Part shown: positions 1 through 40,727 of the stretch, one piece after another
Numbering within the stretch: the first letter of the stretch is position 1
Layout: every line of letters starts with the position of its first letter
Origin: Clostridia bacterium
Lineage (GTDB): Bacteria > Bacillota > Clostridia > Oscillospirales > CAG-272
DNA: 40,727 nt
Assembly: GCA_017508195.1 (NCBI GenBank)
Contig: JAFVZL010000053.1
Location: 1-40,727 of the forward strand
Reading direction: 5' to 3'
The notes under the pieces: generated by a model
What the model saw: only the letters and a program-made list of their open reading frames with translations
Told to the model about the DNA's origin: nothing
Databases searched by the model: none
Made by a program: the position numbers and the translations under genes

Positions 1-13
1 AGCGAGGCGAGCA

Positions 14-186
14 AAGCTGCTCCTACGAGCCTTGTGCCGGGGGCACAAGATGTGCACCGTGTGCACGAAAGCCCTGAGGCTTTCAAGCTCGTAAGGAGTA
101 TAGTTCAAATACTAATGCAAAATCTAGCAAATCGGCTTAGAATTAGAACGGAGAAGATACCCATTTCGGGTATCCCTTTTGTTTTT
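14..186 (+). ncRNA. Candidate structured RNA with four-way junction and terminator, copy 1
   Basis: The strand folds by eye into a compact junction. P1 pairs 20-30 (CTCCTACGAGC) with 87-98 (one bulged A at 93). Inside it lie P2 (31-38 with 42-49, CTTGTGCC/GGCACAAG), P3 (52-57 with 61-66, GTGCAC/GTGCAC) and P4 (67-73 with 78-84, GAAAGCC/GGCTTTC). An outer helix AAGCTG (14-19) with CGGCTT (133-138) can close the whole fold. An intrinsic terminator follows at 156-186. I do not recognise the class. No consensus promoter is visible in the unit, so it may be processed from a longer transcript. The alternative is a non-functional palindrome-rich repeat. Confidence 0.55.
156..186 (+). terminator. Intrinsic terminator of copy 1
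   Basis: A 7-bp stem GATACCC/GGGTATC with loop ATTTC (156-174) is followed by CCTTTTGTTTTT. Confidence 0.75.
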
Positions 187-187
187 C

Positions 188-278
188 GTCGACGAAGATC
201 TTTGAACTTCTGCGACGGCTCACGAAGTGAGCAAGGCGCAGATAGCGCAGCGAAGCCGAGTCGGAGAGCTCGCTCTCC
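188..278. other. Palindrome-rich spacer of the tandem unit
   Basis: This joins the two repeat copies and is presumably part of the 278-bp period. It is GC-rich and holds short hairpins such as GCTCAC-gaa-GTGAGC and GGAGAG-ctcg-CTCTCC. No promoter or gene is visible. Confidence 0.6.
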
Positions 279-291
279 AGCGAGGCGAGCA

Positions 292-464
292 AAGCTGCTC
301 CTACGAGCCTTGTGCCGGGGGCACAAGATGTGCACCGTGTGCACGAAAGCCCTGAGGCTTTCAAGCTCGTAAGGAGTATAGTTCAAATACTAATGCATAA
401 TCTGGCAAAGCAGCTCAGAATTAGAACGGAAAAGATACCCATTTTGGGTATCCCTTTTGTTTTT
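292..464 (+). ncRNA. Candidate structured RNA with four-way junction and terminator, copy 2
   Basis: This has the same P1-P4 fold as copy 1, at +278. The 3' strand of the outer helix differs here: AGCTGC (293-298) can pair with GCAGCT (410-415), where copy 1 pairs AAGCTG with CGGCTT. So several substitutions in that stretch still leave a six-pair outer helix, which is weak covariation support. A terminator follows at 434-464. Confidence 0.55.
434..464 (+). terminator. Intrinsic terminator of copy 2
   Basis: The stem GATACCC/GGGTATC with loop ATTTT is followed by CCTTTTGTTTTT. It differs from copy 1 by one loop base. Confidence 0.75.
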
Positions 465-496
465 CCCGTTATATGATAAGGAGAAATCAGTACCTC

Positions 497-525
497 TTGC
501 ATTTCCCGTCGCCGAGTGCTATAAT
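497..525 (+). promoter_or_regulatory. Promoter of the lipoprotein-lipase-Nudix cluster
   Basis: -35 TTGCAT (497-502), 17-bp spacer, -10 TATAAT (520-525) preceded by TGC (extended -10). A palindrome CACACGCA-ca-TGCGTGTG follows in the leader near 546-563. Confidence 0.75.
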
Positions 526-592
526 AGCCTTAGAAGGTATAAACCCACACGCACATGCGTGTGCCTAAATATGATACAAGGAGACCATGAAC

Positions 593-1549
593 ATGAAAAA
601 AATTATCTCTTTAATAATTGTCTTCGTAACGGTGTTCGGACTTTCCGGCTGTGCATTTTTTGAGATCTTCGACGATAACTCTGACGTCGTAGACCTCGGT
701 GAAGGTGAGAGCTACGTCAGATGGAATCTTGTCGAGAACGACAACGAATACAGTACGGTCGAGTCGGCGTACTTCGAGTTCAATTCTGAAAGCTTCAAGT
801 ATTATGAGGACGGGGCGCTGAAAAAAGAGGGAACACACAGAATAACCTACTCCGGTGTTGAGAATACTATCGCTCCGCTTCACATCAACCTCGATTTTGG
901 CAAAGACGAAAGCGGGCTTTCGATATTTGATTACTTGGATTGCTATACCGAGGATGAGAAGGATAACCTCTCGCAGTTTACCATAATGCGCATGGGGTAT
1001 CATATAGATCCTCCGAGATCGGGCGGTGTTCCCGTAAGAGATTATCACCTCTCGGACATGCCCTACGCCATCGGCACATACGTCAGGGAATCGGCTGAGA
1101 AACAGCCCTATGAAAATGGTAAAGCCGATTACCTTGGCGTGTCGAAGCTCGACGGAACATTTATAGACGAGAACGGCAACAAGCTCTATTTTGTAAACAA
1201 TTCTTATTCTTCCGATGCCGAAAGCGTGCATTACAATATCTATATGCGTTATGAGAATAACGTAGATGGCAACTATATTGAGGGCACGGTATACTTGAGC
1301 TATTATAATGAATTCGATTCCGGAAAGCATCATGACGTTGCATTGATCTACGTTATGCATGGCGAGGGCGAGCCGTCAGAGGAGAGCGGTGTAACGGTTG
1401 AGGCAGACTATGAGCTTATGGACTTCACCTTTGGTGAGGATGGCTCCATAAGCTTCGCATTCGCAAAATATTTCGACGAGGCGAGCGAGTGTGATTATGA
1501 CCCTGAAAATTTTGTAGGCGGTACTTACTATAAGGTAGCAGAGGACTGA
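593..1549 (+). CDS. Lipoprotein of unknown function
   Basis: I do not recognise the family. The N-terminus is a lipoprotein signal: MKKIIS, then a hydrophobic stretch ending in the lipobox LSGC, with the lipidated Cys at residue 20. The rest is acidic and soluble, so the protein is probably anchored outside the membrane. Two in-frame ATGs exist at 587 and 593. The AAGGAG at 578-583 is only 3 nt from 587 but 9 nt from 593, so I chose 593 (318 aa). It has its own promoter (497-525). A lipase gene follows after 41 nt with no terminator between, so the two are probably co-transcribed. Confidence 0.8.
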   Translation: MKKIISLIIVFVTVFGLSGCAFFEIFDDNSDVVDLGEGESYVRWNLVENDNEYSTVESAYFEFNSESFKYYEDGALKKEGTHRITYSGVENTIAPLHINLDFGKDESGLSIFDYLDCYTEDEKDNLSQFTIMRMGYHIDPPRSGGVPVRDYHLSDMPYAIGTYVRESAEKQPYENGKADYLGVSKLDGTFIDENGNKLYFVNNSYSSDAESVHYNIYMRYENNVDGNYIEGTVYLSYYNEFDSGKHHDVALIYVMHGEGEPSEESGVTVEADYELMDFTFGEDGSISFAFAKYFDEASECDYDPENFVGGTYYKVAED

Positions 1550-1590
1550 TACGGAATTTAGATATCTGACCGAGATGGAAAGGAGCAGCT

Positions 1591-2370
1591 ATGGCAACTA
1601 AATACCCGATAGTATTAGTTCACGGAATTGCCGCGAAGCAGCTCCGTATACTCAATGCATTCGGCAAAATAGGCAACAAGCTCGAGGAAGCAGGCAATGC
1701 CGTGTTTATCGCGGATACTGACGGCTTCGGCAGAATAGAAACCAACGCAGAGCAGCTCCGCGACTATATCGAGCGCGTGCTTAGCGAGACGGGGGCGGAA
1801 AAGGTAAATATCATCGCTCACTCAAAGGGCGGTCTCGACTCGAAATACATGATAACCGAGCTCGGCATGGAGGATAAGGTCGCATCGCTTACAACGCTTT
1901 GCACACCTCATAAGGGCTCGATCATTGCATCGTGGATATGGGATCTGCCCAGGTTCATGAAGAAAACGCTCGCGTTTTTCATCGATAATTTCTATAAGCT
2001 CTTTCTCGGAGATAAAAAGCCCGACTCACTCGGCGCGTGCGAGGAGCTAAGGCGAGTTGACGAGAGCGAGGATACGCTGGTCTTTTCGGAGAAGGTCTAC
2101 TGCCAGAGCTATTCCTCAAACCTTAAGCGAGGCAGAGACTGCTTCGTTATGGCGCTTCCGATGATGATATATAAGCATTTTGAATCGACCGACAATGACG
2201 GACTTGTATCTGTTGAGTCCGCTAAATTTGGTAACTACCGCGGTGAGTGCCTCGATATATCGGTATCTCACGTACAAATAATAGATCTATTCTCGAAAAA
2301 GAGTCAGAAGGAGAAGATATATTCCTTCTACATATCCTTGGCTGAGGAGCTTGAGGAAATGGGATATTAA
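1591..2370 (+). CDS. Triacylglycerol lipase / alpha-beta hydrolase
   Basis: A serine hydrolase of the bacterial triacylglycerol-lipase type, 259 aa. The oxyanion motif VLVHG is at residues 8-12 and the nucleophile elbow AHSKG puts the catalytic Ser near residue 78. Likely acid and base partners are in STDNDGLVS and the late SVSHVQ stretch. The TTLCTPHKGS segment also resembles this family (GAPHKGS). No signal peptide is visible, so the protein is probably cytoplasmic, unlike classical secreted lipases. AAGGAG lies just upstream of the ATG. The true substrate (glyceride, other ester or amide) cannot be told from sequence. Confidence 0.85.
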   Translation: MATKYPIVLVHGIAAKQLRILNAFGKIGNKLEEAGNAVFIADTDGFGRIETNAEQLRDYIERVLSETGAEKVNIIAHSKGGLDSKYMITELGMEDKVASLTTLCTPHKGSIIASWIWDLPRFMKKTLAFFIDNFYKLFLGDKKPDSLGACEELRRVDESEDTLVFSEKVYCQSYSSNLKRGRDCFVMALPMMIYKHFESTDNDGLVSVESAKFGNYRGECLDISVSHVQIIDLFSKKSQKEKIYSFYISLAEELEEMGY

Positions 2371-2395
2371 AGAGAAACTCGACACGGGGTGCATT

Positions 2396-2920
2396 ATGGA
2401 GCTATGGGACGTATATGACGTAAACAGGATAAGAACAGGCAAGAAAATAAGGCGTGGCATGGATAAGCTGACACCGGGTGAGTATCATCTCGTTGTTATC
2501 GTGCTCGTTTTCTCGACTGACGGCAGACTTCTTATACAAAAGAGGACCGATAATAAGTCGAGCTGGCCGGGAATGTGGGACATAAGTGTCGGCGGTGCCG
2601 TAGTAGCGGGAGAGGACAGTGCCATGGGCGCTGAGCGCGAGCTATTCGAGGAAGTGGGTATAAGACACAGCTTCAAGGGAGTAAGGCCGCACTTTTCCTT
2701 CGCACATAAGCTCGGCTATGCGGATACCTACATCATCACAAAGGACGTAGTACCCGAGGAGCTTAAGCTCCAGCCGACAGAGGTCGCTGAGGTGAGATAT
2801 GCAACTCTTGACGAGATACTGTCTATGATATCCGAAGGGAGCTTCATACCGTATTACGAGTCGCTTATAAGGCTTATGTTCGATATGCGCTTCGGCTACG
2901 GCTCACACCGCACGGATTAG
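2396..2920 (+). CDS. Nudix hydrolase
   Basis: The Nudix box is complete: GGAVVAGEDSAMGAERE followed by LFEEVGI fits Gx5Ex7REUxEExGU, which binds Mg2+ and cleaves nucleoside-diphosphate-X compounds. The N-terminal part (MELWDVYD) and overall length (174 aa) resemble the IPP-isomerase-like/YfcD subgroup of Nudix proteins, whose substrates are poorly defined. The reading frame is open back to a TTG at 2351 inside the lipase gene, but the ATG at 2396 fits the family N-terminus and avoids the overlap. Its ribosome binding site (GGGGTG) is weak, so translation may be coupled to the lipase gene, whose stop is 25 nt upstream. Confidence 0.87.
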   Translation: MELWDVYDVNRIRTGKKIRRGMDKLTPGEYHLVVIVLVFSTDGRLLIQKRTDNKSSWPGMWDISVGGAVVAGEDSAMGAERELFEEVGIRHSFKGVRPHFSFAHKLGYADTYIITKDVVPEELKLQPTEVAEVRYATLDEILSMISEGSFIPYYESLIRLMFDMRFGYGSHRTD

Positions 2921-2954
2921 CTTTAAAGCAAAGAAATGTTTGCATATATCATAC

Positions 2955-3012
2955 AAAAAAAGAACGAAAACGGATTTTTCGGGTCTATCCCTGTCCGTTT
3001 TCGTTCTTTTTT
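2955..3012. terminator. Bidirectional terminator between convergent operons
   Basis: A long perfect stem: AAAAAAGAACGAAAACGGA (2955-2973) pairs with 2994-3012. A-run and T-run flank it, so it can work for the Nudix gene on + and the tautomerase gene on -. Confidence 0.9.
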
Positions 3013-3041
3013 ATTGGGTTTGTACTTTAATTTAAAACTCT

Positions 3042-3386
3042 TTAGACATTGTGTCCCGATACACCCCAATGCTCAAATTCAAGATAGTTCACGTAAACTC
3101 TGTCGGCTGATATGCCGAGAACCGTGCCAAGAGTCTTTGTTATGGCACCCGTCAGATCGTCGAGCTCCCTCGGATCAGCCTTGCCGAGCAGCTGCACCTC
3201 GACCATAGCGCAGGGAGTGTCCATATCACCCTGATATGCCATTTTCACACCGTCCTCGATGGAGAGCATAAGATAGCACTCAGCCTTACCGCTGACGAGC
3301 GAGATAGCTGCACCGAGCTCTGCCTTTATGGTCTTGGCATCGACGTCGGAAACGATTTTGTTTGTGGTTGTTCTGATAAAGGGCAT
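3042..3386 (-). CDS. MIF-like tautomerase (phenylpyruvate tautomerase family)
   Basis: 114 aa, the usual length for the macrophage migration inhibitory factor family. The chain starts Met-Pro, so removal of Met would expose the N-terminal Pro that acts as catalytic base. The C-terminal half (ISADRVYVNYLEFEHWGV) resembles the conserved MIF segment ISPDRVYINYYDM. These are small trimeric tautomerases; the natural bacterial substrate is usually unknown. It is the last gene of the THF-riboswitch operon: its ATG follows the folC stop by two bases and its ribosome binding site (AAGGAG) lies inside the end of folC. A link to folate metabolism is only suggested by this position. Confidence 0.85.
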   Translation of the reverse strand: MPFIRTTTNKIVSDVDAKTIKAELGAAISLVSGKAECYLMLSIEDGVKMAYQGDMDTPCAMVEVQLLGKADPRELDDLTGAITKTLGTVLGISADRVYVNYLEFEHWGVSGHNV

Positions 3387-3388
3387 TG

Positions 3389-4669
3389 TTATATCTCCTT
3401 TTTATATTTTTTTATCTCGTTTGTTATTTCACCGTATGTGTAAAGCGAGCCGAGGCAAACCAGCGGAGCACCCTCACGCGATGCGGTATCCATCGCGAGC
3501 CTTACGCCCTCGCTTATACCCGATGTAGCAACGGTTTTTACACCGTATCCCTCTAGCACCGTCTTGTATTCCTCGGCAGCGAGTGCTCTCGGGTTCTCGG
3601 GTGTTATGGTGAATGCACCTTTTGCCACGCGCGAGAGATCCTTTGCTATCGTTTGATAGTCCTTATCCTTAAGCACACCCGTTAGCACGAATACGCGCTC
3701 ATCTTTAAAGTATCTCTCAATGCTGTCAACCGCACTCGCAATGCCCTCGGGGTTATGCGCTCCGTCAAATATGACGAGCGGTTCTTTCGATACTATCTCA
3801 AACCTTGCGTGCCATACTGCCTTATTAAGACCTTGCTCCACCGCACCCGTGTCGATTTTTAAGCCTTTTTCCCGTAAAATTCTGACAGCCTCGAGCACTA
3901 CCGATGCGTTTTTCGGCTGATAGGAGCCGAGCAGGGAAATGTGCGCTGACTCTCCACTATATTCGAGGTCTGTTCCCTCGAGCGTCATGCGTTTTACCGT
4001 AAGGGAATTATAATCAACCTCATAGTAGGGTGAGCCGCACAGAGTAGCGCGCGCCTTTATAACCTCGCGTGCCTCATTATCCTCACCGCCGAAGAGCACC
4101 GGCACACCGTGCTTGATGATCCCCGCCTTTTCTCCCGCTATTTCCTTTACCGTGTTACCGAGTATCGCCGTATGATCGAGCGATATTCCCGTTATAACCG
4201 AGAGCAGAGCGGAAGGAATGATGTTAGTTGAGTCAAGTCTGCCGCCAAGTCCCACCTCGAGAACGACGAGGTCGACCTTTTCCTCGGCAAAATAGAGAAA
4301 CGCGATAGCGGTGATAAGCTCGAACTCTGTCGGTTTATCCGTCATAGCCTCGGCTATCGGCTTCACCCTCTCGGTGAGCCTAACCAGCGTATCCTTCGGT
4401 ATATTATTACCCGAAACACGCATCCTTTCCTCAAAATCAACGATATAAGGAGAGGTGTAAAGACCGACCTTGTATTCTGCCTCGGAGAGCACAGAAGACA
4501 GCATAGAGCAGAATGAGCCCTTGCCGTTAGTACCGCCTACGTGGATAAAGGTCAGCTGCCTTTCGGGATTGCCAAGCCTTTCGCAAAGCTCGCCAATTCT
4601 CTCAAGTCCCGGCTTACAGAATGTCGACGAGACACCGTGTATATATTTTATTGCTTCTTCGTAAGTCAT
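3389..4669 (-). CDS. folC: Folylpolyglutamate synthase / dihydrofolate synthase
   Basis: An ATP-dependent Mur-ligase-family enzyme that adds glutamate residues to folates and so retains them in the cell; many bacterial forms also make dihydrofolate from dihydropteroate. The P-loop is VGGTNGKGS near residues 44-52. EVGLGGRLDSTN near residue 140 and DGAHNPEG near residue 300 are typical FolC motifs. Length 426 aa is normal. The start overlaps the folT stop by 4 bp (ATGA), with AGAGGA as ribosome binding site. The pairing of a folate transporter S component with FolC fits uptake followed by trapping. Confidence 0.95.
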   Translation of the reverse strand: MTYEEAIKYIHGVSSTFCKPGLERIGELCERLGNPERQLTFIHVGGTNGKGSFCSMLSSVLSEAEYKVGLYTSPYIVDFEERMRVSGNNIPKDTLVRLTERVKPIAEAMTDKPTEFELITAIAFLYFAEEKVDLVVLEVGLGGRLDSTNIIPSALLSVITGISLDHTAILGNTVKEIAGEKAGIIKHGVPVLFGGEDNEAREVIKARATLCGSPYYEVDYNSLTVKRMTLEGTDLEYSGESAHISLLGSYQPKNASVVLEAVRILREKGLKIDTGAVEQGLNKAVWHARFEIVSKEPLVIFDGAHNPEGIASAVDSIERYFKDERVFVLTGVLKDKDYQTIAKDLSRVAKGAFTITPENPRALAAEEYKTVLEGYGVKTVATSGISEGVRLAMDTASREGAPLVCLGSLYTYGEITNEIKKYKKEI

Positions 4670-5229
4670 GATTTATCCTCTTTTTCCTGACACGCCTCGG
4701 CACTGCGCTCGTCTATGAGCTTGCGCACGGCTGAATTTTTATATAGCAGGCAGATGATAAGAATTTCAAGCGGTGCGATAACGAGATATAGTGGTATTCG
4801 CCATAAAACGAGCCAGCTGTAAAACGTGAAAAGACCGATAGGCTTGATGATCATCGAGCCGATAAGATGTCCAAGCCCGCCCGCAAAGATGAATTGAAGC
4901 GTTCCGCGCTTCTTTATGATATAGCGCGCTACTATGCCGGCACAGACGCCGACGGTTATCGCGCCGAGAGTGACTACCAGGTTAGGCGGATAGGTCTGAG
5001 GGGATAATAGGTAGCTGATAAGATCGGATGCGCAGCCGACAAGACCGCCGATAAGCGGGCCGAAGATGATACCTGCAAGTATGATCGGCAGATTTTCAAA
5101 GGTCACGCGGAATAGCCCCTCGGCAAAATTGAGCACCGTCTTACAGAAAATACCGATAACAACGCTCATAGCGGTGAGCATAGCGGCAAGCGCAAGCTCT
5201 CTTACACCGAATTTTCTTTTTCTTTGCAT
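4666..5229 (-). CDS. folT: Folate ECF transporter S component
   Basis: A 187-aa membrane protein with about six hydrophobic segments. The N-terminal ELALAAMLTAMSVVIG and the NLPIILAGIIFGPLIG segment are characteristic of ECF transporter substrate-binding (S) subunits of the FolT type. It would bind folate and use a shared EcfAA'T module encoded elsewhere. Assignment to folate is supported by the THF riboswitch directly upstream and by folC directly downstream. The ribosome binding site GGAGGTG (5237-5243) is 7 nt from the ATG and is the target of the riboswitch. Confidence 0.92.
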   Translation of the reverse strand: MQRKRKFGVRELALAAMLTAMSVVIGIFCKTVLNFAEGLFRVTFENLPIILAGIIFGPLIGGLVGCASDLISYLLSPQTYPPNLVVTLGAITVGVCAGIVARYIIKKRGTLQFIFAGGLGHLIGSMIIKPIGLFTFYSWLVLWRIPLYLVIAPLEILIICLLYKNSAVRKLIDERSAEACQEKEDKS

Positions 5230-5236
5230 AAAAAAA

Positions 5237-5279
5237 CACCTCCATTATACAGATTTGCACCTTCTGCACCATGGGGGTA
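5237..5279 (-). promoter_or_regulatory. Ribosome-binding-site sequestering stem of folT
   Basis: On the minus strand TACCCCCAT (5279-5271) can pair with ATGGAGGTG (5245-5237) in eight of nine positions, which would hide the folT ribosome binding site. A competing hairpin TATCC/GGATA lies just upstream, between the aptamer and this stem. This fits translational control by the riboswitch. Confidence 0.55.
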
Positions 5280-5299
5280 TCCTAAAGGATATACTCGCG

Positions 5300-5405
5300 G
5301 CAACAGTGGGATGCGGAGGATATACCGCAAGGCAACCGCCTTTTCGTTCCCGCGACAACTCCCCGTCCGCAGGACACTTGAAACGCATATCTTCCTACTC
5401 TGTTA
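5300..5405 (-). promoter_or_regulatory. THF riboswitch (tetrahydrofolate aptamer)
   Basis: On the minus strand the leader reads GAGTAGG, then GCGTTTCAAGTG, then GGACGGGGAGTTGTC, GGAACGAAAAGGCG, GCGGTATATCC and finally CCGCATCCCACTGTTGCC. These blocks, in this order, are what I know of the THF riboswitch (RF01831), which is common upstream of folT in Firmicutes. Ligand binding would lower expression of folT, folC and the tautomerase gene. Confidence 0.88.
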
Positions 5406-5438
5406 TAAACGCAATATTATTATTTATCGGATAAACCT

Positions 5439-5467
5439 ATTTTAGCACAAGCATACCGACTTTGCAA
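5439..5467 (-). promoter_or_regulatory. Promoter of folT-folC operon
   Basis: -35 TTGCAA (5467-5462), 17-bp spacer ending TTGTGC, -10 TAAAAT (5444-5439). The start point would be near 5432, giving a leader of about 200 nt that holds the riboswitch. Confidence 0.75.
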
Positions 5468-5477
5468 TAGGTTTTTT

Positions 5478-5514
5478 GAAAAAAATACGGGGCGAGGCGA
5501 AAACCGCGCCCCGT
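5478..5514 (-). terminator. Terminator of the pflBA operon
   Basis: On the minus strand ACGGGGCGcGG pairs with CCtCGCCCCGT around a short loop and is followed by a run of about eight T. It lies 47 nt after the pflA stop. Confidence 0.85.
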
Positions 5515-5560
5515 GACTATAATTGTTGACAAAATTCACACTGTAACGCTAACCTCTCGG

Positions 5561-6259
5561 TTATCCGAGCAGCTTCTCAAGCTCGGCGAGCCTTGATCTA
5601 TCCATCTCGGGCGTATCCCTTAAGGGGAAGGGGATACCGAGCGACTCGTATTTTTCAAGGCAGAGCTTCTTAAATGGTAGCAGCTCGATCTTCTCTACTG
5701 TTTTGTAGGGAGATAAAAGCTCTCTTAAAGCTATTATATCATCTTCCTTGTCATTGATACCGGGGACTATTACCTGTCTGATATAGGTGGGTTTCTCTAT
5801 CTCTTCTCTTAGCATGAGCAGCTTCATTACACCGTCTATACTGCCACCCGTGTAGCGTTTATAGCCCTCATCGGTGGTGAATTTGACATCGAGAAGCACA
5901 AGATCGCACATAGAGGCGAGCTCGAGAGCAGAGTCGTTCGTTACAGCCCCCGAGGTGTCGAGTGCAACGTGGAGCCCCTTTTGCTGAAGCTTTTCTGTAA
6001 GTGAAATAAAGAACTCTGCCTGCATACACGGCTCACCGCCCGAGAGTGTGACGCCGCCATCTTTGATATAAGGGTAAAGGCGCATAATCCTCTCTACGAG
6101 CTCATCGCAGTCTGTAAGCGTTCCGCCCCCAAGCTCCCAGGTATCGGGATTATGACAGTATATGCATCTGTACGGACATCCCGAGGCGAATACAACGCAT
6201 CTGACCCCGGGACCGTCGACCGTCCCGAGTGACTGTACGCTATGGATATAGCCCGTCAT
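5561..6259 (-). CDS. pflA: Pyruvate formate-lyase-activating enzyme (radical SAM)
   Basis: A radical SAM enzyme that installs the glycyl radical on PflB using SAM and a [4Fe-4S] cluster. The cluster motif CPYRCIYC (CxxxCxxC) is near residues 28-35, followed by HNPDTW. The family segments GGVTLSGGEP and LDTSGA are present. The frame is open upstream into pflB, but the family N-terminus (MTGYIHSVQSLGTVDGPGVR) begins at the ATG at 6259, one base after the pflB stop; this gives 232 aa, a normal length. The ribosome binding site is poor, so translation is probably coupled to pflB. Confidence 0.95.
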   Translation of the reverse strand: MTGYIHSVQSLGTVDGPGVRCVVFASGCPYRCIYCHNPDTWELGGGTLTDCDELVERIMRLYPYIKDGGVTLSGGEPCMQAEFFISLTEKLQQKGLHVALDTSGAVTNDSALELASMCDLVLLDVKFTTDEGYKRYTGGSIDGVMKLLMLREEIEKPTYIRQVIVPGINDKEDDIIALRELLSPYKTVEKIELLPFKKLCLEKYESLGIPFPLRDTPEMDRSRLAELEKLLG

Positions 6260-6260
6260 A

Positions 6261-8504
6261 TCACATAGTGCCGTGGAAGGTACGGCTGATAACCTCTCTC
6301 TGCTGCTCGGGTGAGAGCTTGTGGAAGTTAACGGCATAGCCCGACACGCGGATAGTGAGGTTGGGGTAGAGATCGGGGTTGTTCATAGCCTCGATAAGCT
6401 TTTCGCGCTCGAGAACGTTGACGTTGATATGATGCGCACCCTGCATGAAGTATCCGCCGAGGATCGAAACGAGGTTGCCGATTCTCTCCTCCTTGGTCTT
6501 ACCGAGGGCATCGGGAAGAATGGAGAAGGTGTTGGATATACCGTCGCGGCAGTCATCGTAGGACATCTTCGCAACAGAGTTAAGTGATGCGAGAGCACCG
6601 TTCTTTTCTCTGTTATGCATGGGGTTTGCACCCGGAGCAAAGGGCTCGCCCGATGCTCGTCCGTCGGGAGTAGCACCCGTCTTTTTACCGTAAACAACGT
6701 TAGAGGTTATGGTAAGTGCGGAAAGAGTGTGGGTAGCACCGCGGTATGCGGGGGTCTTGCGCAGCTCGGTGATGAACTTGTGGAGAAGCTCCTTTGCAAT
6801 AAGGTCGACCCTGTCATCATCGTTTCCGTAGGTCGGGAACTCGCCCTCGGTCTCAAAGTCGATAATAAGACCGCTGTCATCTCTGATCGGGCGCACCGTC
6901 GCATACTTGATAGCGGAAAGGCTGTCGGTAATGACCGAAAGGCCCGCAACACCAAACGCCATAAGCCTGTCGACGTCGGTATCGTGGAGTGCCATCTGAG
7001 TTTTCTCGTAGGCGTACCTGTCGTGCATGAAGTGTATCACGTTCATCGTGTTGACGTACTCGCGTGCGATCCACGCCATGTAGACGTCGAGTCTGCTTAT
7101 TACCTCGTCATAATCCAGCACGTCGCCCTCGTAGGGGGGCATCTCGGGCGCGATCTGCATATTGTAGCGCTCGTCCTTGCCTCCGTTCAGAGCCATGAGA
7201 AGAACCTTAGGAAGATTACATCTGGCACCGAAGAACTGCATCTGCTTACCGACCTTCATAGCCGATACGCAGCAGGCAATAGCATAATCGTCACCGAATC
7301 TTGGGCGCATGAGATCGTCGCTCTCGTACTGTATCGAGTCCGTGTCGATCGACACCGCCGCGCAGAAGCGCTTGAAGGGCTCGGGCAGAGCATCGCTCCA
7401 GAGCACGGTGAGGTTGGGCTCGGGTGCCGAGCCGAGGTTATAAAGAGTGTTTAAAATTCTGTAAGAGTTCTTGGTAACGAGCGTTCTTCCGTCCTCGCCC
7501 ATGCCGCCTACTGCCTCTGTGATCCACATCGGGTCGCCGCCGAAGAGCTCGTTGTACTCGGGGGTGCGGAGATGGCGTATCATTCTGAGCTTGATAACGA
7601 GCTGGTCGATGAGCTCCTGTGCCTCGCTCTCGGTGATAACGCCTGCCTTAAGGTCACGCTCGATGTAGATATCGAGGAAGGTGCTGACACGTCCGAGCGA
7701 CATTGCCGCACCGTTCTGCTCCTTGTTGGCGGCAAGATAGCCGAAGTAGGTCCACTGAATAGCCTCTCTTGCATTTGTAGCGGGAAGGGAAATATCGCAG
7801 CCGTAGCCGAGAGCCATTTCCTTAAGCTTTCCGAGGAACTCTATCTGCTTGTATACCTCCTCGATAAGCTGGATATTCTCGGCGGTCATGGTATTCTTGC
7901 CGAGCTTTTGCTTGTCTTGTGTCTTTTCATCAATAAGACGGTCGATGCCGTAAAGTGCTATTCTTCTGTAGTCGCCGATTATTCTTCCTCTGCCGTATGC
8001 ATCGGGAAGACCCGTAAGTATACCTGCGTGGCGCATCTGGCGCATTGTATCGGTATATGCACGGAATACTCCGTCGTTATGCGTTGTGCGGAAGGAGAAG
8101 GCGTGCTCGATATTGTCAGAGAGCTTGTAGCCGTAAGCCTTACAAGCCGATCTTGCCATTCTGATGCCGCCGAAGGGATGTATACCGCGTACAAGGGGCG
8201 CACCCGTCTGCAGACCGACGATAAGCTCGTCCTCTCTTGCAAGATATGCGGGGGGATAGGTCGTGAGAGAGGATACGGTCACGGTATCGATGCCGAGAAC
8301 GCCGCCGTTCTCGCGCTCCTGCTTCATAAGCTCGTTGAGCCTTGCCATGACTCTGCCCGTTCTCTCGGTAGCTCCCTCGAGGAACGAGGAGTCTCCCTCA
8401 TAGGGTGTATAATTCTTCTGAATAAAATCTCTTACGTTGATCTCGCTCTCCCAGCTGCCTCCGATGAAGCCCTGCCAAGCGTTAATGAAAGCTGTACTTT
8501 CCAT
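6261..8504 (-). CDS. pflB: Formate C-acetyltransferase (pyruvate formate-lyase)
   Basis: This enzyme converts pyruvate and CoA to acetyl-CoA and formate, the central step of anaerobic pyruvate use. The active-site Cys pair is in [12 protein letters not shown] and the glycyl-radical loop RVSGYAVNF lies near the C-terminus, which ends in FHGTM. The ATG at 8504 (747 aa) has an ideal AAGGAGG ribosome binding site; the frame stays open upstream only because it reads through the riboswitch leader. It forms an operon with pflA. Transcription is expected to respond to ZTP through the leader at 8523-8620. Formate made here can feed 10-formyl-THF synthesis, which explains that control. Confidence 0.97.
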
Positions 8505-8522
8505 ATTTTGTCCTCCTTGGTG

Positions 8523-8558
8523 AAAAAAAGCAGCTTTGCGCTTGAGTCGCAAAACTGC
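8523..8558 (-). terminator. Riboswitch-controlled intrinsic terminator before pflB
   Basis: On the minus strand GCAGTTTTGCG (8558-8548) pairs in all 11 positions (one G-U) with CGCAAAGCTGC (8540-8530), followed by seven T. The left arm contains the GGGCAG end of the aptamer, so a formed aptamer and the terminator exclude each other. Confidence 0.85.
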
Positions 8559-8620
8559 CCAGACGTACGGCGTATAACCTCTGTGCTCCACGTGGGTAAC
8601 CCCACTTGACCGTCAGTTGC
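8554..8620 (-). promoter_or_regulatory. ZTP riboswitch (pfl motif)
   Basis: The minus-strand leader begins CAACTGACGG, continues with a hairpin GTGGGGTTACCCAC and GTGGAGCACAG, and ends CCGTACGTCTGGGCAGTT. The ACTG/CAGT closing helix and the conserved CCG-N-CG-CTGGGCA 3' block fit the ZTP riboswitch (RF01750). In known members ZTP binding prevents termination and turns on purine and one-carbon genes. Here it would turn on pflB and pflA when 10-formyl-THF is short. Confidence 0.85.
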
Positions 8621-8645
8621 ACAAAGACCTTGCTTTAGTGAAAAC

Positions 8646-8674
8646 ATTTTACCACATAATTCTCATTAAGTCAA
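8646..8674 (-). promoter_or_regulatory. Promoter of pflB-pflA
   Basis: -35 TTGACT (8674-8669), 17-bp spacer, -10 TAAAAT (8651-8646). Start near 8639, giving a leader of about 135 nt that holds the ZTP riboswitch. Confidence 0.8.
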
Positions 8675-8746
8675 TAGTAAGCGTAAAATTTACTAAAGCT
8701 TTGCCGAAGCAAATAAGAAAATATCGTGAAATGTCGGGATGCGGCT

Positions 8747-8770
8747 CGGATACCGTATATACGATATCCG
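8747..8770. repeat. 24-bp near-perfect palindrome
   Basis: CGGATACCGTAT is followed by ATACGATATCCG; the halves differ by one base. It lies between the methyltransferase stop and the pflB promoter. With no T-run it is a poor terminator and may be a protein-binding site. Confidence 0.5.
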
Positions 8771-8789
8771 TTCAGGTACTGCACAATGA

Positions 8790-9797
8790 TCATTCAGCCT
8801 CGCGAGTGATTATCGAGAGCGCTTCATCAAAGCTCCTCGGTGCATCTTTGTCACCCGAGCGGAGCATATTCGATACTTTCTCATAGGCTACCGCCCTTCT
8901 TCTTGAAATGAGGAAGTTTTCTATCCAGTAGAGGAATTTCGTATTCGGTGAGAGCCTCTCGAGCGGCTTCATGCGCTCGTACATAGGGGTGCCGTCGGAC
9001 GCATCGCGCCAGGTGTCAACAAAGGCGAGGTCGTAGCATTCGGCGGGCATATCCTTTTCTGCGTACTCGAACGCATCCGCCTCTATTATTCTCACCTTTT
9101 CGGGATGACCGAACTGCGGCAGAATATGCGTTCTAAAGAGCCGTATCACATCCGGGCTCTTTTCTATGATCGTTATGCTTTCTACCTCGGGCTTCTCCGA
9201 GCACATATATGCGTAATATCCGAGCCCGAGACCAAAGGTCACAACCTTGCCGCGTGCTGCCTCTATTGCCTCATCCGAGGTGTCGAGATCCACGGGGGTG
9301 AGCGTCATCCATTCGTTTCCGTCCTCGAGCACGGCGGGGAACTTAAACTCCTCGGGGAAGAAGCCGAGAGGCGGTATCTCCGACAGATCCTCGTTTATTA
9401 TCATATCGTGGCAGATTACTCCGCGGTATGCGGGATAGCTTTCGCATCTGTACTCCCACGCACCGTCCTTTATATTTTCTACTCTGATGTTTTTATAGTA
9501 AGGGTTCTCAGTGTATCTTTTCGCATCGAGCATCCTCACGGACGGAATAAGGTAGTCGCGGATGAGTTTTCGCTCCTCGGCACTTCCGTCAATATCCAGC
9601 CCGAACGCCTCCGAGAGTATAGCGACTATCGCTTCCTCGCGCGTGAGAGCTCCGCCCTCTGTGAGAAGATCGATCATCTCTTTCGTGATAAGCTCGGGGC
9701 ATAATTCGAGATATCTCGCATAGAGGTTCGTTATTTTGAAATTGAGCTTAAAGGTGTCCTCAAGCCTTGAAAAATAAATCCTGTCCTTCTCGGTCAT
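8790..9797 (-). CDS. SAM-dependent methyltransferase-like protein (spermidine synthase-like fold)
   Basis: A 335-aa protein with a class I methyltransferase-type Rossmann core in its second half. The glycine-rich loop VVTFGLGLGYYAY lies around residues 189-201, the strand-2 acidic residue in ITIIEKSPDV, the motif RIIEADAFEYA, and YDLAFVDTWRD. The order and the EKSP motif resemble spermidine-synthase-like proteins, but the substrate is unknown. The N-terminal 180 residues match no domain I recognise. It stands alone with its own promoter, back to back with the esterase-acyltransferase gene. Catalysis is inferred from fold motifs only. Confidence 0.7.
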   Translation of the reverse strand: MTEKDRIYFSRLEDTFKLNFKITNLYARYLELCPELITKEMIDLLTEGGALTREEAIVAILSEAFGLDIDGSAEERKLIRDYLIPSVRMLDAKRYTENPYYKNIRVENIKDGAWEYRCESYPAYRGVICHDMIINEDLSEIPPLGFFPEEFKFPAVLEDGNEWMTLTPVDLDTSDEAIEAARGKVVTFGLGLGYYAYMCSEKPEVESITIIEKSPDVIRLFRTHILPQFGHPEKVRIIEADAFEYAEKDMPAECYDLAFVDTWRDASDGTPMYERMKPLERLSPNTKFLYWIENFLISRRRAVAYEKVSNMLRSGDKDAPRSFDEALSIITREAE

Positions 9798-9829
9798 AGC
9801 TGCCTCTTCGTAATGATCTTAATAAAAAA

Positions 9830-9858
9830 ATTATACCGCTTTGGCACTCGAAAGTCAA
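9830..9858 (-). promoter_or_regulatory. Promoter of the methyltransferase-like gene
   Basis: -35 TTGACT (9858-9853), 17-bp spacer, -10 TATAAT (9835-9830). Its -35 is 7 bp from the -35 of the divergent promoter at 9866. Confidence 0.85.
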
Positions 9859-9865
9859 TAAAAAC

Positions 9866-9894
9866 TTGACACGCGCATTAAAATATTATATAAT
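9866..9894 (+). promoter_or_regulatory. Consensus promoter of the esterase-acyltransferase operon
   Basis: -35 TTGACA (9866-9871), 17-bp spacer, -10 TATAAT (9889-9894), a perfect consensus. An apparent upstream TTG start at 9866 is the -35 itself, so translation must begin downstream. Confidence 0.92.
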
Positions 9895-9943
9895 AAAAAG
9901 ACAATGGAGTACCAGACCCAAAATTCAGAGAAACGGAAACCCT

Positions 9944-12187
9944 ATGAAGCTTGTAGATAAATTTATCCGCACCCAGCTCGAGCTGACAAAGCCCATAGCA
10001 GACGGTCAGCCGCTTACCGAGGCGCGGAGTCTTCACGACAGGATAGGCAGGGTAATGCACCACTCGCGCAGGCGGGATGTCGTGATCGTTGACGATTATA
10101 TAAAAGAGCCCGACTCAGCACTTATCGTGCCGAGAGATGAGCTCCGCGGCGGCGTTATCCTCTACCTGCACGGCGGTGGATACGTCTGCGGAACCGAGCA
10201 CGCGGCAAACGGCTTTGGCTCGGTTTTGTCTGCCGAGCTCGGTATGCGCGTGGTGCCGGTGGAGTACCGCCTCGCACCCGAGAACCCTTATCCCGCGGCA
10301 CTTGACGATGCGCTTATGGCTTACCGCGCGGTAGTTGCCGACGGTACGGAGCCCGGGAGGATAGTCTTCGTCGGTGACAGTGCGGGTGGCGGTCTTGCAT
10401 ACGCGCTCGCGCTAAAGCTCAAGGAGCTTGGAGAGGATATGCCCGCAGGTATTATAGCGATATCCCCCTGGGTGGATCTTACCCTCTCGGGCGACTCGTA
10501 TGACCATAACAAAGAAGCTGATCCCTCACTCACAAGAGAGAGGCTCGAATACTATGCCGACTGCTACGTCGGTGAGGAATATTGCTCTCCCACCATGGGC
10601 GCAAAGCAAAAGGGCAAGGAACAGCCGAAAAGGATAAGAACGAGATCCGAACTCAGAAAGGATCCGCTGCTCTCACCTCTTTTCGGTGACCTTACGGGGC
10701 TTCCGCCCTCGCTGATCTTCGTGGGTGAGGACGAGATACTTCTTTCGGATGCACTCTCCATGCGCGATAAGCTTAACGAGTGCGGCTGCTCGGTACATCT
10801 CGTATCAAGACCCGAGATGTGGCACAATTACGTCCTCTTCTGTCTTAAGCACTTCAAGAGCGACTACGACTATATGAACGCCTTTATCAGACGCGTGATG
10901 CCTAAGGGAAATGAGAGAAAGCTGAAGTGGATGCACATTGATAACGGAGGCAAGATATATCCTGCCAGCCGTACATCGACGTGGCATAACGTATTCAGGC
11001 TCTCGATGACCCTCAACGAGGAGGTGGACCGCGAGGTGCTTCAGTCTGCCCTCGACGTGACCGTAAGGAGATTCCCCTCGATAGCGGTAAGACTCAGACG
11101 CGGAGTTTTCTGGTATTACCTCGAGGAAATTCCGCACGCCCCCACGGTACAGGATGAAAAATGCTATCCTCTTGCGCGTATGCCGTTCGATGATATCAGG
11201 CACTGTGCCTTCCGTGTTATACATTATAAGAACCGCATAGCGTGCGAGTTCTTCCACGCATTGACCGACGGCACGGGTGCGCTCGTCTTTCTTAAGACGC
11301 TTGTTGCGGAGTACCTCGCAGAGAAGCATTCCATTCATATAACTCCCGGCTTCGGCGTGCTTGACAGACTCGAGCCGCCAAAGGAGGAGGAGTATATCGA
11401 CCAATTCCCGAAGCATAAGGGACCTGTCGGTAAATCAAGAAGCGATACAGACTCCTACCGTATCCACGGTACTCCCGAGGATGACGGCTTCTGCCACGTC
11501 ACCTGCTTTATGATAAAGTCGAAGGAGCTGCTCGACCTGGCTCACAGCATGGGCGTTACGGTCACGACGGTGCTTGCTGCGGCTCTTTCGGTAGCGGCAA
11601 TAAGGCTGCAAAATCAGGATAAAGTAAACAAAAGGCGTCATAAAGAGATAAAAATACTACTTCCTTGTGACCTCAGGCGCATATTCGGAGTTGATACGCT
11701 CAGGAACTTTATGCTGTACGTTACCCCCGGTATCGATCCTAGGCTCGGTGAATACACTCTCTCCGAGATTGCGAAAATCATACAGAATAAGATGCAGCTT
11801 GAGATAACCGAGAAAAATATGAGGGCGATGATCCACACCAACGTAAAGGATGAGGAGACGCTCATTCTGAAGCTGGCGCCGCTATTCCTTAAGAACGCGG
11901 TAATGAAGTTCTTCTTTCTTCTTTTCGGAGAAAAAAAGTCAACTATGACTCTCTCGAATCTCGGTGTTGTAAAGCTTCCCCCGGAGATGACGCCTTATGT
12001 AAAGGACGTTGATTTCACCCTTGCGACCCAGGCGTCCGGCCCGTATAACGCTGCGGTTATATCCTACGGCGATATGCTTCATATGAACATCATCAGAAAT
12101 ATCAAGGAGCCTCGGCTTGAGTATGAGGTCTACCGCGTTCTGCGCGAGTGCGGTATTCACGTCAAGGTCGAGAGCAATGAGAGGTAA
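9944..12187 (+). CDS. Fusion of HSL-type alpha/beta hydrolase with condensation-type acyltransferase
   Basis: A 747-aa two-domain protein. Residues about 1-320 are a hormone-sensitive-lipase-type esterase: oxyanion motif HGGG at 76-79, EYRLAPE near 107, GDSAGG with Ser146, Asp263 in VGEDE and His294 in EMWHNY, so the triad looks complete. Residues about 330-747 resemble the alcohol acetyltransferase/condensation superfamily, with the catalytic motif HALTDG (His438, Asp442) and the late segment TMTLSNLGVV. A basic insertion (about 215-235) sits in the hydrolase part. The ATG at 9944 is the first start after the promoter. Together the domains suggest making and breaking of esters, perhaps of a lipid or exopolysaccharide; the substrate is unknown. 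A zinc-ribbon membrane protein follows after 3 nt. Confidence 0.85.
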   Translation: MKLVDKFIRTQLELTKPIADGQPLTEARSLHDRIGRVMHHSRRRDVVIVDDYIKEPDSALIVPRDELRGGVILYLHGGGYVCGTEHAANGFGSVLSAELGMRVVPVEYRLAPENPYPAALDDALMAYRAVVADGTEPGRIVFVGDSAGGGLAYALALKLKELGEDMPAGIIAISPWVDLTLSGDSYDHNKEADPSLTRERLEYYADCYVGEEYCSPTMGAKQKGKEQPKRIRTRSELRKDPLLSPLFGDLTGLPPSLIFVGEDEILLSDALSMRDKLNECGCSVHLVSRPEMWHNYVLFCLKHFKSDYDYMNAFIRRVMPKGNERKLKWMHIDNGGKIYPASRTSTWHNVFRLSMTLNEEVDREVLQSALDVTVRRFPSIAVRLRRGVFWYYLEEIPHAPTVQDEKCYPLARMPFDDIRHCAFRVIHYKNRIACEFFHALTDGTGALVFLKTLVAEYLAEKHSIHITPGFGVLDRLEPPKEEEYIDQFPKHKGPVGKSRSDTDSYRIHGTPEDDGFCHVTCFMIKSKELLDLAHSMGVTVTTVLAAALSVAAIRLQNQDKVNKRRHKEIKILLPCDLRRIFGVDTLRNFMLYVTPGIDPRLGEYTLSEIAKIIQNKMQLEITEKNMRAMIHTNVKDEETLILKLAPLFLKNAVMKFFFLLFGEKKSTMTLSNLGVVKLPPEMTPYVKDVDFTLATQASGPYNAAVISYGDMLHMNIIRNIKEPRLEYEVYRVLRECGIHVKVESNER

Positions 12188-12190
12188 TAT

Positions 12191-12883
12191 ATGTATTGTG
12201 TTAAATGCGGAGTAGAGCTTGCCGACAGCGAGCGCAAGTGTCCGCTTTGCCTTACCCCCGTTTATTATCCCGGACTTGAGGAAGACCCGGAGCGCCCCTT
12301 CCCAAGGACGGAGATCGAGGTTGAGAAGGTCAGCCTCAGGGGTATAAACTTTATTATGACCTTCCTCGCGGCTATTGCGATAATCATTTCGGTTATCGCG
12401 GATATCAATACCTCGATGGGCTTTTCCTGGTCGGGATACGTAGTAGGCGGTGTCGTGCTTTCATACGTCGTGTTCGTTCTCCCCATGTGGTTCGTGCGAC
12501 GCTCACCTGCGGTGTTTGTGCCCGTCGATTTTGCGGTGGCCGCTATTTACCTTTGGTATATCAGCTTTGCTACGGGCGGCGATTGGTTCTGGACCCTTGC
12601 TCTGCCCATCACGGGCGGCTTGGCACTTATATGCTCGTCGGTCACCATTCTGATCTACTACCTTCGCTGCGGATATCTCTATATCTTCGGCGGTGCTTCT
12701 ATAGCACTCGGCGCTCTCAGCCTTCTTATCGAGTGGCTCATCCACGTGACCTTCACACTGCCCGTGCATCACATGTGGAGCCCTTATCCTGCGATAACTC
12801 TCGGGCTTATAGGTATCATGCTGATAGTCATAGCCATCGTAAAGCCCTTCCGAGAGTCGCTGGCGAGACTTTTTGCACTTTGA
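12191..12883 (+). CDS. Zinc-ribbon membrane protein (DUF6320-like)
   Basis: A 230-aa protein that begins with a zinc ribbon (Cys3, Cys6, Cys17, Cys20: CVKC and CPLC) followed by a linker and about six transmembrane segments from residue 55 to the end. This layout matches my memory of the DUF6320 family, which often sits next to alcohol-acetyltransferase-like genes. Its ATG is 3 nt after the stop of the fusion gene, so the two are translated together and may form a membrane-associated acyl-transfer system. No function is established. The next gene starts 54 nt later with no terminator between. Confidence 0.75.
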   Translation: MYCVKCGVELADSERKCPLCLTPVYYPGLEEDPERPFPRTEIEVEKVSLRGINFIMTFLAAIAIIISVIADINTSMGFSWSGYVVGGVVLSYVVFVLPMWFVRRSPAVFVPVDFAVAAIYLWYISFATGGDWFWTLALPITGGLALICSSVTILIYYLRCGYLYIFGGASIALGALSLLIEWLIHVTFTLPVHHMWSPYPAITLGLIGIMLIVIAIVKPFRESLARLFAL

Positions 12884-12937
12884 GAAATTCCGTACGCGAA
12901 CCAAAAATACATCCACAAGGATTAAGGAGTGATTACC

Positions 12938-14845
12938 TTGGCACTTAAAAATCAAAGGCGAATACTGCTTATCTTAATAGATCTCGGGATCATGCTCGGA
13001 GTATATGCGCTCGCATATCTTCTGATGTATATCAACGGCTCTGATGAGTTCTCGGATCTTCTTTTATACTTCTTTAGCTTTCTTTTGTTCTCTGGATGCC
13101 TTCTTATATCGAGATTCATCGTGCGCACCTATTCAAACGTATGGCGTTACGCCAACGCGAGGGCATATCTCAGCATCGTGCTCTCTGATGTGATAGGCGG
13201 TACCGTTGCGTTCGTTGTAAGCATATTCATAAGAGGCATTTACCTTGGCTGGTGGCACAGCGTTGCGATAGTGGCTCTTATCACTATGGTCACGCTCGTA
13301 TCGAGATTCATCTATCAGCAGATGCATAAGACCTCAACGAGAGGCATGGCGGATGCTACAAACAAGATTACCGTGGCAATCGTGGGAGCCGGTCAGGTCG
13401 GTGCGCTTCTTGCCGAGGAGCTTTTATACTTCCGCGGCTCGCACTACAACCCCGTTATGTTTATTGACAACAGCAGGTATAAGGTCGGAAGCAGGGTCGA
13501 GGGTATACCCGTGTACGCCGAGAATGACGATGTGCTCGAGGTTATAGCGGGCAGGGGAGTGCAGGAGATAATCATTGCCATACCTCAGCTCACCGCCGAA
13601 AGAGCACGTGAGATGTTCGATTTTTATTCCTCGACGGGATGCAAGGTGAAGCTGTACGATTTCGCTGCGAACTCAGCATCTAATGACAAGGAGAGCGACA
13701 AGCGAGTAATACGCGAGTTTGACGTAGAGGATCTTCTGTTCAGAAGCGCGAAGGACGTGCTGAGCGATGAGGTCACCGAGTTTTATCGCGGAAGGACCGT
13801 GCTCGTCACGGGAGGCGGAGGATCGATAGGCTCCGAGCTTGCGCGCCAGATAGCTAAATGCTCACCGAAAAAGCTAATTATCTTCGATATATATGAGAAC
13901 AACGCCTACGATATACAGCAAGAGCTCATCAGGCGCTACGGAAGCACTCTTGACCTTGCAGTCGAGATAGGCTCGGTAAGAGACGTACCGAGGCTTGAGG
14001 CGGTATTCAGGGCGTACAGACCCGAGATAGTATTCCACGCCGCAGCACATAAGCACGTTCCTCTTATGGAGCACAGCAACGCAGAAGCTATCAAGAATAA
14101 CGTTATAGGCACATACAATGCCGCAAACGCGGCAGAGAAGTACGGAGTCGAGAAGTTCATACTCATCTCGACCGATAAGGCGGTAAATCCCACCAACGTA
14201 ATGGGCGCATCCAAGCGCATGTGCGAGATGGTCGTTCAGTCGAGGCAGGACAGCAGCACTGCGTTCTCTGCGGTGAGATTCGGTAACGTTCTCGGCTCTA
14301 ACGGCTCGGTAATACCTCTGTTCAAGAGGCAGATAGCCGCAGGCGGCCCAGTTACCGTGACAGACAAGCGTATCGTCCGCTACTTCATGACCATTCCCGA
14401 GGCTTCGGGGCTCGTTATGCAGGCGGGAGCTATGGCAAAGTGCGGTGAGCTCTTTGTTCTCGACATGGGTAAGCCCGTCAAGATCTATGATCTGGCAGAG
14501 AACGTGATCAAGCTCTCGGGTCTCAGACCATACATAGATATTGAGATCATCGAGACGGGGCTTCGTCCCGGTGAGAAGCTCTACGAGGAGCTGCTTATCA
14601 AGACTGAAGCACTTGACAAGACCGATAATGATATGATATTTATTGAGCGCGATACACCTCTTACAAGGTCTGAGGTCGTGGACAAGCTCGATATACTTCT
14701 TTCCGCTGTAGAGGCGGCAGAGAACGAGGTAGGTGCGGAGAGCATCACCCTCGCCATGAAGAGAGTCGTACCAACCTTCCACTCGCCCGACGAGGTAAAT
14801 TCCGTAGCGGAGAGCGCAGAGGAAATGCGCGAGGTAAGATGCTGA
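12938..14845 (+). CDS. Polysaccharide biosynthesis NDP-sugar 4,6-dehydratase (CapD/FlaA1/WbpM family)
   Basis: 635 aa with four N-terminal transmembrane segments (about 10-125), a first nucleotide-binding region (VAIVGAGQVGALLAEEL, about 147-163) and a C-terminal SDR domain starting VLVTGGGGSIGSELARQ near 285. The HAAAHKHVPLME segment and STDKAVNPTNVMGASKR are family signatures. Such enzymes convert UDP-GlcNAc to a 4-keto-6-deoxy sugar for capsules, glycans or bacillosamine. The frame opens at GTG 12929, but AAGGAG at 12924-12929 overlaps that codon; TTG 12938 is 8 nt downstream and is the likely start. It probably shares the promoter at 9866. Confidence 0.93.
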   Translation: MALKNQRRILLILIDLGIMLGVYALAYLLMYINGSDEFSDLLLYFFSFLLFSGCLLISRFIVRTYSNVWRYANARAYLSIVLSDVIGGTVAFVVSIFIRGIYLGWWHSVAIVALITMVTLVSRFIYQQMHKTSTRGMADATNKITVAIVGAGQVGALLAEELLYFRGSHYNPVMFIDNSRYKVGSRVEGIPVYAENDDVLEVIAGRGVQEIIIAIPQLTAERAREMFDFYSSTGCKVKLYDFAANSASNDKESDKRVIREFDVEDLLFRSAKDVLSDEVTEFYRGRTVLVTGGGGSIGSELARQIAKCSPKKLIIFDIYENNAYDIQQELIRRYGSTLDLAVEIGSVRDVPRLEAVFRAYRPEIVFHAAAHKHVPLMEHSNAEAIKNNVIGTYNAANAAEKYGVEKFILISTDKAVNPTNVMGASKRMCEMVVQSRQDSSTAFSAVRFGNVLGSNGSVIPLFKRQIAAGGPVTVTDKRIVRYFMTIPEASGLVMQAGAMAKCGELFVLDMGKPVKIYDLAENVIKLSGLRPYIDIEIIETGLRPGEKLYEELLIKTEALDKTDNDMIFIERDTPLTRSEVVDKLDILLSAVEAAENEVGAESITLAMKRVVPTFHSPDEVNSVAESAEEMREVRC

Positions 14846-14937
14846 AAGGCTTCCACTATATAACTTACCTAAGCGTATATGCACGCAGGGCGTTAAGCGC
14901 GTAATAAAAACTAAGGATATCCGGGTAAAATAATTAT

Positions 14938-14969
14938 CAAACGGAGCAAGCGGCGCTTGCTCCGTTTTT
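14938..14969 (+). terminator. Terminator of the dehydratase operon
   Basis: AAACGGAGCAAGC pairs with GCTTGCTCCGTTT around a CG-rich tip and ends in TTTTT. Confidence 0.92.
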
Positions 14970-15075
14970 ACTTTGGTGTGAAAGAACTCCCGTGGCGATG
15001 GGATGAGTTCTCGCTTCGCTCCGTGAATTGATGCTTTCGCACCTGGGAGCCAAGAAGTGGGTGACGGTGTGAGGC

Positions 15076-15155
15076 TGTCATATTGACAAGGGGGTATGTA
15101 GTCAAATTGAAAGGTGGGGTGGTCAGATTGACGGTTTACTCCTATTAAATTGACA
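15076..15155. repeat. TTGAC iterons with about 22-bp period
   Basis: Four related blocks: TGTCATATTGACA (15076-15088), GTCAAATTGAA (15101-15111), GTCAGATTGAC (15122-15132) and TTAAATTGACA (15145-15155). The TTGA cores start at 15083, 15107, 15128 and 15150, that is 24, 21 and 22 bp apart. Three are themselves GTCA-n-TGAC palindromes. They resemble the multiple terminal repeats of IS21-family ends, but no istA/istB gene is present. Confidence 0.6.
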
Positions 15156-15536
15156 GCCAAAATAATAATAAACAATAAACATATAATAATATCTTAAAAT
15201 AACAATGAAATAATAATGAGCTATCGCTGATGCTTCGCACCGAGAGGGATGCAGTGTTGCCTTGAGGGGCATGCTGACAAAATGCGGAGTGTGAAAGCAA
15301 TACTCTCGACCTGTTTGGGAGCAGAATTTTGCAAGAGCGAAAAAACCTTGTGCAGCAAGGCTTCGTCGGCATTTTTGCACTCGCGTTTTGCAAGAAGATA
15401 CATCGCTTCTTGCATTTTTGCTGTTAAGGTTGCACAATAAAACCACACCTGGCAGGTGCGTTTTTTGGAAGGGGTCCATACTTACTTTTTCTGTCTTTTC
15501 AATTATAATTAAGAAAAAAGCATTTTTGAGGCAGAT
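15156..15536. other. Non-coding stretch before the HTH gene
   Basis: An A/T-rich start (15160-15215) is followed by a segment full of TTTTGCAAGA-type repeats and hairpins (for example GCAAGAAG/CTTCTTGC near 15390-15415). A small terminator-like hairpin CACCT-ggc-AGGTG with a T-run lies at 15446-15466. TATAAT-like sequence occurs near 15503. No convincing gene is visible on either strand. Confidence 0.6.
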
Positions 15537-15917
15537 ATGGATAATAAGGAAGAATTAAAAACCGGGTTTTATGTAAAACGGATGTATACCGAGGTCCTTG
15601 GGCTTACGGGATGTGAGCTTTATACATTTGCACTGATTGCGGGATTTTGCGAAAACGCAAAGCAGTCGGTATTTTTCGGAACACGTCAGTACATTGCGAA
15701 ATGCATCGGTGCGTCGGTATCGTCGGTTGACAGGGCGCTGAAGGCGCTTTGTAAAAGAGGTTTAATTGCAAAGGCCACCGTCACCTATCAGGATAGACCT
15801 CGCGTTCATTATACACTGAATTCAAGAAAGATATCCGAGCTGGAGCTTACCTTTGCACTGAAGAAAAAGACGGGCTCGGCAGGCAAGGGAAAGGAAGGAT
15901 TGGCGTACTGTCGCTGA
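15537..15917 (+). CDS. Small winged-helix/HTH protein
   Basis: 126 aa. Residues about 10-85 look like a helix-turn-helix domain of the kind found in plasmid and phage replication initiators (HTH_36-like): RQYIAKCIGASVSSVDRALKA, then LCKRGLIAKA. The tail is basic (ALKKKTGSAGKGK). This could be a DNA-binding regulator or the leftover N-terminus of a replication protein from a mobile element. It is preceded by GAGGC as a weak ribosome binding site. It sits between the TTGAC iterons and a hairpin-rich element, in a region otherwise without genes, which suggests an acquired or decaying segment. Confidence 0.6.
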   Translation: MDNKEELKTGFYVKRMYTEVLGLTGCELYTFALIAGFCENAKQSVFFGTRQYIAKCIGASVSSVDRALKALCKRGLIAKATVTYQDRPRVHYTLNSRKISELELTFALKKKTGSAGKGKEGLAYCR

Positions 15918-15948
15918 ACGTACCCGGGAAAAAGCACGGCGGATCAGC

Positions 15949-16143
15949 ATAATGATTATAGAATGTCGAAAAGGCGAAAAAGCCTTTTCGCGGCTGATTC
16001 GTCAGCCGTTCAAAAAGCCCAATGTGGCTTTTTGTTTCTACATCATTGAAACAGAAATCGACAAATTTCCTTCGGGAAATTTGCTTGCAAATCTCAGATT
16101 TGCGGTCGAAATTTATCAATTTCGACTTTCGATTGTCGTTATA
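15949..16143 (+). repeat. Hairpin-rich element, copy A
   Basis: Six consecutive stem-loops: h1 15967-15990, h2 15991-16008, h3 16011-16034, linker 16035-16060 containing ATCATTGAAA, h4 16062-16083 (TTCG loop), h5 16087-16103, h6 16105-16126. The left end is ATAATGATTATAGAA; the right end (GATTGTCGTTATA) is a degenerate inverted copy. An inverted relative lies at 39869-40092 with the same stems in the same order. It is non-coding. It could be a MITE-like mobile element or a structured RNA. Confidence 0.75.
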
Positions 16144-16148
16144 TACCC

Positions 16149-16181
16149 AAAAAAAGAGGTACCCGCAAAAGCAGGTACCTC
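16149..16181 (-). terminator. Terminator of the Cys-rich repeat lipoprotein gene
   Basis: On the minus strand GAGGTACC pairs with GGGTACCTC across a short loop and is followed by seven T. Confidence 0.88.
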
Positions 16182-16196
16182 GAAAGCTATTGATAA

Positions 16197-18290
16197 TCAG
16201 GAGAGAGGAACGCTGGGAAGAGTTACGCCGCCGTAGGGAGCACCACAGTGGTCACAGGTTCCGTCCTTGTTGGTGTCGGTGTGAGAGGTCTTACCGCACT
16301 TATCGCATGCACAGTTGTCGTCCTCATCAACGTGCTCGATCTTCACCTCGGTGTGGCACTTATCGCACTCACCGTCGCAAAGAGCATCCTCGTGGATGAT
16401 AGGAAGACCTGTCTTGTTACATACGTTACAAGTACCGTCACAGTCGGTGTCGGTGTGTGCATATACGCATGTACCGCACTTATCACATCTCTCGTCCTCG
16501 TCATCACCGTCAACGTGATTGATCTCAACGGGAGCAACCTTACACTTGTCGCAGAAGCCGGAGCAGTCGTTATCAACGTGGTTGATAGCAACCTCGGTGG
16601 GACACTTATCACATACGCCGGAGCAATCAGCGTCAACGTGCTCGACGGTACAGATCTTACACTTGGTGCAGACACCGTTCTCGTCGGGAGTGTGGTTGAT
16701 AGCAACAGCGGTGTTACACTTATCGCAGAAGCCGTCACAGAGAGCATCAACGTGCTCGCCCGTGCACTTCTCGCACTTCTCACAAACGCCGTTCTCGTCA
16801 GAGTCGATGTGTACTATCTCAACGTCAGTACCGCACTTATCGCACTTACCGTCGCAAAGAGCATCCTCGTGAACGATCTCGAACTCGGTGATACCGCACT
16901 TGTTGCACTTACCGTCACAGTCGGTGTCAGCGCACTCAACGCCGGTGCAGAGGCCGCAGACATCGCAGAGATAGTCACCGTTCTCGTCTACACATACAGT
17001 GAACTTGTGGTTACATATGTCACAAAGGTGATCCTCAGGATCAACGTCAACGTGGTCGCCCATGCACGCACCGCACTTGTCACATCCGGGCACGCCGTCC
17101 TCGTCGATGTGGTTGATTTCAACGTCGGTATTGCACTTATCGCATTTACCGTCGCACTTAGCATCAACGTGCTCACCGATACACTTCTTACACTTCTCAC
17201 AAACACCGTCCTCGTCCGAGTCAACGTGGGTGATACCGATCTCGGTGTCGCACTTGTTACATTTACCGTCGCAGTCGGAGTCGATATGGTTGATAGCCAT
17301 GCCTGCTTCGCCGCAGTTATCACAGATACCGTCGCACTTCGCGTCAACGTGACCGAGAATACAGATCTGGCACTTATCGCACTTGCCGTCGGCAGGATCG
17401 GTGTCAACGTGCTCGATATTTACGATGGATCCGCACTTATCGCAGACACCGTCGCAAAGAGCATCAACGTGCTCGCCGATGCACTTCTCGCACTTCTCAC
17501 AAACACCGTTCGAGTCAGCATCAAGATGCTGAATGGGAACTGCGGACTCACACTTGTCGCACTCACCGTCGCACTTAGCATCAACATGGTTAACGGCTAC
17601 GGTCGCACCGCACTTATCGCACTCGCCGTCGCACTTGGCGTCAACGTGCTCGCCGATGCACCTTTCGCACTTATCGCAGATGCCGTCATCATCCTCATCG
17701 CTGTGCTCTACGTCAACCGCGGAACCGCAAACGTCACACGCGCCGTTGCAGTCGCCATCCTCGTGAGTGCCGTCAGCGCAAGCCTCGCACTTGTCGCACT
17801 TACCGTCGCCGTCAGCATCAACGTGAGCTACGTCAACGTCCGCACCGCACTTATCGCACTTACCGTCGCAAAGAGCATCAACGTGCTCTACAAGCACTTC
17901 GGTAGCGCAAAGGTCGCAGGCACCGTCGCAGTTCATATCAAGGTGCAGACCTGACATGCAGTAGTCACACTTGTCACACGCACCGTTACCGTCGTCGTCA
18001 ACGTGAACGATCTCGACGGCTCCGCCACACTTGTCACATTTACCGTTGCAGTCATCGTCAACGTGTGCAATTGCTACCTCAGCCTCGTCAATATCGCACT
18101 TACCGTCACAGTTGTTATCAACGTGATCACCGGTGCATTTCTCGCATTTGTCACACACGCCGTCTGCGTTCTCGTCAACGTGCTCGGTGCATTCGCCACC
18201 GAATATGCTGTCGATCAGGGCACACGATGCCATGCAGAAGACAAGCGCGAAAACAAGAACGAAAATCGATAGGATCTTAGTAATTTTCAT
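16197..18290 (-). CDS. Lipoprotein of 33 tandem Cys/Asp-rich repeats
   Basis: 697 aa: a signal peptide with lipobox-like MASC (Cys23), then almost nothing but about 33 repeats of 18-21 residues. The consensus is HVDxDxDGxCDKC plus a 6-8 residue tail. Two repeat types alternate: one with CxxxCxxC and a hydrophobic tail (CDGKCDKCGxxVxI), the other with CxxCxxC and a short tail (CDKCEKCxGE). The DxDxDG part resembles Ca2+-binding loops of dockerins, EF-hands or thrombospondin type 3 repeats; the Cys/His content suggests Zn or other metal binding, or disulfides. Two repeats carry Cys instead of the leading His. Function is unknown; a surface metal-binding or stalk role is inference. AGGAG precedes the ATG; promoter at 18361-18389. 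Confidence 0.9.
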   Translation of the reverse strand: MKITKILSIFVLVFALVFCMASCALIDSIFGGECTEHVDENADGVCDKCEKCTGDHVDNNCDGKCDIDEAEVAIAHVDDDCNGKCDKCGGAVEIVHVDDDGNGACDKCDYCMSGLHLDMNCDGACDLCATEVLVEHVDALCDGKCDKCGADVDVAHVDADGDGKCDKCEACADGTHEDGDCNGACDVCGSAVDVEHSDEDDDGICDKCERCIGEHVDAKCDGECDKCGATVAVNHVDAKCDGECDKCESAVPIQHLDADSNGVCEKCEKCIGEHVDALCDGVCDKCGSIVNIEHVDTDPADGKCDKCQICILGHVDAKCDGICDNCGEAGMAINHIDSDCDGKCNKCDTEIGITHVDSDEDGVCEKCKKCIGEHVDAKCDGKCDKCNTDVEINHIDEDGVPGCDKCGACMGDHVDVDPEDHLCDICNHKFTVCVDENGDYLCDVCGLCTGVECADTDCDGKCNKCGITEFEIVHEDALCDGKCDKCGTDVEIVHIDSDENGVCEKCEKCTGEHVDALCDGFCDKCNTAVAINHTPDENGVCTKCKICTVEHVDADCSGVCDKCPTEVAINHVDNDCSGFCDKCKVAPVEINHVDGDDEDERCDKCGTCVYAHTDTDCDGTCNVCNKTGLPIIHEDALCDGECDKCHTEVKIEHVDEDDNCACDKCGKTSHTDTNKDGTCDHCGAPYGGVTLPSVPLS

Positions 18291-18360
18291 CTTTTTTCTC
18301 CTATGTAATTATTGTGTAATCTGCACTCGCTTACGCGAGCATACTTCTTACCTTGTAGTC

Positions 18361-18389
18361 ATTATATCATAAAATTAATTATAATGCAA
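18361..18389 (-). promoter_or_regulatory. Promoter of the Cys-rich repeat lipoprotein gene
   Basis: -35 TTGCAT (18389-18384), 17-bp spacer, -10 TATAAT (18366-18361). A hairpin CTCGC-gtaa-GCGAG lies in the leader near 18326-18340. Confidence 0.78.
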
Positions 18390-18480
18390 TATTTTTTCGT
18401 AAGTTTTTACCATATTTGAAAATTTGGCAAGCATCAACAACAGCCTTTAGCGCATTTTAACAAAAAAATAGTCCGAGACC

Positions 18481-18509
18481 TTGATTTGAGAGAACGGATA
18501 TGGTAAAAT
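18481..18509 (+). promoter_or_regulatory. Promoter of the GH2-like gene
   Basis: -35 TTGATT (18481-18486), 17-bp spacer, -10 TAAAAT (18504-18509). The -10 overlaps the first ATG of the open frame (18508), which rules that ATG out as the start. Confidence 0.75.
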
Positions 18510-18576
18510 GTTGATAAAACGCGAGTATAAAACGAACATTCGCAGAAGAATCCTTCTTTCTAAAGGAGAATCAGAC

Positions 18577-20688
18577 GTGCTCACAAAGGAAATAAAGAAT
18601 TGGAGACTCTCCGTCGGAGAGTATAAGGATATTGCGGTAAACGCACCCGTCTCGGTGATAAGTGCGCTGACCGAACTCGGTATTATACCTGAGCCGTACT
18701 ATGCCGAGTGTCCCCGCGATGCATACGATACATGTAAACTGGGTGCATCCTTCATTGCAGAGTTTGAGCTTGAGAGCATCATGATCCTTTCGGATTTCCT
18801 CGAGCTAGATATCGGCGGTATAGATGCACCCGCGCTCCTTGTTATAAACGGCTCCCCCGTCATGCGGATAGAAAAAACGTCGCTGCCGGGCGTGGACGTG
18901 AAGCGCTTCATGCATCTTGGCAAAAACACGGTAGAGCTGCGCTTTGATCCCCGTCTGCCCGATAGCTCCAAATACATAACCGATATTGGACTGTTTGCTC
19001 CCATAAGGATCGTTTCGTACAATAAAGCTGCTATTGATGATGTTGTTGTTAAGCAGAGTTACAATGCGGGCAGAGTGCGTTTAGACGTGAAAATGACAAC
19101 AAAGGGTTACGTTAAGAGCCCAAGGTGCGTTGCTTTGTTGGTCTCTCCGGGGGGCGACGTGAGTTATCTTACCATGGTTGGCGGTGAGGGTTGGGTAGAG
19201 ATCGGCGCGCCGAATCTGTGGCGTCCCGAAAGGCGCACGGAGAATTCGCTCTACCGTCTTACGGTCAATCTCTATTCGGATACCGAGCTTACAGACTCGC
19301 GCGAGTATAAAATAGGACTCGCCTCCGCGACGTATGACCCGGAAAGAAAGCCTGCGCTCACGTTGTCGGGGCAGCCTTGGTATCCTACCGTTATACGCAT
19401 GGACGGTCTTGATTTTATAAAACCGAGGCTCACGGATTCCAAGCTGATGCTTATTCTTGGAAGAGCGAAGGATGCGGGAGCGGATATGCTGCTTATTCCA
19501 ACGAGCTCGGGATACCCCACCGAGGCACTTCTTTCTATGTGCGACAGGATCGGTCTTGCAGTAATGATCGAGCTCGATTCATTCCCTGAGCCTGTCGGTG
19601 ATATTACCGATAAACAGGTGATACGCGATATCGAGAGACTGTTTGACAGACTATCGAACCATACCTCGGTGCTGATCTTTACGGGCGCGATTTCCTACAA
19701 AGAGAAAATTCTATCAATGATTGAGCAGAGAATCCCCGGCGCCGTATACATCGAGGATGCCGGCTGTGCTATCACGACTCCGCCATCTCTGATGACAGTT
19801 CATTCGGTGCGCAAGTACCTGCCCGAGGACTCCTTCAATATATTGTCCGAGTGCCTCACGGGCAGAGCGCAGAAGGGTGTCGATCTTCTGCTCGAGAACG
19901 TACTGAAGAGCTATCGCATGCCTCATAGCTTCGAGGATTGGATGTATTTGTCAGAGCTGATCTCTGCCGAATATGCTGTTGATAAGCTTATCGGTGACAG
20001 GCTTTCGGCAGAAGGGTACGGAGCTCTTCTCGGATCGCTCGGTGAGCCCGTTCCTACGGTATCCGCGTCGATCGTAGATTACACCGCGAGGGTGAAGGCG
20101 ATGTATTACCGCCTCGCGAAGGAATCAAAACGCTCTACGGTCTACTCTGTCATTGAAGATGGTGTTATAAGCTTCTTTGCCTACAATATGACAAATACTG
20201 TTTACAAAGCGAGGCTCACATACGCTATAAACGACAATTATAACGTTGGTATAGTACGAGATAATATTGAAATTGAAGCAGCGCCCTACACGATCGTTAA
20301 GGTGTATGAGTACGATGCGCGCGAGGTTGTTAAGGGGAATGAACGAAGGTATTACCTATATCACTTCGTGAGTGACGATACGGGTGCTCATTCTCACTCC
20401 ACATCCCTTTTCGTGTTGCCGAGAGTGTTTAACTTCGTATCTCCCATGATAAGAGCTGAGCTCGTGGGTGCGCAGTCGGATTATACTCTCACGCTCAGCG
20501 CGACCGCATTTGCGCGCGCTGTCGAGATCAGCTTCGGCGGGGATGACGATATTGTGATCGAGGATAATTATTTTGATCTCGTTTCCGAGGTTCCTTTAAG
20601 ACTGAAGGTGAAATCTTTACGTCCGACAGCGGTCGAGACGCTTAAGCGCGAGATGCGCATACGCTCTATGTACGACGTCGGAAGATGA
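18577..20688 (+). CDS. GH2 beta-mannosidase-like protein, probably catalytically dead
   Basis: 703 aa from GTG 18577, which has AAAGGAG 8 nt upstream. The whole chain follows the beta-mannosidase plan: jelly-roll-like N-terminus, the LWRPERRTENSLYRLTV linker near 214-230, the barrel entry GQPWYP with AKDAGADMLL and CDRIGLAVMIELD, and late PSLMTVHSV, FEDWMYLSE and SIVDYTARVKAMYYRLA. Active members carry SGNNEN (acid/base Glu) and SEFGFQS (nucleophile Glu). Here the matching positions read LIFTGAISY (about 366-374) and EDAGCAITTPPSL, so both Glu appear lost, as does the RxWGG motif (IPTSSGYP). No signal peptide. It may be a carbohydrate-binding pseudoenzyme; an inactive relic is possible, but the frame is intact. 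Confidence 0.8.
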   Translation: MLTKEIKNWRLSVGEYKDIAVNAPVSVISALTELGIIPEPYYAECPRDAYDTCKLGASFIAEFELESIMILSDFLELDIGGIDAPALLVINGSPVMRIEKTSLPGVDVKRFMHLGKNTVELRFDPRLPDSSKYITDIGLFAPIRIVSYNKAAIDDVVVKQSYNAGRVRLDVKMTTKGYVKSPRCVALLVSPGGDVSYLTMVGGEGWVEIGAPNLWRPERRTENSLYRLTVNLYSDTELTDSREYKIGLASATYDPERKPALTLSGQPWYPTVIRMDGLDFIKPRLTDSKLMLILGRAKDAGADMLLIPTSSGYPTEALLSMCDRIGLAVMIELDSFPEPVGDITDKQVIRDIERLFDRLSNHTSVLIFTGAISYKEKILSMIEQRIPGAVYIEDAGCAITTPPSLMTVHSVRKYLPEDSFNILSECLTGRAQKGVDLLLENVLKSYRMPHSFEDWMYLSELISAEYAVDKLIGDRLSAEGYGALLGSLGEPVPTVSASIVDYTARVKAMYYRLAKESKRSTVYSVIEDGVISFFAYNMTNTVYKARLTYAINDNYNVGIVRDNIEIEAAPYTIVKVYEYDAREVVKGNERRYYLYHFVSDDTGAHSHSTSLFVLPRVFNFVSPMIRAELVGAQSDYTLTLSATAFARAVEISFGGDDDIVIEDNYFDLVSEVPLRLKVKSLRPTAVETLKREMRIRSMYDVGR

Positions 20689-20786
20689 TGAGCCGAGAGG
20701 CGTGCTGTGACTTAAGCTGCATTTGTAAAAGCTTCTTCGGAACGCTCCGAAAGCCTTTCCGGTACACCTATAATATCTTTAATATA

Positions 20787-20838
20787 ATAAAAATCACCCT
20801 AGCCGAGCCGAAATCTCGATTAAGGTGATTTTTTTTGT
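20787..20838. terminator. Bidirectional terminator between convergent genes
   Basis: AAAATCACC (about 20790-20798) pairs with GGTGATTTT (20824-20832), with A-run and T-run on either side and an inner CGA/TCG pairing. It serves the GH2-like gene (+) and the ATPase gene (-). Confidence 0.85.
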
Positions 20839-23246
20839 TATATCATTCTTTCTTTCGAGCAGGTGAAATATACAACCTGCTTTTCGCGGGATATCTGCCT
20901 TAAGAGCTCTTTAGCTCGCTCGAGCTTGTCTGAGTCCAGCGCAGTGAACGGATCGTCGAGAATCACGAATGGCAGCTCGGAGCCGAAGAGCGAGTCTGCA
21001 AGTGCCATTCTTAAGCAGAATGAGTGAAGGTCGCGCATACCGCGGCTGTAGCTTTCCGCGACACGGGTCTCGCCTCTTTCAACTTTTTTGAGCACGAAGT
21101 CGGTTCCGAGAGTAAACTCTCCCTCGCCGTCCGAGATGGTACTGAGATAGTGCTTGAAGCGCGCTTTTGTACCGCCGATATAGCGAGAGGTCATTGCCTC
21201 TGATGCCTCGTTCAGCATCGCTGCGGTCGCGAGTATGACCGAAAGGTTTTCCTCGTACTCGGAGAGCTTGGTAACGAGAGCCTCCTTTGCCGACATTACC
21301 TCGTCGGTGCGCTCTATCTCGGCGATCGCCGCACTGTACTCGCGATCCAGAACCGCATGCTCGCGGCGCAGATCGGTAAGTCTGTCATCGTACTGTCTGA
21401 GTCTCTGCTCCATTTCACCGATATCCTTGCCCTCCTCGGGTGCGAGAATATCCGACTCGGATATTCCGTGAATCTCACGGAAGCTGCGACATTCGTCCTC
21501 GCGTCTGGCTATGGTCATTTTTGCGTAGGTGTATGAGTTCAGCTTAGTGCGGATCTCCTCGAAGGGATCTCTGCTGACCGTTCCGAACCTTTCCTTAAAG
21601 GCACGGACCTTCTCCTCGAGGAAGCTGATCCTTACGTCCAGCTCTCGGCGCGAGCCCTCGTTCTGCCTTGCGTTTTCGAGGAGGGTGTAATATTTCTTGT
21701 ATTTGATCTCTATGACCGAGACCGCCTCGGACAGATCGCTTTTGCCGTGCGGGTAGTGAGAGGTATACTCGGTAAGCTCTTTCGTGTATCTTTCGATATC
21801 GGCACCAAGAGAGCGTATTCTCTCCTCATCTCGCTTTACCGATGCCTCGTGAAGAAGAAGTCTTTCGCGCAGAGCACCGAGCTCCTTTTCGACAGAGCCC
21901 GATATACCCATCGAGCTTATGTATGCCTTGGCGCGAGTGAGTACACCGTTCGCTCTGATAACGAATATTATAGCATGTATAAGGAAGGGGATCGCACCGA
22001 GGAAGAGATAAGGCGTTACGAATGCACCGAGAAGAATAAAGGGAATAATCAGGAGTGTGAAAACAATAGCGGGAATATACCTGTTCTTGTTTCCGAGAGC
22101 AGTTATATAGGCTGTGATATCATCGATATCAGGCAGTTTTCCGCCAAGCTCATCCTCGAGAGTCTCGGTCGCAAATTTCATGTTTGCCGTGACCGCACCT
22201 ATCTCAGCATCAGCCTCGGTTATTTTCTGCGCCATGCGCTTTGCATTATCTATCTCGGCAAAGTCTGTGGTCCTGCCGAAGAAGTCGCGCAGCTCGGTAA
22301 GCTCGGGAGCTTCCGCATCGCGCCTTGACTGTCTGAGCCTTTCCGCCTCTCTCCAGGCATCGCGCGCCTCGTCTATCTCGTAGGTGGTTGGAGTACCGCC
22401 TGCGAAGCACTCTTCAAGCTCACGGAGCGCAGCCTTGTCGCGCTCTAGAGCACGGACCATCTCGGAATACTGCTCGCGGTGAGAGCGCCTTTCTCTCTTT
22501 GCGCGCTCCAGGGTGATCTCGCGGTGAAGCTCCGCACGCTCCGATTCGAGCTGATCGATCGATGCCTTGATTGCCGTGATCCCGGCTTCCTCGCGCTCGG
22601 CGTCCATTCTCCTTCTTTCGAGATTGTCGAGCGCAGCATCACATTCTGCGATCTTAGTGCGCAGCACCGCGATCTCGCCGGAATTGCCTCGCTTCTGGTA
22701 ATATTTTCTTCTTTCCTCGAGCCGTGAAAGAGCACCGCTTACCGCACCCACGTCACCGTCAGTGCCGACGAGGTCAGAGAGCTTTGCAGATATGGTATCG
22801 TTGACGATAGCACCGCCGAGATTTTTTTCGGAGAGGAATATAGTTCTCTCAAAGCCCTGGGCATCTATGTTGAATATCTCATATCCTATATTTTCGCTGT
22901 AATCGACCGATAGCGAGCCCGTGTCCATATTCTCGAGCCTGAAGGTATCGTCGGATGCCTTAGCACCGAAGAAGCGCTCGATACGGTATCTCTTTCCGCC
23001 CTCTGAGAAGGAGAGCGAGCCTCCGTATCTTCCGCCCTGCCATGGGGCGTACTTTTTTCTGTCATTCTCATCAAGCGACTGCTTTCTCTCTGCGTTAAGA
23101 CCGTAGAACATTGCGCGTATAAACACCGAAAGCGTCGTTTTTCCCGAGCCGTTCTCCGACCAGATGGCGTTCATTCCGTCCTTGAATCTGTAGCTGTATT
23201 GGGAGAGCTTGCCGAAGTTTTCTACATATAGATCTAATAGCTTCAT
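20838..23246 (-). CDS. SbcC/YhaN-like AAA ATPase
   Basis: 802 aa. Walker A is in SENGSGKTT near residues 30-38 and Walker B with D-loop is in FVILDDPFTALDSDK near the C-terminus; SYSRGMRDLHSF is the ABC-like signature. Long charged coiled-coil stretches fill the middle. Two hydrophobic segments near residues 390-430 (IVFTLLIIPFILLGAF and YLFLGAIPFLIHAIIFV) resemble YhaN rather than classical SbcC. It probably works with the neighbouring metallophosphoesterase as an SbcCD/Rad50-Mre11-like DNA end-processing complex. The frame opens 10 codons upstream, but the ATG at 23246 has AAGGAGGGG in front and starts the family N-terminus MKLLDLYVENFGKL. Confidence 0.9.
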   Translation of the reverse strand: MKLLDLYVENFGKLSQYSYRFKDGMNAIWSENGSGKTTLSVFIRAMFYGLNAERKQSLDENDRKKYAPWQGGRYGGSLSFSEGGKRYRIERFFGAKASDDTFRLENMDTGSLSVDYSENIGYEIFNIDAQGFERTIFLSEKNLGGAIVNDTISAKLSDLVGTDGDVGAVSGALSRLEERRKYYQKRGNSGEIAVLRTKIAECDAALDNLERRRMDAEREEAGITAIKASIDQLESERAELHREITLERAKRERRSHREQYSEMVRALERDKAALRELEECFAGGTPTTYEIDEARDAWREAERLRQSRRDAEAPELTELRDFFGRTTDFAEIDNAKRMAQKITEADAEIGAVTANMKFATETLEDELGGKLPDIDDITAYITALGNKNRYIPAIVFTLLIIPFILLGAFVTPYLFLGAIPFLIHAIIFVIRANGVLTRAKAYISSMGISGSVEKELGALRERLLLHEASVKRDEERIRSLGADIERYTKELTEYTSHYPHGKSDLSEAVSVIEIKYKKYYTLLENARQNEGSRRELDVRISFLEEKVRAFKERFGTVSRDPFEEIRTKLNSYTYAKMTIARREDECRSFREIHGISESDILAPEEGKDIGEMEQRLRQYDDRLTDLRREHAVLDREYSAAIAEIERTDEVMSAKEALVTKLSEYEENLSVILATAAMLNEASEAMTSRYIGGTKARFKHYLSTISDGEGEFTLGTDFVLKKVERGETRVAESYSRGMRDLHSFCLRMALADSLFGSELPFVILDDPFTALDSDKLERAKELLRQISREKQVVYFTCSKERMI

Positions 23247-23256
23247 CGTCCCCTCC

Positions 23257-24324
23257 TTAAATATCGCAGTCTTCACCGAGAAGGGCGTTAATGCCGCATC
23301 TGATGATCTTATCCTTCATCTCCGCCGACAGATCCTCGCGCGAATACACAAGTCTTATAAACTCACCCTTAAGGGATTTATCGTATGCGTATGCCTCGGG
23401 ATCGATCCGGAGCTTCGATTCGTCCTTGACCTCGAAATAGTAGTATCTGTCAGTAAATCTGTCGGTGATAGCTTTGAGATCGGGGTAAAACTCGGGGGGG
23501 CGGTCGCCCGTGAGAACGAGCCTCACAAGATCGACCGATGGAATACCGCAGAGTGCAGCCATGCATGCATCCTCGACGTCGATCCTTCTCGCGCATCCGC
23601 TGATGTTGACCTTTACCATGCGAACGCGCCGCTTTGCCGCGGGGCAGAATTTGTGATGTATCGGAGTGGTATCGGTGTCGACAAGCACGAAGCCGTGCTC
23701 TCCTACCTCGTCGAAGCCTCTTCCCTCGGGTGTACCCGAGTAGACTGCGCTTGCTTTTTCAGACAGCTTGTACTCCGTATAGGAATGATAATGACCGAGT
23801 GCGAGATATCCGATAGGACACTCTGCCGCATCGGGAAGGCTGATACCGTCCGATGCACCCGAATAATCCTTTAGGGCTCCGTGGAGCACGACGATATTCT
23901 TTCTCTCGGGATCGAGCGTCAGCTCGGAGAACATATTCTCCGTGAGGACGTTTCTGCCTGCAACGACCACCTCTCCGTAGTCGAAATAGGTCCATCCGTC
24001 ACCGAATACCTTCAGATTTTTCGGCATGGAAGCTATCTTGTCAAGAAAAGCCGTGCCCTCGTGATTACCGGGAAGGTAGAGAAAATCGATATCAGCGTGC
24101 CTTTCGATAACGTCGGTAACGCGCTCTACGCTTCTTCCCGTGATCTTCTCGGTATCGAAGAGATCTCCCGCAATGATAAAGAGCCTCGCCGAAAGACGGG
24201 TAGCCTCGTCGACCATTTTCACAAAGGTCATATATAATTCGTCCTTACGCTCTCGCACCCGGCTTGGGGTGAGCTTTATGAGCGAGGATTCCAGGTGAAG
24301 ATCTGCGGTATGTATAATTCTCAT
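23257..24324 (-). CDS. SbcD/YhaO-like metallophosphoesterase nuclease
   Basis: 355 aa with the calcineurin-type metal-binding motifs in order: HTADLH (5-10), AGDLFD (about 51-56), PGNHEG (about 89-94), VLHGAL and GHYHS (about 176-180). This is the nuclease partner of SbcC-like ATPases and would cut DNA ends or hairpins. The stop codon TAA overlaps the ribosome binding site of the ATPase gene, whose ATG is 10 nt downstream, so the pair is translationally linked. Its own ribosome binding site (AAGGGG) overlaps the end of the upstream regulator gene. Confidence 0.92.
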   Translation of the reverse strand: MRIIHTADLHLESSLIKLTPSRVRERKDELYMTFVKMVDEATRLSARLFIIAGDLFDTEKITGRSVERVTDVIERHADIDFLYLPGNHEGTAFLDKIASMPKNLKVFGDGWTYFDYGEVVVAGRNVLTENMFSELTLDPERKNIVVLHGALKDYSGASDGISLPDAAECPIGYLALGHYHSYTEYKLSEKASAVYSGTPEGRGFDEVGEHGFVLVDTDTTPIHHKFCPAAKRRVRMVKVNISGCARRIDVEDACMAALCGIPSVDLVRLVLTGDRPPEFYPDLKAITDRFTDRYYYFEVKDESKLRIDPEAYAYDKSLKGEFIRLVYSREDLSAEMKDKIIRCGINALLGEDCDI

Positions 24325-24336
24325 TCTGAGTACCCC

Positions 24337-25182
24337 TTAATTCTCTTTGTTATCGGGTATATGCGACCCCGTGTCAATTTTCTCAAACTCACTTGGCGGT
24401 ACGCCGTACCGCGCCGAGAAGACCTTCGAGAAGTATGATTGATCGGAAAAGCCTGCAAGCAGCGCAACCTCTCCGACACGCTTCTCACCCTGTCTCAGCA
24501 TATGCACAGCCTCTGTGAGTCTTACCTCCGTGATGAAGGCGGCAACCGTTGTTCCGTACTCCTTCTTGAATGCCGTTATAAGAGAGGATTTAGAGCATCC
24601 TATCTCTCTGCATATGTGTTTTATGCTGATTTTTGTATTGAAATGTAAAGAAATGTATTCTTTTGCGAGATGTGCAATCGATGGGCGGTTGCTCGGAATA
24701 GCATGAGACATGGTCAGATACTGCGCACATATCGTCATTATCTTTACGTAAGAGGGGACCATGCTCGGGTCTATGGTAGGTATAAATGAGATAAGGTTCT
24801 CGGCGTTATCATCAGTGATATCAAGATAGTTTAATCCGAGGCGAGCGCGCTCCTTATCGGATGTGCCCTCGAAAACCTGGCCCATCATAAGGAATCCTGT
24901 CAGAGTACCGAAGTTATATAAGGGACTGACCGACTCGGTCATACCGAATCGGCATTTATATATATGCGCACCGCGTTTTTCTATCGCTTCCTTACAAGCT
25001 GCTCTGTCACACTCAACGCATTTTTCAAATTCCCCGTGCTTTGCCTGTACTTCACGGCAGAACGTACATTTCTCGGGCGGATATGCAGCGATCTCACTGT
25101 AATCCGCACCGTGCAGCGAAACGCGGAATCCGGTAATTTTATGAAGATCTGAAAGAACGGATACGATCTCTTCCTTTGTCAT
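24337..25182 (-). CDS. AraC-family regulator with PocR sensory domain
   Basis: 281 aa. Residues about 10-150 form a PocR-type ligand-binding domain with conserved Cys pairs (CTFC, CVEC-DRAAC, and a later Cys in YKCRFG), which in known members bind small hydrocarbon-like ligands, possibly through a metal. Residues about 180-275 are a double HTH of the AraC type (ISIKHICREIGCSKSSL and VGEVALLAGFSDQSYFSK). The ATG at 25182 has GAGAGGAG in front; the frame upstream is non-coding leader. It is the first gene of an operon with the SbcD/SbcC pair (12-nt gap). It shares an overlapping divergent promoter with the amino-sugar kinase gene and may regulate it. Confidence 0.92.
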   Translation of the reverse strand: MTKEEIVSVLSDLHKITGFRVSLHGADYSEIAAYPPEKCTFCREVQAKHGEFEKCVECDRAACKEAIEKRGAHIYKCRFGMTESVSPLYNFGTLTGFLMMGQVFEGTSDKERARLGLNYLDITDDNAENLISFIPTIDPSMVPSYVKIMTICAQYLTMSHAIPSNRPSIAHLAKEYISLHFNTKISIKHICREIGCSKSSLITAFKKEYGTTVAAFITEVRLTEAVHMLRQGEKRVGEVALLAGFSDQSYFSKVFSARYGVPPSEFEKIDTGSHIPDNKEN

Positions 25183-25436
25183 ATAACTCCTCTCCCGTAT
25201 AAAATACCTTGATCCGATCGCTGAGTGTCCACGCATTAATGAATGGCGGAATACATTTTCACCCCGTGTGGCGCCGCCCCGTAGACGGCGTGAAAAAGTG
25301 CCGCTTGATTCATGAAATTGGCACACCGTTACCGCTCTTAGCGAAGTGTGGCGCCCATTTCCGCTCGCCTGTGGGGAAATAGTGCCAAAAAATGGGCTCA
25401 TTTTAGGTAATTTTAACGAAATTCAGTTCTATTCTA
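25183..25436 (-). promoter_or_regulatory. Long structured 5' leader of the PocR regulator operon
   Basis: About 254 nt between the inferred start point and the ATG. On the minus strand a perfect 8-bp helix GCCCATTT/AAATGGGC spans 25397-25353. A second hairpin is closed by CACAC/GTGTG with inner GCT/AGC (25346-25321). A third is closed by TTTTCAC/GTGAAAA (25296-25257) with inner GCCG/CGGC. GGCGCCACAC occurs twice, 75 nt apart. A central GTGCC (25324-25320) could pair with GGCAC on either side (25386-25382 or 25302-25298), so two states are possible. No terminator is visible before the ribosome binding site. I do not recognise the class. Confidence 0.5.
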
Positions 25437-25442
25437 CAAATT

Positions 25443-25471
25443 ATTATACGATTTTCCATTGAAAAAGTCAA
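25443..25471 (-). promoter_or_regulatory. Promoter of the PocR regulator operon
   Basis: -35 TTGACT (25471-25466), 17-bp spacer, -10 TATAAT (25448-25443). It overlaps the opposite-facing promoter at 25459-25487 by 13 bp. Confidence 0.82.
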
Positions 25472-25487
25472 TAGCTTATAGTACAAT
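25459..25487 (+). promoter_or_regulatory. Promoter of the amino-sugar kinase-nagB operon
   Basis: -35 TTGAAA (25459-25464), 17-bp spacer, -10 TACAAT (25482-25487). Confidence 0.78.
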
Positions 25488-25528
25488 TTAATATGCTTTG
25501 ATATAAAAATTTTATAGGAGTATTATCG

Positions 25529-27595
25529 ATGAGATATTGCATAGGCATAGACCTTGGCGGCACGAATATCGCGGTCGGACTCGTTGACCTTGACGGTAAG
25601 CGTATTCTCGACAAGAGAAGCACTAAGACGCTTGCGCCGCGCTCGGTGGATGAGATAGCCGCAGATATGGTAAGGCTTGTCAACCAGCTTTGCGAGAAGC
25701 AGGGAATAAAGCTTTATAACCTTGAATGGATAGGCGTTGCAACACCGGGTGTTGTGAAGGACGGTATTGTTATCACCGCCCCCAACCTCGGATGGGTAAA
25801 CGAGCCTCTCGGTGAGGTAGTATACAGTCTGACGGGCAGACCCACCTTCGTAGCAAACGATGCTAACTGCGCTGCGTATGCCGAGGCAATATGGGGCTGC
25901 GGTGTCGGTGCATCCTCTCTCGTTGCCGTAACTCTCGGTACGGGTGTCGGCGGCGGTATCGTTGTCGGCGGTCAGGTATGGGAGGGCATCAACGGCTTTG
26001 CTGCTGAGATCGGACATATGGTCATAGACTCCGACGGCAGACAGTGCGGATGCGGTAAGCGCGGATGCCTTGAGGCGTATTGCTCGGCATCGGCTCTTGT
26101 AAAAGAGGCGCGCAGAATGATGCAGCTTTACCCCGACAGCCAGATGTGGCAGCTCACGGGCGGAGATATCAACCGTATGAACGGCTATTATCCCTTCGTA
26201 GCTTCAAGGGCAGGTGACGTTGCGGCGATGCAGGTAGTAAACGACTTTGTCAATTACCTCGCTATCGGAATATCGAATATAATCAACGTTTTCCAGCCCG
26301 AGGTCGTCTGCGTTGGCGGCGGAATTTCGGGTGAGGGAGATAACCTTCTTATCCCGCTTCGTAACAGACTTAAGTACATATCATTCGGAACAGATAATTC
26401 GAGAACGCGCGTTGAAATAGCCAAATACCGTAACGATGCAGGCATCATAGGTGCAGGTCTGCTCGGACTTATGAAGGAGGAATTGCAATTGAAAAGCGTA
26501 GTAGAGCTTATCGTAGAAAAATTCAAGGTAGAGGGTGCGTTCGTATCGGCACAGCCCTTCGGTAACGGTCACATTAACGATACAAGACTCATAAAATGTA
26601 AGCGTCCCGACGGCTCCTTTATCGAGTACGTGCTCCAGAAGATAAACAAGTCGGTATTCAAGAATCCCCCCGAGCTTATGGAGAACTATGCCGCCGTTAC
26701 CAGCTACATAAGAGCCGAGATAGAGAAGAATGGCGGCGATCCCGAGCGTGAGGTCCTTAATCTTATAAAGTCACAGGATGGCAAGGACTACGTAATGGAT
26801 AACCGCGGTGAGTATTGGAGACTTCTTACCTACGTCACCGACTCGTTAAGCTACGATAAGGTAGAGCGCCCCGAGCAGTTCTACGACAGTGCCGTTGCAT
26901 TCGGTAACTTCCAGTATATGCTTCGTAACTATCCCGCAGATACTCTCCACGAGACTATCAAGAATTTCCACAACACGCCCGATAGATTTAAGCAGCTTAT
27001 GGATGCTGTCAGACTCGATGCCTGCGGCAGACTTAAGGAGGTTGCGGCAGAGGTAGAGTTTGCGAAGGCAAGAGAGGCGTTCGCAGATACTCTTGAGGCA
27101 GCGCACAGAGAGGGCAGACTTCCTCTCCGTGTAACGCATAACGATACTAAGCTCAATAACATTCTCTTTGATAAGAATACGGGCAAGTCGCTCTGCGTTG
27201 TCGACCTCGACACCATTATGCCCGGCTACTCGGTCAACGATTTTGGTGACTCTATCCGCTTCGGCGCGACCACAGCACTCGAGGACGAGGCAGATCTCTC
27301 ACTCGTCAACTTTGATATTGAGCTCTACGAGATCTATACCAAGGGCTTCATCGAGGGTACGAAGGGCGGCCTTACCGACTCAGAGCTCGAGCTCCTTCCC
27401 ATCGGTGCCATCATGATGACCTACGAGGTAGGTATCCGCTTCCTTGCAGACTACCTGAACGGTGACGTTTATTTCAAGACTCACAGGCCCGGTCACAACC
27501 TTGACCGTGCACGCAACCAGTTCAAGCTCGTAGCCGATATGGAGAAGGCACTGCCTGAAATGCAAAGAATAGTTAGAAAATACGCAAATAAATAA
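25529..27595 (+). CDS. ROK sugar kinase fused in frame to NahK-like kinase
   Basis: 688 aa. Residues 1-318 are a complete ROK kinase: ATP-binding DLGGTN (8-13), TLGTGVGGG, EIGHMVID and the zinc motif CGCGKRGCLEAYC, as in glucokinase and GlcNAc/ManNAc kinases. Residues from about 320 form an aminoglycoside-phosphotransferase-fold kinase like N-acetylhexosamine 1-kinase (NahK), with HNDTKLNN near 537 and VVDLDTIMPG. At the junction, AAGGAGG (26474-26480) sits 8 nt before an in-frame TTG (26489), so the second domain (368 aa, the usual NahK size) may also be made alone. Upstream TAGGAG serves the ATG. With nagB 11 nt downstream this points to N-acetylhexosamine catabolism. Exact substrates are inferred. 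Confidence 0.9.
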   Translation: MRYCIGIDLGGTNIAVGLVDLDGKRILDKRSTKTLAPRSVDEIAADMVRLVNQLCEKQGIKLYNLEWIGVATPGVVKDGIVITAPNLGWVNEPLGEVVYSLTGRPTFVANDANCAAYAEAIWGCGVGASSLVAVTLGTGVGGGIVVGGQVWEGINGFAAEIGHMVIDSDGRQCGCGKRGCLEAYCSASALVKEARRMMQLYPDSQMWQLTGGDINRMNGYYPFVASRAGDVAAMQVVNDFVNYLAIGISNIINVFQPEVVCVGGGISGEGDNLLIPLRNRLKYISFGTDNSRTRVEIAKYRNDAGIIGAGLLGLMKEELQLKSVVELIVEKFKVEGAFVSAQPFGNGHINDTRLIKCKRPDGSFIEYVLQKINKSVFKNPPELMENYAAVTSYIRAEIEKNGGDPEREVLNLIKSQDGKDYVMDNRGEYWRLLTYVTDSLSYDKVERPEQFYDSAVAFGNFQYMLRNYPADTLHETIKNFHNTPDRFKQLMDAVRLDACGRLKEVAAEVEFAKAREAFADTLEAAHREGRLPLRVTHNDTKLNNILFDKNTGKSLCVVDLDTIMPGYSVNDFGDSIRFGATTALEDEADLSLVNFDIELYEIYTKGFIEGTKGGLTDSELELLPIGAIMMTYEVGIRFLADYLNGDVYFKTHRPGHNLDRARNQFKLVADMEKALPEMQRIVRKYANK
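26474..26491 (+). promoter_or_regulatory. Internal ribosome binding site and TTG start at the kinase fusion joint
   Basis: AAGGAGG (26474-26480), an 8-nt gap, then TTG (26489-26491) in the same frame, exactly where the ROK domain ends and the NahK-like domain begins. It is the best Shine-Dalgarno in the gene. Confidence 0.6.
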
Positions 27596-27606
27596 GGAGA
27601 AATGCA

Positions 27607-28365
27607 ATGATTACAATTCTTTATTCAAAAACTGCCGAGGAAGCAAGTATTAACGGAGCTGACGTTATTACCGCGCTCCTCATGACCAAGAAGAACCCCG
27701 TTCTCGGACTTGCAACAGGCTCCTCGCCCGTTGGTATGTACACCGAGCTTATAAACAGATGCAAGGATGGACAGATCTCCTTCAAGAACGTAAGGACCGT
27801 TAACCTTGACGAGTACGTAGGACTTTCCGCCGATCACGATCAGAGCTACTCCTACTTTATGCACGAGAACCTTTTCAACCACGTAGATATTAAGGAAGAG
27901 AATACTCATCTTCCTAACGGTCTTGCAGCAGATCCCGAGGCAGAGAGAGCAAGATACGATGAGGTCATCGCATCCATGGGCGGCATCGACGTGCAGGTTC
28001 TCGGTATCGGAAACAACGGACACATCGGCTTCAACGAGCCTGCCGACCACTTCTCGACCGGCACTGTTCTCGTTGACCTCACCGACTCCACCATTGATGC
28101 AAACTCCCGCTTCTTCGAGCGTCGCGAGGATGTTCCCACTCAGGCATTCACCATGGGTATCGGACAGATCATGCAGGCTGATAAGATAGTTATGCTTGCT
28201 ATGGGCGCGGGTAAGGCAGATATCCTCGAGGCAGCCCTCTTCGGTAAGGTAACCCCCGAGGTGCCCGCATCGATTCTCCAGCTCTTCAAGGGCGAGGTCA
28301 TCGTATGCGCTGACGAGGCGGCTCTTGCTACCATCATGGCAAAGCATCCCGAGGCAATAGCGTGA
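27607..28365 (+). CDS. nagB: Glucosamine-6-phosphate deaminase
   Basis: Converts glucosamine-6-phosphate to fructose-6-phosphate and ammonia, the last step of amino-sugar use. 252 aa, a normal length. The signatures are clear: GLATGSSPVGMY near 35-46, VNLDEYVGL near 68-76 (catalytic Asp) and GIGNNGHIGFNEP near 135-147. It has AAGGAG (27595-27600) in front of the ATG and follows the kinase fusion by 11 nt in the same operon. No nagA (deacetylase) is in the window, so the source of GlcN6P must come from genes elsewhere. Confidence 0.97.
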   Translation: MITILYSKTAEEASINGADVITALLMTKKNPVLGLATGSSPVGMYTELINRCKDGQISFKNVRTVNLDEYVGLSADHDQSYSYFMHENLFNHVDIKEENTHLPNGLAADPEAERARYDEVIASMGGIDVQVLGIGNNGHIGFNEPADHFSTGTVLVDLTDSTIDANSRFFERREDVPTQAFTMGIGQIMQADKIVMLAMGAGKADILEAALFGKVTPEVPASILQLFKGEVIVCADEAALATIMAKHPEAIA

Positions 28366-28368
28366 TGT

Positions 28369-28557
28369 CCTTAACGGACAAATCACGCTAAACTATGATT
28401 GCCCTTACGGGCAAGTTATGAGTTATGATATGCTCCGCATAGTTATGATTGGCTGCGCCAAGTTTTAAGTTACAAGGGCAATCATATCATAACGCTTGCT
28501 GTGCAAGCTCATAACGGCGAGCAAAGCGAGTCTCATAACTTAAAACTTAAAACGAAC
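28369..28557. repeat. Array of short hairpins joined by TTATGA linkers
   Basis: A row of hairpins with different stems: GTCC/GGAC, TTGCCC/GGGCAA, TATGC/GCATA, TTGGC/GCCAA, GCTTGC/GCAAGC and CGAGC-aaa-GCGAG, joined by copies of AGTTATGA/CTCATAAC. Longer pairings also exist: TATGATTGCCCTT (28394-28406) is the exact complement of 28474-28486, and GTTATGATATG (28422-28432) of 28483-28493. Non-coding; function unknown. Confidence 0.7.
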
Positions 28558-28612
28558 AGAAAAAGAGAGAGCATTCGGCTATATAATAACCGATTATGTT
28601 CTCTCTTTTTGT
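28558..28612 (+). terminator. Terminator of the kinase-nagB operon
   Basis: AAAAAGAGAGA pairs with TCTCTCTTTTT, with an inner CAT/ATG and CGG/CCG, ending in TTTTTGTTTT. Confidence 0.85.
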
Positions 28613-28666
28613 TTTATTGCAAATAATTGTTGGGAAATGTTGGTTTTTACAGATTATTCCGCTATA

Positions 28667-28784
28667 TCAGATAATGGAAACCTTCTTCATTCTGACACCG
28701 ATCTTGGGTCTGTCGTTGTAATCGGTGGGGATAGCAGCTATCTCGTCTACCGCCTCGATGCCCGATACTACTCTGCCGAATGCG
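28667..28784 (-). pseudogene. 3' fragment of the cyclophilin gene
   Basis: Bases 28678-28784 repeat 32508-32614 of the intact cyclophilin gene at an offset of 3,830 with only about two mismatches. The frame reads AFGRVVSGIEAVDEIAAIP and on to KKVSII, then stop. It has no start, no ribosome binding site and no catalytic core. Upstream of 28784 the similarity ends abruptly. It is a recent partial duplication or an integration scar. Confidence 0.93.
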
Positions 28785-28818
28785 CTATTGCCTATCGAAA
28801 CCAACATAAAAAAATAAG

Positions 28819-28845
28819 AAAAAAGCAGACTAAGTCTGCTTTTTT
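28819..28845. terminator. Terminator after the large FN3-like lipoprotein gene
   Basis: AAAAAAGCAGAC and GTCTGCTTTTTT form a tight hairpin usable in both directions; on the minus strand it follows the lipoprotein stop by 33 nt. Confidence 0.85.
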
Positions 28846-28877
28846 CTTTTGTAAGGGCTATGATTTGGAGTTCGCTT

Positions 28878-31800
28878 TTACTTTTCCTTATCGGCACTTC
28901 CGCTTACGGTAACCGTGCTCCAGTCGCTGTCGAGGTAGATGCCCTCAGCATCGACCGCCTTTATTCTCACGCTGCCGCTTGCATATACGGACACCGATGT
29001 GTCGGCAGTCTCACCGCTGCCGCCGTTATACTCGTAGACGTACTTTGTTGCGCCTTCTACTCTTTGCCAGCTTATCCAGTAGCCGTTTACCGTGAGCGAT
29101 GGAGAAGCGAGCTTCTCTTTAACATACGTAAACTCGTCCGAGGGCTCGCTGTCATAAGCGTAATCTCCTACGGCAACGATCCTTATCCTGTCACCGTCCA
29201 GAAGATCTCCGTAATTATCGTAATAATTCTCCAATACGGTAAATCTGATTTCTCCACCGACGTAGATCTTGTAGCCACCGGCACCCTCGACAGCGTCCCA
29301 GGAGAGTCTTCTTCCCGAAAGCGTGATATTCTCGGGAGCCTTAAGCTCCTCACGAACGGTGACGTAATGCGTGTAGTAGTCTTCAACCTCGTCACCGACG
29401 TAATCCTTAAGGATAGAACGGTAAAGAACGCGGAGCTCGTACCCACCCTTAGGAGCGAGATCGGTACCAAGGTTGATCTTAAAGGAAATAGCGGGTATTT
29501 CTTCGATAAGGTCGGGGATGACCTTGCTCGCGTACTCCTCGCGTACATGACTCTCGTAGCTCGACTTAAGCTCTCCCACAACGTCATATACAGAGTTTAT
29601 CGCACTGTATATCGCATATGCGTTGGCATCTGTCGGAATGAGTTCTCGTCTGTAATCGTTGAGCACGGCTACGATAACAGAGCTTTCACTCTCGGAAATA
29701 AAGGCATCGAGCGTTATGTTCTCCGAGCTATGCTGCTTGAAGAGTGAGAGGAGAGTATCGCCATCGACACTCTTGAGTGCCATAAGAAGCTCGCGCTCGG
29801 TCGCGTTACCGAGCCTTCTTGTATCGACCGAGGCGCCGACGGTGCCGTCAGAGACAATATCGTCACCAAGCTCCTCCTTGAAGTCGAGGCTATTGAATAT
29901 TTCGCTGACGATATCGGGACCGAGCAGCTCGATCATCTCTCTTTCGGTCGCATCGGGGATCTCGGCCTTCAGCTTTTCGATCCACGCGTTAAGCCACGCA
30001 TCGTTATCTATATAGGTGATATCATCCGAGTTGAAGGGAACGTAGCTGACGAGCTCACCGTCCTTGTAGAGAGCGAGCTTATAAACGTAATGCTCTCCGT
30101 AGTTCGAATCACCTTCGGTGAATACGTAGGTGTTTTTGAGGCTCTTATCCTCTTCGATTCTGAAATTATAGCCGTTATCGGCTTTTCTGAAATAGGGGTA
30201 GGCATTATAGACCTTTATCTCTCTTAGACCTGCACCGTCACCGAGATCAACACTTAAATAAATATCAAATCTCAGATCCTCGTAGTCGAAGTAGTCGCAG
30301 AGAATTGCGTAGTAATTATACACAACGTCACCGTCATTCGCGATGAAAAGCCCGCCGTTATCAACACTGAGGGTGTATGTGTACTGCTCGGTATTTGATG
30401 CGATCCCGTACCAATAGGAGTCGGAATATCCGGTGTGCTCCTTATGCTCCCAAGCACTAAGATACTCTAAATATCTGCTCATATAATACTCTGCTTCCCA
30501 TCTGTATCCGCCCGGCTTCATATAGCTGCGGTCTGCCTCGGCACTCAGTCTGCCGAGGAGCTCGGGATCATCGAGCATCTCTATGATGAATGGTGCGAAG
30601 TAGGCATCGTTCTGTTCGTATCCCTGCACTATTACGTCATAGTATTTGATATCGGTATATCTTTCGACACTGAAGCCGAAGAGCGCGTGATTGCCGACCA
30701 CGATGTTTTTATCCGAGCCGTAGGCATTGACCTCGGGCAACTCGTAGTGGGGAGTAGTGATGTTTATCTCCTTGAAGCGCTCGGAGTATCCATGCTCGTC
30801 ACTCGAATAGTATATCCTGAAGGTATAATCGGTTTTTGTATCGAGGTTGGTATAGTCGCCGACACCCTCGAAGTCATCGTCACTCAGAACGAGCGCCGCG
30901 CCCTTATAAACCTCAACTCGCTCGAAATACGCGCCCGAATCGTAGGAGATGTCGGCAAAAAGCGTTATTTTCGCGGCGTTTCTTCCGCCGTCAGCCGAAA
31001 GCTCACACCAAATGAGATCCTCTTCGATCCTTACAACTTCCGACGTGGTAAAGCTCTTGGAATACAGAATATCGTAGGATAATCCCTTGCCGTCATTCTT
31101 ATCTCCGATGCTGACGAGCGCCATAACGTATTCCGTCTCTTCGGACAGACCGTCAAAGACGATGTTGTTTTCATCGCCCACCGTGAGCTTCTTCTGAGCT
31201 ATAACGCCATCCGTTCCGAGTAAGATGGCGCGTATCCAATAGCCCTGAGTACCCACCAGATTACTGCCGTCGTTGATGGATGCAGTAAGACTTGCACTGT
31301 GGCATCCGTAGCTGAAGCCTTCGCAATCAGCCATAGGATAAGCTCTATAAGGTAAACCAATATTTACAGTATCGTTATTTTCGTCGATCATAACGGCTTT
31401 TCCGTCCTGATTTACGTTTGAGCCCTCTACGTATTCTATCTCCGTGACCTCGTAGGATGTTTCACCGTATGAGCCATCGGGGATCGTGATTGCCACGTAA
31501 ACGCAGTTGAGGTAGGTGTCCCCGTTTTCTATGAAGAAGGACTGCAATGCACCGCCCGACTGATACTTAACACTGCCGAGCTTAAGCGAGAGAATGGTGT
31601 TCTGATCGGGGTTATCGAGCCATATCTGAATATATACCGTGTCACCGATCTTACTGTAGGCGTCGTAGGCCGAGAGCGTGGGCAGGGCATCACCGAGCAG
31701 ATTGTCACTGTCGGAGAGGAACGCCTTTATCGCATCCTCGATCGAGGTGCTTGTCTGTGCTTGTGCGAGGGGCTTGATAGATGCAGGCGGGGCATTCGTC

Positions 31801-32195
31801 TCTGAGGGCTCGACGGTCGAAGCAATTATCCCGAGATACGTTGGTGCATCGCCACTTACCGTACCGCCCACTCTATACGTTACGGTATTGCTCCAATCGC
31901 TGGTAAGGTGGTTGATACCGTCACCGACGGCACGAATCTTGAAGGACTGCCCATCCGTGAGGGTCTTTGACGTAACCGTATTTTCCAAGTAGGACAGATC
32001 ACCGTCGATGCTGATCTCGAATCTTTCCGCACTCGGGTCAGCCTCCCAGCTTGCTGTATTTTCATTCAGTGAAACCGTTGGCGCCGAGAGCTTCTCGGGT
32101 GTTGCGGGCGGATCGCTGCCGCAAGAGGTCAATACTGAAAAAGTCGTAAGAATTATGCATATAGCCGTCAGAATTAAAAGGGACTTGCTTTTCAT
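28878..32195 (-). CDS. Large lipoprotein with fibronectin type III-like domains
   Basis: 1,105 aa with a lipoprotein signal (hydrophobic stretch ending LTSC, Cys25), so it is anchored on the cell surface. An FN3-like module at about 36-108 (LSAPTVSLNENTASWEADP) and two more near the C-terminus (about 955-1035, ITLSGRRLSWDAVEGAGGYKI; and 1040-1100, LTVNGYWISWQRVEGATKYVY) flank a long Tyr/Asp-rich middle that I do not recognise. No catalytic motif is visible. Adhesion or glycan binding is plausible inference only. AAGGAGG precedes the ATG. It has its own promoter and a leader with an attenuator-like hairpin, and it lies between two copies of the cyclophilin 3' end, so it may have been acquired. 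Confidence 0.85.
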   Translation of the reverse strand: MKSKSLLILTAICIILTTFSVLTSCGSDPPATPEKLSAPTVSLNENTASWEADPSAERFEISIDGDLSYLENTVTSKTLTDGQSFKIRAVGDGINHLTSDWSNTVTYRVGGTVSGDAPTYLGIIASTVEPSETNAPPASIKPLAQAQTSTSIEDAIKAFLSDSDNLLGDALPTLSAYDAYSKIGDTVYIQIWLDNPDQNTILSLKLGSVKYQSGGALQSFFIENGDTYLNCVYVAITIPDGSYGETSYEVTEIEYVEGSNVNQDGKAVMIDENNDTVNIGLPYRAYPMADCEGFSYGCHSASLTASINDGSNLVGTQGYWIRAILLGTDGVIAQKKLTVGDENNIVFDGLSEETEYVMALVSIGDKNDGKGLSYDILYSKSFTTSEVVRIEEDLIWCELSADGGRNAAKITLFADISYDSGAYFERVEVYKGAALVLSDDDFEGVGDYTNLDTKTDYTFRIYYSSDEHGYSERFKEINITTPHYELPEVNAYGSDKNIVVGNHALFGFSVERYTDIKYYDVIVQGYEQNDAYFAPFIIEMLDDPELLGRLSAEADRSYMKPGGYRWEAEYYMSRYLEYLSAWEHKEHTGYSDSYWYGIASNTEQYTYTLSVDNGGLFIANDGDVVYNYYAILCDYFDYEDLRFDIYLSVDLGDGAGLREIKVYNAYPYFRKADNGYNFRIEEDKSLKNTYVFTEGDSNYGEHYVYKLALYKDGELVSYVPFNSDDITYIDNDAWLNAWIEKLKAEIPDATEREMIELLGPDIVSEIFNSLDFKEELGDDIVSDGTVGASVDTRRLGNATERELLMALKSVDGDTLLSLFKQHSSENITLDAFISESESSVIVAVLNDYRRELIPTDANAYAIYSAINSVYDVVGELKSSYESHVREEYASKVIPDLIEEIPAISFKINLGTDLAPKGGYELRVLYRSILKDYVGDEVEDYYTHYVTVREELKAPENITLSGRRLSWDAVEGAGGYKIYVGGEIRFTVLENYYDNYGDLLDGDRIRIVAVGDYAYDSEPSDEFTYVKEKLASPSLTVNGYWISWQRVEGATKYVYEYNGGSGETADTSVSVYASGSVRIKAVDAEGIYLDSDWSTVTVSGSADKEK

Positions 32196-32228
32196 TTAAT
32201 ATGCTACCTCCTTGTTTTATTATAACAA

Positions 32229-32274
32229 AAGCCATCTGACAAAAGGGCATAGGACACCCACTGTCAAATGGCTT
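32229..32274 (-). terminator. Terminator-like hairpin in the lipoprotein leader
   Basis: On the minus strand AAGCCATTTGACA (32274-32262) pairs in all 13 positions (one G-U) with TGTCAGATGGCTT (32241-32229), followed by TTGTT. It lies only about 15 nt before the ribosome binding site, so it looks like an attenuator. Confidence 0.7.
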
Positions 32275-32294
32275 GATTGTTCGTATATACTCGC

Positions 32295-32384
32295 AGAGAA
32301 AAGGGGGGCGGATCATATAGTGCGCCCATCGGACCGTATAAAGGATGATACCCAAGCTTTGGCATAGCCAGAACCCCTTCCTCT
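32295..32384 (-). promoter_or_regulatory. Unassigned structured leader (possible riboswitch or attenuator sensor)
   Basis: AGAGGAAGGGG (32384-32374) pairs over 11 bp, with one bulge, with CCCCTTTTCTCT (32306-32295). The enclosed 67 nt contains a TGGC-tat-GCCA hairpin and further GG/CC pairing. Long closing stem, compact interior, then a terminator before the gene is the layout of a transcription-attenuating riboswitch. It does not match any class I can recall. Confidence 0.5.
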
Positions 32385-32396
32385 TAATCTGTTTTA

Positions 32397-32425
32397 ATTG
32401 TAGCATACGTTTAATGATAAGTCAA
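32397..32425 (-). promoter_or_regulatory. Promoter of the FN3-like lipoprotein gene
   Basis: -35 TTGACT (32425-32420), 17-bp spacer, -10 TACAAT (32402-32397) preceded by TGC. Start near 32390, giving a leader of about 195 nt. Confidence 0.85.
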
Positions 32426-32485
32426 GGTGCTTTTTGTTTCGGGCAACAGACGGCAAGCCTATACCTTTACAAAAAAGCACCTTGA
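32422..32485. terminator. Long inverted repeat after the cyclophilin gene
   Basis: TCAAGGTGCTTTTT (32422-32435) and AAAAAGCACCTTGA (32472-32485) are exact complements around a 36-nt loop. On the minus strand this is a likely terminator for the cyclophilin gene; its far end overlaps the -35 of the lipoprotein promoter. Confidence 0.65.
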
Positions 32486-32496
32486 TAAGCTATCGA

Positions 32497-32967
32497 TTAT
32501 ATGATAGAAACCTTCTTCATTCTGACACCGATCTTGGGTCTGTCGTTGTAATCGGTGGGTATAGCCGCTATCTCGTCTACCGCCTCGATGCCCGATACTA
32601 CTCTGCCGAATGCGGCATACTGACCGTCGAGGTGGGGAGCATCCGCGTGCATGATGAAGAACTGCGAGGATGCGGAGTTAGGGTTGAATGAGCGCGCCAT
32701 CGATATAACACCGCGCTCGTGCTTAAGATCGTTCTTAACACCGTTCGCTCTGAACTCGCCCTTGATATTTTCCTCTGCGCCGCCCATGCCGTTGCCGAGG
32801 GGGTCGCCGCCCTGGATCATAAAGCCGGGAATAACTCTGTGGAAGGTGAGACCGTCATAGAAGCCCGCCTTGACAAGCTTCTCAAAGTTCGCTACCGTGA
32901 TGGGAGCTACCTCGGGGTAGAGCTCTATTTCGATCTTAGCTCCGTTTTCCATTTCGATAAGTACCAT
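32497..32967 (-). CDS. Cyclophilin-type peptidyl-prolyl cis-trans isomerase
   Basis: 156 aa, a single cytoplasmic cyclophilin domain that speeds proline isomerisation in protein folding. The catalytic Arg is in FHRVIPGFMIQGGDP, followed by MARSFNPNSASSQFFI and LDGQYAAFGRVVSG, all standard. No signal peptide. AAAGGAG precedes the ATG. The last 35 codons are duplicated 3.83 kb downstream (28667-28784), so the present 3' end may come from an integration event. Confidence 0.95.
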   Translation of the reverse strand: MVLIEMENGAKIEIELYPEVAPITVANFEKLVKAGFYDGLTFHRVIPGFMIQGGDPLGNGMGGAEENIKGEFRANGVKNDLKHERGVISMARSFNPNSASSQFFIMHADAPHLDGQYAAFGRVVSGIEAVDEIAAIPTDYNDRPKIGVRMKKVSII

Positions 32968-33040
32968 AATAATCTCCTTTATCGGTATAATTTTATTATT
33001 ATTTTGTTATAATTTAATAAAAAAGTCGTGGGGGGTCAAT

Positions 33041-34111
33041 ATGCAGAACGGTAAGCTCGAGCGCTTATGCTGCCTGACGGTAGTGATTATCGGAGGGGCG
33101 CTCATATTATTTCTGTTTTTCAAGCACCTGTTCGGGGTCATACTCCCGTTTCTCATCGCGTGGGCAATGGCGTTCGCTACCCGTCCCGTGGCCGAGGCTT
33201 TAGCAAGAGGATCAAAGAGAGGCAAGCGCATACTGCGCGCCATACTCGCGCTCCTTTTCTCGCTTCTGGTTATCGGTGTGATATTCCTCATCTGCTTCGT
33301 GTTATGCTCCGAGCTGTGGAGATTGCTCTCGGGGCTCGGTGAGGGGGATGCCTTGCGCGATTTCTTTGACAAGCTTCTCGGCGGCGGCCTTTTCGGCGGT
33401 ATATTCGATAAGCTCGGTGAGAGAGTTGCCGACGTATTCTACGAGCTTCTGATATCTCTTGCCGCAAAGCTCGGCAGCGTTGTGACCTCGTGGGTCGGTG
33501 CCGTGCCGAAAATTCTGTTGTTTATCCTCATAACCGTCATAGCCTCGGTATATTTCGCACTCGATCTCGAGCGCGTGAACGGTGCAGTAAAGAAAATTCT
33601 GCCCGAGGCAGTATACGGCTGGCTCTCCGAGCTTAAGCGCGGAGCCTTCAGAACGGGCGTGCGCTACCTGCGCTCTTATCTTATATTAATGATGCTGACC
33701 TTTATTATCATGCTAGTAGGCCTTATGCTGCTCGGACGGCCGTATGCCGTTCTGCTTGCGTTCATTATCGCGATAGCCGACGTTTTACCCGTTATCGGTG
33801 TCGGCAGTATCTTAATTCCGTGGGGGATATACGAGATAGCCTTCGGTGCGGACGGTATAGGTATCGGGCTCATTATTCTGATGGCCGTATACGAGCTGAT
33901 ACGCCAATTCCTCGAGCCTAAGATAGTAGGTAAGAATCTTGGAGTTCATCCGCTTCTCACTCTTGTGACGCTTTACGTCGGATACTCGCTATTCGGCTTT
34001 GTAGGATTACTGCTCGTCCCCGTGGTTTCGGTCATCGTTAACGTCACCCTCGAGAAAAAGAATTCCGCCGAGGTCGGAAAGAGGGAAGTCTCCGAGCATA
34101 ACGGGGCGTAA
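33041..34111 (+). CDS. AI-2E family / YtvI-type membrane protein
   Basis: 356 aa with about eight transmembrane segments in the AI-2E transporter family pattern: two N-terminal helices, a soluble middle (about 95-140), then a C-terminal block with PYAVLLAFIIAIADVLPVIGVG and LEPKIVGKNLGVHPLLTL, which are family landmarks. The nearest named type is YtvI of spore formers, but sporulation cannot be judged from this window. The ribosome binding site is GGGGGG. A TATAAT at 33009-33014 lies just upstream without a clear -35. The last 105 bp overlap the convergent gene on the other strand. Confidence 0.88.
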   Translation: MQNGKLERLCCLTVVIIGGALILFLFFKHLFGVILPFLIAWAMAFATRPVAEALARGSKRGKRILRAILALLFSLLVIGVIFLICFVLCSELWRLLSGLGEGDALRDFFDKLLGGGLFGGIFDKLGERVADVFYELLISLAAKLGSVVTSWVGAVPKILLFILITVIASVYFALDLERVNGAVKKILPEAVYGWLSELKRGAFRTGVRYLRSYLILMMLTFIIMLVGLMLLGRPYAVLLAFIIAIADVLPVIGVGSILIPWGIYEIAFGADGIGIGLIILMAVYELIRQFLEPKIVGKNLGVHPLLTLVTLYVGYSLFGFVGLLLVPVVSVIVNVTLEKKNSAEVGKREVSEHNGA

Positions 34112-34762
34112 GCCCTCTTTATCAAGAGCTTCCTTAATTTTATCATATGAGGGATGCTTTTCGGCATTACCGATAAAGTAGGCGCATCCCGAATACACTC
34201 CCGAAGCACCGCCGATAAAGCCGTATTCATATGGCGGCAGCTCTATTCCACCTTGCTCGATAAGATATGCGCGGATGCCGTTTTCCGTAAGCAGGGCGTA
34301 CATTCCGCGGTCTGCGGTGATAGCCGCCTCATCCGACAGCTTCATGACCGTACAGGCAGGATAACCCTGATTCGAGTTTATGACCGTATATCCGCGGCTC
34401 TCGGCGAGCTCTTTCAGATAAATAGAGAGAGAAGCCTCTCTTGCATAGATGCTCTTTCCCATAACTAGCGCGTTGAGGATAACGTCGTCGGGGTAGACTT
34501 TGCCGTGAATATCCGAGGTAAAGTGCATTCTCATGCGCGTATTGTCGTAAATCACCGACATCTCCGCCTCGCCAGCTTCTAGGTAGTCCGAGGTCGAAAC
34601 AAGCTCGTCACCGATACGGCATATGAGCATATCGGGGTGCGAGGATAGTGGCTCGGAGAGCCTTGCTGAGGGTGGCATAAGCACGGGCATAAAGCCGTAT
34701 TGCATGAGCCGCCTCAGTGCACACTCTGGCATTCGTGAATCTACTATTGCGATTTTTTTCAT
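34007..34762 (-). CDS. GME-fold protein (DUF6873-like)
   Basis: 251 aa from the ATG at 34762 (MKKIAIVDSRMPE). It resembles my memory of the DUF6873 family, predicted to share the fold of guanidino-modifying enzymes (arginine deiminase, DDAH). Family-like segments are HGKVYPDDVILNALVMG, SNQGYPACTVMKLSDEA with a candidate nucleophile Cys, and AAITADRGMY. No activity is established. No good ribosome binding site is seen and the start is uncertain (an in-frame ATG also lies at 34780). It lies downstream of rpmB but beyond a strong terminator. Its 3' end overlaps the YtvI-type gene tail to tail by 105 bp. Confidence 0.75.
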   Translation of the reverse strand: MKKIAIVDSRMPECALRRLMQYGFMPVLMPPSARLSEPLSSHPDMLICRIGDELVSTSDYLEAGEAEMSVIYDNTRMRMHFTSDIHGKVYPDDVILNALVMGKSIYAREASLSIYLKELAESRGYTVINSNQGYPACTVMKLSDEAAITADRGMYALLTENGIRAYLIEQGGIELPPYEYGFIGGASGVYSGCAYFIGNAEKHPSYDKIKEALDKEGLRPVMLGDFPLSDLGGILFLEGDVNDDRNHGDEQ

Positions 34763-34823
34763 TTTCAGATTATGCCGCATTGCTCGCGGCTTTTCTCCCG
34801 ACAATAATTCCGAGGATAACAAA

Positions 34824-34847
34824 AAACTCCGCCACAAGCGGAGTTTT
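34824..34847 (-). terminator. Terminator of rpmB
   Basis: On the minus strand AAACTCCGC pairs with GCGGAGTTT around TTGTG and ends in TTTTTT; it starts 7 nt after the rpmB stop. Confidence 0.9.
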
Positions 34848-34854
34848 TGATGCG

Positions 34855-35040
34855 TTATATACGCTCGACCTTTCCGGAACGAAGGCAACGGGAGCAAACT
34901 GCAACGGTGGTATGAGCACCGTCAACAACTGCCTTAACCTTACGAATGTTAGGCTTCCAGGTTCTGTTGGTCTTACGGTTAGAGTGGGAAACGTTATGAC
35001 CGAAGGTCACGCCCTTACCGCAAATGCTACACTTAGCCAT
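34855..35040 (-). CDS. rpmB: 50S ribosomal protein bL28 (zinc-binding form)
   Basis: 61 aa, typical for bL28. It starts MAKCSICGKGVTFGHNVSHS and keeps the RKTNRTWKPN core. Two Cys pairs, CSIC near the start and CSRC near the end, mark the zinc-binding (C+) paralogue type. GGAGGTG precedes the ATG. It is a single-gene transcript: promoter at 35116-35144, a leader of about 70 nt with a small hairpin (AGTCC-ttcg-GGGCT), and a terminator directly after the stop. Confidence 0.98.
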   Translation of the reverse strand: MAKCSICGKGVTFGHNVSHSNRKTNRTWKPNIRKVKAVVDGAHTTVAVCSRCLRSGKVERI

Positions 35041-35115
35041 TTTGACACCTCCAAATCTAGCCCCGAAGGACTAAAATCTATCTAAATTTATTTGAAAACT
35101 AAATCAGCAAGCAAT

Positions 35116-35144
35116 ATTATAGCACATAGCTTGTCAAATTGCAA
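35116..35144 (-). promoter_or_regulatory. Promoter of rpmB
   Basis: -35 TTGCAA (35144-35139), 17-bp spacer, -10 TATAAT (35121-35116) with TGTGC directly before it. Confidence 0.82.
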
Positions 35145-35180
35145 GAGCTTTTTTCGTTTTTTTAAAACTTTTTTTGAGTA

Positions 35181-35966
35181 TTATTTACCGAGCTTCTTCG
35201 TTTTTTCATACGCGCTGAGCACCGCATCTGATACCACGCCGCGCATACCGCCCGCCTCGAGCGCAAGAACGCCCTCAATGGTGCTTCCGCCGGGGGAGCA
35301 GACCGCATCCTTAAGCTCACCCGGGTGCTTACCCGACTCGAGCACGACGGTAGCCGCACCGAGTGCGGTCTTAGCCGCGTATTGCATAGCCTTGTCGCGG
35401 GGCAGACCCGCAGCCACCGCACCGTCGGCAAGAGCCTCGATGAACATATATACGAAGGCAGGACCGCAGCCCGAAAGAGCCGAGCCAGCATCGATAAGTG
35501 CCTCGGGTATCTTGTCAAGCGTGCCCGAATACTTCATGAAATCAAGGAACTTATCGAGCCTCACCTCTCCGACCTCTGGTGTGGCGGTATATAGTATCAT
35601 TCCTTCACCGTATGCAACGGGAGTGTTGGGCATAATTCTTATGATGGGATGATTTTTTCCGAGAGCCTCGGTGAGTGACTCGAGCTTAACGCCCGCACAC
35701 ATGCTGATAAGCACGGTATCCTCATCCAAGAACTCCTTAAGCTCCGAGAGCACGCCCCTTACGATATTCGGCTTGACACCGAGGAAGATATAGTCGCACT
35801 CCTTAAGGTCGGATAGCTCCGAGGGCTTTGCATCTATCTCCTTTGCAAGAGCGATAGATCTTTCGGTATCCTTATCGTAAAGGTATATTCTTGCATAGGA
35901 AACTCTCGCGACGGCACGTGCGAGCGCACCGCCCATGTTTCCGCAGCCTATAAATCCAATATTCAT
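35181..35966 (-). CDS. proC: Pyrroline-5-carboxylate reductase
   Basis: Catalyses the last step of proline synthesis, NAD(P)H-dependent reduction of pyrroline-5-carboxylate. 261 aa. The N-terminal dinucleotide-binding motif is GFIGCGNMGGAL; MPNTPVAYGEG (about 117-127) and the long C-terminal signature SALSGCGPAFVYMFIEAL followed by the AGLPRDKA region are diagnostic. It is the third gene of proB-proA-proC, 12 nt after proA, with AAGGAG upstream. Confidence 0.97.
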   Translation of the reverse strand: MNIGFIGCGNMGGALARAVARVSYARIYLYDKDTERSIALAKEIDAKPSELSDLKECDYIFLGVKPNIVRGVLSELKEFLDEDTVLISMCAGVKLESLTEALGKNHPIIRIMPNTPVAYGEGMILYTATPEVGEVRLDKFLDFMKYSGTLDKIPEALIDAGSALSGCGPAFVYMFIEALADGAVAAGLPRDKAMQYAAKTALGAATVVLESGKHPGELKDAVCSPGGSTIEGVLALEAGGMRGVVSDAVLSAYEKTKKLGK

Positions 35967-35978
35967 AGTATCTCCTTT

Positions 35979-37238
35979 TTAACGGATCTGTCCGTTACCG
36001 CGTATTATATACTTGTATGTGGTAAGCTCGGATATTCCCATCGGCCCCCTTGCGTGCATCTTCTGCGTAGAGATGCCCATCTCGCAGCCGAGACCGAACT
36101 CGCCGCCGTCGGTGAATCTTGTAGATGCGTTCACGTACACCGCCGCAGAATCGACAGAAGAAAGGAACTTAGCCTCTGCCTCGGGCGACTCGGTGAGGAT
36201 AGCCTCACTGTGGTGTGTTGAATGCTCACCGATATGGGCGATAGCCTCGTCCACGCTGTCGAGTACGCGTACCGCCATTCTGTAATCAAGGAACTCGGTA
36301 TCGTAGCTTTCGCTATCGGCGGGTGTTACGGGAATGATAGCCGCGGTGCGAGCGTCACCTATGATATCAACGGGAGTAAGCCCCTCTTTAGCTCTTTGTG
36401 TGACGAGTCTATCATATACGAGAGGGAGAAGCCTCTCGGAAAGTGCTGAGTGAACGAGCAGCACCTCCATCGCGTTACACACGGATGGGCGCTGAGTCTT
36501 GGCATTCTCGATGATATCGAGAGCCATATCGACATTGCAGCTTTCGTCAGCGTATATATGACATATACCCGTACCCGTTTCGATTACGGGGACGATAGCA
36601 TTTTCGACACATGCGGAAATAAGACCCTTGCCGCCTCTCGGTATAAGAAGGTCAACGTAGCCGCGGGCGCGCATAAGCTCCGTGGCACTCGCTCTCGTAG
36701 TATCGTCGATAAGCTGAACCGCGCACTCGGGCAGTCCTGCGCGAACAATTCCGCGCGTCAGCGCATCGACTATCGCTCTTGCCGAGCGGTATGCTTCCTT
36801 ACCTCCTCTGAGAATACAGACGTTACCGCTTTTCAAGGCAAGTGCGGCAGCATCGGAGGTGACGTTCGGGCGCGACTCGTAAATAATAGCCACGACACCC
36901 ATAGGCACGACCGTCTTTTCGATCTTAAGACCGTTCGGGCGCTCTACCGTAGATATTACTTCACCGAGAGGGGAGGGGAGAGCCATGGCGTCGAGTATGC
37001 CCTTTGCCATTCCCTCAATGCGCTCGGGAGTCAGTCTAAGTCGGTCTATCATGACCGCGCTGACCTTGTCGCGCGCCGCCTCACAGTCGAGCGCGTTAGC
37101 CTCGAGGATAGTGTCCTTATCCTTGACGAGCTCCTCTGCCATATAGGATAATGCCGTATTTATCTTTTCCTTTGAGGTGCCTCGCATCATAAGCTCGGCA
37201 GCCTTCGCATCCTTTAATATGTCAAGTGTTGTTTTCAT
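35979..37238 (-). CDS. proA: Gamma-glutamyl phosphate reductase
   Basis: Reduces gamma-glutamyl phosphate to glutamate-5-semialdehyde, the second step of proline synthesis. 419 aa, the usual size. Family landmarks are GVVAIIYESRPNVTSDAAAL near 113-132, GNVCILRGGKEA, DLLIPRGGKGLI and the region around the catalytic Cys, TGICHIYADESC. TDGGEFGLGCEMGIS is near the C-terminus. Its ATG overlaps the proB stop by 4 bp, so translation is coupled. Confidence 0.97.
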   Translation of the reverse strand: MKTTLDILKDAKAAELMMRGTSKEKINTALSYMAEELVKDKDTILEANALDCEAARDKVSAVMIDRLRLTPERIEGMAKGILDAMALPSPLGEVISTVERPNGLKIEKTVVPMGVVAIIYESRPNVTSDAAALALKSGNVCILRGGKEAYRSARAIVDALTRGIVRAGLPECAVQLIDDTTRASATELMRARGYVDLLIPRGGKGLISACVENAIVPVIETGTGICHIYADESCNVDMALDIIENAKTQRPSVCNAMEVLLVHSALSERLLPLVYDRLVTQRAKEGLTPVDIIGDARTAAIIPVTPADSESYDTEFLDYRMAVRVLDSVDEAIAHIGEHSTHHSEAILTESPEAEAKFLSSVDSAAVYVNASTRFTDGGEFGLGCEMGISTQKMHARGPMGISELTTYKYIIRGNGQIR

Positions 37239-38011
37239 TTTGTGCTCTTTTCAGAATAAAATCTCGTTCCTACGTCGATTCCATCGAGGATATTGTAAAG
37301 TCTCTCGGGGTAGGCACCGTTGGTGATTATCATATCGCAGCCGCCGTCGGTGGCTATCCTCGCGGCACGGAGCTTGGTCTGCATACCGCCCGTACCGAGC
37401 GCGGAGCCCGCACCCTCGCCGAGTGCCATGACATCATCGGTTATCTCGCGCACCTCTCTTATGAGAGTCGCATCGGGGTTCTTTCTGGGATCTGCGGTGT
37501 AGAGCCCCTCGATATCCGAAAGGAGCACCAAGAGATCTGCACCCACGCTTGCCGCGATGCGAGCAGAGAGGGTATCGTTATCACCGAACTCGATCTCCTC
37601 TGTGGATATAGTATCGTTTTCGTTTATGATAGGAATGACCGAGAGCTCAAGCAGTCTGTTTACCGTCGCATCGAATTTTGCGTGTCTGTCCTCGCACTCG
37701 AGGTCCGGAGCAGTGAGAAGTATTTGCGCTACCGTGTGGTTATGCTGTGCAAATTCCTTGTCGTATATGTACATCAGCTCGCACTGACCGACCGCAGCCG
37801 CTGCCTGCTTTGATGCAATATCGGTAGGCCTTTTCGACAGGTGGAGCTTACCGACACCCATGCCGATAGCACCCGAGGAAACGATAATGACCTCATTTCC
37901 CGCGTTCTTCATATCGCTGATGGTGCGGCAGAGCATCTCTATTCTTCTGATGTTGACCGAGCCGTTCGCATAGGTCAGTGTCGAAGTACCTATCTTAATA
38001 ACAATTCTCAT
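37235..38011 (-). CDS. proB: Glutamate 5-kinase
   Basis: Phosphorylates glutamate to start proline synthesis and is normally inhibited by proline. 258 aa, the amino-acid-kinase domain only; the C-terminal PUA domain of longer homologues is absent. Visible motifs are VIKIGTSTLT at the start, VSSGAIGMG near 45-53, IINENDTIS and LGTGGMQTKLRAA. GGAGGAAG precedes the ATG. It leads the proBAC operon from the promoter at 38045-38073. Confidence 0.97.
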   Translation of the reverse strand: MRIVIKIGTSTLTYANGSVNIRRIEMLCRTISDMKNAGNEVIIVSSGAIGMGVGKLHLSKRPTDIASKQAAAAVGQCELMYIYDKEFAQHNHTVAQILLTAPDLECEDRHAKFDATVNRLLELSVIPIINENDTISTEEIEFGDNDTLSARIAASVGADLLVLLSDIEGLYTADPRKNPDATLIREVREITDDVMALGEGAGSALGTGGMQTKLRAARIATDGGCDMIITNGAYPERLYNILDGIDVGTRFYSEKSTK

Positions 38012-38044
38012 AGCTTCCTCCGCGAATCCTTTATCTTACCCTAC

Positions 38045-38073
38045 ATTTTAGCACAATAAAAAAATTTTTGCAA
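38045..38073 (-). promoter_or_regulatory. Promoter of proBAC
   Basis: -35 TTGCAA (38073-38068), 17-bp spacer ending TTGTGC, -10 TAAAAT (38050-38045). Its core (TTGTGCTAAAAT) is the same as in the folT promoter. Confidence 0.78.
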
Positions 38074-38166
38074 TATTTATTTTAAAAACGGAAATGTATA
38101 TATTCTGAACAACAAAGGTTTTTCGTGTGAATTCTGTGAAATCCTATGAAAATGACCCCCTATGCC

Positions 38167-38195
38167 TTGATTTATTTGTGCGCTTGTGTTACAAT
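38167..38195 (+). promoter_or_regulatory. Promoter of the membrane LuxR regulator gene
   Basis: -35 TTGATT (38167-38172), 17-bp spacer, -10 TACAAT (38190-38195). Confidence 0.75.
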
Positions 38196-38230
38196 ATTTA
38201 ATAACAAAGGGAATTTAAGGAGGTAAGCCT

Positions 38231-39187
38231 ATGACAACGGGATATATAATTTGCTTTATAGCCGCAGTAGGCTTACTGATCGCTTACTCGGTGGTGGTGA
38301 AAACCAAGGAATTTTGGCTGACGATGTTATACGTTTGCGTGTCGGTGGTCAACCTTGGATATTTGCTTATGTCCTTTGCAAACACCGTGGAGTTTGCCGT
38401 GTTCGGCAACGACGTGGCGTACCTCGGCAGCGTATTCCTCTCGATGTGTATGTTTCTCACCATCGTCCGTCTTTGCGGATTTGAGGTAAGGAGAGCTCAC
38501 GTTATAACCTGCGTGTCGCTCGGTGCATTGATGTTTATTATCGTTGCAATCTCACCGATGCTTCCGCTTTATTATAAGAGCGTGGATATCGAAACGGTTG
38601 ACGGTGCGACAAAGCTCGTTAAGGAATACGGAGTGCTCCATCCCGTTTATTTGGTGTATCTGCTCGGCTACTTTGCCGCAATGATAGGAACGATAATTCA
38701 CTCCGTGAGAAAAAAGAAGATCGCTAACCCGAAGCAAGCCGGCTTTATTGCCGCCATTGTATGCAGCAATATTACAGTGTGGCTGTTTGAGAAAATGGTA
38801 AGCTGGGAATACGAATTTCTTTCGGTCACTTACATAATATCAGAGCTTTTGTTGCTGGTCGTTTATTGGATGCTTCAGGATTACGTTCACAAGAATAATA
38901 TTCCTATGTTAACCACGACAGAGAAAGAGCGGCTCGGTGTTGATATCGCCACCATGCCAATGAACATCAAAATAGGTAAGGTGCTGCTTTCGTTAAAGAA
39001 CGGAGAAACGCTTGCACCGCGTGAGCGAGAGATACTTGAGCTGATACTCGAGAACAAAAAGCGTCGTGAAATTGCTGAAATTATGTTCCTCTCGGAAAAC
39101 ACGGTCAAGACCTACACGAGAACGCTATATTCCAAGCTCGGTGTAAGTAATCGAGAGGAATTATATGCGCTTCTTTTAGTTGAATAA
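38231..39187 (+). CDS. Membrane-bound LuxR-type regulator
   Basis: 318 aa. Residues 1-225 hold about seven transmembrane segments in the pattern of 7TM N-terminal sensor domains (HisKA_7TM-like). A short linker leads to a C-terminal GerE/LuxR HTH at about 255-318 with LAPREREILELILENKKRREI and FLSENTVKTYTRTLYSKLGV. It is therefore a one-component receptor that binds DNA from the membrane, with no kinase or receiver domain. AAGGAGGTAA precedes the ATG. The signal is unknown. Operator-like repeats lie between it and the next gene, so it may control that gene. Confidence 0.88.
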   Translation: MTTGYIICFIAAVGLLIAYSVVVKTKEFWLTMLYVCVSVVNLGYLLMSFANTVEFAVFGNDVAYLGSVFLSMCMFLTIVRLCGFEVRRAHVITCVSLGALMFIIVAISPMLPLYYKSVDIETVDGATKLVKEYGVLHPVYLVYLLGYFAAMIGTIIHSVRKKKIANPKQAGFIAAIVCSNITVWLFEKMVSWEYEFLSVTYIISELLLLVVYWMLQDYVHKNNIPMLTTTEKERLGVDIATMPMNIKIGKVLLSLKNGETLAPREREILELILENKKRREIAEIMFLSENTVKTYTRTLYSKLGVSNREELYALLLVE

Positions 39188-39215
39188 GCTGAATAGGCAA
39201 ACCATTATTTACATT

Positions 39216-39248
39216 GGACGGTGGAAATATCCACCGTCCCTTTTCTTT
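39216..39248 (+). terminator. Terminator of the membrane LuxR gene
   Basis: GGACGGTGGA pairs with TCCACCGTCC around AATA, followed by CTTTTCTTTTTT. Confidence 0.92.
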
Positions 39249-39300
39249 TTTATGTATGTGCATCATACAGCCCCACACTTGAATTGCGATCATCATACTC

Positions 39301-39344
39301 TTTTCACCCCTTTTTCACCCCTGAAATCGAAGCTTTTCACCCCT
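39301..39344. promoter_or_regulatory. Helically phased TTTTCACCCCT repeats
   Basis: Three exact copies of the 11-mer TTTTCACCCCT at 39301, 39312 and 39334: offsets of 11 and 22 bp, so all lie on one face of the helix. The last is followed by TATGGGGTG, an inverted partner. A -10-like TATGATAAAAT lies near 39371-39381 without a good -35, as expected for an activator-dependent promoter. Direct repeats at 11 bp are typical of OmpR/PhoB-type activators, but a LuxR-type regulator is the nearest candidate. Confidence 0.6.
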
Positions 39345-39437
39345 ATGGGGTGTACCGAAAAAGAGTACTGCTATGATAAAATGTAGACAAGATGATATTC
39401 GGTATTATCAAGAAAACTGAAACGGAGGTGGTGAAAT

Positions 39438-39872
39438 GTGACCGAAAAGCGAATTCTATTCGGCAAGTTTGAATTCCCCGTGGAGAAAGGGCTCGAATAT
39501 CTCGTCAACGAGAACATTCCCGAAACCGACTTTCTCTGCATCAACGAGCCGCACGATGCCTTTTCAATGATGTTTGAAAAGGACTTCCCGATCTTCACCG
39601 TACCCGAACACTCCGACAGGGATTATTGTCTGTTCGAGCTGAAGCGATCAGAACGAGTGATCAAATTCTTCTGCCCCGAAAGGCATAAAAATCTCGACAC
39701 GGCGGTATGGTACTTCTGCATGGAGCTTTTTGACGAAAGCGGTGAAGCTCACACTCTGCCCGGACAGGTACGGGTTGAATTCGACGGAAACTGTATCCGT
39801 CATGCAAAAGGAAAGCCGAAATTCATAGAGCTACTCGAAGGCGTGAAGCTCGCCACGGCAGCCTCGGTATAA
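39438..39872 (+). CDS. Hypothetical protein, 144 aa
   Basis: I do not recognise the family. Soluble, mixed charge, no signal peptide or membrane segment. It starts at GTG 39438 with GGAGGTG 7 nt upstream, a strong reason to accept the gene. Cys residues are scattered without CxxC pairs. It lies downstream of the phased TTTTCACCCCT repeats and is followed at once by hairpin-rich element B; its TAA stop lies in the left inverted repeat of that element. A related element also follows the small HTH gene at 15537. Confidence 0.7.
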   Translation: MTEKRILFGKFEFPVEKGLEYLVNENIPETDFLCINEPHDAFSMMFEKDFPIFTVPEHSDRDYCLFELKRSERVIKFFCPERHKNLDTAVWYFCMELFDESGEAHTLPGQVRVEFDGNCIRHAKGKPKFIELLEGVKLATAASV

Positions 39873-40092
39873 TGATTATCGGAAGTCGAAATAGTGCCGA
39901 CGGCTCTATTTCGAAGCCAAATCTTTGATTTGGCAACAAATTTTCGATGTGAAATTACAAATCTGTTATAATTCAAACGAAAATTTGCCGATCTTCATTT
40001 CAATGATACAGTAGCAAAAAGCCGTTTCGACTTTTTGCCTCGGCTGTTTTCAGCCGAAGAAAAGGCTTTGATGCCTTTTCTGTAATCATTCT
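39869..40092 (-). repeat. Hairpin-rich element, copy B (inverted)
   Basis: Read on the minus strand it has the same six stems as copy A: h1 40080-40059, h2 40056-40041, h3 40037-40015, a linker with ATCATTGAAA, h4 39987-39937, h5 39934-39916, h6 39914-39886. Exact 8-bp ends AATGATTA (39871-39878) and TAATCATT (40083-40090) form terminal inverted repeats. The h4 loop is about 30 nt longer than in A and contains, on the plus strand, TGTTATAAT (39964-39972), which could act as an extended -10 for the gene downstream. Confidence 0.75.
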
Positions 40093-40121
40093 AACATTTC
40101 ACAGAAAAAGGAGAAAGATTT

Positions 40122-40727
40122 ATGAAAACAAAATTTAAGTCGAAGCTCTTGGCGGTTCTGCTCGTGCTTGTAATGGTGCTTTCACTCGTTCCCGTGAGTG
40201 CCTTGAGTGCATTTGCGGCAGGCGGTGCAGAATGGGTAGATTTTGCCATTATTGAGCATTGGGGTGTATGTTTTGAGCAAACAGGCTCAGCTCAAAAGTA
40301 TCCCATCGTGCTTACAAATGAAAACAAGCTCTCAGTGCCGCTTCCGACTCTTTACAGAACGGATACCGACGATTACGTGTTTGACGGTTGGTATATTGCC
40401 GACACAGACACAAAGGTAACGCAGGATACCGTGTTTGACGGATATACCGTAGTGGTTGACAAATGGACGTTCCAAGAAAAAGACAACAATACGGTTATTA
40501 GCAACATTAGAGTAAATAACGTAGAACTTGTAGCAGGTATGACCACCGCAGAATACAATGCGGCAGTACAGGGAGCTACCGCAATGGTAAACGGTGCGCC
40601 TGCAGATGCCATTACTGCCGACAGTGCAACGACCTATACGATCTATAAAGGTCTTAACAAGAGTGGCGATCCCCTCGGTGCAGAGGACGAAGTTGAGGTA
40701 GGTCAGGACTATTCGGTTGTTACGAAG
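40122..40727 (+). CDS. Secreted protein with InlB-type B-repeat, truncated by window end
   Basis: The frame runs from ATG 40122 (AAAAGGAG at 40106-40113) to the window edge, 202 codons without a stop. The N-terminus is a classical signal peptide: MKTKFKSK, a hydrophobic core of about 18 residues, then VSALSAFAAG as the likely cleavage region. Residues about 70-115 (TLYRTDTDDYVFDGWYIADT) look like a Listeria-Bacteroides/InlB B-repeat (Flg_new), common in large secreted or wall-attached proteins of gut Firmicutes. The rest lies outside the window, so anchoring and function cannot be judged. Confidence 0.8.
   Translation, partial: MKTKFKSKLLAVLLVLVMVLSLVPVSALSAFAAGGAEWVDFAIIEHWGVCFEQTGSAQKYPIVLTNENKLSVPLPTLYRTDTDDYVFDGWYIADTDTKVTQDTVFDGYTVVVDKWTFQEKDNNTVISNIRVNNVELVAGMTTAEYNAAVQGATAMVNGAPADAITADSATTYTIYKGLNKSGDPLGAEDEVEVGQDYSVVTK

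Follow-up and report, generated by a model that had tools for sequence, protein, structure and literature searches.

The 40,727-nt stretch of DNA analyzed here (the window) carries two copies, A and B, of a dispersed non-coding mobile family. Copy A spans positions 15949-16142 (+) including its flanking AT dinucleotides, and copy B spans positions 39869-40092 (-) including its flanking dinucleotides. We propose, with a probability of approximately 0.5, that the family is a non-autonomous, non-coding mobile DNA element whose working form is a DNA strand folded in two cloverleaf-like domains. Conservation of the fold extends far past that of the sequence, the loops being nearly free, and the element inserts precisely at AT, duplicates this AT, lies mostly outside open reading frames (ORFs), and forms AT-sharing arrays. 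The results suggest that what lets the element move is its shape, probably in DNA form.

The sequence-only reading of the window had described two inverted, diverged copies of a six-hairpin element. Both are present with the stems that it quoted, but the genome has many more copies that it had not noticed: at 85-100% identity, the window's own MAG contains 21 A-type places measuring 129 bp or more, copy A itself counted. The family model, with the own genome counted each time, matched 18 of 69 same-genus genomes, 12 of 394 genomes of the order, and 2 of 391 genomes of the class. The distribution is patchy and extends over nine families of the order. The homologues have kept the stems; their lack, or the loss of their stems, had been named as evidence against the element. 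The A type measures approximately 192 bp, and copies across the family mostly measure 190-250 bp. The hosts of the family are gut bacteria. Carriage by phages or plasmids was rejected, as one 25-base pattern of the element had no match in viral contigs, copy B had none in phages, and copy A had none in plasmids. No title among the open-access papers surveyed describes this element family.

Beyond what the sequence-only reading had described, folding and covariation revealed that in each of the two cloverleaf-like domains an outer end and half of the linker close three hairpins (Table 1). The folds of copies A and B lay 8.4 and 10.7 standard deviations below those of dinucleotide shuffles, respectively, and in neither case was any of 200 shuffles as stable; the fold of L032 lay only 2.4 standard deviations below. 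Among 28 diverse copies, 36 of the 48 stem pairs exhibited double changes, and stem covariation was 0.439, compared with 0.136 after shuffling and at most 0.051 after sliding. The paired changes noted earlier thus hold up over the family, and conservation of structure over sequence is supported. Where the sequences of h1-h3 differ between sub-families (e.g., A, L011, L137, and L158), hairpins are kept at those places. Counting against the folded form, some copies lack hairpins, with a reduced first domain in L127, L135, and L160 and a different second part in L142. Each end co-varied with the linker (own versus other, 17.43 vs 14.56 and 16.18 vs 12.39; 0/5000 permutations each). The left and right ends did not co-vary with each other (14.11 own vs 14.15 other; 2799/5000 permutations as good). 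The 8-bp end repeat reported for copy B exists, but both ends are stem strands that pair with the linker. Diversity (pi) was 0.42 in the loops and 0.034 in the stems, and the linker was more conserved than the loops. The loop excess was unclear in the G061 B-type set and in the G250 set, which probably mixes orientations, and modest in the G195 set; loop hypermutation is not claimed as a separate process. Template switching between hairpin arms could yield part of the covariation without selection.

Table 1. Features of copies A and B in the window, with the basis of each assignment
Feature	Position	Strand	Basis
A, left AT (2-bp duplication)	15949..15950	+	AT borders tabulated copies; a single AT at empty sites
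A, left end AATGATTATAG, outer strand of domain-1 closing stem	15951..15961	+	Linker co-variation, 0/5000 permutations
A, partner strand of left end, linker CTACATCATT	within 16035..16061	+	Pairing
A, hairpin 1	15968..15989	+	Folding; double changes in 6/8 pairs
A, hairpin 2	15990..16009	+	Double changes in 7/7 pairs
A, hairpin 3	16011..16034	+	Double changes in 9/9 pairs
A, linker, containing ATCATTGAAA of the sequence-only reading; inner strands of both closing stems	16035..16061	+	
A, hairpin 4	16062..16083	+	Double changes in 5/8 pairs
A, hairpin 5	16087..16103	+	Double changes in 4/7 pairs
A, hairpin 6	16105..16126	+	Double changes in 5/9 pairs
A, right end TCGATTGTCGTT, outer strand of domain-2 closing stem	16129..16140	+	Linker co-variation, 0/5000 permutations
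A, right AT	16141..16142	+	AT borders tabulated copies
B, right AT	39869..39870	-	A single AT at the unoccupied orthologous site of G018
B, right end CCGATAATCATT, outer strand of domain-2 closing stem	39871..39882	-	Folding; linker co-variation
B, hairpin 6	39886..39914	-	Folding; pair double changes
B, hairpin 5	39916..39934	-	Folding; pair double changes
B, hairpin 4 (exceeds that of A by 29 nt)	39937..39987	-	Folding
B, linker, inner strand of each closing stem	39988..40013	-	
B, hairpin 3	40014..40038	-	Folding
B, hairpin 2	40040..40057	-	Folding
B, hairpin 1	40059..40080	-	Folding
B, left end AATGATTACAG, outer strand of domain-1 closing stem	40080..40090	-	Pairs with linker CTGTATCATT
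B, left duplicate, AG in place of the AT at the empty site	40091..40092	-	Comparison with G018

Comparison with relatives lacking the insert revealed, again beyond the sequence-only reading, that insertion is precise and produces a 2-bp AT duplication. The site of copy B itself is empty in G018, which kept one AT, and empty orthologues were identified for L052 (in G016), L124 (in G023 and G078), and L112 (in G007 and G001); these are all four sites for which a relative could be aligned, and every one of the six comparisons found the site empty. A paralogous empty site showed 1 mismatch in 46, and the preferred insertion context was T-AT-A. These precise insertions and empty sites, together with the patchy distribution, support the mobility that had been surmised from the two copies. 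Of 60 insertions, 8 had a reading frame running open across the site, compared with 930 of 1200 random positions, and the orientation of genes around the insertions revealed nothing clear. Copies also form head-to-tail arrays in which neighbours have one AT in common. Tandem arrays of small hairpin units occur in these genomes, and the element has entered one of them twice by the same rule. IS630/mariner-type MITEs duplicate TA; this type was rejected because the empty sites give AT, not TA.

As to the claim that each copy follows a small gene, copy A begins 31 bp past an ORF of 126 aa whose Crp-type HTH matches fall at the edge of the Pfam cut-offs. A 144-aa ORF (39438-39872) without a Pfam match has its stop codon overlapped by copy B, whose right AT provides the T that opens the codon. 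The arrangement appears incidental.

A minority of insertions lie exactly within a -10 promoter box, which the element end restores. The ends start with AATGA, so that an element entering TATAA(T) would recreate TATAAT or, at copy B, a TAA stop, and this restoration may make insertions mild and thereby help the element persist. A -35-like hexamer preceded the restored TATAAT by exactly 17 nt at 18 of 126 external left ends when at least 4/6 matches were required and at 10 of 126 when at least 5/6 were required (5.0% and 0.9%, respectively, at other spacings); right ends showed little of this (6/109). TATAAT sites elsewhere in this DNA carried a -35 as often as the left ends did (138/844), making dedicated promoter targeting superfluous. 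Copy L137 has a -10 box on one side and a TPP riboswitch on the other, and the empty orthologue of L052 has an intact promoter followed by a sub-threshold AdoCbl-II match. The element thus illustrates that a -10 box or a stop codon can receive an insertion and still remain intact.

In the proposed mechanism, the pairing would act in DNA, with single-stranded or extruded hairpins being recognized by a recombinase in trans. We suggest only tentatively that the family represents a class of bacterial mobile DNA that is recognized by its two-cloverleaf shape and joined into AT, and that the same machinery builds the tandem arrays of hairpin units.

The best-surviving alternative, which we nevertheless consider unlikely, is an ordinary MITE whose ends would be bound as double-stranded DNA by the DDE-type transposase of an unsampled IS, the palindromes being passengers kept perfect by template switching. 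The element is indeed short, non-coding, and mobile, with a target-site duplication of 2 bp, but the MITE-like label of the sequence-only reading is only partly right. Its sites outside genes and the broadly inverted-repeat type of its ends also speak for a MITE. The ends are alike in outline (AAYGR..YCRTT), but their co-variation is with the linker and not with each other. Template switching is described as causing arm homogenization and spacer inversion in the cited parts of PMC8604942 and PMC8794818, and one h1 loop was found inverted (GAAAAA in five copies and TTTTTC in two). The retention of hairpins in sub-families with different h1-h3 sequences and the conservation of the linker beyond that of the loops argue for the folded-strand reading instead. 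No transposase-bearing element with matching ends was noticed either, in partial scans that covered nine genomes for the left-type end only (at most 3 mismatches) and 1.72 Mb for both end types (at most 4 mismatches). The latter scan yielded 12 inward pairs 300-4000 bp apart, mostly neighbouring copies as judged by spacing and inner ends; the ORFs in pairs L051 and L066, an AAA_14/DUF4143 ATPase and a 174-aa ORF, were not recognized as transposases. Of four distinct hits to relatives of the L051 protein (itself counted) in the 1.72 Mb, two were no more than 60 bp from an element end, too few to judge the ATPase as a partner.

No enzyme partner was found among the Y1, IS30 HTH_38, and reverse transcriptase (RT) families tested in the genus genomes. 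A Y1 transposase exceeded the cut-off in 15 of 69 genomes and in 6 of the 18 with the element (Fisher p 0.19; the MAGs have gaps), and none was found in the copy-rich G060, where such gaps leave some doubt. IS30 HTH_38 exceeded the cut-off in 18 of 69 genomes and in 5 of the 18 (p 1.0), and none was found in the own genome, a MAG. Both enzymes were rejected as resident movers because neither was associated with the element across the 69 genomes. Y1 enzymes recognize a folded single strand, and the replication-fork single-strand mechanism of the IS200/IS605 type predicts an orientation bias relative to the fork. Orientation relative to GC skew, a rough proxy within at most 20 kb, was positive in 18 of 38 cases, with no bias. 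Derivation from IS200/IS605 or REP/RAYT is not supported, since Y1 does not track the element and this bias is missing.

An improbable alternative is a mobile structured RNA, in which the transcribed fold would be the functional unit, as an RNA intermediate or a 5' leader. The strong predicted folds of copies A and B are consistent with it, and copies with a -35 at 17 nt from the restored TATAAT could be transcribed from their 5' end. The stem cells of 74 copies comprised 3254 Watson-Crick, 32 G-T, 30 A-C, and 47 other combinations, and the 28 diverse copies contained 16 G-T and 12 A-C; because G-T is approximately as frequent as A-C, pairing in DNA fits better than pairing in RNA. This parity could partly reflect decay after insertion. 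RT was found in 11 of 69 genus genomes and in none of the 18 with the element (Fisher p 0.055; many MAGs are incomplete), and reverse transcription by a resident enzyme was rejected on this basis. Also against an RNA, the loops are the least conserved part, the ends of A and B carry no promoter-like site (one weak site lies inside B), and TATAAT sites elsewhere have a -35 as often. Rfam gave no match over A or B, at the gathering score or at E <= 0.1. On the G-T and A-C counts, the RT distribution, and the Rfam result, the earlier suggestion of a structured RNA that moves is not supported.

That the host keeps and spreads the element by selection for its own benefit (cis-regulation, insulation, or nucleoid function) is very improbable: the sites outside genes and the settings of L137 and L052 are consistent with it, but the element occurs in only 18 of 69 genus genomes, its sites were empty in every comparison with an aligned relative, and promoter-type sites are a minority.

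Several known systems resemble the folded DNA element in part. Correia repeat enclosed elements of Neisseria are likewise small non-coding insertions; their cited description gives inverted-repeat ends and RNase III and IHF sites, with no double cloverleaf in that description (PMC2649163). The first bases of a Correia element can supply a -10 to a flanking -35, the "Snyder promoter" (PMC2649163), whereas the present element enters an existing -10 and restores it. Prokaryotic MITEs, as described in part of PMC10969869, are also short and non-coding, with AT-rich intergenic sites and stable predicted folds, but are thought to be IS-derived and to share terminal repeats; in the present element the ends find their pairing partner in the linker, and it has no known parent. 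REP/REPIN sequences with RAYT (TnpA-REP) and IS200/IS605 derivatives (PMC3116915, PMC8266576) consist, like the element, of palindromic DNA. The element differs from these in the Y1 distribution (6/18 element genomes, none found in G060) and in the absence of strand bias.

In our best reading, the element appears most like mitochondrial GC clusters, in behaviour and with no common descent claimed. It combines a 2-bp duplication, conserved stems, variable loops, and no gene. Within the cited account of yeast GC42 (PMC4478555), these clusters are gene-free mobile hairpin DNA whose loops vary more than their stems and whose palindromic units merge and shuffle, mostly in intergenic DNA, by an amplification mechanism that is unsettled, all of which the element shares. 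The GC42 duplication is AG and that of the element is AT; GC42 is mitochondrial, 42 nt long, and GC-rich, whereas the element is bacterial, mostly 190-250 bp long, and built of two cloverleaf domains (PMC4478555). Mitochondrial hairpin and double-hairpin elements, as portrayed in the cited part of PMC2800124, similarly have conserved stems, differing loops, intergenic dispersal, and inferred mobility; they mostly comprise one or two hairpins in organelle DNA and are compared here by behaviour only. If the reading is true, it could be tested directly whether folded DNA, and not the end sequence, serves to recognize a mobile element, and bacteria possess, in genetically testable genomes, an element that behaves like the mitochondrial hairpin elements.

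The six-hairpin elements constitute a family that is real, mobile, and conserved in structure. The stems claimed for copies A and B were present and matched stem for stem, and none of 200 shuffles was equally stable for either copy (z -8.4 for A and -10.7 for B). An Rfam search over the two copies returned no family match, and neither is located at a promoter. Both copies described by the sequence-only reading are thus real, but they are not a mere pair, because copy A identified 21 A-type places (its own among them, each 129 bp or longer and 85-100% identical) in its own genome (G000, a MAG of 2.02 Mb, 54 contigs, and 88% completeness), in addition to shorter pieces; contig ends cut five of these places. 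The copy B query recovered many of the copy A places together with members of another sub-family, of which one was complete (G000:C12:36653-36883) and carried different h1-h3 sequences.

Features in the window and related loci
Feature	Position	Strand	Remarks
Copy A	15949-16142	+	Stems as first described
Copy B	39869-40092	-	Stems as first described
697-aa ORF	16197-18290	-	Convergent with copy A; many related repeat units, no Pfam match
THF riboswitch	5302-5404	-	Above Rfam cut-off
ZMP/ZTP riboswitch	8550-8630	-	Above Rfam cut-off
Near-identical direct repeats	1-465		187 bp, 96%, start-to-start 278 bp
Near-identical direct repeats	28666-28784 / 32496-32614		119 bp, 95%
Hairpin-unit array	L284:5660-6040		G000:C12, about 25.7-26.0 kb
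Hairpin-unit array	L295:18274-18480		G060:C7
Hairpin-unit array	L130/L195		G062:C21; two element copies at its AT spacers

A covariance model (R1) built from 17 own-genome copies had matches in 18 of the 69 genus genomes, weak ones in a few (G067, G076, and G079; E 1e-5 to 2e-3). With six candidates scored per genome, which makes these counts lower bounds, matches were found in at least 12 of 394 order-drawn genomes from nine families (two of the 12 belonging to the genus) and in at least 2 of 391 class-drawn genomes (the own genome being one). An exact 25-base pattern retrieved 50 stretches from genomes in GTDB, every one of them labeled as a Clostridia or Oscillospiraceae MAG, with goat, sheep, cattle, buffalo, and deer guts as named sources. 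No match was obtained with this pattern in viral contigs, with copy B in phages, or with copy A in plasmids.

The energy model folded copy B into two domains, in each of which a closing stem, formed by an outer end and half of the linker, encloses three hairpins. Hairpin order was kept in most of 27 folded representatives despite widely different sequences (z from -2.4 in locus L032 to -14.6 in L129); the first domain was reduced in L127, L135, and L160, and the second part differed in L142. The claim that paired changes keep the stems was borne out in 28 diverse copies, in which 97.2% of 1291 cells were paired and 36 of 48 pairs showed double changes. The alignment was fitted to the structure, which favors these results; the covariation score was 0.439, compared with 0.136 for shuffles, which keep shared ancestry, and at most 0.051 for slid alignments. 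Because the closing stems lie outside the fitted structure, they provide a fairer test. Across the 28 rows, the left end complemented its own linker better than those of others (17.43 vs 14.56; 0 of 5000 permutations), and the same held for the linker and the right end belonging to it (16.18 vs 12.39; 0 of 5000); a 21-row version agreed. The left and right ends, a control with equal relatedness, did not co-vary (14.11 vs 14.15; 2799 of 5000). The ends pair with the linker and not with each other; therefore, the 8-bp terminal inverted repeats previously proposed are strands of two separate stems.

We searched with the joined flanks of 16 sites, and a relative aligned through the junction for four, in six comparisons. 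The copy B site was uninterrupted in genome G018 (TGTT-AT-ACCG, compared with TGTT-AG-AATGATTACAG...ATCATT-AT-ACCG in the window), the L052 site (G000:C12:12976) in G016, promoter included, the L124 site (G061:C73) in G023 and G078, and the L112 site (G060:C22) in G007 and G001, where identity was 69-73% and the borders were consequently less exact. The left flank of L132 had many matches ending near the junction and was uninformative on an empty site. When the flanks of one of two copies inside a hairpin-unit array of G062 were joined by a single AT, an uninterrupted match was found in the same array with 1 mismatch in 46; the second copy yielded 6 in 46. At none of the 79 sites tested did a reconstruction lacking AT, or one carrying ATAT, find a match, and the AT-joined matches among these, being mostly tandem copies, are weak proof on their own. 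With tandem junctions counted, T preceded the AT in 62 of 79 cases and A followed it in 59; head-to-tail neighbors have one AT in common. A reading frame ran uninterrupted through the site in 8 of 60 insertions, whereas 930 of 1200 positions drawn at random from this DNA were spanned by one, indicating that the sites lie mostly outside genes.

The arrays, intergenic in appearance, consist of tandem single-hairpin units of about 20 bp whose stems differ but whose spacer hardly changes. At four loci of G060 and G061 (L220, L221, L222, and L223), AT dinucleotides border a 20-bp fusion of the left and right ends, AATGATTATAGAATGTCGTT, which carries one change in two of the four; it is either a minimal form that is mobile or the product of a deletion that recurs at TGTCG.

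A -35-like hexamer of at least 4/6 at a spacer of exactly 17 was present at 18 of 126 external left ends, compared with 5.0% for other spacer lengths (binomial 6e-5), and one of at least 5/6 at 10 of 126, compared with 0.9% (3e-7). The right ends had 6 of 109, 3 of them with at least 5 of 6 (p 0.03). Both boxes were present in the reconstructed empty site for 17 of 70 left ends having both flanks, for which 13 is the fairer count because the right flanks of L012, L118, L157, and L190 start another copy or fragment. The L137 element has TTGACA-N17-TATAAT on one side and, on the other, a TPP riboswitch (L137:430-531, above the Rfam cut-off) just downstream of the entered promoter, and the empty L052 ortholog carries an uninterrupted TTGAAA-N17-TATAAT followed by an AdoCbl-II match below the cut-off (26.1 vs 36.5 bits). 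Special promoter targeting is countered by TATAAT sites elsewhere in this DNA, which had a -35 as often as the left ends did (138 of 844); the T-AT-A preference therefore explains the promoter sites. The remaining point of interest is the element end AATGA, which recreates TATAAT and, at copy B, a TAA stop codon.

The stem cells of 74 curated copies comprised 3254 Watson-Crick, 32 G-T, 30 A-C, and 47 other pairs, with 76 further rows of the copy alignment excluded as opposite-strand, overlapping, or uncurated; the diverse set had 16 G-T and 12 A-C. RNA is expected to tolerate G-U clearly above A-C. The parity is suggestive evidence against RNA, although post-insertion decay would also pull the ratio toward it. 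Diversity (pi) among 16 A-type copies was highest in loops (0.42), compared with 0.034 in stems, 0.12 in the linker, and 0.03-0.08 at the ends. Across six within-genome sets, the loop excess was clear in G000, G060, and the A-type copies of G061, modest in G195, and absent in the B-type copies of G061 and in G250. One h1 loop occurred in both orientations (GAAAAA in 5 copies and TTTTTC in 2), as template switching would produce; other inverted loops are short A/T runs and may reflect chance. We infer that the substrate of the element is folded DNA.

Among the 69 genus genomes, none of three enzyme families was associated with the element: Y1 transposases exceeded the cut-off in 15 genomes, 6 of them among the 18 element carriers (p 0.19), with none found in the copy-rich, 95% complete G060; IS30 HTH_38 occurred in 18 genomes, 5 of them carriers (p 1.0), and reverse transcriptase in 11, none of them a carrier (p 0.055). 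Orientation showed no bias relative to GC skew: of the 38 insertions flanked by 8 kb or more, 18 had positive skew. A left-type end scan of nine genomes revealed many element ends and zero reversed-control matches; the matches inspected were elements, fragments, 20-bp left-right fusions, and a few lone end-like stretches. Inward end pairs 300-4000 bp apart numbered 12 in 1.72 Mb, and their spacing and inner ends point mostly to neighboring copies. A 411-aa AAA_14/DUF4143 ATPase gene lies between two partial, single-domain-like elements (L051:1502-2995, G045:C17), and 2 of 4 distinct matches to its protein in 1.72 Mb, itself counted, had an element end no more than 60 bp away. This ATPase is a lead only, possibly cargo, a partner, or a chance association.

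The defining tests gave no support for an RNA family, an IS630-type MITE, or a derivative of IS200/IS605 or RAYT or of IS30. No title found in searches of the open-access literature described the family. In behavior, it most resembles the GC clusters (PMC4478555) and hairpin-forming elements (PMC2800124) of mitochondria.
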